From contig ONHW01000014.1 of NCBI GenBank assembly GCA_900317745.1, positions 1 through 62,191 of the forward strand: a DNA stretch of 62,191 bases, written 5' to 3'. Position numbers and translations under genes: made by a program. Below, piece after piece: positions 1-62,191 of this stretch. The stretch is from an uncultured Bacteroidales bacterium (GTDB lineage Bacteria; Bacteroidota; Bacteroidia; Bacteroidales; Paludibacteraceae). Every line of letters starts with the position of its first letter. Position 1 is the stretch's first letter. The notes under the pieces were generated by a model that was given only the letters and a program-made list of their open reading frames with translations, ran no database searches and was not told the origin of the DNA.

Positions 1-95
1 TGTCTACTATTTTAGGACAATGTCTATTTTCTTAGGACGAATGTCTATATATTTAGGAAAAATTAATCAAAAACTGTCTACTAATTTTAGGAAAA
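1..95. repeat. Four direct repeats TGTCTA..TTTAGGA (iteron-like or IS-end-like)
   Basis: Four near-copies of TGTCTAYTATTTTAGGA start at 1, 21, 42 and 75, so the first three are spaced 20-21 bases (two helical turns), as in replication iterons. The window begins exactly with TGT, and multiple end repeats starting with TGT are also typical of IS21-family termini. No transposase is present, so both readings are open. Confidence 0.6.
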
Positions 96-111
96 GTCAA
101 GACGATTAGTG

Positions 112-138
112 CAACTGTCTCAACTGTCTCAACTGTCT
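112..138. repeat. Three tandem copies of CAACTGTCT
   Basis: Perfect 9-base tandem triplication directly after the TGTCTA repeats. It shares the CTGTCT core with them and may belong to the same protein-binding array. Confidence 0.7.
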
Positions 139-326
139 CATGCAAATTTAATATTGGATAATTGTGGATCATTTTCGACCGCCTAAGCCCTACGCGCGCG
201 TGCGTCCTTAGTTGTTCCTTGGTTATACTTTAGTCCTTATAGGGAGCAATACGTATGCCGAACAGTAGTACAAGCAATTACCAAATTACTAATTACTAAT
301 TCACCAAACTCAAATTTATTTATTCT
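139..326. other. Leader region of the 129-residue gene
   Basis: No gene seen. It holds an alternating GCGCGCG tract near 195-205 and, at about 275-305, heptamer-like TAATTAC/CAATTAC units of the kind found elsewhere in the window. No promoter with the consensus geometry was found. Confidence 0.4.
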
Positions 327-716
327 ATGGCAATTATGCAACCCATCAATGGCGTCAACCGCATGGCTGGCGCCCTAAGCAAAAAACGTGTACAGGGTGT
401 TAAGCGTTTCTCCAATACACGTTTCAAACAGTTCAAAGACCCGCTGACCGGCGAAGTCCTCAAGACGGGATATAACGAAATCTTCCTGCAATCGTGGCGT
501 GATTACAAAACCGCACCGCGTACGCCTGCGGAGCAGCGTCAGGCGGAAAAGTGGCGTAATGCCTGCCGTCAGGCGCAGGTGATCAAGAACGACCGCAGCC
601 ATCCCCGTTACGCCGAGCTTTATGCCGCCTGGCGCGCCCAGATCCACAACCCGGATGCTATCATCCAGTTCGGCTGCTATATACGATCTGTTCTGGCGAA
701 GGAGGATTGTCCGTGA
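327..716 (+). CDS. Small basic protein, same family as the 125-residue protein at 46207-46584
   Basis: 129 residues, rich in Lys, Arg and Gln, with no signal peptide or membrane segment. I do not recognise a named family. By eye it aligns with the other small protein at 46207-46584: both have a Gly-Ala-Leu plus basic stretch near residue 15, then a TP..E helix at about residue 66, and end in a similar helix (YIRSVLAKE here, LWHICADE there). The ATG at 327 follows an AT-rich leader. Its 3' end overlaps the convergent 406-residue gene by 56 bases, which is unusual for two true genes, although both look coding. The iteron-like repeats upstream suggest a plasmid-like or accessory origin; this is inference. 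Confidence 0.6.
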   Translation: MAIMQPINGVNRMAGALSKKRVQGVKRFSNTRFKQFKDPLTGEVLKTGYNEIFLQSWRDYKTAPRTPAEQRQAEKWRNACRQAQVIKNDRSHPRYAELYAAWRAQIHNPDAIIQFGCYIRSVLAKEDCP

Positions 717-1881
717 TGTCGTTATCGCTTTTGGTGATTGAGTGGATGCCGAGTTCGGCGAGGCGGTTGACTTCGTCTCTGATAGCGGGAGCGAAACGTC
801 CGTGCTCATCCCATGCGCGGCTGAACTGGTAGGCATTGTTCTTGGCAATGTAATCATACGAGAGGTGGTCGGTGAGCCAGCGGAGCATATCTTTCTTCGT
901 GAGCCAGCGACGTATATATCCCAGTTGGCGCAGGGCATAGACGGCAGCACTGAGGCACTTGTAGTGCATCGGCTGGCGTTCCTGCATCCGCAGGTAGTCG
1001 GTCAGGCGTTCCTTCATATCATCGCTCAGGCTCGCAGTCCAGAACCTAACCTCGCGCTGCGGCTTGAGTTGGCGGGCAATGTAGTCCTGCCAGCCGTCCA
1101 TCCAACTGCGCCAGAGAGCCTGCGTCTCCGCATCCCATGCAGCGACCTCCTCTGCCAGATAATCCCAGTCAGACTCTTGCTCCAGAATGAACCGTTTGCT
1201 CCGGTCGCTCTCGGGTTTGGCGCCGGGCAGCTCAAGTTGCTGTGCCTTGAATGTAACTTTCAGCCAACGGTAGTACCGCGCCATAATATCCTTGGCAGCC
1301 TCGTTCTCAAAGCGCAGGGTAGGGGCGTCTGTCTTGTTACGATTTTCTGCCAGGAACGTTACCTTCACCGGGTCTGTCCAATCCATCTGCAGATAGCGTT
1401 GCCGTTGCGTTTCGGCGTAAGAGGCAGCCATCAGCCAGTCGGCGAACGGCGCACGCCATGGCACACATTCCCATATATGTTTGCCGAAAGCCTCAAAAAC
1501 AAGCTGCTGCATATATTCAACCATCAGCGTGCCGGCTATATCCAGCAACCGCCGGTTGCGGCACAGGGCATCCGGCGCTTTCCCCTCGAGTGCCAACTGT
1601 ATATAGGCATCGCTGAGCAGGTTAATCTCCTCGGTGAGCGTTCCCCAGCCCTCACGCAGCACTTCGCGTTCGTATGTTTTCATCCACGCCCGTCTGTCCG
1701 GTATCGTGTCGATGACTATACCTCGTTGCTTACCTTCGTCGGTAGCAACGAGCATGGCGGTTAGCAGTGCTGCACCGAACACCCCTTGGATGCGAAATGG
1801 CTCGCCGTTATCCGGGGCGTCCTGTATCAGAACGTGCTGCTCGTAGCGCAGATGGTCGGAGAAAATCAGGTCTTCTAACAT
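661..1881 (-). CDS. Conserved-looking protein of unknown function, 406 residues
   Basis: A soluble, Trp- and Arg-rich, mostly helical protein with no signal peptide. I do not recognise the family. The C-terminal third (from about residue 300, around HYKCLSAAVYALRQLGY, to about 385) has the look of a compact helical domain. The gene has its own promoter (CAAAGATA at 1932-1939 on the + strand, with the upstream element at 1960-1962), giving a short leader of about 45 bases. This supports it over the overlapping antisense frame at 742-1764. Its 3' end overlaps the convergent small gene at 327-716. Confidence 0.65.
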   Translation of the reverse strand: MLEDLIFSDHLRYEQHVLIQDAPDNGEPFRIQGVFGAALLTAMLVATDEGKQRGIVIDTIPDRRAWMKTYEREVLREGWGTLTEEINLLSDAYIQLALEGKAPDALCRNRRLLDIAGTLMVEYMQQLVFEAFGKHIWECVPWRAPFADWLMAASYAETQRQRYLQMDWTDPVKVTFLAENRNKTDAPTLRFENEAAKDIMARYYRWLKVTFKAQQLELPGAKPESDRSKRFILEQESDWDYLAEEVAAWDAETQALWRSWMDGWQDYIARQLKPQREVRFWTASLSDDMKERLTDYLRMQERQPMHYKCLSAAVYALRQLGYIRRWLTKKDMLRWLTDHLSYDYIAKNNAYQFSRAWDEHGRFAPAIRDEVNRLAELGIHSITKSDNDITDNPPSPEQIVYSSRTG

Positions 1882-1931
1882 ATATTGACGGCAACTCTGA
1901 TGGTCGTTTTAGGATTTAATCAATTTCGACG

Positions 1932-1962
1932 CAAAGATACAAAAAAAATCAGAATAATGCAA
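1932..1962 (-). promoter_or_regulatory. Promoter for the 406-residue gene
   Basis: Read on the minus strand: TTG, 20 bases, TATCTTTG. This is the Bacteroidota -33/-7 consensus. Confidence 0.75.
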
Positions 1963-2173
1963 ATTTATTTGGTAAATCAAGTGATTTTTTTCTATGACGA
2001 GCATTTGTTGCCGATGTTGATTTTTGCGAAATAACCCCGATTGAACTGCACGTTTTTTGCAAAAACATATTTTAGCAGCACGCCGACAAAGGTGTGCTGC
2101 TTTATTTTTGCAACATGCATGTGGCATTGGAAACTTTGGGAGTGCAAAAAGTTTCCTATTTCCCCGCCAAGGC

Positions 2174-2204
2174 TTGCAAATACGGGAAAAATGTTGTACC
2201 TTTG
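2174..2204 (+). promoter_or_regulatory. Promoter of the efflux operon
   Basis: TTG at 2174-2176 and TACCTTTG at 2197-2204 with exactly 20 bases between. It starts the operon with the TetR gene first, so the repressor is probably autoregulated. A weaker second candidate (TTG 2108-2110, AAACTTTG 2131-2138) lies just upstream. The gap 1882-2261 holds these divergent promoters and heptamer-like TTGAAAA units at 2218-2250. Confidence 0.8.
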
Positions 2205-2261
2205 TGCGGTTTTTTGGGGAATTGAAAATTGAAAGGCGAAAATTGAAAGGTGATAGATGGC

Positions 2262-2861
2262 ATGGAAAATCAGAAGCAACAAATAATCAAGACGGCAGGC
2301 GAGATGTTTTTTCGCTTAGGCATACGCAGCGTGTCGATAGACGATATATGCCGCGAGTTAGGTATGTCGAAAAAGACGTTCTACGTGTATTTTGCAGGCA
2401 AAGACGAACTGGTGGCACAATTGTTGCAGTCGAATATCGATTGTATGGCGGTCAAGTTGCGTGAGTTGCTGGAGCTGCATGATTTCCGCAAGCTGGTGAA
2501 AACCTTGCTGCGCCGCCAACAGGCAGAAAAGAACGATGTACGCCGCGTGCCGCAGCTGGTGTATGACCTGAAGAAGTATTATCCGAAACAATTTGCAGAG
2601 TTTCAGAAAAATACGTTCCGCGTGCAGAAGGAATACCTGCAGGCGTATCTGGAGCAAGGTTTGCACGACGGTTATGTGCGTAGCGACCTGGACATCGAAC
2701 TGACAGCAGTGCTGCTGGCAAAGATCCACAGCGATGCGATACGCGACTTTGAGCAGATAGAGGCTCACGGGATTACTATGCATCAGCTGAGTCACACGGC
2801 GATGGATATATTTGTTCGCGGCGTGCTGAGTGAAGAAGGAATGAAGTTGTATGAGAGTTGA
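2262..2861 (+). CDS. TetR/AcrR-family repressor of the efflux operon
   Basis: 199 residues from ATG 2262; a GTG at 2250 would add four residues. The N-terminal helix-turn-helix is clear (SIDDICRELGMSKKTFYVYF, about residues 27-46), followed by a helical ligand-binding domain. It is the first gene of the operon that continues into TolC, fusion protein and RND pump, the usual arrangement for a local repressor responding to pump substrates. The stop codon TGA lies inside a GTTGAAA heptamer array (2855-2878), one of several genes here whose stop is supplied by such a repeat. Confidence 0.9.
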   Translation: MENQKQQIIKTAGEMFFRLGIRSVSIDDICRELGMSKKTFYVYFAGKDELVAQLLQSNIDCMAVKLRELLELHDFRKLVKTLLRRQQAEKNDVRRVPQLVYDLKKYYPKQFAEFQKNTFRVQKEYLQAYLEQGLHDGYVRSDLDIELTAVLLAKIHSDAIRDFEQIEAHGITMHQLSHTAMDIFVRGVLSEEGMKLYES

Positions 2862-2878
2862 AAATTGAAAATTAAAAG
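2855..2878. repeat. Heptamer array (GTTGAAA/ATTGAAA)
   Basis: Three 7-base units spanning the TetR stop codon. Confidence 0.6.
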
Positions 2879-2882
2879 ATAT

Positions 2883-4223
2883 ATGAAGAAAACAGTATTA
2901 GTAGTATTGGCGAGCATAGTGTTGAGCGCAGGGATGCATGCCGAAGACCGTGTGCTGGCAGCAGCCCGTGACGGTGAGGCACGCAAGGATGTGCCTGCCG
3001 AGCTGGAGCTTTCGCTGCAAGAGGCGCAAGACTATGCCATCAAACAGAACAGAAGTCTGAAGAATGCGTCGCTGGCAGTACAGGAAGCCTACGCACAGCG
3101 TTGGCAGACTATAGCAGCAATGTTGCCGAACGTGGACGGAAGTTACAGTTACAGCAACTATCTGGGTTACAGCGCAACGCTGTCGATGGCTGGACGCGAT
3201 GTGGAGATCAACATGCCTAACGTAGGCGCCTTGGGTTTGACGGCATCGATAGGCCTGAACGGACAAGGTATAGTAGGCGTGCTGCTGAACAACATTGCGA
3301 TAGAGATGAAAAAGATTGCGCTGGAGAAATCCGAGAGCGATCTGCGCGGAAGTGTGATGAGCAGTTACGTAAGCGTGCTGGCACTGCAGAGTATATCTGC
3401 CCTGTTGGACTCCAGCCTGACGAACATCCAGAACCTGGAGCAGATCACGCAGAACGCTGTGGATGCCGGTGCTGCCGAGCAGACAACCGCCGATCAGATT
3501 CGCGTGCGCGTAAATACATTGAAGAACAGTATCAACTCGCAGAAGCGTAATATCGAACTGGCTACGAACAGCCTGAAAGTGCTGCTGGACGTGCCGGTAG
3601 AGACAACTCTGGTGCTGACAGAGAATCTGGATGAGGTGTTGTCGCCCGACCGTGTGCTGGCATTGCTGGGTGAGAACTTTGACATCCACAACAATCTGAC
3701 CTACCGGACATTGGAGAAGAGCACCGCTCTTGCGCGCCGTAACGTGCAGATGGCAGGTTGGGCGTACGGTCCGACTGTAAGTCTGGGATACAACTATACC
3801 AACCAGCAATACTACGGCGAGGGCGGTATGCGTATGACGCCTCCGAACGTTGTTCAGGTGAGTGTGCGAATGCCGTTGTGGTCGAGCGGCAAGCGTGCTG
3901 CAGGCGTGATAGAGAAGAAGATTGCATACGAGGAGGCGAAGAACACGTTGTCGGAGACGACGGACAATTTAGGTATTCAGTACAGCCAGTTGTGCTTCAA
4001 CCTGACCAACGCCTACGAGACGTATGTGAACGAGAAAGACAATATAGACGTAGCGCAGCGCGTGTTTGCTTCGGCAACGAACAAGTACAAATATGGCGCA
4101 AGCAGTAACCTGGAGCTGACGAACGCCAGCAACGACCTGATCAATGCGCAAAGCACGTATGTACAGGCAGTGTTGAGTCTGGTGAACGCACAAGTGGAGT
4201 TGGAGAAGTTCCTGAATAATTAG
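2883..4223 (+). CDS. TolC-family outer-membrane efflux protein
   Basis: 446 residues starting at ATG 2883 (the frame opens 18 bases earlier, but the signal peptide MKKTVLVVLASIVLSAGMHA begins here). It has two long coiled-coil hairpin repeats of the outer-membrane efflux family, with the usual Asn/Ala/Gln-rich heptads (NLELTNASNDLINAQSTYVQ near the C-terminus). It forms the outer-membrane channel of the tripartite pump encoded with the next two genes. It follows TetR by 21 bases. The TAG stop leads directly into a GTTGAGT array. Confidence 0.92.
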   Translation: MKKTVLVVLASIVLSAGMHAEDRVLAAARDGEARKDVPAELELSLQEAQDYAIKQNRSLKNASLAVQEAYAQRWQTIAAMLPNVDGSYSYSNYLGYSATLSMAGRDVEINMPNVGALGLTASIGLNGQGIVGVLLNNIAIEMKKIALEKSESDLRGSVMSSYVSVLALQSISALLDSSLTNIQNLEQITQNAVDAGAAEQTTADQIRVRVNTLKNSINSQKRNIELATNSLKVLLDVPVETTLVLTENLDEVLSPDRVLALLGENFDIHNNLTYRTLEKSTALARRNVQMAGWAYGPTVSLGYNYTNQQYYGEGGMRMTPPNVVQVSVRMPLWSSGKRAAGVIEKKIAYEEAKNTLSETTDNLGIQYSQLCFNLTNAYETYVNEKDNIDVAQRVFASATNKYKYGASSNLELTNASNDLINAQSTYVQAVLSLVNAQVELEKFLNN

Positions 4224-4257
4224 TTGAGGGTTGAGTGTTGAGTGTTGAGTGTTGAGA
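4223..4257. repeat. Heptamer array GTTGAGT x5
   Basis: Five consecutive 7-base units between the TolC and fusion-protein genes, beginning with the last base of the TolC stop codon. Confidence 0.85.
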
Positions 4258-4301
4258 GAAGTTTGTAAGTTTAGAGTTAAAAGTTGATAAATAATAGAAA
4301 A

Positions 4302-5318
4302 ATGAAAAAGATATTCGTATTACCCCTCGCAGCTATGATGCTCGTAGGCTGCGGAACCAAACAAGAAGAAACGCAGACCACGGCTCAAGAAGAGGAGCGC
4401 GTGGAGCAAGTACGCACAACGGTGCTGCATCCTCGTGAGATTGAGCGAGTGATATCCGTATCCACCAACCTGCAGGGCTACCTGACGCAGAACGTGGCGC
4501 CCTCGCTGACCGGCAAGATTGAACATATCTATCGCGAGGTAGGCGACAAGGTGAAGAAAGGTGATGATCTGGTGCGTATGGATCAGACACAGTACAAGAC
4601 CACAAAGATCAGCATGGCTAATCTGGAGGTAGAGAAGAACCGTATAGAGCAACTGCTCAAGACCGGCTCGGCTACGCAACAGCAGTACGACCAGATTCAG
4701 ACGCAATACAACTCGACAAAAGAGCAGTTGGATTTTCTGAAGACGAACACGTATGTCAAGGCTCCGTTCAACGGCGTTATATCCGCCAAGACATACGAGG
4801 ACGGTGAGCTCTACGGCGGTCAGCCGATACTTGTGCTCACGCAGATTGACAAGCTGAAAGCACTGGTAGCCGTCCCGGAGACATACTTCCCGAAACTGAA
4901 AGAAGGAATGAAACTGACTCTGACATCGGAGATCTATCCCGATCAGGTCTTCCCTGCAACGATAGAAGTGGTTTATCCGACCGTGGATGCCTCGAGTCAC
5001 ACGTTCCAGGTGAAGATTGTTATTCCGAACCAGAAGAACCTGTTGCGTCCGGGTATGTATGTAACGACGACCATCGGTCTGGGCAAGGCTAAGGCTATCG
5101 TGGCTCCGTATCAGTCGGTAGAGAAACTGGTGGGTGCCAACGACCGCTACGTGTTCATCAACGACAACGGTCGCGCCAAGCGTGTAGCCGTTGAACTTGG
5201 GCAGCGTTTTGACCAGGATATAGAAATCATTGCACCCGAACTGACAGATGGCGTGGAGCTTGTAACCACAGGCCAGCATAAACTCGTGGACGGCGTAAAG
5301 ATCAATGTTGTAGAATAA
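4302..5318 (+). CDS. RND periplasmic membrane-fusion lipoprotein (HlyD/AcrA type)
   Basis: 338 residues from ATG 4302. The signal ends in a lipobox (MMLVGC), so the protein is anchored to a membrane by lipid. A split lipoyl domain flanks a short coiled coil (VAPSLTGKIEHIYREVGDKV near residue 65; YVKAPFNGVISAKTYEDGEL near 150), followed by beta-barrel and membrane-proximal domains (LLRPGMYVTTTIGLG near 250). It bridges the inner-membrane RND pump and TolC. It lies between both partners in one operon. Confidence 0.93.
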   Translation: MKKIFVLPLAAMMLVGCGTKQEETQTTAQEEERVEQVRTTVLHPREIERVISVSTNLQGYLTQNVAPSLTGKIEHIYREVGDKVKKGDDLVRMDQTQYKTTKISMANLEVEKNRIEQLLKTGSATQQQYDQIQTQYNSTKEQLDFLKTNTYVKAPFNGVISAKTYEDGELYGGQPILVLTQIDKLKALVAVPETYFPKLKEGMKLTLTSEIYPDQVFPATIEVVYPTVDASSHTFQVKIVIPNQKNLLRPGMYVTTTIGLGKAKAIVAPYQSVEKLVGANDRYVFINDNGRAKRVAVELGQRFDQDIEIIAPELTDGVELVTTGQHKLVDGVKINVVE

Positions 5319-5321
5319 TTC

Positions 5322-5357
5322 TCGAAATATCGAAATATCGATAAATCGATTTATCGA
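5322..5357. repeat. TCGAAATA repeats ending in a 20-base perfect palindrome
   Basis: In the gap between fusion-protein and RND genes, 8-base units TCGAAATA lead into TCGATAAATCGATTTATCGA (5338-5357), which equals its own reverse complement. It could be a repressor operator or an internal RNA hairpin. Confidence 0.7.
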
Positions 5358-5365
5358 AATAATTT

Positions 5366-8300
5366 ATGGCAATATACAAAACAGCGATAGAAAAGCCGGT
5401 GACCACCGCGTTGATATTTGTGGCGGTGATCGTGATAGGCGTGTTCTCGTTTTTGAGACTGCCGATTGACCAGTTCCCCGAGATGGATCCACCGTATATC
5501 ACGGTAATGACCACCTATCCGGGTGCGGCAGCGAGTGAGATAGAAACGAACGTGACGAAGATCATGGAAAATGCCCTGACCTCCGTTGACCACCTGAAGC
5601 ATATAACCTCGCAATCGAAAGATAACATCTCCGTCGTAACGCTGGAGTTGGAGTGGGGCAGTAACATGGACGAGGCGGTGAACGATGTGCGTTCGTTTGT
5701 GGATATGGCGGCTAACAACCTGCCTGACAACTGTGCGAAGCCTGTGATATTCAAGTTTTCAACAAGCTCGATGCCAATCTGCCAGTATTCGATTACGGCG
5801 GATGAGACGTATGCAGGTCTGGACAAGATCCTGAACGACGAGGTAGTGCCGCAGCTGAACCATATAGACGGTATAGGTAACATTTCGCTATCGGGTGCAC
5901 CGGACCGCTACGTGTATGTGAACATCGACCAGCAGAAACTGGATGCCTACGGTATCACGCTTGAGCAGGTCGGACAGGTAGTGCAGGCCAATAACCTGAA
6001 CCTCTCCTCCGGAACGATCAAGATGCCGCAGGAGCAGTACCAGATGCAGGTGCGCAGTGAGTACATTGAGTCGTCGGAGATTGAGAATCTGATGGTTACG
6101 ATGACGCAGCAGGGACAGCAGGTGTTCATCCGCGACATTGCAACCGTGAAGGATACAATCAAGGATCTTACATTGGACGAGAAAACCAACGGCCGTGAGT
6201 CGGTGCGTCTGATTATCGCCAAACAGACCGGTGCGAACACCGTGCAGGTGTGCCGCGATGTGCGTAAGGAGCTGGCACAGATACAGAAGCAGTTGCCTAC
6301 GGATGTGAAGATAGAGAAGATCTACGACTCATCGGAGAACATCCAGAACAGTATCAACTCGCTGGAGGAATCGGTGCTATATGCCTTGCTGTTTGTGGTG
6401 CTGGTGGTGCTGTTCTTCTTAGGCAAGTGGCGTGCGACACTGATTATCGGTATAACCATACCTATTGCGCTGATTGTGGCGTTCATCTACCTTGGTGTGG
6501 CAGACTCGAGCTTGAACATCATATCGCTCTGTTCGTTGACCATCGCTATCGGTATGGTGGTGGATGATGCGATCGTTGTGCTGGAGAATATCACCCGACA
6601 CGTGGAACGCGGCGAAGATCCGCATGAAGCTTCCATCTATGCCACGAACGAGGTGTGGGTATCCGTTATAGCAACAACGCTTGTGCTCGTAGCCGTGTTC
6701 GTGCCGCTGACGATGCTCAACGGTATGGCGGGAATTATGTTCCACGAGTTGGGATGGATTGTGACGGTAGTATGCTGTACGTCCACCGTAGTGGCTATTA
6801 CGCTGACACCTATGCTTTGCTCGAAGTTGCTGAAAGCCAAGCAAGTGCATGTGGATGAGAACGGTAACCTGATAGATGACGAGGCAGGCAAGAAGTCGCT
6901 GTACGAGCGCACCGTAGTACGTGTGCTGGATGTGGTGGATGATGCATACGCCAAAGCCCTGGGTTGGTGCTTGCGCCACAAGGCAATCACGTTGCTGATT
7001 CTGCTGGCTCTGTTTGCCGCATCGTTGCTACCTGTGTTCCAAGGCAAGATCGGTACGGACTTCATGCAGGAGCAGGATAACGGCCGATTGAGTGTAACCA
7101 TCAAACTGCAGCGCGGTACGCGTATCGAGGAGACCCTCAAAACCGCCCGCAAACTGGAGACAAGATTCATGACTCTCGTTCCTGAGATTCAGTTGATCAA
7201 TACCTCTGCCGGTAGTAACGATGATGCTACGATAGCAGCTTTGTTCTCATCCACGATGAACAACAAGATACAGATGACTGTTCGTCTGCCCAAGAAGTGG
7301 GAGCGCGACCGCGACATCTGGACAATAGCCGAGGTGCTGCGTCAGGAGATGGCTACGTACCCGGAGATCAACGAGTACCAGTGCGCTGTTTCGTCGGGCG
7401 GTCCCGCTGGCGAGATCACGGTGGATCTGGAGATCTATGGTTACGATTTCGACAAAACGAGTCAGATGGCAGAACAGTGCCGCCAACTGATATCCCAACT
7501 GCCGGGCGCGCGTGACGTGAACATCAGCCGTGAGGATGATCGTCCGGATATAAAGATCACGGTTGACAAGGAGAAAGCTTCGCGTCTTGGATTGAGTTCA
7601 GCCACTATATCTACCTATCTGCGTAACCGTGTAGCCGGTATGGCTTGCGGCTATCTGAAGGATGACGGTTCGGAGTACGACATTGTTGTCCGCCTGAACG
7701 AGGAAGACCGCAACTCTATCAGCGATGTGCTGAACCTGAGTATCCCGACCGCTATGGGTAAGACTGTCAAACTGTCGGAGGTAGCTACGGTGGGTGAATA
7801 CTGGGCTCCGCCTACGATTGAGCGTAAGGCTCGCCAGCGTATTGTGACCGTCAAGGCAACCCCGTATAACACCACGTTGGGCGAGTTGGCGCAAGCCATT
7901 CAGACACAGGTCGTACCGCAACTGGATCTGCCTGTGGGCTACAGCACGCATATCGGCGGTGATTACGAGACGCAACAAGATACGTTCGGTGATATGATTC
8001 TGCTGGGTGCACTGATTATATTGCTGGTATATATTGTGATGGCTTCGCAGTTCGAGAGCCTCAGAATGCCTGCTATCATTATGTTCTCCGTGCCGTTTGC
8101 CTTGTCAGGCGTGATTATTGCGCTATGGCTTACTCACCGTTCACTGGATATGATCGGTGCACTGGGATTGGTGCTGCTGGTAGGTATCGTGGTGAAGAAC
8201 GGTATCGTGCTGGTGGATTACATCAACCTGATGCGTGAGCGCGGTTACGAACTGAATCAGGCTATCCAGATGTCCGGCAGAAGCCGTATACGCCCTGTGC

Positions 8301-8557
8301 TAATGACTGCGTTTACAACGATCTTGGGTATGGTGCCGATGGCTGTGAGCTCGGGCGAGGGTGCCGAGATGTGGCAACCGTTAGGTATAGTGGTGATCGG
8401 TGGTCTGACCGTTTCGACGTTCCTCACGTTGTTTATCGTACCGGTGCTGTACGGTGTGATGTCACGCCACGGTGACCGCGAGAAAACAGAGAAGCTGCGC
8501 AAGAAGTTCATCTTTATGCAACTGAAAGTTAAGTCGAAAGATGAAAGTAAAAAGTAG
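5366..8557 (+). CDS. RND multidrug efflux transporter (AcrB/HAE1 type)
   Basis: 1063 residues, full length for the family. The N-terminus (KPVTTALIFVAVIVIGVFSF) is the first membrane helix, there are two large periplasmic loops, and TM4 carries the proton-relay acidic pair (GMVVDDAIVVLENI, near residue 400). The second half ends with GLVLLVGIVVKNGIVLVDYI, the TM10 Lys/Asn region. It exports hydrophobic compounds by proton antiport with the fusion protein and TolC upstream. The last residues (LKVKSKDESKK then TAG) are encoded by an AAGTCGA-type heptamer array, so the tail is repeat-derived and the array provides the stop. Confidence 0.95.
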   Translation: MAIYKTAIEKPVTTALIFVAVIVIGVFSFLRLPIDQFPEMDPPYITVMTTYPGAAASEIETNVTKIMENALTSVDHLKHITSQSKDNISVVTLELEWGSNMDEAVNDVRSFVDMAANNLPDNCAKPVIFKFSTSSMPICQYSITADETYAGLDKILNDEVVPQLNHIDGIGNISLSGAPDRYVYVNIDQQKLDAYGITLEQVGQVVQANNLNLSSGTIKMPQEQYQMQVRSEYIESSEIENLMVTMTQQGQQVFIRDIATVKDTIKDLTLDEKTNGRESVRLIIAKQTGANTVQVCRDVRKELAQIQKQLPTDVKIEKIYDSSENIQNSINSLEESVLYALLFVVLVVLFFLGKWRATLIIGITIPIALIVAFIYLGVADSSLNIISLCSLTIAIGMVVDDAIVVLENITRHVERGEDPHEASIYATNEVWVSVIATTLVLVAVFVPLTMLNGMAGIMFHELGWIVTVVCCTSTVVAITLTPMLCSKLLKAKQVHVDENGNLIDDEAGKKSLYERTVVRVLDVVDDAYAKALGWCLRHKAITLLILLALFAASLLPVFQGKIGTDFMQEQDNGRLSVTIKLQRGTRIEETLKTARKLETRFMTLVPEIQLINTSAGSNDDATIAALFSSTMNNKIQMTVRLPKKWERDRDIWTIAEVLRQEMATYPEINEYQCAVSSGGPAGEITVDLEIYGYDFDKTSQMAEQCRQLISQLPGARDVNISREDDRPDIKITVDKEKASRLGLSSATISTYLRNRVAGMACGYLKDDGSEYDIVVRLNEEDRNSISDVLNLSIPTAMGKTVKLSEVATVGEYWAPPTIERKARQRIVTVKATPYNTTLGELAQAIQTQVVPQLDLPVGYSTHIGGDYETQQDTFGDMILLGALIILLVYIVMASQFESLRMPAIIMFSVPFALSGVIIALWLTHRSLDMIGALGLVLLVGIVVKNGIVLVDYINLMRERGYELNQAIQMSGRSRIRPVLMTAFTTILGMVPMAVSSGEGAEMWQPLGIVVIGGLTVSTFLTLFIVPVLYGVMSRHGDREKTEKLRKKFIFMQLKVKSKDESKK

Positions 8558-8566
8558 AAAGCATAA
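8524..8566. repeat. Heptamer array AAGTCGA/AAGATGA/AAGTAGA
   Basis: About five 7-base units that encode the RND C-terminal tail and its TAG stop. Confidence 0.65.
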
Positions 8567-8872
8567 ATGGATAAGTGTATGAAAAGTATAATGATAGTTT
8601 TCAACCAGGCAAATACCGGTCGAGTAGAGTATATGTTGGACGTGCTGGGAATCAAAGGCTTCACATTCTTTGAGCAGGTGCAGGGACGCGGAACGAATGG
8701 CGGTGAACCTCGTCGCGGAACGCATGCCTGGCCGGAAATGAACAGCTGCGTTATCACGGTAGTGGAGGACGAAAAAGTGCCTGAACTGCTGGAGTCCGTC
8801 AAGAAACTTGATATGCGAAACGAGGAAGTCGGCGTTCGTGCTTTCGTCTGGAACGTAGAAACAACCGTATGA
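8567..8872 (+). CDS. PII-like small regulatory protein linked to the RND pump
   Basis: 101 residues (an internal ATG at 8579 gives 97). The order beta-helix-beta, a flexible Gly/Arg-rich loop (QGRGTNGGEPRRGTHAWPE, about residues 41-59), then VITVVEDEKVPELLESVKKL fits the ferredoxin-like PII fold with its T-loop. Such proteins sense nucleotides or metabolites and often touch membrane transporters. Its place nine bases after the RND gene suggests it modulates the pump; that is inference. It overlaps the next gene by four bases (ATGA), so the two are translationally coupled. Confidence 0.7.
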   Translation: MDKCMKSIMIVFNQANTGRVEYMLDVLGIKGFTFFEQVQGRGTNGGEPRRGTHAWPEMNSCVITVVEDEKVPELLESVKKLDMRNEEVGVRAFVWNVETTV

Positions 8873-9873
8873 CAGGACGATTTGCGCCGAGCCCTACGGG
8901 CGAGATGCATTTAGGTAATGTGCTTGCCGCCTTGTTGTCGTGGCTTTCTGCCCGGCAGCAAGGCGGCTTGTGGCGACTGAGGATAGAGGACCTTGATCCC
9001 CAGCGCTCGCGGCAGGAATATGCCGACCGGCTGATGCGCGATCTGGAGTGGCTCGGACTCACGTGGGACGGCGAGGTGGTCTATCAGTCGCAACGTACGG
9101 CTATATACGAGCAGTACCTGCAGCAACTGCACGGTCTGACCTATCCCTGCACCTGTACGCGCAATGAGATTCTGGCAGCACAGGCTCCGCACGAGAGTGA
9201 CGGACGAGTGGTCTATCCGGGCACGTGCCGACCGCGTTCGGCAACGGGATTGCATCGGGTGCCGCTAAGTTCACCCCACAGCACGCTGTTTGTGGGGACT
9301 CCGCTTGGCGGCACAAAGGCAACCCGTGCCTCCGCTTTCCCCACCACAACCTTTCAGGTTGCGTCGGGGACCCCTGAGTTACGCCCTGCTGCAATACGGC
9401 TGATGGTTCCCGACGAAATGATTGAATACGAGGATCGGGTATATGGACATCAGGCGGTGAATCTTGCCACGCATTGCGGCGACTTTATCCTGCGCCGGTC
9501 GGATGGCGTGTTTGCCTATCAGCTGGCCGTTGTTGTGGATGATGCAGAGATGGGCGTGACAGAGATTGTGCGTGGTCGTGACCTGCTATTGTCGGCAGCA
9601 CAACAGCACTATTTGCGACGAATCCTTGGGTTTACTCAACCTGTGTATTGCCATCATCCGCTGCTCGTAAATACCCAGGGACAACGCTTGTGCAAGCGTG
9701 ATCAGTCGTTGGCTATCGGCGCAATGCGGCAACATAGTACAGCCGAGCAGATTATCGGCAAGCTGGCTCATACAATAGGACTGACGCCAACACCTGAACC
9801 TGTTACTGCCGAGCAACTTATTCCTATTTTCTCATGGACAAAAATCCCACAGCAGGATATTGCTGTAGGATAA
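8869..9873 (+). CDS. gluQ: Glutamyl-Q tRNA(Asp) synthetase (GluRS paralog)
   Basis: 334 residues. The class I synthetase HIGH-type motif (RFAPSPTGEMHLGN, residues 4-17), the IEDLDPQRSR stretch and a KMSKS-like LCKRDQSLAI near 285 are present. There is no anticodon-binding domain, which separates it from full-length GltX. A CTCTR motif near residue 90 is part of the zinc site of this family. It attaches glutamate to queuosine 34 of tRNA(Asp). Residues about 134-171 are an extra segment encoded by the GGGGTCCCCG-type repeat (9269-9381), absent from typical members; it sits between the zinc region and the catalytic core. Co-transcription with an efflux operon looks incidental. Confidence 0.9.
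   Translation: MTGRFAPSPTGEMHLGNVLAALLSWLSARQQGGLWRLRIEDLDPQRSRQEYADRLMRDLEWLGLTWDGEVVYQSQRTAIYEQYLQQLHGLTYPCTCTRNEILAAQAPHESDGRVVYPGTCRPRSATGLHRVPLSSPHSTLFVGTPLGGTKATRASAFPTTTFQVASGTPELRPAAIRLMVPDEMIEYEDRVYGHQAVNLATHCGDFILRRSDGVFAYQLAVVVDDAEMGVTEIVRGRDLLLSAAQQHYLRRILGFTQPVYCHHPLLVNTQGQRLCKRDQSLAIGAMRQHSTAEQIIGKLAHTIGLTPTPEPVTAEQLIPIFSWTKIPQQDIAVG
9269..9381. repeat. In-frame palindromic element inside gluQ
   Basis: Contains CCCCACA(N10)TGTGGGG (9274-9297) and a reverse-oriented copy of the GGGGACCCC element ending near 9376. The encoded motif (xPTTxxxxASGTPE) resembles the element-encoded parts of PepT and HU-LysM. Confidence 0.6.
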
Positions 9874-9899
9874 TTGTTTACAATCGCAAATCGGACGCA

Positions 9900-11864
9900 T
9901 TATAGCATGTGCTCCTTGATATGCCCTGTGCGGTAGGCTTCGAGCAGCAGTTCGAGGTCAGCAATCTGCTCCAGCAACTGTTTGCCCATATCCGTATCGC
10001 GGATAAGCATGCGATGGCTGGCGAAGTTAGTCAGTTGGATTCGGTTGTGAATATCCGAACCGGAGCGTATAGCCTGCTCGCGGCTCTCAAACTCCTCATG
10101 CTCCACAAGCTGAATGCCGAAGGAGTTGTAGATGAGCGTGTAGCCGGCTATACCGGTCTTCTCCTGATACGGCTTGCTGAATCCTCCGTCGATAACGAAT
10201 CGTTTGCCATCGGCACGCATAGGCGTCTCGCCCTTGATTGTGCGGACAGGGATGTGCCCGTTGATGATTCGGCTCTCCGCAGGATCGAGCCCGAACTCGC
10301 GCAGAATCTGTTCGCATATATCACGGCGGTTAGCCAGTTCGTAGTAGGCGCCCTTCTCCTCGTGCCAGATCTCTTTGTCGTTGATAAAATAGCGCTCGAA
10401 GGTGGTCATCTTATCCTTGTTGTACAAGGGCGAGAGCGGTCCTGTCCAGAGATACCAGGTGTAATCGAGTGCATCGTCCTTGAGTTGACCTTCACCGAAA
10501 TATGCCATACGTACCACATCATCGATACGCTGCATCAGTGCACGACCTTTCGCCTTTACACCCAATACTTCGACCTCGGCAAACGAACCGTCGGCGTTCA
10601 GCGGCACGGCAGCGTGGTAGAGCAGGAAACCGTTGCGTACCAGATAAAGTGAGCCGTGGCGGTAAAGGATGCGCAGGTGCTTTTGCAACTTCTCTGACTT
10701 GCGGAACGAACGAGCCAACTGAGTCATCAGTTCTTCCTCCTCCAGCGATAGTTCGTATGGTGTGGCAGGATTGACAGTCGGCAGGTGGGTGTCGGTAAGC
10801 GGGTAAGTCTTTCCGTCGATAGTGATAGTGCCGTCGGCATTGATCTTATCCAGCAGCAAGCGGTCGTTCATCTGATACTCCGGGTGGCGTAGGATTGTCT
10901 GCCCCTCCAACTTGAACTGGATGATGGATATGGCTTTGTGCATCTTTGCCATGAGGTTGGCTGAGCGGGTGAGACGCGGGTTGTTCTCAAAATCCTTGGT
11001 CTGCCAGATGGTACACGGGTCATCGCCGTAGGTCTGCATGGCGAAGCTTGCGAGTGGCAACAGGTTGATACCGTAACCTTCCTCCAGCGTTTCGATATTC
11101 GCGTAGCGGATGGATACACGCAGTACGGTGGCAATCAGTGCACGGTTGCCGGCTGCGGCTCCCATCCACTCAATGTCGTGGTTACCCCACTGGATGTCAT
11201 AATCGCGAATGGTGGACAGCACGTCCAGAATCTTCTGCGCACCCGGTCCGCGGTCGAAGATGTCGCCCACGATATGGAACGTATCGATTACCAAACCATG
11301 AATGAGATAGCAGATTGCGATGATCATCTGCTCAGCACAACCGGTGTCAATGATAGCCTGCAGGATAGAATGGTAGTAATCCTGACGTCCGCCCTCGATG
11401 TTGGATTCGTACAATAACTCCTCGATGATATAGGCAAACTGCTTGGGAATCATCTTGCGCACCTTGGAGCGCGTATATTTGACTGTGACGCGGCGCATAA
11501 TCTCCACCACCTGGCTGAGACGGACGTACAGAAATTCCTCTCGCGAGGCGAAAGTCCGTCCCTCGTCAAAGGGTTCATCGGGAATCTGCAGACGCTCGTC
11601 GGGATAATAGATGAGAGCGCACAGTGCACGTTTCTCCCGCTCTGAGATTGTATCACCGAACGCATCGTCCACCTTGCGGCGGATAACTCCCGAAGCATTC
11701 TTAACCATGTGTATGAATGCCGTTGAGGCGCCGTGCAGGTCGCTCACGAAGTGCTCCGTACCCTTGGGCAGCGAGAGTATCGAACGCAGGTTGATAATCT
11801 CCGTGAGCACCGCGTTGGCATTGGGGAACTTCTCGGAAAGAAGATATAAGTATTTGTCAGTCAT
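9900..11864 (-). CDS. fbp: Fructose-1,6-bisphosphatase, class III
   Basis: 654 residues, the size of the Firmicutes/Bacteroidota class III enzyme. Metallophosphatase motifs are visible: FVSDLHGA near residue 42, GDIFDRGPGAQ near 218 and WGNHDIEWMGA near 247. It hydrolyses fructose-1,6-bisphosphate to fructose-6-phosphate in gluconeogenesis, in the cytoplasm. It is the last gene of a long minus-strand operon after folK and a TetR gene. A run of ATTTACG heptamers fills the gap to the TetR gene. Confidence 0.95.
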   Translation of the reverse strand: MTDKYLYLLSEKFPNANAVLTEIINLRSILSLPKGTEHFVSDLHGASTAFIHMVKNASGVIRRKVDDAFGDTISEREKRALCALIYYPDERLQIPDEPFDEGRTFASREEFLYVRLSQVVEIMRRVTVKYTRSKVRKMIPKQFAYIIEELLYESNIEGGRQDYYHSILQAIIDTGCAEQMIIAICYLIHGLVIDTFHIVGDIFDRGPGAQKILDVLSTIRDYDIQWGNHDIEWMGAAAGNRALIATVLRVSIRYANIETLEEGYGINLLPLASFAMQTYGDDPCTIWQTKDFENNPRLTRSANLMAKMHKAISIIQFKLEGQTILRHPEYQMNDRLLLDKINADGTITIDGKTYPLTDTHLPTVNPATPYELSLEEEELMTQLARSFRKSEKLQKHLRILYRHGSLYLVRNGFLLYHAAVPLNADGSFAEVEVLGVKAKGRALMQRIDDVVRMAYFGEGQLKDDALDYTWYLWTGPLSPLYNKDKMTTFERYFINDKEIWHEEKGAYYELANRRDICEQILREFGLDPAESRIINGHIPVRTIKGETPMRADGKRFVIDGGFSKPYQEKTGIAGYTLIYNSFGIQLVEHEEFESREQAIRSGSDIHNRIQLTNFASHRMLIRDTDMGKQLLEQIADLELLLEAYRTGHIKEHML

Positions 11865-11868
11865 GATA

Positions 11869-11936
11869 TTTACGATTTGACGATTTACTATTTACGATTT
11901 GACTATTTACGATTTATGATTTAGTCATTTGTCTGT
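11869..11936. repeat. ATTTACG/ATTTGACG heptamer array
   Basis: Seven or more units of 7-8 bases in the gap between the fbp and TetR genes, running a few bases into the TetR stop region. Confidence 0.75.
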
Positions 11937-12530
11937 TTTAGGCGTGCGGATAAGCGAGTAGAGCAGTTGGTACTGCTTGCGCACCATGTTGAAATCCATC
12001 TGCACGCCTGAACGTCCTGCGTCGTAGCCGTCTTTGATCTGCGTGAACAATGCCGCGGTCTCCTCCAGTGGCAGGTCGCGCCGCACATCACCATCGATCA
12101 TCGAGTTGCGTATGGCGCGCAGCCACATCGATTGCTCGGTGGCATAGAGCCGATGTGCACGGCGGTACAACTCCGGAAAACGGTGGTACGCAGAGTATAG
12201 CAGCATAATCACATTGGAGGTATTAATGTTGCGCTGCTCCAACTCCATTAGACTCTCCTCCAAAAACTTGAAATAGCGCAGCAGAGCCTCAATCATGTCC
12301 GGCACGCGAATATCCTCCTTGAGCCGTAGCATCTCCTGCTTGGGACGCAGAAAGAAACGATTGACAATCTCGACATAGATCTCGTCCTTGTTCTTGAAGT
12401 GGTAGTACATTGTACCACGTCCCATATCCAAAGCGCTCTGCAGATCGGTGATACTAACATTCTCGTACCCGTTGATCAGATATAACTCCAGAGCTTTGTA
12501 GATGATTAGTTCTTTGCGGTCTTTTACCAT
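11925..12530 (-). CDS. TetR-family transcriptional regulator
   Basis: 201 residues. The N-terminal HTH is clear (SITDLQSALDMGRGTMYYHF, about residues 25-44), then an all-helical ligand domain. The target is unknown. It stands between folK and fbp in one operon with no pump next to it, so it may act elsewhere or on its own operon. The start ATG at 12530 is four bases from the folK stop. Confidence 0.88.
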   Translation of the reverse strand: MVKDRKELIIYKALELYLINGYENVSITDLQSALDMGRGTMYYHFKNKDEIYVEIVNRFFLRPKQEMLRLKEDIRVPDMIEALLRYFKFLEESLMELEQRNINTSNVIMLLYSAYHRFPELYRRAHRLYATEQSMWLRAIRNSMIDGDVRRDLPLEETAALFTQIKDGYDAGRSGVQMDFNMVRKQYQLLYSLIRTPKTDK

Positions 12531-12534
12531 GGTG

Positions 12535-12987
12535 TTACGTATGATTTATGACATGTGATTTGATGATTCCCAGTGGTTCCATAACAAATTGCCTTTCCTG
12601 CATTCGCGGGTGTGGCAGAGTCAGAGCAGGCGTGTGCATTCGTACCTCAATACCGTTGTTGTCGTACACCTCAATAAGGTCGATGTCAATCAGCCTGTCG
12701 GCATAACGTTTGCTGCCGTCAGGCAGGATCACCGATTGCCCGGTGCGTCCCAGTTGGCGCTCAATGCTCTGCGTGCGAGCCAGTACCTCTGTCGGTTGCA
12801 GTTCTGATTCGTACAACGCTACGGTGTTGCAGAATCTGTTCGGTGAGTCGAATCCCTGTGGCTCGCTATATATCAGCGGTGCAACGCTTATCCGCGTGCC
12901 TATATGCTGATCTAACATATCCAGCGCCCTGCGGATAGTCTGCTCGCGTTCGCCGAGATTACTGCCCAAACCGATATAGTATAGCAT
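12535..12987 (-). CDS. folK: HPPK, 6-hydroxymethyl-7,8-dihydropterin pyrophosphokinase
   Basis: 150 residues. It has the N-terminal LGSNLGERE motif (residues 7-15), the Pro-Gln-Gly-Phe-Asp loop (YSEPQGFDSPNRFCN) and the family signature DIDLIEVYDN plus TLPHPRMQERQFVMEPL near the C-terminus, with the metal-binding Asp pair. It transfers pyrophosphate from ATP to the pterin in folate synthesis. No fused dihydropteroate synthase or aldolase domain is present. Confidence 0.95.
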   Translation of the reverse strand: MLYYIGLGSNLGEREQTIRRALDMLDQHIGTRISVAPLIYSEPQGFDSPNRFCNTVALYESELQPTEVLARTQSIERQLGRTGQSVILPDGSKRYADRLIDIDLIEVYDNNGIEVRMHTPALTLPHPRMQERQFVMEPLGIIKSHVINHT

Positions 12988-12999
12988 TCGTGTGCTTGT

Positions 13000-13896
13000 T
13001 TAGTCAACGAGTGAGGGCAGTTCTACAAACCGGTAACGTATGGGTTCGTCGCCACAGGTGGCAACCATGTATGCCGGGTGCGGCTCGCGGTCGAACAACG
13101 CATCTACAATAATAGATGTCATGTTGCCAAGGTTCGTTATCTCTCGCGAATGGTCGTGACCGCACCAGAACATCTCAACATTGTTCTGCTTGAGCAGGTG
13201 CAGCAGCGCGTAGGTCTCCTCGAGAGGCATGTTGGATGTATGCCCTTGCGAACTGTCGCGCTTGAACAAGTGAGTGTGTGTGCATACTGTGATATGGCGG
13301 AAACCCTGCGAGTTTGCCCATGTCAGAGTGCTCTTCAGCCACTCGGTCTGACGTTTGCCAAGGAATCCCTCACCCGTGTCGATGAAGATATACAGATCCT
13401 GCTTGCCGGCGGGCGTGCGGACAATGGCGTAGTACGTGGATGTCTTGAAGCGCTGAACGTATTCTTTCCACTGGTTGAAGTACAGGTCGTGGTTGCCGGT
13501 TACGGCGAGCAGTGTATCTTTCTTCAGCGGGTTGGCAGGTAGGTCGCTGAGCGGCTCAGCCATATAATCCCAGTGGTTCTGTGCATTGATCAAGTCTCCC
13601 AGATGGATAGCCAGCGGGCAGTCAGGATCAGCGTGATAGTCGCTGATGAACTGCTTCCAGTTAGTACGGCTACGATCCACGTGTGTGTCGGTGGCTACGA
13701 ATACGTTGTAACTCTCGCCTGTGGCGTTGATGACAGGGTAGCCATGCTCGTCGTTGTAGCGGAACGAGTCATCGATACGCTGGTCGATACCGGCAGATGA
13801 GCCGCTGACCATACCCACTACGTCCAGGTTCCATGTGTCAGGATTGCACGCACTGAGCAGGAGTGCTATAATCGGTAATAAGATATTCTTCTTCAT
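13000..13896 (-). CDS. Calcineurin-like metallophosphoesterase lipoprotein
   Basis: 298 residues with a lipoprotein signal (ALLLSAC, residues 11-17). The metal-binding motifs of the family occur in order: ATDTHVD, HLGDLINAQ, TGNHDLYF, CTHTHLF and WCGHDHSRE. It is therefore probably a surface or periplasmic phosphoesterase; the substrate cannot be told from sequence. It lies 12 bases upstream of folK. Confidence 0.85.
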   Translation of the reverse strand: MKKNILLPIIALLLSACNPDTWNLDVVGMVSGSSAGIDQRIDDSFRYNDEHGYPVINATGESYNVFVATDTHVDRSRTNWKQFISDYHADPDCPLAIHLGDLINAQNHWDYMAEPLSDLPANPLKKDTLLAVTGNHDLYFNQWKEYVQRFKTSTYYAIVRTPAGKQDLYIFIDTGEGFLGKRQTEWLKSTLTWANSQGFRHITVCTHTHLFKRDSSQGHTSNMPLEETYALLHLLKQNNVEMFWCGHDHSREITNLGNMTSIIVDALFDREPHPAYMVATCGDEPIRYRFVELPSLVD

Positions 13897-13934
13897 GTTG
13901 CTTGTTGTTTTCTATATTTCGACATTCAATATAT

Positions 13935-14648
13935 TTAGAAACTATATGCGAATCCGGCTCTTACTTCCGCGCCATAGTACTTGGCATTGAGGTGGAACAT
14001 GCCTGTCGGTTTGCACAAGGCACTGAGGTTGACCTGCCAATGCTCGTTGATGTTATAGCGTCCGTTAGCCATGAACATCGGCTGCCATACACGCTCAATC
14101 TGGTAGTCGGTCATATTCGATGCGCAAAGGCTGATATTCCACGGCGATGCTTGCGGACGGACGAAAACCTCCAGTTTGTAGCAGATGTTGAACGGCTCAA
14201 CGATGATGTTGGAGTAGTCGTGCCAGTTGTAGGGATAGTTCATGATCAGACGCGTGGACATACCTACCTGGAATGATACATATTCCATCCGATAGCCCAC
14301 GGCTAAAGCCTGCACCAGTTCGTTGAAACCGTCCTTGGGATATAGTCCGGACAGCAGCCTGCCTTCCAGAAAGAACTCGCCGACAGGTACTGCAAACTTC
14401 GGACGCATCTGTACTCCGATAGCGTGGTTGTTGGCAGTAGTGAAACGCAGGTCGGCCTGCATCTCAAAATGCTGGTTAATAGGCATAAATGCCCCGAAAT
14501 CAACTCCGGCGTACGAGCCGTAAGTTGTGTTATGGTTGTAGCCGATGTTCAGGCGTACGGCGTATTGGTTGGTGCCGAACTGCACCTGTGCCGTAGCGGG
14601 TAGCATTGCTGCAACCGTTAAGAGAATAAGTAGTAAATGTTTTTTCAT
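13935..14648 (-). CDS. Outer-membrane beta-barrel-like protein
   Basis: 237 residues from ATG 14648; an upstream in-frame ATG at 14687 would put 13 residues before the signal peptide (MKKHLLLILLTVAAMLPATA). The mature part has alternating amphipathic strands with many aromatic residues and ends in AEVRAGFAYSF, a terminal Phe typical of barrels inserted by the Bam complex. No specific function is recognised. It follows mutS2 in the same operon. Confidence 0.75.
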   Translation of the reverse strand: MKKHLLLILLTVAAMLPATAQVQFGTNQYAVRLNIGYNHNTTYGSYAGVDFGAFMPINQHFEMQADLRFTTANNHAIGVQMRPKFAVPVGEFFLEGRLLSGLYPKDGFNELVQALAVGYRMEYVSFQVGMSTRLIMNYPYNWHDYSNIIVEPFNICYKLEVFVRPQASPWNISLCASNMTDYQIERVWQPMFMANGRYNINEHWQVNLSALCKPTGMFHLNAKYYGAEVRAGFAYSF

Positions 14649-14708
14649 ATCATGTGTTGTTAGTGTCTTCTGTCTGTTGGCAGCCAAATATGGCTGCCTG
14701 TATGTTTG

Positions 14709-17078
14709 CTATAGTTCCACAATCGTTATGCCTGCACCTCCGCGGTCGGGGTCACCGTCATGAAACTCTATGGTACCTGTGCCTCGTTTGAGCATCGCGT
14801 GCCGCTTCTGCTGCAGATAGTCGCGCACCACTTGCTTCACGGCACCTGTGCCTGTACCATGCAGGATCGTCACTTCTTCGGCACCAACCATGATTGCATC
14901 GTCTATATAGGCAATTATCTGCTCCAACGCTTCATCTACGCGCATGCCTCGCATATCCAGAGTGCGGTTGAATGCGAGTTTGCGCCTACGCATCTGATCG
15001 GCAACGGTGGTTGTCGGGCGTGCTGCGGAAGGCTTGGGCGCTAAGTCCGGGCGCTTGGTCAGCATGCGCAGATCGCTCAAGTCGTGTAGCACTTTGTGAC
15101 CGCTGCGCTGTTTGACCGCTGGCGCTGTTTGACCGCTATCGCTGTTTGACCGCTGCGCTGTTGGATTGCTTTCGACTTTTGACTTTCGACTTTCGACTTT
15201 CTGCTTCATCTCCTCGACTTTCGCACGGGCTTTCTTTGTAACCTCTTTGTCCGCTTGCGCCTCTTTGATCTCGCGAATGGTACGTTCGATGGTTGCGTTG
15301 GACTGCTGCAGAATATCTGCGGCTTGCTGCTTGGCCTCGTTGAGCATCTCTTTCTGCTTCTTTTTGAGTTCGCCTATCTCTTTTTCGTAGAAGGCGATAC
15401 GCTCCTCCAGATGCTTTTCGCGCGTGCGGATGTTCTCGCGTTTGTTCTGCCAGTACCGTTTGTCGCGGGCTATATCCTGTAACTGCTTGTCGTAATCAAT
15501 ATGTTCAGCACCAATTAGTTCGGTTGCTTGACTGATTATGTCTTCCGGCAGACCGATCTGCCGTGCTATCTCGATGGCAAACGATGAACCGGCTTGCCCG
15601 ATGGACAGTTGGAACAACGGACGCAGGGCACCTCGGTCGTAGAGCATGGCTCCGTTCACTATACCTTCAGTCTGCTCGGCGAGGTGCTTGAGGTTGGTGT
15701 AGTGGGTAGTGATGATACCCGTTGCGTGTGCCTCGTTCAGGTGCAACAGTACACTCTCGGCTATGGCTCCGCCAATCAGCGGCTCGGTACCCGTGCCGAA
15801 CTCGTCAATCAGGAACAAGGTTGTATCGTCGGCATTCTTGACAAAATGCTTCATGTTCCTCAGATGTGACGAGTAGGTGGATAGGTCGTTGTTGATGGAT
15901 TGTTCGTCGCCTATGTCTATCATCAGTTGCCGGAATATTCCTGCCTGCGAAGCCTCGCCTGCCGGTACAGTCAAACCGCATTGCAGCATGTATTGCAGCA
16001 GCGCGGCGGTCTTTAGGCAGACGGACTTTCCGCCAGCATTCGGGCCGGAGATAACGAGTATACGTTTTCCCTCGCGCAGAACGATGTCCAACGGCACAAC
16101 CTCTTTGCCAACCTCCGGCAGACGTTTGCATAGAACAGGATGCCGCGCCTGCAGCCAATGCAGAATAGGCTTGGGGGTAAGGGTCGGGGCTATACTCTTC
16201 AGTTGCAGACCTACGCGCGCCTTGGCACGCACAAAATCCACCTCTGCCACAAACTGCTGCACTTGCATCAGGTCGCCCAACAGCGGACGTAAGCGGTTGG
16301 CAAAATCTATCAATATGCGTATGCGCTCGCGCCGCTCGGCGCCTTCGAGTTCGCGGATATGGTTGTTCGCCTCAATCACTTGCTGAGGCTCGATATATAC
16401 AGTCTTTCCCGACGCACTCTCGTCATGTACTATACCGCCAATCTTCCGTTTGTATGCCGGAGCAACGGGCAGCACGAGTCGTCCTTCGCGCAGAGTAGGC
16501 GCCGCATCTTTGTCAATCAGTCCGTCGGCTTGTGCCTGACGGAGAATACGGTCGATAGCGCGCGCCACAGTTCCTTCCGCCTTGCGCAGTTCCTGCCGCA
16601 GACGTGCAAGTTCAGGCGACGCATTATCGCGCAGTTCGCCGTAGCGGTCGAGCAGGCGGTCGAGTTCGGTTGTCACCGGCGTGAGAGATAGTGTGAGCAT
16701 GTCGCCCATACCTGTCAGCAGACTGTAGCGCGCAGGGTCTAAGCCCTTCAGGAACGCTTGCATGTCGCGCGCGAACAACAGACACTTAAGCAGACTGAAC
16801 AGTTCCTGCTCATCGAGGTAGAGACCTTCGACGCGAATACGCTGCAACTGTTCGCGCAAGTCGTAGATATCGCCGTGCGGAAAGGATAGGGTGGCATCTG
16901 TCAGTGCTTGTTGCATCTGTGCGGTCTGTGTTACACGTTCGGCAATGGCTGCCGGATCGGTCAGAAAACTCATCTGCTCGCAACGCTCTTGCCCGAGCGG
17001 CGAGTCACACTCCTTGCTTATCCAACTGCGGATAAGCGTGAAGTCGATCTTCTGTTCTATGTTTTCCGGATAGTTCAT
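14709..17078 (-). CDS. mutS2: MutS2 endonuclease/ribosome-quality-control ATPase
   Basis: 789 residues. Walker A (SGPNAGGKSVCLKTAAL near 345), the MutS signature and Walker B (STYSSHLRNM, LFLIDEFGTGTEP), a long coiled coil (residues about 520-620) and a C-terminal Smr domain (LDMRGMRVDEALEQI, ILHGTGTGAVK) are all present. Family members resolve recombination intermediates and split collided ribosomes. Residues about 625-660, between coiled coil and Smr domain, are encoded by two repeat types: TCGAAAG heptamers (KVESRKSKVES) and the CTGTTTGACCGCTNNCG family. The gene overlaps the DUF721 stop by four bases. Confidence 0.95.
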   Translation of the reverse strand: MNYPENIEQKIDFTLIRSWISKECDSPLGQERCEQMSFLTDPAAIAERVTQTAQMQQALTDATLSFPHGDIYDLREQLQRIRVEGLYLDEQELFSLLKCLLFARDMQAFLKGLDPARYSLLTGMGDMLTLSLTPVTTELDRLLDRYGELRDNASPELARLRQELRKAEGTVARAIDRILRQAQADGLIDKDAAPTLREGRLVLPVAPAYKRKIGGIVHDESASGKTVYIEPQQVIEANNHIRELEGAERRERIRILIDFANRLRPLLGDLMQVQQFVAEVDFVRAKARVGLQLKSIAPTLTPKPILHWLQARHPVLCKRLPEVGKEVVPLDIVLREGKRILVISGPNAGGKSVCLKTAALLQYMLQCGLTVPAGEASQAGIFRQLMIDIGDEQSINNDLSTYSSHLRNMKHFVKNADDTTLFLIDEFGTGTEPLIGGAIAESVLLHLNEAHATGIITTHYTNLKHLAEQTEGIVNGAMLYDRGALRPLFQLSIGQAGSSFAIEIARQIGLPEDIISQATELIGAEHIDYDKQLQDIARDKRYWQNKRENIRTREKHLEERIAFYEKEIGELKKKQKEMLNEAKQQAADILQQSNATIERTIREIKEAQADKEVTKKARAKVEEMKQKVESRKSKVESNPTAQRSNSDSGQTAPAVKQRSGHKVLHDLSDLRMLTKRPDLAPKPSAARPTTTVADQMRRRKLAFNRTLDMRGMRVDEALEQIIAYIDDAIMVGAEEVTILHGTGTGAVKQVVRDYLQQKRHAMLKRGTGTIEFHDGDPDRGGAGITIVEL
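15097..15203. repeat. Two repeat families inside mutS2
   Basis: 15097-15165 holds four GACCGCTnnCGCTGTTT units. 15169-15203 holds CTTTCGA heptamers in tandem. Both fall in the linker before the Smr domain. Confidence 0.85.
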
Positions 17079-17368
17079 CCTAATAGTCGTATATCTTGGA
17101 TAGCCTCACCGCCTACGGCATCGTTGAGTTTTTGTATCAGGCGAAAACGCTGCTCAAACAGTTCTTGCCTGAGTGCGGCGTTGGTGATGCGCACGCGCAA
17201 CATTCCGTCTTTCACCTCTATATCTCGCGAGTAGCGTGCAATCGTCGGCCCGAGTATATCCGCCCACTGCTGAACCACCCGGTGCTCCAGCAGCGGTTTC
17301 TCCAAGCCGTTCTCGCGTATCCACTCTGCAATAACGCTATCCAGCGATTGTGTATCTTTCCGTTTCAA
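17075..17368 (-). CDS. DUF721 (DciA-like) protein
   Basis: 97 residues, the short form typical of Bacteroidota. The conserved pattern VVQQWADILGPTIARYS followed by LRVRITNAALRQELFEQR marks the DUF721 domain. DciA relatives load the replicative helicase in bacteria lacking DnaC, so a role in replication is likely but not shown here. It lies between the glucosaminidase and mutS2 genes and overlaps mutS2 by four bases. Confidence 0.85.
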   Translation of the reverse strand: MKRKDTQSLDSVIAEWIRENGLEKPLLEHRVVQQWADILGPTIARYSRDIEVKDGMLRVRITNAALRQELFEQRFRLIQKLNDAVGGEAIQDIRLLG

Positions 17369-17393
17369 ATCTTCAAATTTTCAAAGCTTCCAA

Positions 17394-18461
17394 TCATCTC
17401 AGCCTTAGCCACTGCTGTGTAGTGAGCGGTGTACCTTCGGGTATACCGTTGATCTTGTACAGGCTGCTCATTTTCATCCCGTAGTATTGTGCTATGTCCC
17501 AAGCTGTCTCGCCGGGTTGCACGAGGTGGCGTGTGTTGCCCTTGGCTGCTTTGCTGCGTTTCGGGAACAGGTATATACGGTCACCGCCGCGCAACGGTTG
17601 CTTGTCGGTTGCCTCGTTGATGCGGCGTAGCGTCTTTTCTTCCATACCAAGCATAAATGCAATACTTCCCCACGAGTCACCCTCTTGCGCCACGACAAAC
17701 TTCCTGCCGTTGGTCTTTCCGTATGCGCGGTCAGCGTACAACTTGTTCGAGCGGAACACAGTCGGTCGCCACTGCACTGTATCAGCAGTCTCTCTTCTCT
17801 CAGCGTTAGCGGTCTGTCTTCTGTCAGCATTAGCGGTCTGTTTTCTGTCAGCGTCAGCAGTCTGTCTCCTGTTAGTGTCAACGGTCTCTTTTCTCTCAGC
17901 GCCAGTGGTCTTTAAGTCCGCTAAACCATAGGTTTCAATGATACGTATCAACTTCTGCGGATACGCCGGGTCGGTGGCATAACCGCAGGCTTTCAGACCG
18001 TTAGCCCACGCCTTGTAATCCTTGACATCGTAGGTGAACAACACCTCGTACCGCTTGCGTTTGAGGAAAAGCGAGTGGTCGCGAAACGAGTCTTCCGCCT
18101 TCGCATAACTACGAAAACACTCATCGCGCTTGTCGTCATCCTTGCGGAAGGTTTTGCCTTCCCAATCGCTGTGGCACTTGATGCCGAAGTGATTGTTTGC
18201 CTGTGACGCCAAATCGCTTTGTCCGGCACCGGACTCTAACAGTCCTTGCGCCAGCGTGATAGAAGCAGGTATGCCATATTGCGCCTGTTGGGCAAGTGCT
18301 GTGGCTTTCCAGCGTTCGATATATGCCGTATATGCAGGGTTGAGCGAAGCACCGTTTCGTGCAGGATAATCGGGGTTTAATCGTACTTCTTTCGCACTTA
18401 TACCGAGGTTGAATGCGAACAAAAATACTAAAACTGACAAATAGATTTTGTATCTGGACAT
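17394..18461 (-). CDS. Secreted glucosaminidase with two LysM domains
   Basis: 355 residues from ATG 18461. The ATG at 18473 lies only about 5-8 bases from the predicted transcription start, so the inner one is preferred. Signal peptide (VLVFLFAFNLGISA), then a FlgJ-type N-acetylglucosaminidase domain (SITLAQGLLESGAGQSDLA with its catalytic Glu, and NNHFGIKC), then a linker and two LysM peptidoglycan-binding modules (VAQEGDSWGSIAFMLGM; VQPGETAWDIAQYYGM). It hydrolyses cell-wall glycan strands. The linker (about residues 183-227) is a string of 8-residue repeats such as RKQTANAD, encoded by 24-base repeats. Confidence 0.9.
   Translation of the reverse strand: MSRYKIYLSVLVFLFAFNLGISAKEVRLNPDYPARNGASLNPAYTAYIERWKATALAQQAQYGIPASITLAQGLLESGAGQSDLASQANNHFGIKCHSDWEGKTFRKDDDKRDECFRSYAKAEDSFRDHSLFLKRKRYEVLFTYDVKDYKAWANGLKACGYATDPAYPQKLIRIIETYGLADLKTTGAERKETVDTNRRQTADADRKQTANADRRQTANAERRETADTVQWRPTVFRSNKLYADRAYGKTNGRKFVVAQEGDSWGSIAFMLGMEEKTLRRINEATDKQPLRGGDRIYLFPKRSKAAKGNTRHLVQPGETAWDIAQYYGMKMSSLYKINGIPEGTPLTTQQWLRLR
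17781..17912. repeat. 24-base tandem repeats in the glucosaminidase linker
   Basis: About five units of AGCGGTCTGTCTTCTGTC-type sequence, each adding eight residues. The same core occurs in HU-LysM, UPF0597, dnaX and mutS2. Confidence 0.85.
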
Positions 18462-18483
18462 AGTAATTTTCACATTTCGCCTA

Positions 18484-18514
18484 CAAAGTTACAAAATAAT
18501 TTGCATTTTTGCAA
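18484..18514 (-). promoter_or_regulatory. Promoter of the glucosaminidase-to-fbp operon
   Basis: Minus strand: TTG (18514-18512), 20 bases, TAACTTTG (18491-18484). No further promoter was seen before the following eight genes. Confidence 0.8.
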
Positions 18515-18531
18515 ATATTTTTGTACTTTTG
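18501..18531 (+). promoter_or_regulatory. Promoter of the collagen-like lipoprotein, overlapping the divergent promoter
   Basis: TTG 18501-18503, 20 bases, TACTTTTG 18524-18531. Its upstream element shares the palindrome TTGCATTTTTGCAA (18501-18514) with the divergent promoter. Confidence 0.8.
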
Positions 18532-18596
18532 CAACGGATTGTTTTATTTTGTATAGTAATCGTGCCCTTCGGGGCAGTATATAAACAGCAAATGGT

Positions 18597-19076
18597 ATGA
18601 AAAAAGTAGTATTTATTTTTCTTTCGGCAGTTCTTTTGTGTGCGTGCCAGGGTCCAGTGGGTCCTCAAGGTCCTGTTGGTCCACAGGGCGAAGGCGTGAA
18701 TTGGAAGATCGTCGATCTGAACAATGTCGGTTCGCAAAGTTCACCTTGGGATTACTCCAATTACTCGGACAACAACTACTATTTCGCCAAGTTCGACGTG
18801 CCGGCGCTCACGAACTTTGTCTTCACCGATGGCAATGTGAATGGTTACATCCTCCTCACGGAGAACGGGCAGACGATTCAGCACTCCCTGCCGTATGTGC
18901 TGCACAAGTACGACAAGGATGCCAACGGCAACCCAATCTACTACACCGAAACCGTTGATTTCGTGTATGGTGTAGGGTGGGTGCAGATTGAGGTGCGCGA
19001 CTCTGATTTTGCCTACGAGGCAGACGAGAAGATTGTGCCCGCTACGATGTCTTTCCGCATCGTTATGACGTACTAA
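18597..19076 (+). CDS. Small lipoprotein with a short collagen-like stretch
   Basis: 159 residues. Signal peptide with lipobox (VLLCAC), then a short Gly-X-Y run (GPVGPQGPVGPQGEG) right after the lipidated Cys, and a beta-rich C-terminal domain (about residues 35-159) that I do not recognise. The Gly-X-Y part may act as a stiff spacer or trimerise. It has its own promoter and is followed three bases later by a methyltransferase gene with no evident functional link. Confidence 0.8.
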   Translation: MKKVVFIFLSAVLLCACQGPVGPQGPVGPQGEGVNWKIVDLNNVGSQSSPWDYSNYSDNNYYFAKFDVPALTNFVFTDGNVNGYILLTENGQTIQHSLPYVLHKYDKDANGNPIYYTETVDFVYGVGWVQIEVRDSDFAYEADEKIVPATMSFRIVMTY

Positions 19077-19079
19077 GCC

Positions 19080-20330
19080 GTGCTTGAGCGGTTTATTACA
19101 GATAATCAGAATGCTGATGTAGCGCAATTAGCGTTGCAAAGGAATCGCTATCCGATGCTCTCGGATAGCGATTTTCGTTTTGCTCTTCAGCAGATTGAGG
19201 GTCGCCAGCGCACGCGCGACAAGTTGCCGACTTTCGCTGCTATCGACGGTTGGCTCTATCCTCCGCGTTTGAACCTCGAGCAGTGCAGCAGCGAACGCAC
19301 CGCCCGCTTCAAAGCCTCGCTTCTCTCAACGCTCAACTCTCAACTCTCAACCCTCAACTTAATAGACGCTACCGGCGGCTATGGCGTGGATACGTTCTTT
19401 ATGAGCGAACAGGCTGCCGAAACGTACTATTTCGAGCAGAACACTGAACTTGCTGCCATTGCCGAAAATAATTTCCGCCTTGCCGGCAAATCTGTTCATG
19501 TTCATCCTGAACCGTTTACCGCTCAAACTCTTTCGACTTTCGACTTTCGACTTTCGACTATCATTTATCTCGATCCAGCCCGACGTGACACTCATGGCGG
19601 TAAGGTTTTTCGCTTGGAAGACTGCACGCCTAATGTGATCAATATAGTCCGCTATATCCGCGAGATGCGTGCTATTCGCACCGATATGAATATCCGGATA
19701 GTGCTCAAACTGTCACCGATGCTTGATTTTCACCAGGCTGTCCGCCAACTTGGAGGCACGTGGGATACGTTTGTGGTGAGTGTGAATGGTGAGATGAAAG
19801 AACTTTTGCTCTTGTCAGAAGGTAGCGGAAAGGTTCATGCTGTAATGTTGTCGGATGATAGCGAACAGGTTTTCACTTTCACACCCGATGAGGAGAGTAG
19901 GGCGGAAGTACAGTATCTGCCTGCAAATATGTCACTTACAGGTATGCACGTTTACGAGCCTGATGCAGCGTTACTCAAGGCGGGTGCGTTTCGGCTGATC
20001 AGTGCCCGTTACCGCCTCATGAAGGCTGCCCTGAACACGCATCTTTATTTCGCCGATACGAATCAGGCTTTCGACTGTAAGGGGCGCACATGGCAGATCA
20101 TTGCTGTCTATACGCGCGTGAAAGATGTACAACGCGCACTCGCGTGTGCAGGTGTAACGCATGCTAACGTGCTCGCGCGCAACTATGTCCTGCCTGCCGA
20201 TACGCTGCGCAAGCAGTTTCGGCTGAAAGACGGCGGTGACGATTACATTATAGGCTGCCGGGCAGGTGAGGCAGGTGCCGGGCAGCCTATACTCTTGCAT
20301 TGCAAGCGTGTAGAAAACGTTCAGGGATAA
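19080..20330 (+). CDS. Class I SAM-dependent methyltransferase with THUMP-like C-terminal domain
   Basis: 416 residues, GTG start three bases after the preceding stop. The SAM-binding loop (LIDATGGYGVDT, about 95-106), YFEQN acidic strand end and IIYLDPARR (the DPxR-type motif) are visible. The C-terminal part (about 330-416) matches the THUMP-like domain seen in Bacteroidota proteins of this type, pointing to an RNA substrate. Two repeat-encoded insertions flank the SAM motifs: LSTLNSQLSTLN (residues about 81-94, CTCAACT heptamers) and LSTFDFRLST (149-161, CTTTCGA heptamers), placed in loops. Confidence 0.85.
   Translation: MLERFITDNQNADVAQLALQRNRYPMLSDSDFRFALQQIEGRQRTRDKLPTFAAIDGWLYPPRLNLEQCSSERTARFKASLLSTLNSQLSTLNLIDATGGYGVDTFFMSEQAAETYYFEQNTELAAIAENNFRLAGKSVHVHPEPFTAQTLSTFDFRLSTIIYLDPARRDTHGGKVFRLEDCTPNVINIVRYIREMRAIRTDMNIRIVLKLSPMLDFHQAVRQLGGTWDTFVVSVNGEMKELLLLSEGSGKVHAVMLSDDSEQVFTFTPDEESRAEVQYLPANMSLTGMHVYEPDAALLKAGAFRLISARYRLMKAALNTHLYFADTNQAFDCKGRTWQIIAVYTRVKDVQRALACAGVTHANVLARNYVLPADTLRKQFRLKDGGDDYIIGCRAGEAGAGQPILLHCKRVENVQG
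19323..19360. repeat. Heptamer array CTCAACT in the methyltransferase gene
   Basis: Five units; the coding strand carries the stop-free orientation. Confidence 0.85.
19528..19561. repeat. Heptamer array CTTTCGA in the methyltransferase gene
   Basis: Four perfect units in frame. Confidence 0.85.
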
Positions 20331-20347
20331 ATCTTTCCCACAGAAAA

Positions 20348-21343
20348 TTATATACTTCCCACAGCCAGACACAGCAGCCCGGCGCAGATGCCTATCATAC
20401 ACAGGATCTTGTGCCATGGGTCTGTTTCTTTCAGGAAAAGTAAGCCGTACGCGAAGCCGATAACTGTTCCTCCGCGACGAATAGTGCTCACCACGGCAAT
20501 CATTGAATCCGGATAACTCAGTGCAAGCATATAGACGTTGTCGCTGATAACCAGAAACACACTGATCATCACAATCGACAGCAGCGACTTGTTGGCAATG
20601 TTTGCCAGATACAACGGTTTGTGGAAGATGGATGAACTCTCGCCGGCCTTGGCTGCAGCGCGCCTGTGTGCACGGTGCTCTTTGCCCCACATTGCCCACC
20701 AAACAATGATCATCATAACTGCCTGATATAACGTGTAATACACCTGCACGGCGTTGTGGTCGTAACGGCGCATCAGGTACTTGTCGTACAGGCCTGAGCA
20801 GGCGCCTATCAGTATAGCCAGCACCAGGCTGATATAGTACCGCCTATCTACCTGCTTACGGTGAATCTCTTTCCTGTTACGGAACGAATAGACGAATATC
20901 GAACCGATAGCCAGGACCACTCCCGCCCATTGCCATCCGTTCAGCCGTTCGCCAAACAGCAGCAGCGCGCCTATCAAGGTCCACATGGGGCGGGTGGCCT
21001 GCAGCGGACTCACAACGGAGATAGGCAGATGTTTGAGCGAGATAAACCCGAACACCCAACTGCTGAGTACGATAGCCGACTTGAGCAGTGTAAACAGGTG
21101 TGCCTGCAGGTTCATTGTCGGCACGTAGAACAGCGTGCCGGTCATTACCTCAGGGCAGCAGCGCGACAGCAGCAAAGGAACGGACAGTATAACTGCCGAT
21201 ACGCAGATGCTAAGCGTCAGCACATCTACTACCTTGTTATCGCGCAGCGCGACCTTCTTGCTTACGTCATAGAAGCCCAGGCAAAGCGCGGAAATGAATG
21301 CCAGAATAGTCCACATACTCAGGAAAAGTTCGGAGTTGTTCAT
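20348..21343 (-). CDS. DMT-superfamily (EamA) membrane transporter
   Basis: 331 residues with about ten hydrophobic helices in two EamA-like halves. The LKHLPISVVSPLQATRPMWTL stretch near residue 105 and its counterpart near 300 (SYPDSMIAVVSTIRRGGTVI) are typical of the family. It is an inner-membrane drug/metabolite transporter of unknown substrate. It lies downstream of the PpiD-like gene, separated by a terminator, and converges on the methyltransferase gene with an 18-base gap. Confidence 0.85.
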   Translation of the reverse strand: MNNSELFLSMWTILAFISALCLGFYDVSKKVALRDNKVVDVLTLSICVSAVILSVPLLLSRCCPEVMTGTLFYVPTMNLQAHLFTLLKSAIVLSSWVFGFISLKHLPISVVSPLQATRPMWTLIGALLLFGERLNGWQWAGVVLAIGSIFVYSFRNRKEIHRKQVDRRYYISLVLAILIGACSGLYDKYLMRRYDHNAVQVYYTLYQAVMMIIVWWAMWGKEHRAHRRAAAKAGESSSIFHKPLYLANIANKSLLSIVMISVFLVISDNVYMLALSYPDSMIAVVSTIRRGGTVIGFAYGLLFLKETDPWHKILCMIGICAGLLCLAVGSI

Positions 21344-21350
21344 ACAAAAT

Positions 21351-21370
21351 GAGCCTCCTGTCAGAGGCTC
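21351..21370 (-). terminator. Terminator after the PpiD-like gene
   Basis: GAGCCTC, 6-base loop, GAGGCTC. On the minus strand it is followed by ATTTTG. It stands just before the transporter start, so it may attenuate read-through. Confidence 0.65.
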
Positions 21371-21402
21371 ACTTTGTCAGTCGTAAGATCGCTGTGGTCT
21401 TT

Positions 21403-23418
21403 TTATTGGAACGTAGCGCGGTTATCCACGATATCGGCGTTCTGCTCCAGGTTGTTGATCAGCTGGTAGGGCAGACTGTAGCTTGTGCGAGCGTTCAGAC
21501 TTGCGATCTCAGCCTTGTAGTCCACCTCTGCCTCTGCGCGCTGTACGTCCGAAGGAACGAGTACAATCACGCCCTGGTTGCCCTTAACGGGTTTCGACAG
21601 CTCGCCGGCAGCGGTTGCAAATGCTGTGCCAACTGCTGCAGGCTCCATACCTTCAATGCCGAAGCGGTACGAGTCCTCGGTCAGAGCATCGATGTGACGA
21701 ACCTCGCTGCCCATCTTCTCGGCAACCTCTGCAAGGGTCTTGGCGTCAGCAATCTGCTTGCTGATATACTCGGCTTTCTTGCGGTTGACAGCCTCGTAGC
21801 GCAGCGTAGCCTGTACATCCTCAAACTCGCGGTACTCGCCGTCGTGTGTAGCGGTCAGCACGGCTACGATATATTTGTCACCGCACTCAAATACGTCACT
21901 CACTTGACCTTCCTTGGCATTGAATGCCCAACGAACGATAGCGCGGCTTGACTTGAGGTCAGCCACCTTGTTTGCCATCTTCTGCAGGTTGGTAGCAGTC
22001 TCGATCTCCATCTTTGCCTCTTCGGCAGCAGCACGGAAAGCTTCTTCGTCCTGATTGTTGACTACAAACTGGTTAGCCTCGTTGTAGATAGCGGCAAAAG
22101 TCTTGCTGGACGGTGTAACCTCGCGCTCGATGATAGCCACTTTGGCCTTCGGGGTCGGTTTGGTCAAACCGGTGATCTCGAATGTGCGATCCTCCATACC
22201 CAGGGTTACGGTGAAGCGCTGACCAACCTTGCCTGCAAATGCCGGCTCGGCAATATCCTTCTGCAGCTCAGCCTCGGTGAACCAGCCATACTCCTGATCC
22301 TGCTCGCCCTCTTTGGTTGCGATACCCTTCAGCTGAACAGAGTCGGGTGAGTTGTAGCCACAGTCCATCAGGCGTGCCATACGGAACGTGCGGGTAGCTT
22401 CGTCGTAGTTGAGTTCCATAAAGTCGTTCTTCTTGGCGCCCTTCGCAAAAGCAAAATCCTTGTATGCGGCAGGGATAGTCTTTTCCGAATAGTTGTTGCC
22501 GTCGTACATCACGTCGGAGTTGCTGTTTACAACCAGTGCAACCTCTTCGGTGGTGCGGAACTCCTCCTGGATCTCCTGCATAGCTTTCTCGGCAAGCTGA
22601 TAGTCAGCCTCGCTCGGAACGATGGGATAAGCAATATAAGCGATGTCGCGGTTAGGCGTCTGCTTGTACATCTGCTTGCGCTCGTCGTAGATCTTGCGGA
22701 TGTCGTTGGTGCTAACTTTCACCAGCGAGTCGGCTACGGTGTAGTAGGGCTTCATAGCGTAATCTACGTTCACCTTGGTCTGCTTGGCTTGAGCGGCATA
22801 CTTGGCGTCAAGGTTGTTGGCGGTCAGCATGTTCTGAATCAGACCAACATACTTCTCCTGCATAGCAGTCAGGCGTACGGCGTTCTCCCAGTACATCCAA
22901 TAGTTCTTAGCCTGCTTGAGGTTGGCTGCCTGCTCGGCGTTCTCGCTATCCATCTCGATTGAAGCGAGGAAGTTGATCAGGATATTGCGGTCGAACTGCC
23001 CGTTCTGCCCTGCGAACATACGGCGCGAAGTGATCAGCTGGTGAGGCTTGGCACCTGCGCAGAGTTCATACAACTCGTCGGAGGTGATATCCATACCGAT
23101 CTGCTTAGCCTGATCCTGGAGCGTGTACTTGGCTACCAGCATCTGCCATACTTGATTGCGGATCTGCGCATGCATATCCTCATCAAAATCGCTGCGGCCT
23201 GACTCGATCTTATAGACCTCGGTCAGCTGTTCTACAGCACTCTCGTACTCCGTGTAATGAATCTTTTGTCCTTCAATCTCGCCGATATACTCGCGGCTCT
23301 TGTTCATAAACGAACTACCGGAGTTAAGGGCGTCACCCAGAATAAATGCAAGCATAGCCAAACCCACGATAATCAGCAGGAACAAGCCATGGTTGCGAAT
23401 ACGTTGTAATGTTGCCAT
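21403..23418 (-). CDS. PpiD/SurA-like membrane-anchored periplasmic foldase
   Basis: 671 residues. One N-terminal membrane helix (LFLLIIVGLAMLAFILGDAL, residues 12-31), a SurA-type N-terminal domain, and a central-to-C-terminal periplasmic region that should include a parvulin-like domain. Such proteins assist folding of outer-membrane proteins leaving the Sec channel. It has its own promoter and terminator, so it is probably monocistronic. Confidence 0.85.
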   Translation of the reverse strand: MATLQRIRNHGLFLLIIVGLAMLAFILGDALNSGSSFMNKSREYIGEIEGQKIHYTEYESAVEQLTEVYKIESGRSDFDEDMHAQIRNQVWQMLVAKYTLQDQAKQIGMDITSDELYELCAGAKPHQLITSRRMFAGQNGQFDRNILINFLASIEMDSENAEQAANLKQAKNYWMYWENAVRLTAMQEKYVGLIQNMLTANNLDAKYAAQAKQTKVNVDYAMKPYYTVADSLVKVSTNDIRKIYDERKQMYKQTPNRDIAYIAYPIVPSEADYQLAEKAMQEIQEEFRTTEEVALVVNSNSDVMYDGNNYSEKTIPAAYKDFAFAKGAKKNDFMELNYDEATRTFRMARLMDCGYNSPDSVQLKGIATKEGEQDQEYGWFTEAELQKDIAEPAFAGKVGQRFTVTLGMEDRTFEITGLTKPTPKAKVAIIEREVTPSSKTFAAIYNEANQFVVNNQDEEAFRAAAEEAKMEIETATNLQKMANKVADLKSSRAIVRWAFNAKEGQVSDVFECGDKYIVAVLTATHDGEYREFEDVQATLRYEAVNRKKAEYISKQIADAKTLAEVAEKMGSEVRHIDALTEDSYRFGIEGMEPAAVGTAFATAAGELSKPVKGNQGVIVLVPSDVQRAEAEVDYKAEIASLNARTSYSLPYQLINNLEQNADIVDNRATFQ

Positions 23419-23513
23419 ATTAATTATTTGATTTATTTTTTCTTAGTTCGTTGTGCCTCCTGCTCGCATGGCTGAGCGGGCACCGAGACACTCGACCGCA
23501 CAAAAAGCGGATG

Positions 23514-23544
23514 CAAAGATACAAAAAATATTCGATATTTGCAA
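23514..23544 (-). promoter_or_regulatory. Promoter of the PpiD-like gene
   Basis: Minus strand TTG, 20 bases, TATCTTTG. Confidence 0.8.
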
Positions 23545-23579
23545 ATAATTTCGCTAAAAAACTTTCAATCGCTCAGCGT

Positions 23580-23644
23580 AGTTGACTTTTGTAGTCTTTT
23601 CGACTTTTAGCGCAGCGGTCTTTCGACTATCGACTTTCGACTAC
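23580..23644. repeat. CTTTCGA-type array reaching into the gcvT stop codon
   Basis: Mixed CTTTCGA/CTATCGA units with one AGCGCAGCGGTC module; the gcvT stop TAG lies at its edge. Confidence 0.7.
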
Positions 23645-24711
23645 ACTATCATCGCAGGTTGCAGTTTTTCGCGTATGCGGATATATATCGTGTTGCCTTT
23701 ATCTGCCTCGGATGTAATCACGTAGCCCATGCCTATGCCGACTTTTCTGTCGGGTAGCATTATTCCTGAGGTAACGTGACCGATCTTTTCCCCATCAGCG
23801 TTGCAGATGTCGTAGCCGTTGCGCGGGATAGCACGCTCCAGGCACTCGAAGTGCACGAGTTTGCGCTTTACGCCTTCGGCTTTCTGCTTCATGAGAAAGT
23901 CCTTGTCGATGAAATCTTTGGCATTGAGTTTGGTGATCCAACCGAGCCCTGCCTCCAGCGGTGAGGTGGTGTCGTCGATGTCGTGTCCGTACAGGCAGTA
24001 CCACTTCTCCAGACGCAGCGAGTCGCGTGCGCCCAAGCCGATAGGTGCCAAACCGAATGGTTTGCCGACCTCGAACAATGCGTCCCAGATCTGCATTGCG
24101 TGCTCCTTGGGGAAGTACAACTCAAAACCTCCGGCACCGGTGTAACCTGTGTTACTGAGCAGCACGCCCTGTACGCCTGCAAACGACCATTCGCGGAACG
24201 AGTAGTAGGGTATAGCACTCAGGTCGGCGTCGGTCAGCAGTTGCAGCATCTCGGTAGCCTTTGGACCTTGTACGGCAAGTTGGGCGTACTTGTCAGAAGC
24301 GTTCTCCAGACTTACGCCGAAAGTGTTCTGGCGGTTGACCCATTCCCAGTCTTTGTCGATATTGCCGGCGTTGACTACCATCAGATATTTGGTAGTCGAA
24401 TACTTGTAGATGATCAGGTCGTCCACAATACCGCCCTTGCCGTTAGGCATGCAGGTGTATTGCGCCTTGCCTGCATCGAGCTTGCTAACGTCGTTGGTGG
24501 TGATGTATTGCAGGAAGTCCAGTGCGCGTTCGCCTTTTACCCAGAACTCACCCATGTGGCTCACGTCAAACACGCCCACGCCTGTGCGGACGATCATGTG
24601 CTCCTGGTTAATGCCTGTCGGGTACTGGATAGGCATATTGAAGCCGGCAAACTCTGCCATTTTTGCACCGAGTGCAATGTGCACGTCGGTAAACGGTGTT
24701 GTTTTTAACAT
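23641..24711 (-). CDS. gcvT: Aminomethyltransferase, glycine cleavage T protein
   Basis: 356 residues. The folate-dependent aminomethyltransferase pattern is clear ([60 protein letters not shown]). It moves the aminomethyl carbon of glycine to tetrahydrofolate. The C-terminus ends abruptly (LQPAMIV) at a TAG formed where a heptamer array begins, and lacks the short basic tail usual in relatives, so the last few residues may have been replaced by the repeat. No gcvH or gcvP is nearby. Confidence 0.95.
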
Positions 24712-24715
24712 AGTA

Positions 24716-24764
24716 TAGTATTTAACAATTTAACGGTTTAACTTTAACAACTTAACGATCTCCA
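24716..24764. repeat. TTTAACA/TTTAACGG repeats between gcvT and pepT
   Basis: Irregular 7-9-base units, extending into the pepT 3' end. Confidence 0.5.
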
Positions 24765-25998
24765 AAATAACGTCTCTTGCCTTTTCCATGCTTGGTATAG
24801 GCAGGTACTCGTAGCGGCTGTGAAAGTTCTCACCGCCGGCGAAGATGTTCGGGCACGGCAGTCCTTCGAACGATAGCCGTGCTCCATCCGTGCCGCCGCG
24901 GATAGGTTTGACTACAGGCGTTACACCTACAGCCTCCATTGCCTGCTTGGCGAGGTCGATGATATGCATCACCGGCTCAATCTTCTCGCGCATGTTGTAG
25001 TATTGATCGCGCATATCAATCTCAGCCGTGCCCTCGCCATACTCGCGGTTGACCTTGCGTACGAGGTGTTCGAGTTCGCGCTTGCGGCTCTCAAAACGTG
25101 AGCGGTCGTGGTCGCGGATTATATAACTGAGGGTCGTCTCTTCCACCGTGCCGTTCATGCCGATCAGGTGGTAGAATCCCTCGTAGCCCTGCGTGTGCTC
25201 GGGTGTCTCCCAGCGCGGCAGCATGACTGCCAACTGGTAGGCTATGCGCATCGAGTTCTGCATCTTATGGTACGCGCTGCCCGGGTGCACGTTCACGCCG
25301 TGCACGTGGATCTTGCAGTACGCGGCATTGAAGTTCTCAAACTCCAGTTCACCCACTGCTCCGCCGTCCATCGTATAGGCAAAATCGCATCCGAAAGCTT
25401 TGACGTCAAAGTGGTCGGCGCCTTGCCCTATCTCTTCGTCCGGCGTGAAGCCTACGCGCACCTTGCCGTGTTTGATCTCGGGGTGTTGGAGCAGGTACTC
25501 CATTGCCGTAACGATCTCGGCAATGCCGGCTTTGTCGTCGGCACCGAGCAGTGTCTTGCCGTTCGTAACGATGATATCCTGCCCTGTGTAACGCAGAATC
25601 TCGGGATACTTGGCAGTCTCAAGAACGATACCTTCGCTCAGTTCGATATCACTGCCGTCGTAGTTCTTTACGATGCGCGGCTGCACATGCTTGCCGCTGG
25701 CGTCGGGCGAGGTATCCATGTGGGCGATAAACCCTATTACCGGGGTTCGGCTGCTGACGTCTGCCGGCTCGGGGACCCCGCAAGTTTGCGCAGTGGGGTG
25801 GTTTTGGTTGCTTTCCAGCGTAGCCATGATATAGCCGTTGTCGTCCAGCGTTACGTCTTGCATGCCTATGCTCCGCAGTTCGTCAGCCAGGTAGCGGGCA
25901 AACTCCATCTGTCCGGGTGTGGACGGAGTGAGGTTAGTCTGCTCGTCGCTGGTGGTGCAGAACGATACGTATTTCAGAAAACGATCTGTAATGTTCAT
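24730..25998 (-). CDS. pepT: Peptidase T (tripeptidase, M20 family)
   Basis: 422 residues. The M20 zinc motifs are present: [13 protein letters not shown] (near residue 87), [13 protein letters not shown] with the catalytic Asp, and [15 protein letters not shown] with the Glu pair. It removes the N-terminal residue from tripeptides in the cytoplasm. Residues about 64-79 (around [14 protein letters not shown]) are encoded by the GGGGACCCCG element and interrupt the strand just before the first metal motif, where normal members have a short turn. Confidence 0.95.
25760..25806. repeat. In-frame GGGGACCCCG/AGTGGGGTGG element in pepT
   Basis: Core CGGGGACCCCGC plus CAGTGGGGTGGTTTT, reverse to the coding strand. 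Confidence 0.8.
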
Positions 25999-26007
25999 GA
26001 TGGGGAG

Positions 26008-26544
26008 TTATTTACCGGAAAATGCGCCAAGGATAGTGCTCAGTGCGCCGGCGTACTGAGCGGCGGTGCTGGCGTAACTTGCTGCCGTGCCGGCAGTGTT
26101 TTGGGCTGCAGTCTTAGTCTCTTGTACCTTTTCGTTGCTCTTGATCATATCCACCAAGCCACCGGTTACGCTTTCCACGTTGTCCTGCGTTACCAAGCCC
26201 AGCGAACTTGCTATCATGCCTTTGCCGAAATCCTTGAGGTAGGTTTTGTCCTTGTAGTTCGACTTCAGTCCCTCGCAGTTGGCAATCAGCGAAACGGTGT
26301 TCAGGATGTTCTGCATGTTCTTGTAGTCGTACTTGTTGCCGTCGGCTTTGTACTGGTTGTACAGGTTGAGCAGAGCCGTGCCTGCACCCTGTCCGGCAGA
26401 TGCAGCCGTAGCGGGTGCTGCGGTTGTGGCTGTTGTGGCGGTAGTGTTGTTGGCAGGTTGGTCCACACTGACGGTTGTACGTTTCATCATTCCGCAACCG
26501 GTCATAAGCATGGCGGCTGCTACAGCAAAAATAACTTTTTTCAT
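26008..26544 (-). CDS. Lipoprotein of unknown function
   Basis: 178 residues. Lipobox at MLMTGC, then a low-complexity Thr/Ala stretch (about residues 35-55), then a helical region ending in Ala/Ser/Gly-rich sequence. I do not recognise the family. The ATG overlaps the stop of the upstream dehydrogenase gene by four bases, so they are coupled. Confidence 0.75.
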   Translation of the reverse strand: MKKVIFAVAAAMLMTGCGMMKRTTVSVDQPANNTTATTATTAAPATAASAGQGAGTALLNLYNQYKADGNKYDYKNMQNILNTVSLIANCEGLKSNYKDKTYLKDFGKGMIASSLGLVTQDNVESVTGGLVDMIKSNEKVQETKTAAQNTAGTAASYASTAAQYAGALSTILGAFSGK

Positions 26545-27452
26545 AATACTATATTCATTTTATTTGTTTCGTTGTTAAGGAACGCGAGTATGTTGTCCGC
26601 GATGTTCTCGCACATGGCTATGCGTCCTTCCCATGTGCCTGTGCCGGTGTGCGGTGAGAGCACTACGTTCGGCAGAGTGAGCAGTTCGGGTGTGATTTGT
26701 GGTTCGCGTTCATATACATCCAGTGCTGCACCGGCAATGATTCCTGACTGCAGAGCCTCAACGAGTGCCTGTTCGTCCACGTGCGCACCGCGCGCGGTAT
26801 TGATAAGGTAGGCGGTGCGCTTCATCATGCCGAGTTCCAGTTTGCCTATCAGGTGGTGCACCTCGGGTGTGTAGGGTAGGTTCAGCGATATGAAGTCGCT
26901 GTCCTGCAGCAGGGGTTGAAAGTCCACATAACGTGCCTCGTACTTCTGCTCTATGGCTTCGGGCAGGCGGTGGCGGTTGTGGTAGATTATTTGCATTCCG
27001 CTTGCTACGGCTCGCCGCGCCAGCGACTGTCCGATACGCCCCAAACCGATGATTCCCAGTGTCTTGCCGTACAGCGAGTGGCTGAGGTTGTTCATCACCG
27101 CCATTGGCTGGCACGTGCCGTTGCGCAGTGTGCGGTCGAACTCGCTGACGCGCCTTGCTATATCGATCATCAGCGCGAAGGCCAGTTCGGCTGTCGGCTC
27201 GATCACGGGCTGCGGTGTGTTCGTCACGCGTATACCGCGTTCGCGGCAGGCGTCGAGGTCGATATTGTTGAATCCTGCACCGAAGTTGGCTATCAGTTTC
27301 AAGTCAGGCGCCGACGCTATCATCGCTGCTGTCACGCGTTTGTCGAAGGTGCTGACGAGTATATCCGCCTCGGTGAGCGGAACATACAAGTCGTGCTCTT
27401 GCAGGCGTGTCAGTCCTTCGGCAGGCAGTTCGGTGGTAAAAGCGATACGCAT
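26541..27452 (-). CDS. D-2-hydroxyacid dehydrogenase (glyoxylate/hydroxypyruvate reductase type)
   Basis: 303 residues from ATG 27452. The frame is open much further upstream, but that part overlaps the preceding gene and does not resemble the family. The NAD-binding GLGRIGQSLARRA (near 150), NTARGAHVDE with the catalytic Arg, DVYEREP with the Glu and LSPHTGTGTWEGR with the catalytic His are all visible. It reduces 2-keto acids to D-2-hydroxyacids; the exact substrate is not clear. It is three bases from the upstream phosphoesterase stop. Confidence 0.9.
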   Translation of the reverse strand: MRIAFTTELPAEGLTRLQEHDLYVPLTEADILVSTFDKRVTAAMIASAPDLKLIANFGAGFNNIDLDACRERGIRVTNTPQPVIEPTAELAFALMIDIARRVSEFDRTLRNGTCQPMAVMNNLSHSLYGKTLGIIGLGRIGQSLARRAVASGMQIIYHNRHRLPEAIEQKYEARYVDFQPLLQDSDFISLNLPYTPEVHHLIGKLELGMMKRTAYLINTARGAHVDEQALVEALQSGIIAGAALDVYEREPQITPELLTLPNVVLSPHTGTGTWEGRIAMCENIADNILAFLNNETNKMNIVL

Positions 27453-27454
27453 GG

Positions 27455-29485
27455 TTAGCGGGCAATCGTGTCGGTGGGTAAGGCGAGCGTGTCGATCATC
27501 AGCGAGTCTATCATCAGCGAGTCGATAGGCAGGCTCAGCGTATCCACGGGTATAGGTGAACGCTTGTGCAGCAACGCTATCGTTCCGTCGGTGGACGCAA
27601 CAACCAGCGCTGTGTCGCCCAGTGTACACGGTGTGGTGAGCAGACTGTTGCCGAGTTTGTGTTGCCATTTGCGCTCGCCGGTCAGTGCGTCCAGGGCGGT
27701 CACCAGACCGTTCTTGGTAGTGAAGAACAGCGTGCTGCCGTCCGCCATTAGTTGTGTGGGCGCGCAATCGTAACCGTAATTGGCTGCGGTAGCCCAGAGC
27801 AGTGTGTCGGCATTGAGGTTGATGGCAATGATCGTGTCGTTGGTCGTCTTGGCGTAGAGGATACTGTCCTTCATGCCGATCGATTCGCGTACCGCCCAGC
27901 GGTTGGTGCGGATACTTACTGTGCCCGAGTCGGTGCGCAGTGCAGTCAGGTAGCCGTCGGGTGCGGCAAAATAGACGCGTGAGGCGTCTGCGCACGGTGT
28001 GACAGCTGCAGGCGACAGACGATAGTCGGTTGAGCCGTTGCTCCAGCGCCACAGCAGTTTGCCTTTGCGTTTGTCCAGAGCGTAGAAGTTGCCGTCGTAG
28101 GCACCGAAATAGATCTTGCTCTTATACACCAGCGGTTTGGCAATGCAGTAGTTGCCGAGTCCGCGATATGTCCATACGGGTGCGCCTGTCATGAGTTTGA
28201 GGGCATAGAAGCAACTATCCGAACTGCCGACATACACGTTACTGCCGTCGATGGTTACGGAGCCTGTCACGGGTTTGCCTAACTTCTGCCTCCACAGCGG
28301 TTTGCCGTTATCTACAGACAGGCAGTACACCGTGCCGTTGGCGCTGGCAAACACTACTCGTCCGTCCTTGACGTCAGCCGAACCGACTATTCGTCCGGTG
28401 GTCTTGTAACGCCAGAGGATACGTCCGTTGGCTATGTCGAAGGCGTAGAACGTGCCGTTGTCGTCGCCCACGTATATGCGTCCGTAGCGTTCGGCAGGCG
28501 TGGCGTAGATGGGTGCAGGCAGTTGGCGTAGCCACTCGCGCACCACGAGCGAGTCGCTGTCGTTCACGGCGTAGGAGGGTAGCAGTGTAGTGTCGGGGTC
28601 TGCGAATGTGCGGCGTTTGAGCGGCAGAGTGAGCCAGGGACGTTCGCTGCCTATCCAGTTGGATGGAGCGGCATTCACGCCGGGCAGTACGCGCTCAATG
28701 AAGCGGATGGTCGTTTCGTCAATCTCAACGATAGTGTAGCCTATGTGTCCTTCTTCGTCAGGCAGCATTGAGCGGCAGAGCACGTTGTCGATACCATCTG
28801 TTACCAGATGTTCGTTCACGTGGTGGTGTCCGCCGATAATAACTTGGGTGTTATATTGGCGCAAGATGTTTGTCAGGTCGTACCAGTTGTCCACCTCCTC
28901 TTTGCGCGTTGCCATGTGTGTGATCACGAAGGTCGGCTGTGTGCCCAGCGAGTCCAGCCACTGACGCAGCCAGAGTGTGTCCTGCGGAGCAAAGTGTCCG
29001 TCAGAGGCGCGCATGATCGGTCCGTTGTTCAGACCGAGGAAGAGCAGTCCGTTGGTGTTGAGCATGAACCGTGCGGAGTCGAACACTGCTTTTACGTCCT
29101 GCAGTGCAGAGCGGCTGCGTTTCGTCTCATGATTGCCGGTTGTGACATAGTACGGCAGTTCTGTTGCGTCCAGCAGTCTGCGAACCTGCACCAGTTCGAG
29201 TGAGTCGCCATTGTCGGTCATATCGCCGGCGTGAAGTATAAAATCCACCTGCTGATTACGAACATCCTGTGCGCAGATAGCCAGTGCCTGCAGTGCTTCG
29301 CCTTCAATGGCTCGCGGAACGAGTATGGTCGTGTCGCGTAACGACAGGCTGTCCACTGTCTGCAGGGTGTCGTACACTATCTGCGGCGCCTCAACGTGCG
29401 TGTCGGTCATTACTGCGAACCGTAGCGGTGCGGCAGACAGACCAAGAGATAACAAACAGGTTGCAAGTAAGTAAATTTGCTTCAT
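27455..29485 (-). CDS. Secreted metallophosphoesterase fused to a PQQ-type beta-propeller
   Basis: 676 residues. Signal peptide (YLLATCLLSLGLSAAP), an N-terminal calcineurin-like domain (FAVMTDTHVEAPQ, HAGDMTDNGD, TGNHETKR, VITHMATRK, IGGHHHVNEH) to about residue 290, then a seven- or eight-bladed propeller of PQQ-like repeats (blades such as GRIYVGDDNGTFYAFDIANG, NVYVGSSDSCFYALKLMTG). It probably acts outside the inner membrane; the propeller may bind a cofactor or partner. The C-terminus carries two 15-base tandem units (27495-27524) giving DSLMIDSLMID. Confidence 0.85.
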   Translation of the reverse strand: MKQIYLLATCLLSLGLSAAPLRFAVMTDTHVEAPQIVYDTLQTVDSLSLRDTTILVPRAIEGEALQALAICAQDVRNQQVDFILHAGDMTDNGDSLELVQVRRLLDATELPYYVTTGNHETKRSRSALQDVKAVFDSARFMLNTNGLLFLGLNNGPIMRASDGHFAPQDTLWLRQWLDSLGTQPTFVITHMATRKEEVDNWYDLTNILRQYNTQVIIGGHHHVNEHLVTDGIDNVLCRSMLPDEEGHIGYTIVEIDETTIRFIERVLPGVNAAPSNWIGSERPWLTLPLKRRTFADPDTTLLPSYAVNDSDSLVVREWLRQLPAPIYATPAERYGRIYVGDDNGTFYAFDIANGRILWRYKTTGRIVGSADVKDGRVVFASANGTVYCLSVDNGKPLWRQKLGKPVTGSVTIDGSNVYVGSSDSCFYALKLMTGAPVWTYRGLGNYCIAKPLVYKSKIYFGAYDGNFYALDKRKGKLLWRWSNGSTDYRLSPAAVTPCADASRVYFAAPDGYLTALRTDSGTVSIRTNRWAVRESIGMKDSILYAKTTNDTIIAINLNADTLLWATAANYGYDCAPTQLMADGSTLFFTTKNGLVTALDALTGERKWQHKLGNSLLTTPCTLGDTALVVASTDGTIALLHKRSPIPVDTLSLPIDSLMIDSLMIDTLALPTDTIAR

Positions 29486-29506
29486 ATATTTTTGATTTCA
29501 GATTTC

Positions 29507-29549
29507 TATTTTTCTCCCTCCCTTTTAGGGGAGGGTTGGGGTGGGGCCT
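29507..29549. repeat. CTCCCTCCCTTTTAGGGGAGGG element between genes
   Basis: An inverted G/C-run element ending at the dnaX stop region. Related forms are inside rimO and the MATE gene. Confidence 0.7.
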
Positions 29550-31385
29550 CTATTCCAGCAGCATGTCAAACTGCTTTTTGAAGTCAGCGAGGTAGGGGTT
29601 CTGCTCTTGCAGTACGCGGTATTTCTCCTCGGCGGTGTACGCGCGTTTGGGTGCCATGTTCTCCGCCACCACGGTTTGCAGGAGCAGTGTGTCGTTCTGC
29701 AGGTTGTCGCGCAGGATGGTCAGTATCTGCCGGCTGAACTTCTTGAACTCTTCTTCCTGCCAGGGGTTGACGAAGGTTATGAGTGCTGTATGGTCGTCAA
29801 TCAGTCGTGGGCGGTGCGCGTCAAGCATAGCCACGAGGCGCTGTTCTTTTTTGAACGTCGATTTCAGACCAACCCACGCGCCGTTAAGTTGGTCTGCCGT
29901 AAAAGGGGTGTTACGCTGCGTATTTTGACCGGCTTCGCCTGACAGACCGCTGGAAGCACCCCACTGCATGTTATTTGTGTGGACCCCGCTTGCGCTGACA
30001 GAAGATTGACCGGCTTCGCCTGACAGAGCTCCAATGGATGGGATGTTCGGCAGGTTGGGTATATTGGGCATCTGCGGCATCTGTGGCATCTGCGGCGCTG
30101 CCTGTGCAGGCTGAGCAGGTTGAGCGTTAGATGGTTTGAACGTTTGAGTGTTTGATGGGTTGAGTGTTTGAGCAGATTGTGGCTGCGGAGCCGGTTGTGG
30201 CTGCGGAGCAGGTTGTGGTGCCGGTTTAGCCGCTTGTGCAGTAACCTGCGGTGCAGGTAGTGCTTCTTTGGTTGCGGGTTGTGCCGGGGCAGCCAGGTTA
30301 GCGAGGCGGATAAGCATGAGTTCGACGGTCAGCCGTTTGTTCTTCGAGGTGCGGTAGGCGGTCTCGGAATCAACAATGATGTCCAGTGCCTTGAATATCC
30401 ACACGGCGGGCGTGTATGCCGCCTGCTGCTTGTAGTGCTGGCGGATAGCGTCGCTGGTCTCGATCAGATTGATTGTCGCGGTGTCGTGCGCCACGAGCAC
30501 GTCTCTGAGGTGCTTAGCAAAGCCGCTCACGAAGTTCGCTGCATCGAAGCCTTTGTTCAGCACCTCGTTCAGCAGGAGCAGTGCGCCTTTGACATCGCTC
30601 TTGAGGCACATATCCGTCAGACGGAAGTAATACTCGGTATCCAGCACGTTCAGCACCTCGATAGCGCGTTCGTAGGTCAGCGTATCGCCGCAGAACGCTA
30701 CGAGTTGGTCGAAGATACTCAATGCGTCACGCATGCCTCCGTCGGCTTTCTGTGCCACAACGTTCAGTGCGTCCTCGGTGGCAGATATACCTTCCTGCGC
30801 AGCTACGTACTGCAGGTGGTGGATGATATCCGCAACGGTTATTCGCTGGAAGTCATACACCTGGCAGCGGCTCAGGATAGTTGGCAGCACCTTGTGCTTC
30901 TCGGTTGTGGCGAGGATGAAGATCGCATACGAGGGCGGTTCCTCGAGCGTCTTCAAGAGGGCGTTGAACGCACCGGCAGAGAGCATGTGCACCTCATCGA
31001 TGATATACACGCTGTACTTGCCTATCTGCGGCGGTATACGCACCTGGTCGATCAGGTTGCGGATGTCCTCGACGGAGTTGTTGGACGCGGCATCCAGTTC
31101 GTGGATATTGAACGACCGCTGCTCGTTGAACGCTGTACACGACTCGCACTGGTTGCAGGCGTCGTGTGTGGCGGTCGGGTTCTGGCAGTTGATAGTCTTG
31201 GCGAAGATGCGTGCACAGGTTGTTTTGCCCACGCCACGCGGGCCGCAGAACAGGTAGGCGTGTGCCAACTTGCCCTGACGGATAGAGTTACGCAAGGTTT
31301 CTGTGAGCGCGTGTTGTCCTACAACGCTTTCGAACGTGGTGGGTCTGTACTTCCGTGCCGAAACGATATATCTGTTGTTTTCCAT
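29550..31385 (-). CDS. dnaX: DNA polymerase III gamma/tau subunit
   Basis: 611 residues from ATG 31385 (MENNRYIVSARKYRP); the longer frame would start upstream of the predicted transcript. The AAA+ clamp-loader motifs are present: GPRGVGKTTCARIFAK, a zinc-binding Cys set (CQNPTATHDACNQCESC), IIDEVHMLS and ATTEKHKVLPTILSRC. It is the motor of the clamp loader. The Pro/Gln-rich linker (about 375-490) holds several repeats: QPAPQP units, TTTGAG-type repeats, and two copies of a 22-base CTTCGCCTGACAG element. No slippery heptamer in the correct phase for a short gamma form was seen. Confidence 0.95.
   Translation of the reverse strand: MENNRYIVSARKYRPTTFESVVGQHALTETLRNSIRQGKLAHAYLFCGPRGVGKTTCARIFAKTINCQNPTATHDACNQCESCTAFNEQRSFNIHELDAASNNSVEDIRNLIDQVRIPPQIGKYSVYIIDEVHMLSAGAFNALLKTLEEPPSYAIFILATTEKHKVLPTILSRCQVYDFQRITVADIIHHLQYVAAQEGISATEDALNVVAQKADGGMRDALSIFDQLVAFCGDTLTYERAIEVLNVLDTEYYFRLTDMCLKSDVKGALLLLNEVLNKGFDAANFVSGFAKHLRDVLVAHDTATINLIETSDAIRQHYKQQAAYTPAVWIFKALDIIVDSETAYRTSKNKRLTVELMLIRLANLAAPAQPATKEALPAPQVTAQAAKPAPQPAPQPQPAPQPQSAQTLNPSNTQTFKPSNAQPAQPAQAAPQMPQMPQMPNIPNLPNIPSIGALSGEAGQSSVSASGVHTNNMQWGASSGLSGEAGQNTQRNTPFTADQLNGAWVGLKSTFKKEQRLVAMLDAHRPRLIDDHTALITFVNPWQEEEFKKFSRQILTILRDNLQNDTLLLQTVVAENMAPKRAYTAEEKYRVLQEQNPYLADFKKQFDMLLE
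29925..30027. repeat. Two exact 22-base repeats in the dnaX linker
   Basis: 29925-29946 equals 30006-30027, 81 bases apart (27 codons). Both belong to the CTGTCAGGCGAAGCCGGTC family also present in UPF0597 at 34890-34911. Confidence 0.85.
30127..30175. repeat. TTTGAGTG repeats in the dnaX linker
   Basis: Units of 7-9 bases (GTTTGAG), encoding TLNPSNTQTFKPSN. The coding strand has the stop-free orientation. Confidence 0.65.
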
Positions 31386-31405
31386 ATATACGCACAAATA
31401 ACGCA

Positions 31406-31436
31406 CAAAGATACGAAAAAAATATGAAATATGCAA
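31406..31436 (-). promoter_or_regulatory. Promoter of the dnaX operon
   Basis: Minus strand TTG, 20 bases, TATCTTTG. The start falls about 15 bases upstream of the chosen dnaX ATG. Confidence 0.8.
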
Positions 31437-31473
31437 ATTTTTGCGGGATTATTTCAAAAAAATATGAAAACAC

Positions 31474-31504
31474 TTGCAAATGTCAAATATTTTTGCTATC
31501 TTTG
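31474..31504 (+). promoter_or_regulatory. Promoter of the membrane-protein/slyD operon
   Basis: TTG 31474-31476, 20 bases, TATCTTTG 31497-31504; divergent from the dnaX promoter. Confidence 0.8.
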
Positions 31505-31567
31505 TACCCGAATGATGCGGTTCGACGAATTGTTAACCCTAAATACTAACTCTAAAAATTCAACTGT

Positions 31568-32320
31568 ATGAAAAAACTGAACATCGTCGCTACCATCAAG
31601 GATGGTTTCGCAATCGGAATGATTAATTTCCTGAGTCTGGTGTTAACCGCTGTCCTTTACGTTGTAACGATTTGGATCCCGTATCTGAACGTAGGCACGA
31701 CGATCGCTATGGCATCGCTGCCGGCTGAACTGGCTAAGGGTAACGTTGTCAACCCGTTGTTCATCTTCGACGGCAAGTACCGCAAGAACATGGGCGAGTT
31801 CTTCATCCTGATGGCTCTGATGGGCGGCGCTATCGGTGTAGGCTTCTTCTTCGGTATTATCCCGGGTATCGTGCTGAGCATCGCTTGGTCGTTTGCAGCT
31901 GTGCTGTTTGTTGATAAGAACCGTAACGCACTCGAGGCGCTGCGCGAGTCAAACGAACTCACCTACGGCAACAAATGGCGCATCTTCGGCGCTGAGTTCC
32001 TCGTTGTTCTGGCTATGGAGATCGTTATGGCTATCCTCGGCGCTATCTTCGGCATCGGTGATGTATCGTTCTTGAAGGCTATCGGCACGATCATCAATAT
32101 CGCTATCGCTCTGTGCCTCGTGCCTATCGTCTATGGCGTTGAGGCTTCGATCTACAAACAGCTCACCAGCGGTGAGGTTATCGAGGACGCTCCGATGCCT
32201 AACATCCCGGGCGTAACTCCCAAGGCTGAACCTGCTCCCGCTCCCGAAGCCCCGAAGGCTGAAGAGCCCAAAGCAGAAGAGCCCGCAGCTGAAGCTCCCA
32301 AAGCCCCGAAATCTGAGTAA
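31568..32320 (+). CDS. Integral membrane protein with an Ala/Pro/Glu-rich tail
   Basis: 250 residues. About five or six membrane segments (for example SLVLTAVLYVVTIWIPYL and VVLAMEIVMAILGAIFGIG) in a layout like the Gly-rich DUF975/YciC-type proteins, but I cannot assign a family. The C-terminal 45 residues are low complexity (PKAEPAPAPEAPKAEEPKAE) and should lie in the cytoplasm. It is co-transcribed with the slyD-like gene six bases downstream. Confidence 0.7.
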   Translation: MKKLNIVATIKDGFAIGMINFLSLVLTAVLYVVTIWIPYLNVGTTIAMASLPAELAKGNVVNPLFIFDGKYRKNMGEFFILMALMGGAIGVGFFFGIIPGIVLSIAWSFAAVLFVDKNRNALEALRESNELTYGNKWRIFGAEFLVVLAMEIVMAILGAIFGIGDVSFLKAIGTIINIAIALCLVPIVYGVEASIYKQLTSGEVIEDAPMPNIPGVTPKAEPAPAPEAPKAEEPKAEEPAAEAPKAPKSE

Positions 32321-32326
32321 TATAAT

Positions 32327-32887
32327 ATGAAGATAGACAATCAAAAAGTAGCCACCCTGATCTACGATATGTACGTTGTAGAGGAGGATGGCAAGGAAGA
32401 GGTCAGCGAGCGTGCGACACTGGATCAGCCGCTGATCTATTGCCACGGCGAAGGAATGATGCTTCCGGCATTCGAGGCAGCGATGCTTGGCAAAGAGGTG
32501 GACGAGACGTTTGACTTCGTTATCACTCCCGATCAGGCGTACGGCGATTACGACGAGCAAGGCGTAATGACATTGGACAAGAAGCTGTTCTACAACGGCG
32601 ATGAAGAGTTTGACTCCGAGCGCGTGTATGAGGGTGCGATCGTGCCAATGACAACCACTGACAATCAGATCATTAACGCGCAGGTGATCGAGATCACCGA
32701 CGACAAGGTGACCATCGACCTCAATCACCCCTTGGCAGGCGAGACGTTACACTTTGTAGGTAAGGTGATCGACGTGCGCGATGTCACGCCGGGCGAACTG
32801 AAAGCCCTGCATCACCGCGGCAAATGCGGTCGCTGCCACGGCGACTGCAACGACTGCAACTCCGGTTGCGGCTCCTGCGGTAAATAA
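32327..32887 (+). CDS. slyD: SlyD-like FKBP-type prolyl isomerase with Cys-rich tail
   Basis: 186 residues. The split FKBP core with IF domain is recognisable (YGDYDEQGVMTLDKKLF; HPLAGETLHFVGKVIDVRDV). The last 25 residues are rich in Cys, His and Gly (KCGRCHGDCNDCNSGCGSC), the nickel/zinc-binding tail of SlyD proteins. It speeds proline isomerisation and may handle metals for enzyme maturation. It converges on prfB across a 29-base gap. Confidence 0.88.
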   Translation: MKIDNQKVATLIYDMYVVEEDGKEEVSERATLDQPLIYCHGEGMMLPAFEAAMLGKEVDETFDFVITPDQAYGDYDEQGVMTLDKKLFYNGDEEFDSERVYEGAIVPMTTTDNQIINAQVIEITDDKVTIDLNHPLAGETLHFVGKVIDVRDVTPGELKALHHRGKCGRCHGDCNDCNSGCGSCGK

Positions 32888-32901
32888 AGGGCACTAAAGA
32901 G

Positions 32902-32931
32902 AAAAAAAGAGTTCCCTTATTCGGGGAACTC
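32902..32931 (-). terminator. Terminator overlapping the prfB stop codon
   Basis: Minus strand: GAGTTCCC-type stem (32931-32924 with 32916-32909), then seven T (32908-32902). The prfB stop TAA (32919-32917) lies in the loop, so the last codons form one arm. Confidence 0.8.
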
Positions 32932-34023
32932 CATCAGATAAGCTTTGATAAACGCGTCAATGTCGCCATCCATGACAGCATTGACGTTCGATGTCTGGTA
33001 GTTGGTGCGGTGGTCTTTGACGCGTCGGTCGTCGAACACGTACGAGCGAATCTGGCTGCCCCATTCGATCTTCTTCTTACCCGCCTCGACCTTGGCCTGT
33101 GCCTGGCGGCGTTTCTCGAGTTCGAGTTCGTAGAGTTGCGAACGCAGGTGCCGCAGTGCATTCTCGCGGTTCTTGGGCTGGTCGCGCGTCTCGGTGTTCT
33201 CAATCACGATCTCGTCAGGCTGTCCGGTGAGCGGGTTGGTGAACTTATAGTGCAGGCGCACGCCTGACTCAACCTTGTTGACGTTCTGTCCGCCGGCACC
33301 CGACGAGCGGAACGTATCCCAGCTCAGTCCTGCAGGATCAACGGTTATCTCTATCGAGTCGTCGATCAGCGGCACGACGAAGACGGAAGCAAAACTCGTC
33401 ATTCGTTTGCCTTGTGCGTTGTACGGACTGACGCGCACGAGGCGGTGTACGCCGTTCTCACTCTTCAGGTAGCCGTACGCCATGTCGCCCTCAATGTTGA
33501 ATGTCACGGTTTTGATACCCGCTTCATCTCCCTCCTGCAGGTTGGCGATAGTCACCTTGTAGTCGTGCTTCTCGCAGTAACGCTGGTACATACGCATAAG
33601 CATCTCCGCCCAATCCTGCGCTTCTGTTCCACCTGCGCCTGCCACGATCTTCAGCACGGCGGGCATAGCGTCCTCCTCGTGGGAAAGCATGTTCTTCATC
33701 TCAAGATCCTCGACTTCACGCATGGCGTGTGCATAGGCGGCATCTACCTCTTCTTCGGTCACCAGTTCCTCCTTGTAATAATCGAACGCGAGTTGCAGTT
33801 CCTCGGTAGCTGAGCGTACGCCCTCGTAGCCTTCTATCCAGCGGCGCAGGGTTTTGACCTTGCGCATCTGAGCCTCGGCAGCCTTGGCGTCCTCCCAGAA
33901 CCCCGGGGCTTGGGTGTGCAGTTCTTCTTCCTCGAGTTGGATACGTTTCTCGTCGATGGCGAGATAAGACTTGAGTTTGTCAGCGCGTTGCTGTACGTCT
34001 TTGAGTTGTTCGATTGTTATCAT
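32917..34023 (-). CDS. prfB: Peptide chain release factor 2, without the usual frameshift
   Basis: 368 residues in one open frame. The catalytic SSGAGGQNVNKVESGVR (GGQ) and the surrounding RF2 domains are intact. The frameshift site of many prfB genes, at the codons for KSYLAIDEKR (about residues 18-27), is absent: there is no in-frame TGA or slippery CTTT, so synthesis is not self-limited in the E. coli way. The start overlaps the UPF0597 stop by four bases. Confidence 0.95.
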   Translation of the reverse strand: MITIEQLKDVQQRADKLKSYLAIDEKRIQLEEEELHTQAPGFWEDAKAAEAQMRKVKTLRRWIEGYEGVRSATEELQLAFDYYKEELVTEEEVDAAYAHAMREVEDLEMKNMLSHEEDAMPAVLKIVAGAGGTEAQDWAEMLMRMYQRYCEKHDYKVTIANLQEGDEAGIKTVTFNIEGDMAYGYLKSENGVHRLVRVSPYNAQGKRMTSFASVFVVPLIDDSIEITVDPAGLSWDTFRSSGAGGQNVNKVESGVRLHYKFTNPLTGQPDEIVIENTETRDQPKNRENALRHLRSQLYELELEKRRQAQAKVEAGKKKIEWGSQIRSYVFDDRRVKDHRTNYQTSNVNAVMDGDIDAFIKAYLMEFPE

Positions 34024-35357
34024 GTTTGTTGATTTTTTTTCGTCATTATGTCAATAATCAGATCATCCGTCTTGCACATACCATCACGTCCGATACGTGT
34101 CAGGTTATGAATAGTGCGGTCGATATCGTCCTCCACTATACCTTCGGTTGCTTCGGCAAACGAGTGGTGCATAGCCATGGAGGCAGACAAGACGGCAGTA
34201 GCCACGCCGCTGGTGACCTTGAGTGCACAGGCAGGCTTGGCTCCATCGCAGATCATGCCGGAGATGTTGGCAATCATGTTCTTGATGGCAAACGTCACTT
34301 CATCGAACTGTCCGCCCATGAGGTACGTCAGTCCGGCAGCACTACCCGTAGCCGCCACCACGCAGCCGCACAACGCAGACAAGCGTCCGAGCGACTGCTT
34401 GATATATACAACCGTCAGGTTGCTCAGCGTGAGTGCACGCAGTGTCTGCTCCTCGTTCATGTTGTGCTCCAGTGCGTACAGATAGACGGGTATAGAGCAG
34501 CTTATGCCCTGGTTGCCGCTGCCGGAGTTCGACATCACGGGCACCATAGCGCCCGACATTCGTGCATCGCACGCGCCGCAGGTGTAACAGAGGATCTTGG
34601 TGAACAATGTATCGCCGAAGATGTTCGACATCTGCGTGTGCGGGCTGTTAGTCAAGTGCTGGTTGCTCACGGTGTGCAGCAGTCGTCCGAGCCCGTGGCC
34701 GTAACTGCCCATGAATGATTTTTCGGCAGCCGACATGTTCATCTTGGCGCCCTCCATCAGGAACTCTACCTCCCGGAGCGGCACATTCAAAGTGAAGTCA
34801 TAGACCTCGCGGAGCGAGGAGATCAGACCGCCTTCGGCTGACAGACCGCTATCGCTGACAGAAGACAGACCGCTATCGCTGAGAGAAGACAGACCGGCTT
34901 CGCCTGACAGACTGTCGTCCACGAAGCATGTGTGGCTGCCTTGGATGGTAGCGCAGGCTGTCTTACCGTTGCGGCTGACGGCAACGTGCACGTACAATAT
35001 ATCCGGTGCGTTGTGGGCTATGGTTATCTGCGGCGGCACGCGCTGCATGTATTGCTTGGCATATTCCACCGCCTCGGGCGTGGTGTCGCGCAGCACCTCC
35101 AGTCCGTAGGCACTCTTGCCGATAGTTGCACCTAAGGCTACGGCTATAGGCAGTCCGTTCATGCCTGTGCCGGGAATACCTACGCCCATGGCGTTCTTGT
35201 AGATGTTCTTGCTCACGCTCACGCTGATAGCGTCAGGCTCGGCGCCCAACTGCTCTGTTGCACGTGCCACGCACAGGGCTACACACATCGGTTCGGTGCA
35301 ACCGATAGCCGGCACCACTTCGCGGTGCAGCAAGGCGAGTATTTCGGATGTGCTCAT
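34020..35357 (-). CDS. UPF0597 / L-serine dehydratase alpha-like protein
   Basis: 445 residues. The N-terminal VPAIGCTEPMCVALCVARA motif with its conserved Cys and the C-terminal GMICDGAKPACALKV match the UPF0597 (YhaM) family, Fe-S enzymes acting on serine or cysteine. Residues about 148-178 (around LSSLSDSGLSSVSDSGLS) are an in-frame repeat insertion between the two halves, encoded by the CTGTCAGCG family (34824-34913). Confidence 0.88.
   Translation of the reverse strand: MSTSEILALLHREVVPAIGCTEPMCVALCVARATEQLGAEPDAISVSVSKNIYKNAMGVGIPGTGMNGLPIAVALGATIGKSAYGLEVLRDTTPEAVEYAKQYMQRVPPQITIAHNAPDILYVHVAVSRNGKTACATIQGSHTCFVDDSLSGEAGLSSLSDSGLSSVSDSGLSAEGGLISSLREVYDFTLNVPLREVEFLMEGAKMNMSAAEKSFMGSYGHGLGRLLHTVSNQHLTNSPHTQMSNIFGDTLFTKILCYTCGACDARMSGAMVPVMSNSGSGNQGISCSIPVYLYALEHNMNEEQTLRALTLSNLTVVYIKQSLGRLSALCGCVVAATGSAAGLTYLMGGQFDEVTFAIKNMIANISGMICDGAKPACALKVTSGVATAVLSASMAMHHSFAEATEGIVEDDIDRTIHNLTRIGRDGMCKTDDLIIDIMTKKNQQT
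34824..34913. repeat. CTGTCAGCGATAGCGGTCTG repeats in UPF0597
   Basis: About three units, the last being the CTTCGCCTGACAG variant shared with dnaX. Confidence 0.85.
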
Positions 35358-36058
35358 TTGCGAAAATGAAATTTAAGTCGGAGTATCGTATAAATCTTCA
35401 GCCACCACGACGCCTGTGTGTTGCGTATGGCTGCATAAAGTGTCTGTTGTGCAGATTTGTTGTAGTGCGAGGTCGTTGAGTTGGGATTGAGGCGGTAGTT
35501 GTAACCGATATACGGGATAAGCCTGTACGTCGGGTGTTTTGCCCAAAGGCGCAGCGAGAAAATAACGTCCTCGTAGATCATCCCCAGCGGAAAACGTACG
35601 TCTTGCACCTCAGCCGTCCGGTAGAGCCTCATGCACGGCGAGGCGAACTGATAGAAGTGCTTAGGCAGGCGGCTCTCGGTAACCGCGCCTGCGTTCGTCA
35701 CGCGCCTGTATCCGCTCTGTACGATCTTGCAGTTGCCTGCATGCTCCAGCAGGGTGGAGAGGTAGTTGTTGTCGAGCCAATCGTCGGCATCCAGGAAGCA
35801 CACATAATCACTCTTGACAATCTCCAATCCTGCATTGCGTGCTGCCGACTGCCCGGCGTGAGGGATAGTGAGCACCTGAAAACGCTTGTCGCTGCCGGCG
35901 AATCGTTCCGCCACGCGCAGACTGCCGTCCGTACTGCCGTCGTTCACCACGATAGCCAGCCAGCCGGTGTACGTCTGATCGGCTATCGAACGCAGACATT
36001 GCTCCAGATATGGCTCGGCGTTATAGACAGGTATGATGATCGTTACTTGTGCAGGCAT
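35354..36058 (-). CDS. Family 2 glycosyltransferase
   Basis: 234 residues from ATG 36058 (MPAQVTIIIPVYNAE); the longer frame adds a non-homologous stretch inside the upstream gene. GT-A motifs: IIIPVYNAEPYLEQCLRSI, VVNDGSTDGS, AARNAGLEI and FLDADDW (DxD). It adds a sugar to a surface glycan. It overlaps the upstream GT4 gene by 16 bases and the downstream UPF0597 gene by four. Confidence 0.92.
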   Translation of the reverse strand: MPAQVTIIIPVYNAEPYLEQCLRSIADQTYTGWLAIVVNDGSTDGSLRVAERFAGSDKRFQVLTIPHAGQSAARNAGLEIVKSDYVCFLDADDWLDNNYLSTLLEHAGNCKIVQSGYRRVTNAGAVTESRLPKHFYQFASPCMRLYRTAEVQDVRFPLGMIYEDVIFSLRLWAKHPTYRLIPYIGYNYRLNPNSTTSHYNKSAQQTLYAAIRNTQASWWLKIYTILRLKFHFRK

Positions 36059-37239
36059 TGAAGAATGAGTTGTTCGAATTGTTGTACTTGTTGCTGGCGC
36101 GAGAAGACCTGTTTGCCTTTCACCGCCTGGCGTGTGTAGCCTTTTGCCTGCCACTCGCTGTATTTGTCAAGGATGAATGCTTTGACCTCCTCTGCCGTAG
36201 TGGCTGCAATGCCTGCGTTTGTCAGGCGGATAACCTCAGCCAAACACTCTTCGTCGCTGCGGACGCAGAGCACGGGTTTCTCTATGCCCAGTGCCTCGTA
36301 GAACTTAGTTGTCATTAGTCCGTGTACGTTCTGTTCGGACGCACGGTTGGTGAGTACCAGCAGGATACTGCTTCGGCGGTATAACTGCAATACTTCGCTT
36401 TGCGGGATATAACCATTGATCTCGGCGCGTACGTTGTAGTGCTCAGCCATGTGCCCGAGCAAGTTCTTTCCCTCGGGGTTCGTATGAATAATCAGCCTGT
36501 AGGGTATATGCTTGAGTTCCGCCAGTGCCTCGAAGAGCGGTCGGGCGTCCTGTATCGGCTCACCGAAGAACTTGCCGCAGTAACTGATCACAAACTCGTT
36601 AGTCGGCAGATCTTCCGGCGTATAGACATTGGCGTCGTAGCCGTTGTAGATGAGTTGTGTGTGCGGGTTGACGCGCCTGAGGAACGCAACGTGCCATGGC
36701 GAAACGGTGGTTATGCAGTCTGCCTGCGCCAGTTGCTTGTTGCGGCGGCGAATGTTCACCTGCTGATACGGATGGACGAACATCCTGAGTGCCCGGCTCT
36801 GGTGCGCGAGGTAGTTCGCCTGGTTGCCCGGAGCCTGCTCCGCCAGGTCGCGGATGTCGGTTATGACAGGCAGGTGGTGGCGTTTGCCGAAGTCGATAGC
36901 GGCGCGCAGCGGGCAGGTGTGGAACGTGGTGCAGAACACTATATCGAACGTCTCGCTGCCGTACAACTGCTCCACCAGGGCAGAAAACTTGCGGTTCTTC
37001 CAATCGGTGAGCATAGCCCAGATGTTCTTAACCGCCCAATCGGCTTTGCCGCCTGTATAGAGCCGCAGTTCGCGAACAGGATAGTCGTGCTTGAACGGCA
37101 GGTCGGCTATATGCTCCACAACAACCGTTATCGGGTAGCCTTGGGCGTACAGATAGTCGCACAGTGCCCTGAGACGGGGATTGTACGAAGGCACACCAAA
37201 ACCGTCTGCTATGATCAGTATCTTCGGTAGGGTGTTCAT
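36043..37239 (-). CDS. Family 4-type glycosyltransferase
   Basis: 398 residues, GT-B fold. N-terminal GFGVPSYNPRLRALCDYL acceptor region; the C-terminal nucleotide-sugar part has SSILLVLTNRASEQNVHGLMTTKFYEALGIEKP, with the Glu-rich E(x)7E-like motif. Together with its two neighbours it forms a small polysaccharide or lipopolysaccharide-modifying cluster, without flippase or polymerase genes here. Confidence 0.88.
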   Translation of the reverse strand: MNTLPKILIIADGFGVPSYNPRLRALCDYLYAQGYPITVVVEHIADLPFKHDYPVRELRLYTGGKADWAVKNIWAMLTDWKNRKFSALVEQLYGSETFDIVFCTTFHTCPLRAAIDFGKRHHLPVITDIRDLAEQAPGNQANYLAHQSRALRMFVHPYQQVNIRRRNKQLAQADCITTVSPWHVAFLRRVNPHTQLIYNGYDANVYTPEDLPTNEFVISYCGKFFGEPIQDARPLFEALAELKHIPYRLIIHTNPEGKNLLGHMAEHYNVRAEINGYIPQSEVLQLYRRSSILLVLTNRASEQNVHGLMTTKFYEALGIEKPVLCVRSDEECLAEVIRLTNAGIAATTAEEVKAFILDKYSEWQAKGYTRQAVKGKQVFSRQQQVQQFEQLILQCLHK

Positions 37240-38417
37240 CGCAGGCTAAGTAACAGTTCGGGATAGAGCGACTTGTGGTAGTCGGTTTGGTTGATGGACG
37301 TGTTGTGCCACAGCAGACAGAGATCGCCGTTGTGCATACGAACTTTGTCAATCAGTTGCTGGCACACGTAAGTTGCCTCGACCTGATCCAGCGCCATGTA
37401 GTTCTTGCTGCTGAGTGTCACATCCATGATGATAAGCGGGTGGAGCACCAGTTCGGTGAGTTGCATCCGTTCGGGATCGATCCAGAGCACGGCACGCGAG
37501 GTCTGCAAGCGGAAGCCTGCCTGGTCGGCAAATCCCATTGTGTAATCGTCGGTTATGCCGAGGGCTACCAGTTTGCGCATGTTCTCAATGGAGCAGTTCA
37601 GGTAATGCGAGCGGTGGACGGACAGCTCGTCGCGCCGCTTGCTGCGCTGCTCAATGCTGCCCACGCCGTAGTACGAACTGTGCCAGCCGATGGTTACTTT
37701 GTTCCACTCGAGGAACTTACGCAGGCGGTGAGCGTCCGGGCTGCGGTGGTTGTACTGCGGATAGTCGTAGCCCTTGCCGAAGGAGTGCTTGACGAAATAT
37801 ATCTTTTCTGCCAGCGGCACGCGGCTATCCTGCTCCACGAGCCACGGGAAGGTGTATGCCGGATCATCCTCAATGTCCCTCCACGAGCGCAGCACCTGCC
37901 GCCACTCGCCTCGCCACAACCCGCCGAGTGCACCGCGCAGGTGGCGGTAGTTGGCAATGGTGTCAATGTCGTGGGTGAGGTAGATGTGCGAGAATCCTGA
38001 CTGAGGCAACGGCAGCCCCACGGCTTTCATTACCAGGCGTGCATACTCGTCCAGTGTAGGCACCATGAGGCGGTTGTGTTCGCCCAGAACAGAGTAGGCG
38101 GCAGCAAAGCGTCCGTGCTCGTCGCGTTGCTTGTTGATCACTTCCTCGGCACGCGAGATAAAGAAGAACGTGTTGTAAATAAGGTCGTTGCGCACCACTG
38201 AAACGGTCTGCTCCGAAGTGTCGCTTGCCGACCACTGCTCCACGACAGGAGTAGTAAGATCCGGCAGCACTATATCCTTGCCCAAGTGTCCGTTGGGTAC
38301 GATCACCAGTTTGTACTTCTGCCATTCGCGTTCGTCAGCGGTGTAACCGATCATCTGTGCTGCATCGGCATTGCCGTACAGTAGCCACGTTTTGATATAA
38401 TTGATTATTTCGTCCAT
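37236..38417 (-). CDS. Polysaccharide deacetylase-like protein
   Basis: 393 residues. The N-terminal about 130 residues form a separate unassigned domain; then the NodB-type barrel has the metal-site variant THDID (near residue 152), GWHSSYYG (near 245) and RSHYLNC, and a C-terminal LLWHNTS. It probably removes N-acetyl groups from a surface polysaccharide. It overlaps the GT4 gene by four bases, fitting a joint glycan role. Confidence 0.8.
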   Translation of the reverse strand: MDEIINYIKTWLLYGNADAAQMIGYTADEREWQKYKLVIVPNGHLGKDIVLPDLTTPVVEQWSASDTSEQTVSVVRNDLIYNTFFFISRAEEVINKQRDEHGRFAAAYSVLGEHNRLMVPTLDEYARLVMKAVGLPLPQSGFSHIYLTHDIDTIANYRHLRGALGGLWRGEWRQVLRSWRDIEDDPAYTFPWLVEQDSRVPLAEKIYFVKHSFGKGYDYPQYNHRSPDAHRLRKFLEWNKVTIGWHSSYYGVGSIEQRSKRRDELSVHRSHYLNCSIENMRKLVALGITDDYTMGFADQAGFRLQTSRAVLWIDPERMQLTELVLHPLIIMDVTLSSKNYMALDQVEATYVCQQLIDKVRMHNGDLCLLWHNTSINQTDYHKSLYPELLLSLR

Positions 38418-38429
38418 GCTTGTTTATTA

Positions 38430-38535
38430 TAGTTTAGTGTTTAGAGTTTAGAGTTGAGCGAAGTTAGAAAGTTTATAGTAGTCAGTTAACTTTCAACTCC
38501 CAACTATAAGACTTCTCTCAACCCTCAACTCTCAA
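38430..38535. repeat. Mixed heptamer array between deacetylase and ABC-F genes
   Basis: TTTAGAG, TTTCAAC, CTCAACT and related 7-base units fill the whole gap and encode the last ABC-F residues (LVES) and its TGA stop. Confidence 0.8.
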
Positions 38536-40393
38536 CTAACTCAGCCAGTTGTTCGCTCAGGATCTCCCACTCGTACATCCGTTGCTCCAGTGAACGCTTG
38601 AGGCGGTTATACTTCTCGAAGTTCTCCGGCGACTGACCTTCCACCTCTGCCAGGATCTGCTCGATGTCCAGGATCTGCTGTTCGAGGTCGCTTATGTCCT
38701 GTTCGGCTTGCGCCACGGCTTTCTGTGCCTTGCGCAGTTCGGCTGCTTTGGCTTTCTGTGCAGCGTAATCGGCTGCGCCGCTGGTCGCGGGGACCCCGGA
38801 GGGGAGAGAGTAATTACTCCCCGCCCTATGAGGGAGGGGGTGGGTCTGTAACGCCAAATCAATCGCTTTATCTGCGTCTTCCGGTAAGTTTTGGCTTTCG
38901 ACTTTCGACTTTTGTCTCTTATAACGCAGCCAATCATAGATACCGCCGAGGTGTTCGCGCACCTTGCCACCGCCGAACTCATATACTTTGCTCACTATAC
39001 CATCCAGGAAATCGCGGTCGTGGCTGACGAGTATGACCGTACCTTCGAATGCCTGCAGGGCTTCCTTGAGCACGTCCTTGCTGCGCATGTCGAGGTGGTT
39101 GGTAGGCTCGTCGAGTATGAGCAGGTTCACCGGTTCGAGCAGCAGGCGGATCATTGCCAGCCGGCTGCGCTCACCGCCGGAGAGCACTTTCACGCGTTTG
39201 TCAATGGCTTCGCCGCCGAACATGAATGCACCTAATATATCTTTTATGCGCGTGCGTATGTCGCCCACAGCCACACGGTCGATGGTATCGAACACGGTCA
39301 GTTCGCCGTCGAGCAGCGAAGCCTGGTTCTGCGCAAAATATCCGATCTTGACGTTGTGCCCTATCTTCAGTGTGCCGGTGTAATCCTGCAGTTCGTTCAT
39401 GATGCAGCGCACGAGTGTCGTTTTACCCTCGCCGTTCTTACCCACAAACGCCACTTTCTCGCCTCGGCGGATAGTGAACGTCACATGGTCGAACACCACA
39501 TGACTGCCGAACGCCTTCTTTATATCGTCGGCTATCACGGGAAAGTCTCCGCTACGCGGTGCCGGCGGGAATTTCATCCTCAGGCGGCTGTTGTCCTCCA
39601 TATCGACCTCCAGGCGCTCCAGTTTGCTGAGTTGCTTGATTCGGCTCTGCACCTGCACGCTCTTCGTAGCCTTGTAGCGGAAGCGCTCAATGAAATCCTC
39701 GGTGTCCTTGATCATCTTCTGCTGGTTCTCGTATGCGCGCACCTGTTGCTCGTGGCGCTCCTGACGCAGGGTGACGAACTGCGAGTAGGGTACGTTGTAG
39801 TCGTAGATCTTGCCCAGGGAGATCTCTATCGTCCGCGTGGTGACATTATCGATGAACGCGCGGTCGTGGCTGACAATTATTGCCGCACACGGTGCAGCCT
39901 TCAGCCAATCTTCCAGCCATTGTATGGATTCGATATCCAGGTGGTTGGTAGGCTCATCGAGCAGGAGCAGGTCGGGCTTGCGCAGCAGGATCTTTGCCAG
40001 TTCGATACGCATTCGCCATCCGCCGGAGAACTCGTTGCACGGGCGGTCGAAGTCCGTACGCTCAAATCCCAAGCCGAGCAGTACGCGTTCCATGTGCCCG
40101 ATACTCTTCGGGTCCTGTTTGTCGCGCACGCTGTCCACCTCTTCGCGGAGCGTTGTGCCCTCGTTGTGGATCATGTGCTGCGGCAGGTAACCGATCGTCA
40201 TGTCGCTGTCGCGGCTGATATGACCGCTTGTGGGGGTCTCTTCGCCGGCTATGAGGCGGAGCAGGGTGGTCTTGCCTGCTCCGTTCTTGCCTACCAAGGC
40301 AATGCGGTCACGTTTGTTGACCAGAAACGTGATACCAGCCAGTATAGGCTTGGAGGAGTACTCCTTAACTATATTTTCAATGCTTAGTGCCAA
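38525..40393 (-). CDS. ABC-F family ATPase (Uup/YheS-like)
   Basis: 622 residues. Two ABC domains: Walker A GKNGAGKTTL and GKNGEGKTTL, signatures FSGGWRMR and LSGGERSR, Walker B LLLDEPTNHLD and LILDEPTNHLD, no membrane helices. These proteins act on the ribosome. The C-terminal region between ATPase 2 and the final coiled coil contains repeat-encoded segments: KSKVESQ (residues about 493-500) and the palindromic element (514-538), 48 bases of which are identical to the HU-LysM gene. The stop is inside a GTTGAG array. It overlaps the uvrA end by ten bases. Confidence 0.92.
   Translation of the reverse strand: MALSIENIVKEYSSKPILAGITFLVNKRDRIALVGKNGAGKTTLLRLIAGEETPTSGHISRDSDMTIGYLPQHMIHNEGTTLREEVDSVRDKQDPKSIGHMERVLLGLGFERTDFDRPCNEFSGGWRMRIELAKILLRKPDLLLLDEPTNHLDIESIQWLEDWLKAAPCAAIIVSHDRAFIDNVTTRTIEISLGKIYDYNVPYSQFVTLRQERHEQQVRAYENQQKMIKDTEDFIERFRYKATKSVQVQSRIKQLSKLERLEVDMEDNSRLRMKFPPAPRSGDFPVIADDIKKAFGSHVVFDHVTFTIRRGEKVAFVGKNGEGKTTLVRCIMNELQDYTGTLKIGHNVKIGYFAQNQASLLDGELTVFDTIDRVAVGDIRTRIKDILGAFMFGGEAIDKRVKVLSGGERSRLAMIRLLLEPVNLLILDEPTNHLDMRSKDVLKEALQAFEGTVILVSHDRDFLDGIVSKVYEFGGGKVREHLGGIYDWLRYKRQKSKVESQNLPEDADKAIDLALQTHPLPHRAGSNYSLPSGVPATSGAADYAAQKAKAAELRKAQKAVAQAEQDISDLEQQILDIEQILAEVEGQSPENFEKYNRLKRSLEQRMYEWEILSEQLAELVES
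38778..38850. repeat. Palindromic element inside the ABC-F gene
   Basis: 38782-38829 is the exact reverse complement of 44086-44133 in the HU-LysM gene. Confidence 0.9.
38893..38915. repeat. CTTTCGA heptamers inside the ABC-F gene
   Basis: Three units, encoding KSKVESQ on the minus strand. Confidence 0.75.
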
Positions 40394-43281
40394 TGCTTTA
40401 ATGCTTTACCTGTGTAACTCTGTTCGCACGCCATGATTTGCTCGGGTGTACCTTCCGCCACAATGCGTCCGCCATCTTTGCCGCCTTCGGGACCGAGGTC
40501 AATGATATGGTCGGCAGCCATGATCAGTGTGGGGTTATGCTCGATCACTACCACCGTGTGCCCCTTGCTGATCAGTCGTTCCAGGGCATTGAGCAGCACC
40601 AGTACGTCGCTGTGGTGCAAGCCTGTGGTCGGTTCGTCGAAGATGAACATGGTTGGTCGGCTGTTCTCCTGCGCCAGATATGACGCGAGCTTCACGCGCT
40701 GGCTCTCGCCGCCGGACAGGGTGCTGCTCGACTGACCGAGTTTGACATAACCGACACCTACGTCCTGCAGCGGTTTGAGCAGTTTAACTACCTTCGGGCA
40801 ACCGTACTCGGTGAAGAACTCGATAGCCTCGTCCACAGTCATGTTCAGTACGTCGTAGATGTTCTTGCCGCCGAAGGTTATCTCCAGCACATCTTTCTTG
40901 TATCGTTTGCCGTGGCAGTGTTCGCACTCAATGACTATATCTGCCATGAACTGCATCTCAATCGTTATCGTACCTTCGCCCTGACACTCCTCGCAGCGGC
41001 CGCCCGGGGTGTTGAACGAGAAGTGTGCCGGTGTGAAGCCCATCTGCTTGGAAGCCTGCTGCTCGGCAAAGATCTTGCGGATCTCGTCGAAAGCCTTCAT
41101 GTACGTCACGGGGTTCGAGCGTGAGGATTTGCTGAGCGGGTTCTGGTCAACGAACTCCACGTCTTTGAGCAGGTGCATGCTTCCGCGCAGACTGCCATAA
41201 TCGCCTGTGTGTTCGGCAGCTATGCCGCCGTAATGTTTCTTCAGGGCAGGGTAGAGCACCTTGCTCACGAGCGACGATTTGCCGCTGCCGCTCACGCCTG
41301 TGATCACCGTGAGTACACCCAGCGGGAACTTGACATTCAGGTTCTGCAGGTTGTTCTCGGCTGCACCGATAATCTCGATATAGTTGCTCCAGGGTCTGCG
41401 TTGCGGCGGTATAACCGAGGGAAAATCCTGCAGGCGCGGTTTGCCTACGTAGGTTATCTCGCCGCCGTGACTGCCGGCTTTCGGTCCGATCTCTATCATA
41501 TAGTCGGCAGCCATCATTATATCCTCATCGTGCTCCACGACGACGATCGTGTTGCCCAGGTCGCGCAGTTCGTGCAGCACGTGTATGAGCCGCTGTGTGT
41601 CGCGCGGGTGCAGACCGATGGACGGCTCGTCCAGTACATAGAGTGAGCCTACCAGGCTGCTGCCCAACGATTTGGCAAGGTTGATACGCTGGCTCTCACC
41701 GCCCGAGAGCGTTGAAGCCATGCGGTTGAGACTGAGGTAACTGAGTCCCACATCCTCCATGAACTGCAACCGGCTGCGAATCTCCGTGATCAGTTCGCCC
41801 ATGCCTGCCAACTTGTTGCTTATTTCTGATTGCTGATTGCTGATTGCATTCTCCAGCCCGTGCACCCACTCCATCACTTCGCTCACGGGCATTGCGGCTA
41901 TGTCGGTTATGCGCTTGCCGCCTACCCATACATACTCTGCCTCTTTCCTCAGACGCAGACCGCGGCAGTCAGGGCAGACAGTCTTCCCCTTGAAGCGTGC
42001 CAGCATGACACGGTACTGGATCTTGGCGTACTGGTCTTTCTCTAGCATGCGGAAGAAGTCGTTCAGTCCGCGGAAATACTCGTTGCCTGTCCAGATCAGT
42101 TGTTTCTGTTCGGGTGTGAGTGCGTAGAACGGTGTGTGAATAGGGAAATCGAACTCAGCGGCGTGGTAGATCAGTTCGTCGCGCCATTTGCTCATTTTCT
42201 CTCCGCGCCAGCAGGCTATAGCGTCTTCGTAGATACTCTTGGATTTGTCGGGCACTACCAGATCCACGTCAATGCCTATTATATTGCCGAATCCGTTGCA
42301 TGTCGGGCAGGCGCCGAGCGGGTTGTTGAAGTTGAACAGGTGCTCTGTAGGCTCGACAAACTGTATTCCGTCTGCCTCAAACCGCTCGGAGAAATGTACC
42401 ATTTGTATTCCGCTTTCGTCTTTCGACTTTCGGCTATCGTCTATCGACTTTTGACTATCGACTTTCGACTCTGAAGGCAACTCTGTGCGCAGTACGCACT
42501 CGCCTTTGCCCTCGAAGAACGCCGTTTGTATGGAGTCGGCAAAGCGGTTCTCTGTAGCCTGTTCGCCATCCGCCACTATGCGGTCCACGAGCAGATAGAC
42601 ATTCTCGAGATCGCTGATCAGGTCGGGACTGAGGCTGCTGCTCAGGCGCAGTATATCCGCGCTGCCGTCGTTGTGAACGTGCAACAGTCGTGAGTATCCC
42701 TCGCTGATCCATGCAGCGGCACGTGCCTGCAGGTTGTCTGCCTCCTGCTGTTCGCTGATTGCTGATTGCTGATTGCCCGGGGTCCCCGCAAGCTCGCGTA
42801 GTGGGGTGGCTTTGACCGCTGCCAGCAGCATGACGCGTGTGCCGTTGGGCAGCGAGCGCAGATGCTTGAGTACGTCGGCTACGGTGTGGCGTTTCACCTC
42901 TTTGCCGCTCACGGGCGAGAGGGTAGTGCCGGCACGTGCAAACAGGAGCTTGAGATAATCGTAGATCTCGGTGACCGTACCTACGGTTGAACGCGGGTTA
43001 CGCGAACTGACTTTCTGCTCAATGGCTATGGCGGGAGGTATACCGTCAATGCTGTCCACGTCGGGTTTCTGCATACGCCCGAGGAACTGCCGCGTGTAGG
43101 CGCTGAGGCTCTCCACGTAGCGGCGTTGACCTTCGGCATAGAGCGTATCGAACGCCAGCGACGACTTGCCGCTGCCGCTCACACCCGTGATCACAACCAT
43201 CTTGTTGCGCGGGATATCCACGCTCACGTTCTTCAGGTTGTTTGTGCGTGCACCTTCAATATGGATTGTGTTCCCTTTCAA
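40384..43281 (-). CDS. uvrA: Excinuclease ABC subunit A
   Basis: 965 residues. Two ABC modules (GVSGSGKSSLAFDTLYAEG; GVSGSGKSSLVSKVLYPAL), zinc-finger Cys sets (CPTCNGFG, CPDCRGLR, CEECQGEG, CEHCHGKR) and the signatures LSGGESQRINLA and LSGGESQRVKLA. It recognises bulky DNA lesions for nucleotide excision repair. Three repeat insertions are present: residues about 156-176 (AGTPGNQQSAISEQQ), 270-289 (SKVDSQKSIDDSRKSKDES) and 477-485 (SNQQSEISN). All are in loops and leave every motif intact. Confidence 0.96.
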   Translation of the reverse strand: MKGNTIHIEGARTNNLKNVSVDIPRNKMVVITGVSGSGKSSLAFDTLYAEGQRRYVESLSAYTRQFLGRMQKPDVDSIDGIPPAIAIEQKVSSRNPRSTVGTVTEIYDYLKLLFARAGTTLSPVSGKEVKRHTVADVLKHLRSLPNGTRVMLLAAVKATPLRELAGTPGNQQSAISEQQEADNLQARAAAWISEGYSRLLHVHNDGSADILRLSSSLSPDLISDLENVYLLVDRIVADGEQATENRFADSIQTAFFEGKGECVLRTELPSESKVDSQKSIDDSRKSKDESGIQMVHFSERFEADGIQFVEPTEHLFNFNNPLGACPTCNGFGNIIGIDVDLVVPDKSKSIYEDAIACWRGEKMSKWRDELIYHAAEFDFPIHTPFYALTPEQKQLIWTGNEYFRGLNDFFRMLEKDQYAKIQYRVMLARFKGKTVCPDCRGLRLRKEAEYVWVGGKRITDIAAMPVSEVMEWVHGLENAISNQQSEISNKLAGMGELITEIRSRLQFMEDVGLSYLSLNRMASTLSGGESQRINLAKSLGSSLVGSLYVLDEPSIGLHPRDTQRLIHVLHELRDLGNTIVVVEHDEDIMMAADYMIEIGPKAGSHGGEITYVGKPRLQDFPSVIPPQRRPWSNYIEIIGAAENNLQNLNVKFPLGVLTVITGVSGSGKSSLVSKVLYPALKKHYGGIAAEHTGDYGSLRGSMHLLKDVEFVDQNPLSKSSRSNPVTYMKAFDEIRKIFAEQQASKQMGFTPAHFSFNTPGGRCEECQGEGTITIEMQFMADIVIECEHCHGKRYKKDVLEITFGGKNIYDVLNMTVDEAIEFFTEYGCPKVVKLLKPLQDVGVGYVKLGQSSSTLSGGESQRVKLASYLAQENSRPTMFIFDEPTTGLHHSDVLVLLNALERLISKGHTVVVIEHNPTLIMAADHIIDLGPEGGKDGGRIVAEGTPEQIMACEQSYTGKALKHWH
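41825..41849. repeat. CTGATTG heptamers in uvrA
   Basis: Three units; the coding strand reads CAATCAG, the stop-free orientation. Confidence 0.85.
42415..42472. repeat. CTTTCGA/CTATCGA array of eight units in uvrA
   Basis: About 56 bases of uninterrupted 7-base periodicity inside the coding region. Confidence 0.9.
42753..42812. repeat. Composite CTGATTG array plus palindromic element in uvrA
   Basis: Three CTGATTG units run directly into CCCGGGGTCCCCGC and TAGTGGGGTGG. The same pairing of families is seen in the MATE gene. Confidence 0.85.
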
Positions 43282-43306
43282 TTTTCAGTTTTCAGTTTTC
43301 AGTTTA
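43281..43306. repeat. TTTTCAG heptamers between HU-LysM and uvrA
   Basis: Three to four units; on the coding strand they read AACTGAA and provide the HU-LysM stop TGA. Confidence 0.85.
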
Positions 43307-44441
43307 CCTTGTATTTTTCGCTGAGTCGGTCGAGCAGTGCTTTGGTGTCGGGGTCGTTGGGGTCGCGCAGTTCTTTCGGCAGTTTGGGTACGCGCAGTTT
43401 CATTCCCGGCAGCACATGATCAGGTGCATTAAGCCGGTCGCGGTTAACCTCGTAGATGAACACCCAGTACGCCTTTTCGCCGTAACGCTTCTTGGCTACC
43501 CACGCCAGGCGGCTGTCCTGTCCGACTGTTTCCTCCGGCAGAAACTCCGTGAACTTGCGCTGGCTGTCATCCATCCACGGGTTCGCGGGTGCCGGTGCTG
43601 CCTCGGTCGTTTCTGCCGGAGCAGCGGGCTGCGGCACTTCGGCAGGTATAACGGCTTGTACGTCGGTTGCGGCAGGCTCTTCGGGTGTGGTACTTACGTG
43701 CTGCTCAATGTTGCTGCGCATGCTGTCCGCCCAGTTCACGATCCGGTGACGCAGTATGAAGTACGCGATCACCAGCAGCATGGCAAACACGCCGATGGTT
43801 ATCAGTCCTGTCAGCCAAGGGTTGAACGGTTTCTCCTGCTTCTGATTTCTATCTTCTGTCAGCGCCTGTGCTCTCTCAGCAGGTTTTGCCTGCGGTCTGT
43901 CTTCTGTCAGCGCCAGCGGTCTCTCAGCAGGTTCTGCCTGCGGTCTCTCTTCTGTCAGCGTAAGCGGTCTCTCAGCAGATGTCATGGCGTTGAGTTCGCT
44001 CAGTATGCCTTTGATCTCTTCCGCCTGCTCGCCGAGTTTCTGTATGGGGTCGATAGGTTCGGGACCTGCCCCCCTCCGCTCCTTTATAGGGCGGGGAGTA
44101 ATTACTCTCTCCCCTCCGGGGTCCCCGCGACCAACGGTAGTGGGGTGGTTCTCGAGGGGAGAGCCGGAGAGGGGTCTTTTTCTCTCCTCAACAAACACCA
44201 CTTTCTTGTGTCCGGCTATGGTTATCCGTTCGCCGGTGGTGACGTTCACGCTTTCGCGTGCAGGCATATCCTGCAGTTTGAATGTGCCCAGGCCGTTGAC
44301 GGTTACGCTGCCATCTTTCTGCAGACCTTCCTGAATAGTGCTTGTCAGGCCGGCGAGGAAGTCGTCCGCCACTTTCTCACTTACGTTGCTGCGTGCACTC
44401 AGTGCCTTGCGCAACGATACTAATGTCAAATGTTCTGCCAT
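43299..44441 (-). CDS. Membrane-spanning HU-like protein with C-terminal LysM-like domain
   Basis: 380 residues from ATG 44441 (MAEHLTLVSLRKALS). Residues 1-85 resemble an HU/IHF DNA-binding domain (VADDFLAGLTSTIQEGLQKDG; GTFKLQDMPARESVNVTTG). A helix near 200-225 (WLTGLITIGVFAMLLVIAYF) spans the membrane. The C-terminal 60 residues (LAWVAKKRYGEKAYWVFIYE, PGMKLRVPKLP) look like a LysM-type wall-binding fold. The protein could tie nucleoid to envelope; this is inference. Two repeat insertions lie between HU and membrane helix (about 84-124 and 153-196). A second, free HU gene is directly upstream. Confidence 0.85.
   Translation of the reverse strand: MAEHLTLVSLRKALSARSNVSEKVADDFLAGLTSTIQEGLQKDGSVTVNGLGTFKLQDMPARESVNVTTGERITIAGHKKVVFVEERKRPLSGSPLENHPTTVGRGDPGGERVITPRPIKERRGAGPEPIDPIQKLGEQAEEIKGILSELNAMTSAERPLTLTEERPQAEPAERPLALTEDRPQAKPAERAQALTEDRNQKQEKPFNPWLTGLITIGVFAMLLVIAYFILRHRIVNWADSMRSNIEQHVSTTPEEPAATDVQAVIPAEVPQPAAPAETTEAAPAPANPWMDDSQRKFTEFLPEETVGQDSRLAWVAKKRYGEKAYWVFIYEVNRDRLNAPDHVLPGMKLRVPKLPKELRDPNDPDTKALLDRLSEKYKVN
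43853..43983. repeat. CTGTCAGCG/CTCTCAGCAG repeats in HU-LysM
   Basis: Units of about 45 bases giving ERPLALTEDRPQAKPA-type repeats just before the membrane helix. Confidence 0.85.
44068..44189. repeat. Long palindromic element in HU-LysM
   Basis: Includes the 48 bases shared with the ABC-F gene and extends through AGTGGGGTGGTTCT and a GAGGGGAGAGCCGGAG tail also found in the MATE gene. Confidence 0.9.
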
Positions 44442-44475
44442 AAAATCATGTACGATTTTGTGATTTACGATTTGT

Positions 44476-44751
44476 TCATTTGTTAACTGCGTCCTTGAGC
44501 CGCGGGTTGGCCTTGAATGTCCACACATCTTTTGCGGGAACGTGTGTTTTCTTGCCGTTACGCGGGTTAGTGACAGTACGTGCCTGGTGCGGACGTACCT
44601 CCAGCGAGCCGAAATGTTGGATCTTCACGTCGCCGCCCTCATTGAGTGCGTCGGTGATGATCAGCACGGTTTGTTGCAGCAACTGTTCTGTTGCCTGCTT
44701 GGCCAGTGCCGCTTTCTGCGACACGGATTGTATTAAGTCTTTGTGTGTCAT
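44476..44751 (-). CDS. HU-family DNA-binding protein
   Basis: 91 residues, the standard HU size. Visible family pattern: MTHKDLIQSVSQKAALAK at the N-terminus, VKIQHFGSLEVRPHQARTVTNPRNGK in the beta-arm region and FKANPRLKDAVN at the end. It binds and bends DNA in the nucleoid. It overlaps rimO by four bases and is followed by the membrane-bound HU-LysM gene, a suggestive pairing. Confidence 0.92.
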   Translation of the reverse strand: MTHKDLIQSVSQKAALAKQATEQLLQQTVLIITDALNEGGDVKIQHFGSLEVRPHQARTVTNPRNGKKTHVPAKDVWTFKANPRLKDAVNK

Positions 44752-46067
44752 AATGTTCCGTATAAATCCACTCCCTCGTATCCTGTTATCCGAACGTCGT
44801 AGAACTCCCCGACGCTCAACGCCAAGCCCTCAACAGGAATCAGCACCTCGCAATCCACCTCTGGCGAGTCGGCTTGTGTGCGTCCGATGAAATAGTCGCC
44901 CTCTCGGCGGTCGATGATCACGCGTTGCGTGGTGCCTACTTTCTGTTCGCTTTTCCCGGCGGCGATCTGCTCCTGAATAAGCATCAGCTCGTCCAGGCGT
45001 TGCTCTTTTACTGCCCGGGGTATATCGTCCTTGTAATGGTTGGCGGCGTATGTGCCCTCTTCTTCGCAGTAGGCGAACGCTCCCATGCGGTCGAAGCGTT
45101 GCTTCTTTACCCATGCTTTGAGTGCCTCAAAGTCCTCTTCAGTCTCTCCCGGATGTCCGACCATCAGTGTGGTGCGGAGCGTTATGCCCGGCACCTCGCG
45201 TCGTATGCGTTCGAGCAGTGCGTCCTGTTCGGCAGCGGATATATGCCTGCGCATGAGGTTGAGCATGCGGTCGGTGCAGTGCTGCAGGGCGATGTCGAGG
45301 TACTTGCAGATGTTCGGATGCTTTGCCATCACGGGCAGTATGTCGTACGGAAAGTCCGTCGGGTAGGCGTAATGGAGGCGTATCCACTGCACGCCCTCTA
45401 TCTCAGCCATCTTGTCGATCAGCTCCGCCAACCTGTGCTCGTGGTAGATATCCAGGCCGTACGATGAGAGGTCCTGTGCTATCACGTTGAACTCTTTCAC
45501 GCCCTTGCTGACCAGCCATCGCACCTCATCGAGTATCTCGTCCATCGGTCGGGAGGTGTGTCTGCCGGTGATGAGCGGTATAGCGCAGTACGAGCAGAAC
45601 CGGTTGCATCCCTCGCTGATCTTCACGTAGGTGTAGTGCGGCGGTGTGGTTATTGTCCGCTCGTAGGGGAAGCCTACTCCCAACCCCTCCCTAAAGGGAA
45701 GGGAGGACGGTTGTGTGAGGCGGGTAATCAGATTATCATAATCAAACTTCCCGTACCACCCATCCACCTCGGGTATCTCAGCTGTGAGCTCCTGCATGTA
45801 CCTCTGACTGAGGCAGCCCATGACGTACAGTTGTCGCAGTTGGCGATGTTTCTTGCGCTCCGCCATCTGCAGGATCATGTTTATGCTTTCCTCTTTGGCG
45901 TCGCCTATGAACCCGCAGGTATTGATTATTGCTATCTCGCCTTTGGGGTCGGGAGCGTCGTGTACGCAGGTGTATCCGGCAACCTCCAGCCGCCTCATGA
46001 CGCGCTCGGCATCCACGAGGTTCTTCGAGCACCCGAGGGTGATGATATCTATCTCAGACTTGTGCAT
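44748..46067 (-). CDS. rimO: Ribosomal protein S12 methylthiotransferase
   Basis: 439 residues from ATG 46067 (MHKSEIDIITLGCSKN); the longer start would fall at the predicted transcript start. UPF0004 domain (LGCSKNLVDAERV, NTCGFIGDAKEES, MGCLSQRYM with three Cys), radical-SAM motif (CNRFCSYCAIPLITG) and a C-terminal TRAM domain. It adds a methylthio group to Asp in S12. Residues about 119-133 (SLPFREGLGVGF) between the first two domains are encoded by an inverted CCCTCCC/GGGAGGG repeat (45669-45709). It is the first gene of a long operon. Confidence 0.95.
   Translation of the reverse strand: MHKSEIDIITLGCSKNLVDAERVMRRLEVAGYTCVHDAPDPKGEIAIINTCGFIGDAKEESINMILQMAERKKHRQLRQLYVMGCLSQRYMQELTAEIPEVDGWYGKFDYDNLITRLTQPSSLPFREGLGVGFPYERTITTPPHYTYVKISEGCNRFCSYCAIPLITGRHTSRPMDEILDEVRWLVSKGVKEFNVIAQDLSSYGLDIYHEHRLAELIDKMAEIEGVQWIRLHYAYPTDFPYDILPVMAKHPNICKYLDIALQHCTDRMLNLMRRHISAAEQDALLERIRREVPGITLRTTLMVGHPGETEEDFEALKAWVKKQRFDRMGAFAYCEEEGTYAANHYKDDIPRAVKEQRLDELMLIQEQIAAGKSEQKVGTTQRVIIDRREGDYFIGRTQADSPEVDCEVLIPVEGLALSVGEFYDVRITGYEGVDLYGTL
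45669..45709. repeat. CCCCTCCCTAAAGGGAAGGG element in rimO
   Basis: In-frame inverted repeat; relatives at 29507-29549 (intergenic) and 58979-59017 (MATE gene). Confidence 0.75.
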
Positions 46068-46106
46068 GTAACAGTTTAACAATTTACGCCTTCGCAATTG
46101 AGCCTA

Positions 46107-46137
46107 CAAAGGTACAAAAAAAAATGCACATTTGCAA
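46107..46137 (-). promoter_or_regulatory. Promoter of the rimO-to-prfB operon
   Basis: Minus strand TTG, 20 bases, TACCTTTG. No other consensus promoter was found between here and the terminator at 32902. Confidence 0.8.
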
Positions 46138-46206
46138 ACTTTCCCGAAGAAAAATTGTGCGAATGTGCATTTTTTTAATGTAAGCAGTTGATGTGGTTAA
46201 CAGTCG

Positions 46207-46584
46207 TTAGCCATCAATTTCATCGGCGCAGATGTGCCAGAGGTACTGGCGCATTGTTTTGTAGCCGTCAGGATCGTCTTTTTGTGCATTGAATGCCGCG
46301 AGGTCGGAAGCGACTTTTGAAAGGTCTTTTTTTCTTGCGCTAACCGCTCTTGAGATAGCGGCGAAGCGGTTTCGTGCAGCACGTTCATCGGATGTGACGG
46401 GTGTTGAACGGACGTATGCGTCGGCACTGCGGACGTATATACGTGTGCATTCAGGGTTCGTGGTAGCGGCAACCCGGTGCGTAGTGATGAGATAGTTGCC
46501 GTGTTTGTGTCCGTTAATCTTTTTCGGTTTAACAAGTGCTCCTGAAGCGAATTGTATGCCAGGAGTGTAAGTAACTTTTGCCAT
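46207..46584 (-). CDS. Small basic protein, paralog of the 327-716 product
   Basis: 125 residues, no signal peptide or membrane segment, Arg/Ala/Lys-rich. A core of about 60 residues (from TPVTSDERAARNRF to WHICADE) aligns by eye with the end of the other small protein; both keep a Pro-x-Thr turn, a basic helix and a final helix before an acidic pair. The family is not recognised. It lies 18 bases after the Rep-like gene, so the two probably form an operon in the accessory island. It may be a DNA-binding or copy-control protein; this is a guess. Confidence 0.7.
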   Translation of the reverse strand: MAKVTYTPGIQFASGALVKPKKINGHKHGNYLITTHRVAATTNPECTRIYVRSADAYVRSTPVTSDERAARNRFAAISRAVSARKKDLSKVASDLAAFNAQKDDPDGYKTMRQYLWHICADEIDG

Positions 46585-46602
46585 AATAAAAATTGTTAAT
46601 AG

Positions 46603-47400
46603 TTAAAGGATAATAGGTTTGATCTTGCAGTTGGCGTCATGCGGTATGTTGTTGCTTGACGTCTTATCTATTTTTTTGCTTTTGTTCGCCAATCCCATAG
46701 TGAATTTTCTCCAGATTCGTGCTTGCGAGGCTAATGATTCGGGAAGACTTTTGACGTAATCAAGTTGTCTCTTATAAGCCTCCGAGAGTTGGTTGTCGGG
46801 AATGCTCAGGCATTGCTGATAGTCGTCAATAAGTGCTTTAGCTTTTTTGTCCCGAACGAGTTTGTAGAAAGGAAAACACTGTTCGTTAAGCAGTTTGGTA
46901 TCGGGGTCGAAGATGCCGTATCGGATGAGTTCGTCGAGGTATTTTTTGACGGTTTTTCGGCTGTATCCGACCGCGTTAGCGATGGCATTATCCGAAGCAG
47001 GCACGTCTTTGAGCAGTGCGAGCAAGATAGCGAGTCCTTTGGCGTCCGCGGAAAGTTCAGTATGGTTGATAAAGTCGTGATATACAGGTTTGTAATTACC
47101 TGTAATCGGCAGGATCTCGTACCTGTTGGCCTTATATTGGGTACCGACGTTCTGTTTGACTTTATGAATGAGTGCCGCTTTTTCCAATTTTTCGGTTATA
47201 TCTGAAAGAGTGTCGATCGACATTTCTTTTTGTTTGTTACAGGGATTAGTGACCCATGCTTCTCGTGCATAGGTTTTTCCCTGCAACATCATAATTTTAG
47301 CGTAGATGTACACCGCCTTGAGTGATTTCAAGTCGGCATTGAGCAGTAGGTCAGGTATTCTGACATAGGATTTGCTTTCCCATTTATCATCAAATTGCAT
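46603..47400 (-). CDS. Tandem winged-helix, replication-initiator-like protein
   Basis: 265 residues. Two winged-helix-like parts can be seen: about 25-75 (SLKAVYIYAKIM ... SIDTLSDITEKLEKAALI) and about 115-165 (AKGLAILLALLKDVPASDNA ... YSRKTVKKYLDELIRYGIF). This doubled arrangement is found in plasmid Rep and phage replication proteins. Upstream tandem repeats of 13 and 11 bases look like iterons. The rest is basic and helical. It could instead be a phage-type regulator. Codon use is AT-richer than in the housekeeping genes around. Confidence 0.6.
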   Translation of the reverse strand: MQFDDKWESKSYVRIPDLLLNADLKSLKAVYIYAKIMMLQGKTYAREAWVTNPCNKQKEMSIDTLSDITEKLEKAALIHKVKQNVGTQYKANRYEILPITGNYKPVYHDFINHTELSADAKGLAILLALLKDVPASDNAIANAVGYSRKTVKKYLDELIRYGIFDPDTKLLNEQCFPFYKLVRDKKAKALIDDYQQCLSIPDNQLSEAYKRQLDYVKSLPESLASQARIWRKFTMGLANKSKKIDKTSSNNIPHDANCKIKPIIL

Positions 47401-47481
47401 AAAAAATTGTCCTTAAATGATGAGACAAAGATCTAAGAAGCCACCATGCATCTTCAGCCAGCGGGCTGACGATGCTCAAGT

Positions 47482-47562
47482 AGTATAGTATAAGAGTATA
47501 GTATTAGTGTGGCAGATTTCCCAAGATCCGTGAGGCAAAAAGTACGATGAAAGTACGATGAA
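47482..47562. repeat. Iteron-like tandem repeats
   Basis: AGTATAGTATAAG and AGTATAGTATTAG in tandem (47482-47507, one mismatch), then two exact copies of AGTACGATGAA (47541-47562). They lie 80-160 bases upstream of the Rep-like gene. Confidence 0.75.
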
Positions 47563-47714
47563 ACCTCGATGAGATACTATTACGGATTTCAGTTAAATCT
47601 ACTCTAATATAGGAGAAAAAGCGGAAAAAATAAAGTTCGTGGAAGTTTTTTTCAGCGAGAGTAATGAGTGCGCATTTATTTGGTTATCAGCGATAACGGC
47701 AGGCTTATAGACAC

Positions 47715-47744
47715 AAAAAAAAGAGCCTAACCGAGGTTAGGCTC
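47715..47744 (-). terminator. Terminator of the 178-residue gene
   Basis: GAGCCTAAC-CGAG-GTTAGGCTC (47723-47744), followed on the minus strand by eight T. Confidence 0.9.
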
Positions 47745-47796
47745 AACGACCATGACAAGTGGAACGTTTAGACACTGCAGACCTCTCTGCGGCTTA

Positions 47797-48333
47797 TTAA
47801 GCCGCCTCATCGCAAGCAGATTTTGCGACTGCTTCGCCCGTCAACATCTTGTCGATGTGCGGAACGTAAGAGGCCATTTTCACTCTATCGAACATTGGAT
47901 TGCTCCAATGCTCAGTAGGATTAAGCCCGGCTCCGGGTTTGCGCAGCAGATAATCTGCCAGAGCTTGCCACCCGTTGAGGACGAAATGACTAGCGGCAGC
48001 AAATGGTTCCAGACTGTTAACTTGACAATCCTCACAAAAGTATGAGGAAGATAACAAAAGATCAATCCTTCGGGCCATCTCTTGCTCAAACTGCGTTTCA
48101 GTGAAACTGTCGTTCAGTTTGGCGGCTTTCGCCATGCTAAGAGCAGCGTTCAAGATGTCAATCGACGGTTTGATTTGCTTTGCACAAGTCTTGCGATAGT
48201 TCGCAAGAATGATGTCAGACACGCTCTTGTGAGCTTGCTTGCGCACTTGTTTGCGCAACGCGGAATTGTTATCCAACTGATCGCCCTCGTTATTGGCATT
48301 CGTCGGATCCTGTTTGGTAATTTCTTGTTTCAT
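47797..48333 (-). CDS. Unknown soluble protein of the accessory island
   Basis: 178 residues from ATG 48333; an in-frame ATG at 48360 would add nine. The N-terminus is polar and probably disordered (about 1-45), the rest helical, with a CEDC motif (about residue 118) that might bind metal. I do not recognise the family. It has a strong terminator and a structured leader of about 200 bases, so it seems separately controlled. Confidence 0.65.
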   Translation of the reverse strand: MKQEITKQDPTNANNEGDQLDNNSALRKQVRKQAHKSVSDIILANYRKTCAKQIKPSIDILNAALSMAKAAKLNDSFTETQFEQEMARRIDLLLSSSYFCEDCQVNSLEPFAAASHFVLNGWQALADYLLRKPGAGLNPTEHWSNPMFDRVKMASYVPHIDKMLTGEAVAKSACDEAA

Positions 48334-48394
48334 GATAGTAACATTTTTGAAATTATACATTAATAATCCAAACTTGTGCCGAGAAAATTTTCAT

Positions 48395-48540
48395 CTCACG
48401 TAGAATCTCTGTGTGAGGTATAGCCCTGGGCTGAAAACCATGGGCATACTACGGAAGCGTTTGTTGTTGTACTGACCGCTATCACGCCAGCGGTACGCGG
48501 TGCATTATCCCGCATCTGGGGTGTACCACTCGCTAGTGGT
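48395..48540 (-). ncRNA. Structured leader with five hairpins
   Basis: Hairpins: 48395-48417 (CTCAC/GTGAG), 48423-48445 (GCCC..GGGC), 48475-48494 (ACCGCT/AGCGGT), 48499-48527 (GGTGCA/TGTACC with inner CCC/GGG) and 48525-48540 (ACCACT/AGTGGT). The last two share ACC and cannot form together. A weak promoter-like ATACTTTG lies near 48570-48577 on the minus strand, so the region would be the 5' leader of the 178-residue gene. It may be a switch or a free small RNA. Confidence 0.5.
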
Positions 48541-48906
48541 CGCGTTAAAATTACAAACAAATACTGTGCCAAAGTATGAGTTTGTCATGATTTTTTGCAT
48601 AAAAAAGTTAAAATAAGTGTATTTTCCCTGGAATTTTAGTTGAATGGATGTCATGAGCCAGTAAATTAGTGTGAATAGAGGCAGAAAGTCGGGCGTAGTG
48701 TCAGAATGGCAGAGAATGGAGAATTGGATAGCGTGTTATAACTTAACAAGCTCCATTCTCTACCCCGGCATTTATCGAAGTTGTAGATAAAATCGTGGCG
48801 GAAACTGGAAAATATACAAACATTGCCTTAAAGGAACGTGCGGCAACTCGTAGTGAGTGCCGCACGTTCATTAGATTTACCAGCATAATGGTTTTGTCAT
48901 CTTCAG
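48541..48906. other. Gap with two long inverted repeats
   Basis: No gene seen. It contains AGAGAATGGAG (48711-48721) with its exact inverse CTCCATTCTCT (48751-48761), a 29-base loop between them, and the terminator-like hairpin at 48834-48869. Confidence 0.6.
48834..48869 (-). terminator. Strong hairpin after the lipoprotein operon
   Basis: 12-base perfect stem GAACGTGCGGCA/TGCCGCACGTTC. On the minus strand it is followed by only CTTTAA, so termination may be inefficient or the hairpin stabilises the RNA end. Confidence 0.65.
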
Positions 48907-49248
48907 TCATACTTTTGAACAAGCTAAATAGTTTAATCGTATCTTAATCCTATCATCTGCGTCAAATACATAATCAAACGAAGTGGACTTATACATGGTT
49001 CCATTTAGTTCAAAGAGCACGTTACCTTCAAAGGTGGTATGCATTGAATTATTAATTAGCCAATATTCTCGTTCATCTTCCCATGAATATGCATTTTGGC
49101 TTGAATCAGGATCGTATGGTGAACTTGTGTCTGACGTAATATACCTAATACAAGGATTCTGCGAAACTTTTATTTGATTTCCGTCAACAAGTAGTGTGCC
49201 ATTCTGAATAATATAGTCTTTTATCGCTCTTTCTATTGCTGATTTCAT
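48907..49248 (-). CDS. Unknown 113-residue protein
   Basis: 113 residues, acidic and Tyr/Asn/Ser-rich, no signal peptide. The alternating strands in the second half (NVLFELNGTMYKSTSFDYVF, then DRIKIRLNYL) suggest a beta fold. Not recognised. It starts 11 bases after the collagen-like lipoprotein stop, so it is likely co-transcribed with it. Low GC. Confidence 0.6.
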   Translation of the reverse strand: MKSAIERAIKDYIIQNGTLLVDGNQIKVSQNPCIRYITSDTSSPYDPDSSQNAYSWEDEREYWLINNSMHTTFEGNVLFELNGTMYKSTSFDYVFDADDRIKIRLNYLACSKV

Positions 49249-49259
49249 AAGGTAAGAAT

Positions 49260-50714
49260 TTACGGGTGGAATACGGGACGTATCATACGATATGTTAAAT
49301 CATCTGATCTTTGTTCCTGTGTATTATATATGCATCTCTCAACGTATTGCATACCGCCAGTATTGGTGTAGGATAGAATTCTATCAAAACGTATTTGATA
49401 ATAAAAGAACTTGTAATAGGTTGTATTTGTTGATGCTATTGTTGATGTCATATAATATCCATAAGATTGATAGTAGCCACTTGTTGTATAATTATTAGTG
49501 GAACTACTTTCTGGAACATCATCGAGAGCGACAAAAATGCTATTTCCATTAATGGTTGATTTAAACAACACACCTTCCACAGATATACCATCGCTATTTA
49601 GTGCTGTTGTATAGAGATATGTGCACTTGCTTTTCAGCTCCTCCCAATCAGAAATAGTTGGAATCTTCCATTTCCCGCCCAAATTAATTCTCGCAGCATC
49701 ATACGAACTACCAGCTATACTTTCATTTGCACCTATTGTTACACCTCCAATAATATATTTTGTATCCGCATCAAGTGATGTTTTTGGGGTTGTTGCTCCA
49801 AAATGATAATAATCGCCATAGTCTCCGGGAAAATAGCCTCCCAGATTACATGTTGCCCACATCGTCCCACTTGGCAACCCTAAATCTACATATGCATGAC
49901 CATTCTCCATGGGTTGTCCTTTCCCAATACCATTACCATTCTTGCTGATAGTTATCAATGTTCCATTTACCAAAGTAAAATAAACATTGTCCTCATCTTG
50001 CGTAATAGACTGGAACATGCTATCGCCATCTTTACCGTCTTTGCCATTAGTGCCATTGGTTCCATCGGTTCCCTTATCGCCTTTGTCGCCTTTGGCTTTG
50101 CCGAGTTGCGTCCACGTAGCACCATTGTCATAGGAGATATACCAATAGTCGTTCTCAATCTTCAATTGCGGAGTAATACCGTCTGTTCCATTGGTTCCGT
50201 TTGTACCGTTTGTACCGTTGGTTCCATCTGCACCATTCTCGCCTGTGACACGAAGTTTGTTGCCATTGTCATCCAACAACCACTCGCCGTCTAACGTCCA
50301 GTAATAGATGCCGTCCGTATCTTGTGCAACACCAATAACAGGCGTGTGACCATCCTGACCGTTAGTACCATCTATTCCGTCTTTACCGTCTTTACCATCA
50401 GTGCCATTTTCGCCATGATAGATTGTAATCGGATTGTGTTTGCCAAATGTAATCGTATATCCGATGACTTCACCACCTTTTTTAACCTCAGTAACGGAAG
50501 TGATGTAATCGTTTGTCTGAAGCACATTTACGATAGTTTGCAATGCCGTAATGTTCGTGTTCATTTCTTTGCATAGTTCTTCCAAACGCGTAACTCGTGC
50601 ATCCAGAGTCGTGATTTGATTTTCAATGCCGTGGATTGAATCCCACAAGTCATTGTTGCAAGCCGGCAATACGCTCAATAGTGCTACTGCCAAAATTAGA
50701 TTAAACTTTTTCAT
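49260..50714 (-). CDS. Collagen-like surface lipoprotein with DUF4988-type N-terminus and Fibrobacter-paralog domain
   Basis: 484 residues. Lipobox (VLPAC), a coiled coil (residues about 25-65) of the DUF4988 type leading to GGEVIGYTITFGKHNPITIY, then three Gly-X-Y blocks (GTDGKDGKDGIDGTNGQDG; GADGTNGTNGTNGTNG; GDKGDKGTDGTNGTNGKDG) separated by short beta domains (HTPVIGVAQDTDGIYYWTLD). The C-terminal 190 residues (HAYVDLGLPSGTMWATCNLG ... YRMIRPVF) resemble the Fibrobacter succinogenes major paralogous domain. It is probably a trimeric surface adhesin. The nearest clear upstream promoter is that of the structured RNA at 50807-51185. Confidence 0.85.
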   Translation of the reverse strand: MKKFNLILAVALLSVLPACNNDLWDSIHGIENQITTLDARVTRLEELCKEMNTNITALQTIVNVLQTNDYITSVTEVKKGGEVIGYTITFGKHNPITIYHGENGTDGKDGKDGIDGTNGQDGHTPVIGVAQDTDGIYYWTLDGEWLLDDNGNKLRVTGENGADGTNGTNGTNGTNGTDGITPQLKIENDYWYISYDNGATWTQLGKAKGDKGDKGTDGTNGTNGKDGKDGDSMFQSITQDEDNVYFTLVNGTLITISKNGNGIGKGQPMENGHAYVDLGLPSGTMWATCNLGGYFPGDYGDYYHFGATTPKTSLDADTKYIIGGVTIGANESIAGSSYDAARINLGGKWKIPTISDWEELKSKCTYLYTTALNSDGISVEGVLFKSTINGNSIFVALDDVPESSSTNNYTTSGYYQSYGYYMTSTIASTNTTYYKFFYYQIRFDRILSYTNTGGMQYVERCIYNTQEQRSDDLTYRMIRPVFHP

Positions 50715-50806
50715 GATAGAATCCCTAAATCCGTGTCGGGCGCAACTTTGTGCCTACAAGAGGCGGTTAATTATTTGGGTTAGTTTAATAATGTACGCAT
50801 ATATAC

Positions 50807-51185
50807 ACAGAAAAGCGTGAAGTTCGTCTGCTCTTCACGCTACTTCAGGGCTTCGCAATCCCCCACACAGTAGAAAAACAACCGAAGTCCACGCCAGATA
50901 TGCTTAACCCTCCCACCCATTTGACAGGCGGGGACTGGTACTACATACCCACGAGGACATTCATCGTTGCTGTTCGGACTGTGTGTGAATGTTGCGAAGA
51001 TTCGAAGTAGTCGCAAACAACGTCAATAAACGCCTTTTTATGTCATGTTGCCCTTGTTTTTACATCCTCGGGCAGCGGATGCACCGTTTGTTACGCTTCG
51101 GTGGCAGGCGGTAGCCTTCTGAATAGATAAGATACTACTATGCAATGAACGCTTCGTTAGGATAGAAAGCTATCAATTTCATTTT
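50807..51185 (-). ncRNA. Probable structured RNA or attenuated leader, about 375 bases
   Basis: It begins at a perfect consensus promoter (51192-51222, minus strand) and ends at a hairpin followed by TTTT (50811-50841), with no open frame between. Internal stems include CCCGCC/GGTGGG around 50905-50933 and GCATCC/GGATGT around 51062-51083. Motifs of RNase P RNA, tmRNA and cobalamin or TPP riboswitches were not found. It could be a 6S-like or Bacteroidales-specific RNA, or a long leader of the collagen-like gene with an attenuator. Confidence 0.5.
50811..50841 (-). terminator. Terminator of the structured RNA
   Basis: AGCGTGAAG (50814-50822) pairs with CTTCACGCT (50833-50841), with TTTT on the minus strand. 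Confidence 0.8.
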
Positions 51186-51191
51186 CGCATG

Positions 51192-51222
51192 CAAAGTTAC
51201 AACAATTTTTTCAAAAATGCAA
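51192..51222 (-). promoter_or_regulatory. Promoter of the structured RNA
   Basis: Minus strand TTG, 20 bases, TAACTTTG. Confidence 0.8.
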
Positions 51223-51260
51223 ATAATTATTCCCTTTTTTGCACAATAGTGCCGAAAAAC

Positions 51261-51291
51261 TTGCAAATGTCAATAAATTTTCGTACATTTG
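51261..51291 (+). promoter_or_regulatory. Promoter of ettA
   Basis: TTG 51261-51263, 20 bases, TACATTTG 51284-51291. It lies inside the longest reading frame and so decides for the later ATG at 51323. Confidence 0.85.
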
Positions 51292-51322
51292 CACACTCAA
51301 TTACCAAATCCCAAAAATCTCT

Positions 51323-52999
51323 ATGGCAGACGACAAAAAGATTATCTTCTCGATGGTTGGCGTGAGCAAAACCATCCAGCAGAACCAGAAACGTATTCTG
51401 AATAACATCTACCTCAGTTTCTTCTACGGCGCCAAGATCGGTATCATAGGTCTGAACGGTGCCGGTAAATCCACCCTGATGAAGATCATCGCAGGTATCG
51501 ACAAGAACTACCAGGGCGAGGTTGTTTTCTCACCCGGATACACGGTCGGTTACCTGGAGCAGGACCCGCAACTCGACCCCACAAAAACCGTTCGCGAGTG
51601 TGTGCAGGAGGGTGTGCAGCCCATCATGGATATGCTCCGCGAGTTCGACGATATCAACATGGCTTTTGCCGAGCCGGATGCGGATTTCGACAAGCTCCTT
51701 GCACGTCAGGCAGAGCTGCAGGACAAACTCGATGCCGCTGATGCATGGAACATCGACCAGCGCTTAGACAGGGCGATGGATGCCCTGCGTTGTCCGGCTG
51801 ATGACGAGAATGTACAGCACCTCTCCGGTGGCGAACGTCGTCGTGTGGCGCTCTGCCGTCTGCTGCTGCAACAACCCGATGTGTTGCTGCTCGACGAGCC
51901 GACGAACCACCTCGATGCCGAGAGTATTGACTGGTTGGAGCAACACCTTCACCAATATCCCGGCACAGTGATCTGCATCACCCACGACCGTTACTTCCTC
52001 GACAACGTAGCCGGCTGGATCCTTGAACTAGACCGCGGCGAGGGAATCCCATGGAAGGGCAACTACTCCTCATGGCTGGAGCAGAAGACTACCCGCATGG
52101 CGATGGAAGAGAAGCAAGCCAGCAAACGCCGAAAGACCCTTGAGCGCGAGCTCGAGTGGGTGAGAATGGCACCGAAAGCCCGTCAGGCGAAGTCCAAAGC
52201 CCGTTTGGGTGCGTACGATAGAATGCTCAACGAGGAGCAGAAAGAGCGTGAGGAGAAACTCGAGATATTTATCCCCAATGGTCCGCGTCTGGGCAACAAG
52301 GTCATCAATGCCGAGGGCGTCAGCAAGGCGTTTGGTGACAAGCTGCTGATGGAAGATCTCAACTTCATGCTTCCGCCTAACGGCATCGTAGGCATCATTG
52401 GCCCGAACGGCGCGGGTAAGACGACGCTGTTCCGCATGATCATGGGCATGGAGCAGCCCGACAAAGGCACATTCACGGTCGGCGAGACCGTTAAGGTAGG
52501 CTATGTCGATCAGGTGCACTCGAACATCGACCCGAACAAAACCGTCTATGAGACCATCTCTAACGGCACGGAGTTTATCCGCGTAGGTGGACGAGAGGTT
52601 AATGCACGCGCTTATCTGAGCCGTTTTAACTTTACCGGTGCAGACCAAGAGAAGAAGTGCGGTGTGCTCTCCGGCGGTGAACGCAACCGCTTGCATCTTG
52701 CCCTCACGCTCAAGAGCGAAGCGAACGTGTTGCTGCTCGACGAGCCTACGAACGATATTGATGTCAATACCCTGCGTGCCTTGGAGGAAGGCTTGGAGAA
52801 CTTCGCAGGCTGTGCGGTAGTAATCTCGCACGACCGTTGGTTCCTCGACCGTATCTGCACGCATATCCTCGCGTTCGAGGGCGACAGCAAGGTGTTCTGG
52901 TTCGAGGGTGACTACAGCGATTACGAGGCCAACAAAAAGATGCGCCTCGGCGAGGATGCCCTCACGCCGAAGCGTATCCGTTACAAGAAACTCGTGTAA
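51323..52999 (+). CDS. ettA: Energy-dependent translational throttle protein EttA (ABC-F)
   Basis: 558 residues from ATG 51323 (MADDKKIIFSMVGVSK). Two ATPase domains (GLNGAGKSTL, LSGGERRRVAL, LLLDEPTNHLD; GPNGAGKTTL, LSGGERNRLHLA, LLLDEPTNDID) joined by the P-site tRNA-interaction linker with the EttA arm (WLEQKTTRMAMEEKQASKRR). It binds the ribosomal E site and gates the first peptide bond according to ATP/ADP. Unlike the other ABC-F gene here, it carries no repeat insertion. Confidence 0.95.
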   Translation: MADDKKIIFSMVGVSKTIQQNQKRILNNIYLSFFYGAKIGIIGLNGAGKSTLMKIIAGIDKNYQGEVVFSPGYTVGYLEQDPQLDPTKTVRECVQEGVQPIMDMLREFDDINMAFAEPDADFDKLLARQAELQDKLDAADAWNIDQRLDRAMDALRCPADDENVQHLSGGERRRVALCRLLLQQPDVLLLDEPTNHLDAESIDWLEQHLHQYPGTVICITHDRYFLDNVAGWILELDRGEGIPWKGNYSSWLEQKTTRMAMEEKQASKRRKTLERELEWVRMAPKARQAKSKARLGAYDRMLNEEQKEREEKLEIFIPNGPRLGNKVINAEGVSKAFGDKLLMEDLNFMLPPNGIVGIIGPNGAGKTTLFRMIMGMEQPDKGTFTVGETVKVGYVDQVHSNIDPNKTVYETISNGTEFIRVGGREVNARAYLSRFNFTGADQEKKCGVLSGGERNRLHLALTLKSEANVLLLDEPTNDIDVNTLRALEEGLENFAGCAVVISHDRWFLDRICTHILAFEGDSKVFWFEGDYSDYEANKKMRLGEDALTPKRIRYKKLV

Positions 53000-53000
53000 G

Positions 53001-53086
53001 ATCAGCCAAACTTGGCTGATACATACACCAACAGCAGCCTATTGGCAGAATACACCAACAGCAGCCTTTCGGGGCTGCTGTTGGTG
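53001..53086 (+). terminator. Two hairpins after ettA
   Basis: ATCAGCCAA/TTGGCTGAT (53001-53020) and a 14-base stem CACCAACAGCAGCC/GGCTGCTGTTGGTG (53053-53086). The left arm of the second is also present upstream as a direct copy (from 53025). There is no T run. Confidence 0.55.
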
Positions 53087-53108
53087 GTAAGCGGTTAATC
53101 CGTCGTGG

Positions 53109-54476
53109 TTAGTTGATCGCAGTGAGAATAATATACTGCCACGGTGCGAGTGTGCACTCGTACTTCTCGTCCAGCAAGACAGGGTTACCACTCATGTCAA
53201 TGTATTCACCTATATAGTCGCCGACATTGACAATAACGTCCTGATGATCATCGCTCATGTTGATGAGTGATATAACCTTGTTGGTCTTCTTCTGTTTCGG
53301 CACGGCTGCCTCACGCACGCAAGCAAACACCTTGTCGTTGTCGCACTCCAGGCGAACCATCGGTGCACCGAGCTCGGGCGAGTAGAGTGCGGGGTTACTC
53401 TGGCGGATGTCGTTGAGCGCCGTGTACAGCGGACGCATACGGCAGTTGTCGTCGCGGTCTATGCAATCTTTCTCAAAGAACTCCAGACGGTGGTGGTTGC
53501 CGTACTCTTGACCGGTATAGATCAGCGGCATACCCGGGATAATATACGTGAAAGCGGTCATTGCTTCAACGGCTGCATTGCTCTTCAGGCGCTCGTACTC
53601 GTCACCCGACCAGGAGTTCTCGTCGTGGTTCGATATGAAGTTCATGCGGATAGCATAATCCTCAACCGTCGTGTCTGCCTTGGCGAAATAGTCCCACAAG
53701 TCCTGCACGCTGTTCGTGCCTTGTGCCACGCCGTTGATCAGGTGGTGAAGCGTCCAGCCGTAGTACATGTCGAACGCCGATTCGCAAAGCTCCATAGCCT
53801 TGTCTTCATCCTCAGCCAGGGTGAACATGTCGGGGTGCGTCTGGCGCAGTTCGCTCATCGCATCGTTCCAGAAGTCGGTTGGCACCTCGCCTGCTACGTC
53901 GCAACGGAAACCGTCGATACCGATCTCGTCCATCCAGAAGTGCATGGCTTCCTTCATGGCAGCACGCATGTCTTCGTTCTCGTAGTTGAGCTTGCTGATG
54001 TCCGTCCAATCATACTGAACCATCAGCTTGCCGTTCTCGTCGCGGTAGTGCCAGCCTTCGTTCTGCGTCCATTCGCTGTCAGGAGCGGTGTGGTTGGCCA
54101 CCCAATCAAGGATAACCTTCATGCCTAACTCGTGCGCCTTGGCAAGAAAATGCTCAAAATCCTCGCGCGTACCGAACTCGGGGTTGAACTCGCAGTAGTC
54201 AACAATGCTGTAGTAACTGCCCAGCGTGCCTTTTCTGGTCAGCTTGCCAATGGGCTGCAACGGCATTATCCAGATGATATCCACACCCATCTCTTTCAGC
54301 TTCGGCAGCTCGGCTTCCGCGGCGCGGAACGTGCCTTCTGGGGTCAACTGACGTGTGTTCAGTTCGTAGATCGTTGCGTCATAAGCAAACTTCGGATGTT
54401 TGGTCTGCTGTGCTTCTTGCTTGGCGCACGACATGATCGTCAGTGCCGCCAACAGGAGGGTACATAGTTTTTTCAT
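53109..54476 (-). CDS. GH13 alpha-amylase-family lipoprotein
   Basis: 455 residues. Lipobox at LTIMSC. GH13 barrel motifs: VILDWVANHT (region I), GIDGFRCDVAGEVP with the nucleophile Asp (II), FTLAEDED as the acid Glu region (III) and FISNHDENSW (IV). It hydrolyses alpha-1,4-glucans at the cell surface or in the periplasm. It lies downstream of another GH13 lipoprotein, forming a two-gene starch unit without SusC/SusD genes in view. Confidence 0.92.
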   Translation of the reverse strand: MKKLCTLLLAALTIMSCAKQEAQQTKHPKFAYDATIYELNTRQLTPEGTFRAAEAELPKLKEMGVDIIWIMPLQPIGKLTRKGTLGSYYSIVDYCEFNPEFGTREDFEHFLAKAHELGMKVILDWVANHTAPDSEWTQNEGWHYRDENGKLMVQYDWTDISKLNYENEDMRAAMKEAMHFWMDEIGIDGFRCDVAGEVPTDFWNDAMSELRQTHPDMFTLAEDEDKAMELCESAFDMYYGWTLHHLINGVAQGTNSVQDLWDYFAKADTTVEDYAIRMNFISNHDENSWSGDEYERLKSNAAVEAMTAFTYIIPGMPLIYTGQEYGNHHRLEFFEKDCIDRDDNCRMRPLYTALNDIRQSNPALYSPELGAPMVRLECDNDKVFACVREAAVPKQKKTNKVISLINMSDDHQDVIVNVGDYIGEYIDMSGNPVLLDEKYECTLAPWQYIILTAIN

Positions 54477-54493
54477 GGCGTATTATATTTTAA

Positions 54494-54521
54494 GGTTAAA
54501 CAATTTTCAATTTTCAATTGT
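54494..54521. repeat. ATTTTCA heptamers between the two amylase genes
   Basis: Two to three units just before the end of the upstream gene. Confidence 0.65.
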
Positions 54522-56510
54522 ATATGTCAGATCCTTGCGGTTGATCGTTACGCGTACTTTCTTACCCATGTACGTGCGCGTGTATGTCCACTCGTCTTCC
54601 GTCAGGTTCTCGGTCTGCATATCGCCGTACAGCAGGGGCATTGATGTGCGGCGCAGGCGGATCAGTTTCTGTACCTCGCTGCGCATCTGCTGCTCTTGCT
54701 CGTTCAGTCTGTCAAAACGCATCATAAGACGGTTGTCGGGATCGTTGGCACCCACCTCGCCGTACTCGTCGCCCTGGTAGATACACGGCACACCCGGTAT
54801 AGTGAAGTTGATCACCTCCTGCAGCATAGCCTTGCGGTACGCCACATTGGCGTCGCCTATGCCTACCGTGCGTGTCCAGCCTGCCTCCTTGCCATCCTCA
54901 TCGGCACGGATAGCGCCGCCGGCAAGAGAGGCTATACGTACCTGGTCATGATTGCCGGAAATATTTCCCATCGTGTGGTGCGCACCGTAGGCAGCCATCG
55001 ACTCCTTGACTATCCCTTCCAACTCGCTCATCGGGAACTTGTTGTCAATCACCGACTCGCGTATGCCGTAATACTCGTTGAAGTCAAATTGTGCGTTGAG
55101 CATACCTGTCTTCACGTACATGCCAATCAAGTCGGGCGAACCGTACGTCTCGCCAATCATCCATATATGCCGTTCGGGGAAACGTGTGGCGATCTTGTGG
55201 CCTAACATACGCCAGTAGCCTTCGGGTATATGCTTGCACGCGTCGTGGCGGAAACCGTCGAACGGGTAGTTCTCCAGCCAGAACAGTGCCGTGTCGGTCA
55301 TTGCCTCACACACCTCGGGAATCTCCAGGTTGAGCGAGGGGATATGTACATCAAACCAGGTTGTCAGGCGCGCCTCGTCCCACAACTCAAAGTTCCTGCG
55401 ACCGTCAGGCAATATGCTGTCGGTTATCCACTCGGGGTGCTGTTGTATCACGGGCGAGTTGATATGCAGGTGGTTGGCTACATAATCCAGCACGACATGC
55501 AAACCGTGAGCATGGGCTGCGTCCAGCATGGCGCGCAGTTCGTCGCTCGTGCCGAAGCGGTGATCGACCTTGTTGTTGTATATCGGCCAGTAGCCGTGGT
55601 AGCCCGAGAACTTCGTGTACGTCTTGCTCGGGTCGTACTTGTTGCCGTTCTTGAACGGATAACGTCCCCATGCATCGGTCGGGTTCTGTGTGATAGGCGA
55701 TACCCAGATAGTGGTTATACCCAGGTCTTCAAAAAATCCGCTGTTGATCTTCTCCGTTATACCCGCCAGATCACCGCCCTGATAATCGACTATCGGCAGT
55801 ACCTCCGGATCGTTCAGCGGCTCGTCGTTAGCCGTGTTGCCGTTGTAGAAACGGTCAATCATCAGCGAGTAAAGCACCTGCGTCTGGTCGTCATTAATCG
55901 TCAGTTGGTCTGCATCGGTCACCACCTTGCCGTCCTGCATCGGGATAAGCACGTCGTTCAGGCGGCTCTGGGCGTTGGCGGCATAGAGGCGGATGAACGA
56001 ACGTCCTGACGGACAGTCGGGTATATGCAGCGTGCCTGTTGTACCCTCTATCTCCAGCATGTCGGGTCCGAGCAACTGGTTGTCGAGATATGCCTGTACA
56101 TCGTAGCCCTCAGCCGGCAGACTGAACGTGATCGTGCGCTCGGTGCAACCGGTGGTCAACAAGCCTGTCTTGAACGGCAGATCGGGTAGGATGGCTATGT
56201 CGTAGCGAGTATGATCGGCTGTCTCGACCGACAGGGTGGACAGTGTGTTGTTGCCCTGCAAATCAAACTCCAAACGGGCAAAGTTGCTGACTTTGTACCC
56301 GGGCATAGCCTCGATAACAGGCGTTGCATCCGTACTGAGCGCCGGCAGATAATCCGTCAGCCATACATGCTGCACACCGCCTGTGTAATAAACGGGCATA
56401 ATAGGATTGACAACAGGCTCGTTGCTGTTGGCGCAGGCACGTTTGCTGCCACAGGCACTCAGCGTGAGCGATACTACGAAACAGATGAGGATAAGTGTGG
56501 TCTTTTTCAT
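54507..56510 (-). CDS. GH13 neopullulanase/cyclomaltodextrinase-like lipoprotein
   Basis: 667 residues. Lipobox (LTLSAC), an N-terminal beta-sandwich domain (about 30-190), then the barrel with VVLDYVANHLH (I), GFRHDACKHIP (II), IWMIGETYGSPD (III) and NISGNHDQVRI (IV), and a C-terminal beta domain. The layout resembles SusA-type neopullulanases. It carries its own promoter and leads the amylase pair. Confidence 0.92.
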   Translation of the reverse strand: MKKTTLILICFVVSLTLSACGSKRACANSNEPVVNPIMPVYYTGGVQHVWLTDYLPALSTDATPVIEAMPGYKVSNFARLEFDLQGNNTLSTLSVETADHTRYDIAILPDLPFKTGLLTTGCTERTITFSLPAEGYDVQAYLDNQLLGPDMLEIEGTTGTLHIPDCPSGRSFIRLYAANAQSRLNDVLIPMQDGKVVTDADQLTINDDQTQVLYSLMIDRFYNGNTANDEPLNDPEVLPIVDYQGGDLAGITEKINSGFFEDLGITTIWVSPITQNPTDAWGRYPFKNGNKYDPSKTYTKFSGYHGYWPIYNNKVDHRFGTSDELRAMLDAAHAHGLHVVLDYVANHLHINSPVIQQHPEWITDSILPDGRRNFELWDEARLTTWFDVHIPSLNLEIPEVCEAMTDTALFWLENYPFDGFRHDACKHIPEGYWRMLGHKIATRFPERHIWMIGETYGSPDLIGMYVKTGMLNAQFDFNEYYGIRESVIDNKFPMSELEGIVKESMAAYGAHHTMGNISGNHDQVRIASLAGGAIRADEDGKEAGWTRTVGIGDANVAYRKAMLQEVINFTIPGVPCIYQGDEYGEVGANDPDNRLMMRFDRLNEQEQQMRSEVQKLIRLRRTSMPLLYGDMQTENLTEDEWTYTRTYMGKKVRVTINRKDLTYTIEN

Positions 56511-56575
56511 ATATCAGAGTGTGTTTGTCGTGTTTAAGATTGTCTTTCATGGTTCGGGCGAACCCTTTCGCACTA

Positions 56576-56606
56576 CAAAGATACAAAAAATAATTCATTT
56601 ATGCAA
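56576..56606 (-). promoter_or_regulatory. Promoter of the GH13 pair
   Basis: Minus strand TTG, 20 bases, TATCTTTG. Confidence 0.8.
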
Positions 56607-56677
56607 GAGCAATATAGCAAAAAGTGATTTTTTTTTGTTATTTTGTTGCATTTTGTGCCTAAAGGGTGTGTAGAGGT

Positions 56678-56708
56678 TTGTTTTTTTGGCAAAAATTGTG
56701 TACTTTTG
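56678..56708 (+). promoter_or_regulatory. Promoter of fabD
   Basis: TTG 56678-56680, 20 bases, TACTTTTG 56701-56708. Confidence 0.8.
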
Positions 56709-56710
56709 TA

Positions 56711-56750
56711 CATGTTTAACGGCTTAATAGTTTAACAACTTAACAAAATC
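56711..56750. repeat. TTTAACG/TTTAACAAC repeats before fabD
   Basis: Irregular units like those between gcvT and pepT; they form the fabD leader. Confidence 0.5.
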
Positions 56751-56754
56751 AATC

Positions 56755-57627
56755 ATGTCTAAATCTTTCGTTTTCCCCGGTCAGGGCAGTCAGCATACAA
56801 GTATGGGCAAGGACCTGTACGACAACCACGCCGTAGTTCGTGAACTCTTTGAGCGCGCCAACGAACTGCTGGGTTTCCGTATAACGGACGTTATGTTCAG
56901 CGGCACCGATGAGGATCTGCGTGCCACGCGTGTCACACAACCTGCCGTGTTCCTGCACTCCGTGGCGGCGTTCATGGTCAACACGATCGAGCAACCGCAG
57001 ATGGTTGCCGGTCACAGCCTGGGCGAGTTCTCCGCGCTGGTGGCGTGCGGTGCGTTGGCGTTTGAAGATGCGCTGCTGCTCGTGAGTGCACGTGCTGAAG
57101 CCATGCAGAAGGCGTGCGAACTCCAACCCGGCACAATGGCTGCCGTACTCGCTCTGCCCGATGAGAAAGTTGAGGAGATATGCAACAGCATAACCGACGA
57201 TATAGTAGTGGCTGCCAACTTCAACTGCAACGGACAGATTGTTATTTCCGGCACGGTGAGCGGTATCGACAAGGCTATCCCGCTGATGAAAGAGGCGGGT
57301 GCCAAACGTGCTATCAAACTGCCTGTGGGCGGTGCGTTCCACTCGCCGCTGATGCAACCGGCGGCAGAGGCGCTCGGCAAGGCTATCGAGCAGACCACGT
57401 TCCGCCAACCGATCTGTCCGATCTACCAGAATGTATGTGCCACGCCGCAGACAGATCCTGAACGTATCCGCCGCAACCTGCTCGAGCAGCTCACCTCGCC
57501 CGTGCGCTGGACGCAAACTGTCAATCAGATGATTGCCGACGGAGCAAACGAGTTCTATGAGTTCGGACCCGGCGACGTGCTCAAGAATCTGATACGCAAG
57601 ATCAATCCCGACGTAACTGTCGGATAA
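56755..57627 (+). CDS. fabD: Malonyl CoA-acyl carrier protein transacylase
   Basis: 290 residues. FVFPGQGSQHTSMGKDLY at the start, the catalytic GHSLGE (near residue 84), and AFHSPLMQPA with the catalytic His near 200. It loads malonyl groups onto acyl carrier protein for fatty-acid synthesis. It is first in an operon with a MATE transporter and a DUF6359-type protein; no other fab genes are close. Confidence 0.96.
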   Translation: MSKSFVFPGQGSQHTSMGKDLYDNHAVVRELFERANELLGFRITDVMFSGTDEDLRATRVTQPAVFLHSVAAFMVNTIEQPQMVAGHSLGEFSALVACGALAFEDALLLVSARAEAMQKACELQPGTMAAVLALPDEKVEEICNSITDDIVVAANFNCNGQIVISGTVSGIDKAIPLMKEAGAKRAIKLPVGGAFHSPLMQPAAEALGKAIEQTTFRQPICPIYQNVCATPQTDPERIRRNLLEQLTSPVRWTQTVNQMIADGANEFYEFGPGDVLKNLIRKINPDVTVG

Positions 57628-57635
57628 TCCGTCTA

Positions 57636-59117
57636 TTGTCTTTCGACTTTCGACTATTGACTTTCGACTCTCATCTACATAAATCCATCCTCCGGATTGC
57701 TGTCCCCTCGATCCTGGCTAACATCACTATCCCGCTGGTCGGGTTGGTGGATATGGTTATTGCCGGACATATCAGTTCGGCGTGGGCGATAGGCGGCATA
57801 GCGGTCGGTACAATGTTGTTTGACATGTTGTACGGCTGTTTCGGCTTCCTGCGTGTGAGCACGGCAGGTCTGACCGCTCAGGCGTACGGCGCCGGGCAGC
57901 GGATAGAGTGCGGCAATCTGCTGCTGCGCTCGTCGGGTATAGCGGTAGCAGGTGCATTGCTCATCTGGCTGCTGCAATCCGTCTATCTGCAGGCGGTGCT
58001 CTATGTTATGCCCTGCTCGCCCGAGGTCGCGGAGTTTGCGCGTGCATACTTCAACATTCGCGTCTGGGCTGCACCCGCTACGCTGATGATCATGACTTGC
58101 AAAGGCTGGTTCATTGGGATGCAGGACGGCACGCGCGCTATGGTCACCGATCTGGTGGTCAATGGCGTGAATATGCTCGCCTCGTACCTGTTGGCTGTCC
58201 ACACACCTTTAGGTGCTGTTGGCGTGGCGTGGGGAACGCTCATCGCCCAGTGGACAGGTCTGATCGTCGCCCTTGCAATGATCGCCACGCGCTACGCCGA
58301 CCACTTTCGACTCTCGACTTTCGACTTTCGACTCTCGACTTTCGACTCTTCCCGCTTCTTCCGCCTCAACTACGACCTGTTCATCCGTTCGTTGTGTTTC
58401 ATTGTAGTGTATGTCGGCTGGACGGCTATCAGCAGTGCCTACGGCGACGTGGAACTCGCTGCCTCTGCGCTTATGATGAAATTGTTCATGCTCTTCTCGT
58501 TCTTTATCGACGGTTTTGCTTATGCCGGCGAGGCTCTTGTCGGCAAAACCATCGGCGAGCAGCAATCAGCAATCAGCAGTCAGCAGTCAGCAGTCAGTTC
58601 TCAACCCACTCCCCTCCCGGGGTCCCCGCGACCGGCGGAAGTGGGGTGGTTTTGTGAGGGGAGCCGGAGGGGTGTCTTAGTTAGGACTCTCTTCGCCTGG
58701 GGCACAGGTGTCGGCTTGTTCTTCAGCCTGCTGTACGCCCTTTTCCCCGACGCGTTGTTTGCTGCACTCACTTCTGATCAGCAGGTTATCACTACCATGC
58801 ACAAGTATATAGGCTGGCTGATTGCTATGCCGATTGTCAGTATGCTGGCGTTCATGTGGGACGGTATTTTTGCCGGTGCTACGCGCGGTAAGGATATCCG
58901 CAACGCCATGCTCTGGGCTGCGGCCGCCTTCGCCGTTTCCTACTTTCTGCTCTCAACACTCAACACTCAACACTCAACTCTCCCCTCCTTTCAGGGAGGG
59001 GCAGGGGGTAGGCTTTCCATGCACTCCCTCTACATCGCCTACTTCGCCCACTTGGCGGCAAGGGTCATTTACCTCACTGCCAAATATTTCAGACAACCAA
59101 TACTTTATTTATCATGA
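57636..59117 (+). CDS. MATE-family efflux transporter with repeat-derived start and insertions
   Basis: 493 residues if started at TTG 57636. The first 12 or so residues (MSFDFRLLTFDSHLH) are encoded by CTTTCGA heptamers and no ATG exists where family members usually begin, just before KSILRIAVPSILANI; the next Met is well inside TM1. Twelve membrane helices in two halves. Extra repeat-encoded segments lie in loops: about 222-238 between the halves, 308-347, and 438-460. It exports cations or drugs by ion antiport. The stop overlaps the next ATG by four bases. Confidence 0.85.
   Translation: MSFDFRLLTFDSHLHKSILRIAVPSILANITIPLVGLVDMVIAGHISSAWAIGGIAVGTMLFDMLYGCFGFLRVSTAGLTAQAYGAGQRIECGNLLLRSSGIAVAGALLIWLLQSVYLQAVLYVMPCSPEVAEFARAYFNIRVWAAPATLMIMTCKGWFIGMQDGTRAMVTDLVVNGVNMLASYLLAVHTPLGAVGVAWGTLIAQWTGLIVALAMIATRYADHFRLSTFDFRLSTFDSSRFFRLNYDLFIRSLCFIVVYVGWTAISSAYGDVELAASALMMKLFMLFSFFIDGFAYAGEALVGKTIGEQQSAISSQQSAVSSQPTPLPGSPRPAEVGWFCEGSRRGVLVRTLFAWGTGVGLFFSLLYALFPDALFAALTSDQQVITTMHKYIGWLIAMPIVSMLAFMWDGIFAGATRGKDIRNAMLWAAAAFAVSYFLLSTLNTQHSTLPSFQGGAGGRLSMHSLYIAYFAHLAARVIYLTAKYFRQPILYLS
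57637..57672. repeat. CTTTCGA array forming the MATE start
   Basis: Five units running into the first conserved codons. Confidence 0.85.
58303..58349. repeat. CTTTCGA/CTCTCGA array in the MATE central loop
   Basis: Six to seven uninterrupted units, translated as STFDFRLSTFDS. Confidence 0.9.
58561..58678. repeat. AGCAATC array plus palindromic element in the MATE gene
   Basis: Five AGCAATC/AGCAGTC heptamers followed by CCCGGGGTCCCCGCGACC and AAGTGGGGTGGTTTT, with a GAGGGGAGCCGGAGGGG tail as in HU-LysM. Confidence 0.9.
58950..59017. repeat. CTCAACA array plus CCCCTCC/GGAGGGG element in the MATE gene
   Basis: Four heptamers followed by the inverted element also seen in rimO. Confidence 0.85.
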
Positions 59118-60592
59118 AACGATTCATAGTTATATTCGCGTGGCTATGTGTAGCCGCAACGCTGATGGCTGATATGCAGCCGATCTTTATGGAAACGTTC
59201 GATCGTTGTATCGACGCTGAGGATGAGAACTACGGTTACACCGGCGGCAACGACGAGCAGTGGGGTGGTGATATCGCCAAGGCGGTGGCTATCTACTCCG
59301 ACAACGCCGATTGGAGTTTCACCTACTGCAACGGTGCCTACCAGTGTATGAAGGTCGGTACGAGCACCAGGCAGGGCTCTGCCACCACGCCTGTTATCGC
59401 CTGTCAGGGCGAGGCAGTACTCACCTGCCGCGTGGCACCCTGGGAGGGCGACTCGATCTTTATAGTCTCACTCATCGGAGGCACAACAACGGATCCCACT
59501 TCGTTCAACCTCAAGAAGCACACCTGGACAGTTGTCACTATTCGTATATCCGATATACAGGGCAGCCTGCAGGTTAAGTTCAGCTCGCTCTACAAGCACC
59601 GCTTCTTCCTGGACGATATATGCGTCACCCCCGCGGACCCCGATGCAGGCGCCATACGCACCGCCGAAGGCTCAACCGTCGATTGGGGACTGATGGGCAG
59701 AAACTATTCTGTCTCCAAACGCGTACTGCATATCCATGGTGCCAACCTCACCAACGACGGCATATCCGTCAGCCTGAAAGATGGCGAACCCGGACTGTTC
59801 AGCCTCGCTGCCGACCGGCTGCCTGCCGACGGAGGCGAACTGGCTGTCACCTGCCGCCAAGGTGCTGCCGAGGGACAGCATGGCACCTACCTCTATCTCC
59901 GTGGCAAGGACAAAAAGAGCGGTCAGACAATCGAGAAACGTGTCACCTTGATCATGGAGGTCGCTGCTATCAACCTCCAGGGCGCCGGCACGCGGCCTAA
60001 CCCTTACACCTGCGCCGACGTGATCACACTCGCTGCCAACGAAGGGACAGTATGGACCGGCACCTATTATTGGGTCACCGGATATGTGCTCGGAGGTGTC
60101 AAACGCTACAACAACCTCTACGACGGCATAAGCATGACAGACGACCTGTCGCTTGTGCTTGCCGACAATCCTGACGAGATGAACGACGACCGTTACGTGC
60201 TCGTACAGATCAGCCACGACGCACGCGCTGCACTCAACGTGGTGGATAACCCCGAACTGATCGGTAAACCTGTCAAGGTGCAGGGGTTGCTGCTCAACGA
60301 CAAGGCTAACCCGCTCTATCTCGGTAAACCCGGCGTGCGCAACGTGAGCACCGATGACCAGTATTTCCGTCCGCTCAAGGACGGCACTGTGGTCGATGAT
60401 CCGTTGGACGGCATTCACGACCCCGACGAACCCATCGACCCGTATGACCCCGATCAGACTGCTGTTGACCGGACTGCTGACGAACTGCCGGCGTTCGACC
60501 CCTCGCAACCGTTCTACACCTTGTTCGGAGTCCGCGTCGAGGGCTCCTACCACGGCATTGTTATCCAGAACGGCCGCACTTACCTGCGATAA
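59114..60592 (+). CDS. Secreted protein with DUF6359-like domain and C-terminal sorting-like motif
   Basis: 492 residues. Signal peptide (FIVIFAWLCVAATLMA). Residues about 25-175 look like a jelly-roll domain ending in FFLDDICVTP; about 300-430 match a DUF6359-like OB-type domain (GTRPNPYTCADVITLAANEG, TYYWVTGYVLGG). The end (YTLFGVRVEGSYHGIVIQNG) follows the pattern YxLxGxRV..GIVIxNG seen at the C-termini of many secreted Bacteroidota proteins. Function unknown; likely surface or periplasmic. It shares the fabD operon. Confidence 0.8.
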   Translation: MKRFIVIFAWLCVAATLMADMQPIFMETFDRCIDAEDENYGYTGGNDEQWGGDIAKAVAIYSDNADWSFTYCNGAYQCMKVGTSTRQGSATTPVIACQGEAVLTCRVAPWEGDSIFIVSLIGGTTTDPTSFNLKKHTWTVVTIRISDIQGSLQVKFSSLYKHRFFLDDICVTPADPDAGAIRTAEGSTVDWGLMGRNYSVSKRVLHIHGANLTNDGISVSLKDGEPGLFSLAADRLPADGGELAVTCRQGAAEGQHGTYLYLRGKDKKSGQTIEKRVTLIMEVAAINLQGAGTRPNPYTCADVITLAANEGTVWTGTYYWVTGYVLGGVKRYNNLYDGISMTDDLSLVLADNPDEMNDDRYVLVQISHDARAALNVVDNPELIGKPVKVQGLLLNDKANPLYLGKPGVRNVSTDDQYFRPLKDGTVVDDPLDGIHDPDEPIDPYDPDQTAVDRTADELPAFDPSQPFYTLFGVRVEGSYHGIVIQNGRTYLR

Positions 60593-60727
60593 ATTTTACC
60601 AAAAAACGTTCCGTTCGATCGGGGGTTTATCGAGGGAATATCGATATTTCATCGTGGTTATGTCTTCGTTTCGGTATCTCTGTTTTTTTCTTTTTTGCAC
60701 TGTGCTTGAAAAAACTTTCCGAAAAAT

Positions 60728-60758
60728 TTGCAAATGTGCAATTTTTTTACTACCTTTG
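60728..60758 (+). promoter_or_regulatory. Promoter of dnaE
   Basis: TTG 60728-60730, 20 bases, TACCTTTG 60751-60758. Confidence 0.8.
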
Positions 60759-60765
60759 TAGTGCC

Positions 60766-60820
60766 AATCGTAAATGGTAAATGGTAAATGGTAAATCGTA
60801 AATGGTAAATCGTAAATCGT
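60766..60820. repeat. AAATGGT/AAATCGT array in the dnaE leader
   Basis: Seven uninterrupted 7-base units ending just before the ATG at 60822; the transcript leader consists almost entirely of this array. Confidence 0.9.
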
Positions 60821-60821
60821 T

Positions 60822-62191
60822 ATGTCTTTTGTCCATCTGCACGTTCACTCGCACTACTCGACGCTCGACGGCATGTCGAAGGTACCCGATATAGTTGATA
60901 AGTGTATCCGCACCGGCATGCCGGCTGTCGCGCTGACCGATCACGGCAATATGTACGGCATAAAGGAACTCGTAGATTATTGCAAGAAGGTCAACAAGAA
61001 GAACAAAGAGGCGTGGGCTGAGTCACACAATGCCTCCGAGCCCTTTGTGCCCTTCAAGCCCATCATAGGCATTGAGGCGTACTGCGCATGGCGCTCGCGT
61101 CACTCCATGACCACCGAGCAATATACCTGGCCGGACGGCATAGTGGATCAGATAGACAAGTCGGGCTTTCACCTTATCCTGCTCGCCAAGAACGAACTGG
61201 GGTACCACAACCTGTGCAAACTGACCAGTGCGGGGTTCATGGACGACGCGTTCTACTCGCGTCCGCGTATTGACAAGGAGTTGCTGGAAATGTACCACGA
61301 GGGCGTGATCGCCTGCTCGGCATGTCTCGGCGGTGAACTCAGCCAGAAAGTGCTGCACGGCGACCGGGCGGGAGCGGAAGAAACAGTACAGTGGTTCAAA
61401 CGCGTGTTCGGCGACGATTATTACATCGAACTCCAGCGCCACCAGACCGACAAACCCAACGGCAACCAGGAGACCTATCAGGAGCAGAGGCGGGTTAATC
61501 CCGTGCTCATCGAGTTGGCGCGGAAGTATGACGTAAAGATTATCTGCACCAACGATGCGCACTTCCTCGACGAGCAGAACGCCGAGGCGCATGAGCACCT
61601 GATATGCCTGTCAACTAACCAGAAGATCTCCGAACAGCGCAAACTGATGTACACCAAGCAGGAGTGGCTCAAGACACCCGAGGAAATGGAGCGTATCTTC
61701 GACGATATACCCGAAGCACTCGCCAACACCCTGGAGGTGGCAAGCAAGGTGGAGATCTATGACCTGGACAAAGACCCGATTATGCCGCTGTTCGATATAC
61801 CCGAGTCGTTCGGCACGGAGGAACAGTGGCGGCAGAAGTTCACACACGAGCAACTCTACAACGAGTTCACGCGCAACGAGCACGGCGAAGTGATCATGAC
61901 CGAGGAGGAGGCGGAGAAACGTATCCACAAACTCGGAGGTTACGACAGACTCTACCGCATCAAGTTTGAGGCGGATTATCTGCAATACCTCACCTACAAA
62001 GGTGCCCACGAGCGTTACGGCGACACACTGACCGACGAGCAGGAGGAGCGTATCAAGTTTGAGCTCCATACGATGAAAACCATGGGCTTCCCCGGATACT
62101 TCCTGATCGTGATGGACTTTATCCGTGCCGCCCGTGAGGAACTGGACGTGAGCGTCGGTCCGGGACGTGGATCCGCTGCCGGTTCGGTGGT
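60822..62191 (+). CDS. dnaE: DNA polymerase III alpha subunit, 5' part (cut by window end)
   Basis: 456 codons visible, no stop before the window edge. The PHP domain (FVHLHVHSHYSTLDGMSKV; ALTDHGNMYGIKEL; IICTNDAHFLDEQN) leads to the start of the polymerase palm (GYFLIVMDFIRAA, SVGPGRGSAAGS). It is the replicative polymerase. The ATG at 60822 follows the heptamer array. Confidence 0.96.
   Translation, partial: MSFVHLHVHSHYSTLDGMSKVPDIVDKCIRTGMPAVALTDHGNMYGIKELVDYCKKVNKKNKEAWAESHNASEPFVPFKPIIGIEAYCAWRSRHSMTTEQYTWPDGIVDQIDKSGFHLILLAKNELGYHNLCKLTSAGFMDDAFYSRPRIDKELLEMYHEGVIACSACLGGELSQKVLHGDRAGAEETVQWFKRVFGDDYYIELQRHQTDKPNGNQETYQEQRRVNPVLIELARKYDVKIICTNDAHFLDEQNAEAHEHLICLSTNQKISEQRKLMYTKQEWLKTPEEMERIFDDIPEALANTLEVASKVEIYDLDKDPIMPLFDIPESFGTEEQWRQKFTHEQLYNEFTRNEHGEVIMTEEEAEKRIHKLGGYDRLYRIKFEADYLQYLTYKGAHERYGDTLTDEQEERIKFELHTMKTMGFPGYFLIVMDFIRAAREELDVSVGPGRGSAAGSV

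Follow-up and report, generated by a model that had tools for sequence, protein, structure and literature searches.

Heptanucleotide repeats have been known in cyanobacteria for decades, and the palindromic elements of Rickettsia, which are larger and palindromic, are short repeats held in frame within housekeeping genes. The STRR and long simple sequence repeats (LSSR) of cyanobacteria, Xanthomonas (GGGAATC) and Nostoc resemble the arrays described here in their 7-nt period, few favoured units per genome, many loci and lineage specificity; a Calothrix report of heptanucleotide repeats is mentioned in PMC4692102. Heptamer repeats in Bacteroidetes have already been published (PMC4679880). The TAACTGA direct repeats of Beggiatoaceae, cyanobacteria and a few Bacteroidetes (MacGregor 2015, PMC4679880) are also alike in that one heptamer occupies many loci, patchily in distant lineages, and that some copies described in that article lie within ORFs, in the stop-free direction. 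Our searches of the open-access literature turned up no report of such arrays from Paludibacteraceae.

We analysed a stretch of 62,191 nucleotides (the window) from the genome, G000, of a Bacteroidales gut bacterium; its nearest relatives are Paludibacteraceae-like gut MAGs. Counting arrays that pass one score threshold, the window holds 16 with period 7, whereas 20 order-2 Markov shuffles averaged 0.05; each other period between 4 and 30 gives 0–6 arrays, save the harmonic period 14, with 12. With exact 7-nt tandem units far above chance, the arrays belong with the dispersed heptanucleotide repeats called STRR/LSSR. An earlier note on this DNA had placed arrays inside mutS2, methyltransferase, ABC-F, uvrA and MATE genes, and all of these were recovered to within a few bases; an array at 2855–2877 is borderline for detection (TRF score 33). 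The features of the window are the following.

4223..4256, - strand: CTCAACN array directly past a gene
11868..11923, unstranded: ATTTACG/TTTGACG array, intergenic
15169..15203, + strand: CTTTCGA array in mutS2 (gene on - strand), linker before the Smr domain, aa ~626-637
19323..19360, + strand: CTCAACN array in a PG_1098-like methyltransferase, aa ~82-94
19528..19561, + strand: (CTTTCGA)4CT, 30 nt, in the PG_1098-like methyltransferase, aa ~150-161
23620..23642, + strand: CTTTCGA/CTATCGA array close to a gene end
38427..38455, - strand: CTAAACN array, intergenic
38515..38537, + strand: CTCTCAA (CTCAACN) array across the 3' end of the ABC-F gene
38893..38915, + strand: short CTTTCGA array within the ABC-F gene, aa 493-501
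41816..41849, + strand: CTGATTG (AGCAATC) array, uvrA site 3, aa ~478-489, inter-helix turn
42408..42472, + strand: CTTTCGA array with variants, uvrA site 2, aa ~270-292; pLDDT < 50 at 278-287
42746..42778, + strand: CTGATTG (AGCAATC) array, uvrA site 1, aa ~168-179; pLDDT < 50 at 161-173
43276..43305, unstranded: TTTCAGT/TTTTCAA array, uvrA start to upstream gene
57637..57672, + strand: CTTTCGA array, N terminus of the MATE protein
58303..58349, + strand: CTTTCGA array inside the MATE gene, aa ~223-238
58560..58600, - strand: CTGATTG/CTGACTG (AGCAATC/AGCAGTC) array inside the MATE gene, aa ~309-322
58950..58982, + strand: CTCAACA array inside the MATE gene, aa ~439-449
60766..60820, unstranded: AATGGTA/AATCGTA array, intergenic

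A 602-kb sample of G000 (the window plus 27 stretches, ~23% of 2.6 Mb) contains 68 period-7 arrays representing 23 canonical units, with 0, 0, 1, 7 and 9 arrays for periods 4, 5, 6, 8 and 9 and 3–13 for each of periods 10–13. Some stretches were picked around known CTTTCGA hits, and 12 of the 28 sources contain one; the other 16, hit-free and totalling 320 kb, hold 27 period-7 arrays, and 0–4 for other periods from 4 to 13, except period 11, with 10. Several unit families are scattered over one genome, as in STRR/LSSR, and each genome has a few favoured units. By the gene calls of a simple custom caller, 34 of the 68 arrays are intergenic, 11 lie at gene edges and 23 within genes (16, 4 and 7 among the hit-free arrays), and array density for all units is ~10-fold greater between genes than inside them in the G000 sources, where CTTTCGA arrays are mostly intragenic (19/31). 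Period-7 arrays number 36 for the genus (400 kb sampled), 14 for Paludibacteraceae-like loci (172 kb) and 13 for other Bacteroidota (622 kb), the comparison beyond the genus being sampled at UvrA loci. Period 7 dominates in other Bacteroidota too, at lower density.

The in-gene arrays occupy variable loops and linkers of conserved proteins. Both segments with pLDDT < 50 in the UvrA model overlap array sites (1 and 2), and across the genus the CTTTCGA unit is found also in ileS, polA, dxs, miaB, murG, cmk and sufS. The proposal of the earlier note that the arrays are additions to conserved genes is borne out: the loops concerned differ in length, and in close orthologs the array is mostly missing or a different sequence stands there. 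Sharing of the segments by unrelated Bacteroidales, which would have spoken against insertion, was not seen in UvrA, where the same peptide occurs at the three sites in 0 of 80 other rows (by eye). In sister species, arrays are usually absent or the same loops hold other heptamers; a few sites are shared. The methyltransferase loop at aa ~82–94 carries CTCTTAA-type repeats in G001 and CCTTTCA in G077, and that at aa ~150–161 different heptamers in G001 and G089; the CTTTCGA array of ABC-F (aa 493–501) is missing from G081, G089 and G077; uvrA site 2 has CAATCAG-type repeats in G001, and the MATE loop at aa ~439–449 has AATTGTC heptamers in G081. In G081 the N terminus of MATE has CTTTCGA as well, and the third MATE site has AGCAATC/AGCAGTC units; one array is common to G090 and G040. 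MiaB of G345 has an identical 34-nt string in two loops; in its sister G085 (95.7% identical) just one of these loops has the string, and the second holds (CAGCCGT)n. Units turn over between sisters at MiaB, MATE, methyltransferase and UvrA. Insertion in the strict sense stands only in part: segments are added in loops, but we saw no target that was cleanly empty between flanks that match. As an empty-site pair, G040 and G090 have matching stretches (>400 bp) that are only 68–86% identical in DNA, and the loops of the sisters of G000 are too divergent. With loops too variable to yield a clean empty site, "insertion" could also be replacement of an earlier repeat, as between MiaB of G345 and of G085.

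The earlier note had considered the arrays frame-neutral because seven is coprime to three. This reasoning is not supported as worded: since seven is coprime to three, a change of one unit is a frameshift, and neutrality is a matter of array length, reached only for some unit numbers, with 7n+2 divisible by 3. Among 97 CTTTCGA blocks, the unit number n is 2 in 9, 3 in 20, 4 in 56, 5 in 2, 6 in 1, 7 in 5, 8 in 1, 9 in 2 and 10 in 1, a peak at n = 4 that is partly ascertainment, most loci having been picked for three perfect consecutive units. CTNTYGA..CT runs in 909 kb not picked for hits have n = 1 in 37 cases, 2 in 2, 3 in 4, 4 in 5 and 9 in 1, too few for a proven peak, and in 1.58 Mb that includes hit-picked contigs the counts for n = 1 to 9 are 92 (78 expected), 13, 12, 22, 1, 2, 3, 1 and 2. 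In genes, in-frame sizes prevail: n = 1 mod 3 holds for 48/69 in-gene CTTTCGA arrays, 8/13 at edges and 6/15 intergenic ones (n = 2 in three, 3 in four, 4 in five, and 5, 7 and 9 in one each), and, among arrays without the search pattern, for 16/28 in-gene and 0/6 intergenic. The in-gene versus intergenic contrast in n mod 3 has p = 0.04 (Fisher). As the earlier note had read from the letters, CTTTCGA is stop-free on both strands (L-S-T-F-D-F-R / S-K-V-E-S-R-K), and CTCAACT and AGCAATC are open on one strand only. The hydrophilic reading VESRKSKVES is favoured for CTTTCGA in genes (56 versus 16 arrays). For one-way-open units in genes, the coding strand is the open strand in 8 of 9 cases, the ninth being probably a mixed array scored by its consensus (L184, 4213); the earlier note's statement that genes contain only the open orientation is no evidence, since an open frame requires it. 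Stop-bearing orientations as frequent in genes as open ones would also have spoken against insertion, but they are not: of the arrays whose unit is closed on either strand, 0 lie in genes, 1 at an edge and 7 between genes.

CTTTCGA blocks also have fixed ends. In 97 of 109 genus arrays the block starts at CT directly after G or T, one of seven phases, the standard start being missing in 12, and 96 of those 97 have G or T as the preceding base. This register is kept in 72/82 arrays of at least 27 nt, the length at which the search pattern cannot bias phase, in 38/41 arrays not containing the search pattern and in 6/7 arrays of the hit-free G000 stretches; between genes the lock is weaker (15/23). 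Blocks mostly finish with CT, and the commonest form, (CTTTCGA)4CT, measures 30 nt, or ten codons. CTCAACN arrays end after CTCAAC in 23 of 34 and have two main start phases (14 and 12 of 34), and the AATTACG arrays of G399 start at AATT in 10 of 11; no single start phase was found for CTGATTG (6 arrays) or for AAATCCG in G399 (16), and other lineages carrying the CTTTCGA unit have different registers. Lone CTTTCGA is not over-represented (43 seen versus 42.1 expected), and its rotations occur 44–71 times as lone heptamers versus 45–62 expected. A search for target-site duplication gave a longest common flank substring of 2.90 versus 2.75 in shuffles (max 3.0), which is not significant. All seven CTTTCGA arrays of the window lie on the + strand. 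A replication-strand lock was rejected, array orientation against GC skew in the G000 stretches giving 10, 9, 8 and 5.

Fixed ends and the lack of a lone-heptamer excess fit copied or templated modules better than slippage, short of proof, and we see it as an even call that the arrays are STRR/LSSR-type repeats behaving as small modules. A block would be copied or synthesised whole, and not grown unit by unit from a chance seed, by candidate routes including templated copying, a switch of template where homology is very short, or a single-strand DNA endonuclease cutting at CT; selection would then remove copies that break the frame, bear stops or strike folded protein parts. Module writing would be seen as an array gained in an allele without a pre-existing (G/T)CTTTCGACT. 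The missing clean empty site speaks against modules, and in-gene n = 1 mod 3 is equally expected from a one-unit seed gaining three or six units, 7(n-1). Local replication slippage is a possible, if doubtful, origin: a seed arising by chance, in which 2 nt recur seven bases on (CTNNNNNCT), would expand, with the polymerase favouring 7 nt and selection keeping in-frame loop lengths. In many repeat-rich bacteria the long simple repeats are described as being most often heptamers, for which the footprint of the polymerase has been put forward as an explanation (Mrazek 2007, summarised in PMC4679880), and the lower-density dominance of period 7 in other Bacteroidota points the same way; in-gene n = 1 mod 3 is compatible with growth from n = 1, and loci not picked for hits have similar counts for n = 2, 3 and 4 (2, 4, 5). 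However, seed abundance fails to explain which unit is used, the short CT tail shared by nearly all sites requires an identical seed everywhere, and an in-gene seed needs a 21-nt jump or two frameshifted intermediates; five-unit arrays are scarce (2/97), although frame alone would purge them in genes. That one-unit slips toggle DNA-repair and transport genes as phase-variable contingency loci is very improbable: a 7-nt step does shift the frame, and arrays sit in uvrA, mutS2 and MATE, but many array-bearing genes are central (ileS, dxs, murG, cmk, miaB) and the arrays are short and often broken by variant units.

The 7+2 anatomy with fixed ends resembles a short-template product, as from a telomerase-like reverse transcriptase that adds heptamers by copying an RNA template, 2 nt of which serve for alignment; this reading is scarcely credible and already largely refuted, since RVT_1 (PF00078) has 0 matches in the 95.6% complete genome, the same search being positive in 3/14 control genomes, and an enzyme outside RVT_1 would be required. 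We also think it distinctly unlikely that the CT-bounded heptamer blocks are non-palindromic, REP-like elements which a HUH single-strand transposase of the RAYT/TnpA_Y1 type, cutting at CT dinucleotides, moves or copies. Characterised TnpAREP enzymes are described as cutting ssDNA at CT, or CA (PMC8266576); CT stands at the block start and mostly at its end, and the 30-nt block folds into two TCGA-CTT-TCGA hairpins (z = -2.4 / -1.95 for the two strands), but a single CTCAACN array gives no hairpin. G000 has RAYT-like genes, among them an ORF (L420, 1192–2295) with PDHIH and RYVQMNP (motifs by eye) that matches NCBIfam NF047646 at 29.7 bits, with 6 match rows in the genome, but the family hits fall under curated cut-offs (29.7 of 80; 20.1 of 23 bits), the gene is not flanked by a heptamer array (by eye), and the RAYT-like protein has no match in PDB at E of at most 1. 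In raw counts that ignore kinship and include fragments and paralogs, RAYT-like matches occur in 31/35 genomes with (CTTTCGA)3 versus 37/66 without (14/14 versus 18/30 at completeness of at least 90%), and four array-bearing genomes (59–85% complete) have none. Insertion 3' of an existing CT would moreover add 7n and favour n = 0 mod 3 in genes, whereas n = 1 mod 3 was observed. The broader proposal, that host machinery, perhaps a domesticated RAYT-like HUH endonuclease at CT, writes end-defined heptamer blocks of the species' own unit, also into loops of essential proteins, is unlikely though worth stating; it would define an undescribed class of gene-compatible, non-palindromic dispersed elements that continually rewrites surface loops.

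A genus where one heptamer recurs as a fixed-end block across many loci, staying in frame within core genes, and where units turn over between sisters, makes the origin of heptamer repeats testable; its arrays would also naturally supply essential proteins with in-frame loop insertions. TAACTGA repeats differ in being mainly intergenic and upstream of start codons, their in-ORF copies lying chiefly at protein ends or in hypothetical proteins, and the passages that describe them report no fixed block size (PMC4679880). Unlike Rickettsia palindromic elements, the arrays are tandem and not palindromic overall; three arrays fold as 4-bp TCGA hairpins, as nothing and as a weak fold, and none forms a long hairpin of the Rickettsia type. 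REP/BIME with TnpAREP (RAYT) are likewise dispersed short elements, RAYT-like genes are present here under curated cut-offs, and the described TnpAREP cleavage site, CT, is the end of our blocks (PMC8266576); the CTTTCGA unit differs in lacking the GTAG hairpin, and the arrays are often intragenic. The STRR/LSSR literature, as represented by PMC4692102, stresses intergenic over-representation, whereas 23/68 arrays (7/27 hit-free) are intragenic here. What is new is that the CTTTCGA arrays, unlike STRR/LSSR, have fixed ends.

The earlier note had reported exact 7-nt arrays between and inside genes of the window, and TRF together with an autocorrelation scan bore them out at the places it gave: the window holds 16 period-7 arrays, against 0.05 expected. 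A 602-kb sample of the same genome (2.6 Mb in 38 contigs), taken from 28 sources of which 12 carry a known CTTTCGA match, contains 68, and the 16 stretches free of such matches (320 kb) contain 27. The lone CTTTCGA heptamer occurs at chance level. By our own gene caller, on which these classes rest (coding fraction 0.873), 23 of the 68 arrays lie in genes, 11 across a gene edge and 34 between genes (7, 4 and 16 in the match-free stretches). Units open on both strands account for 14 in-gene, 1 edge and 5 intergenic arrays, those open one way for 9, 9 and 22, and those closed both ways for 0, 1 and 7.

Pfam assigns the array-bearing genes of the window to UvrA, ABC-F, MutS2, a PG_1098/THUMP-like methyltransferase and a MatE protein, and places the MutS2 array between MutS_V and Smr. 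In an AlphaFold2 model of UvrA (50-row alignment, mean pLDDT 84), the two segments of at least three residues predicted with pLDDT below 50 (161–173 and 278–287) overlap array sites 1 (168–179) and 2 (270–292); site 3 lies across a turn between helices. UvrA matches 2r6f over residues 6–157 and 293–962, but not over the part that holds sites 1 and 2. Further CTTTCGA arrays in the genus enter polA, ileS, dxs, murG, cmk, miaB, sufS and genes for glycogen synthase, aromatic amino acid lyase, U32 peptidase, signal peptidase I and a RdgB/HAM1-type phosphatase. The seven-unit array of polA (DNA polymerase I; 14115–16682 of sampled stretch L216) sits between the 5'-3' exonuclease domain and the polymerase domain; the gene additionally holds copies of a GC-rich palindromic element. 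This element, up to about 80 bp long (58601–58680, near 38778–38799 and 44116–44150, and L216 15151–15580), occurs at 14 places in the 602 kb; called genes, MATE and polA included, hold 7 of these. It is a second class of in-frame dispersed repeat. A repeat of about 24 nt (CAGACCGCTATCGCTGACAGA type; 17782–17911, 34824–34911, 43848–43978) is in frame in three genes, encoding a glucosaminidase/LysM, an SDH_alpha and an HU-domain protein; its SDH copy has matches at 18 places in the 602 kb.

The nearest relatives are MAGs from rumen and gut that carry the label Paludibacteraceae or uncultured Bacteroidales. By eye, the UvrA array segments were found in 0 of 80 other UvrA rows, and the nearest species (G081) is without all three; other heptamers occupy site 1 in two sister species (G001, G089) and site 2 in G001. 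The MATE and methyltransferase loops carry CTTTCGA or CTCAACA in our genome and AATTGTC, CTTTCAC or CTCTCAA types in sisters, but G081 resembles ours at two MATE sites, the N terminus (CTTTCGA) and the third site (AGCAATC-type units). In MiaB, two sisters of 95.7% identity, G345 and G085, have one array exactly in common; at a second loop G345 bears that array's 34-nt string once more, while G085 has (CAGCCGT)n. In glycogen synthase, the loop has CTTTCGA units in our genome and G040 and AAAAATT heptamers in one species; no heptamer array was found there in G077, G081, G001 or G089. An ileS array is common to G040 and G090.

Three perfect units, (CTTTCGA)3, are found in 35 of the 101 genomes of the genus, where the reversed control gave none, and in only 4 of 393 across the order: ours, its congener G345 (19 matches), and G385 (24) and G399 (7) of other families; here the control gave one match in each of 2 genomes. 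Viral contigs carry it in 26 stretches, and the end registers of CTTTCGA arrays there and in G385 and G399 are unlike those of the genus. Some of the viral arrays (L254–L279) are long. Four favoured heptamers of G399 (L240–L244), AAAGTCG, AAATCCG, AATTACG and AAGGCGG, match AANNNCG or AANNNGG and frequently adjoin one another. The genus is also rich in heptamer arrays of other units: 400 kb from 20 of its genomes, 7 of which have (CTTTCGA)3, gave 36, and one of the stretches used (L418) carries a known match. In other Bacteroidota, 62 loci near uvrA (622 kb) gave 13 arrays.

Among in-gene CTTTCGA arrays, unit number n equals 1 modulo 3 in 48 of 69 (p = 9e-10 against 1/3), compared with 8/13 at edges and 6/15 between genes (in-gene versus intergenic, Fisher p = 0.04); for arrays lacking the three-unit search pattern the counts are 16/28 in genes and 0/6 between them. 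Both readings are open, and VESRKSKVES is used rather than LSTFDFRLST in 56 of 72 (p = 1e-6). In-gene arrays are therefore filtered on length and peptide character.

Of 109 CTTTCGA arrays in the genus, 97 begin at the unit's first base, C, and in 96 of these 97 the base just before is G or T; this phase is kept in 72 of 82 arrays of at least 27 nt, where the search pattern does not bias it, and in 38 of 41 lacking that pattern. In 39 of the 109 the end lies at CGACT, and in 53 it runs at most three bases past that, as expected if matching bases partly follow by chance. Other heptamers have preferred ends of their own, or none. Four units are commonest (56 of 97 arrays, falling to 2 at n = 5), a peak that is partly ascertainment: 909 kb not picked for matches gave 37 runs of n = 1, 2 of n = 2, 4 of n = 3, 5 of n = 4 and 1 of n = 9. 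Fixed ends, and the recurrence of one unit at many unrelated loci, speak for a block that is copied or synthesised from a template, with local slippage as the main rival reading. The search for a reverse transcriptase gave no match in the genome; RAYT-like genes are present (six match rows), among them:

L420 (sampled stretch), 1192–2295: RAYT-like HUH transposase gene with a long C-terminal part; CGAAGCGCTTCG palindrome just downstream.

RAYT-like matches occur in 31 of 35 genomes with arrays versus 37 of 66 without, and in 14/14 versus 18/30 of those at least 90% complete (both comparisons exploratory and uncorrected for phylogeny). Characterised TnpAREP enzymes cleave at CT (PMC8266576). 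RAYT-type insertion behind CT, in its simple form, is at odds with the modulo-3 result.

Heptamer repeats are known elsewhere. PMC4679880, which also summarises Mrazek 2007, describes TAACTGA heptamers in Beggiatoaceae, cyanobacteria and five Bacteroidetes, mostly intergenic, with some copies in ORFs, chiefly near protein ends. PMC4692102 describes G-rich heptamers, and PMC6006769 reports a subclass of TnpAREP-like proteins in Bacteroidetes whose REPs are atypical. The arrays of this genome belong to the known heptamer-repeat kind, as a variant new to it.
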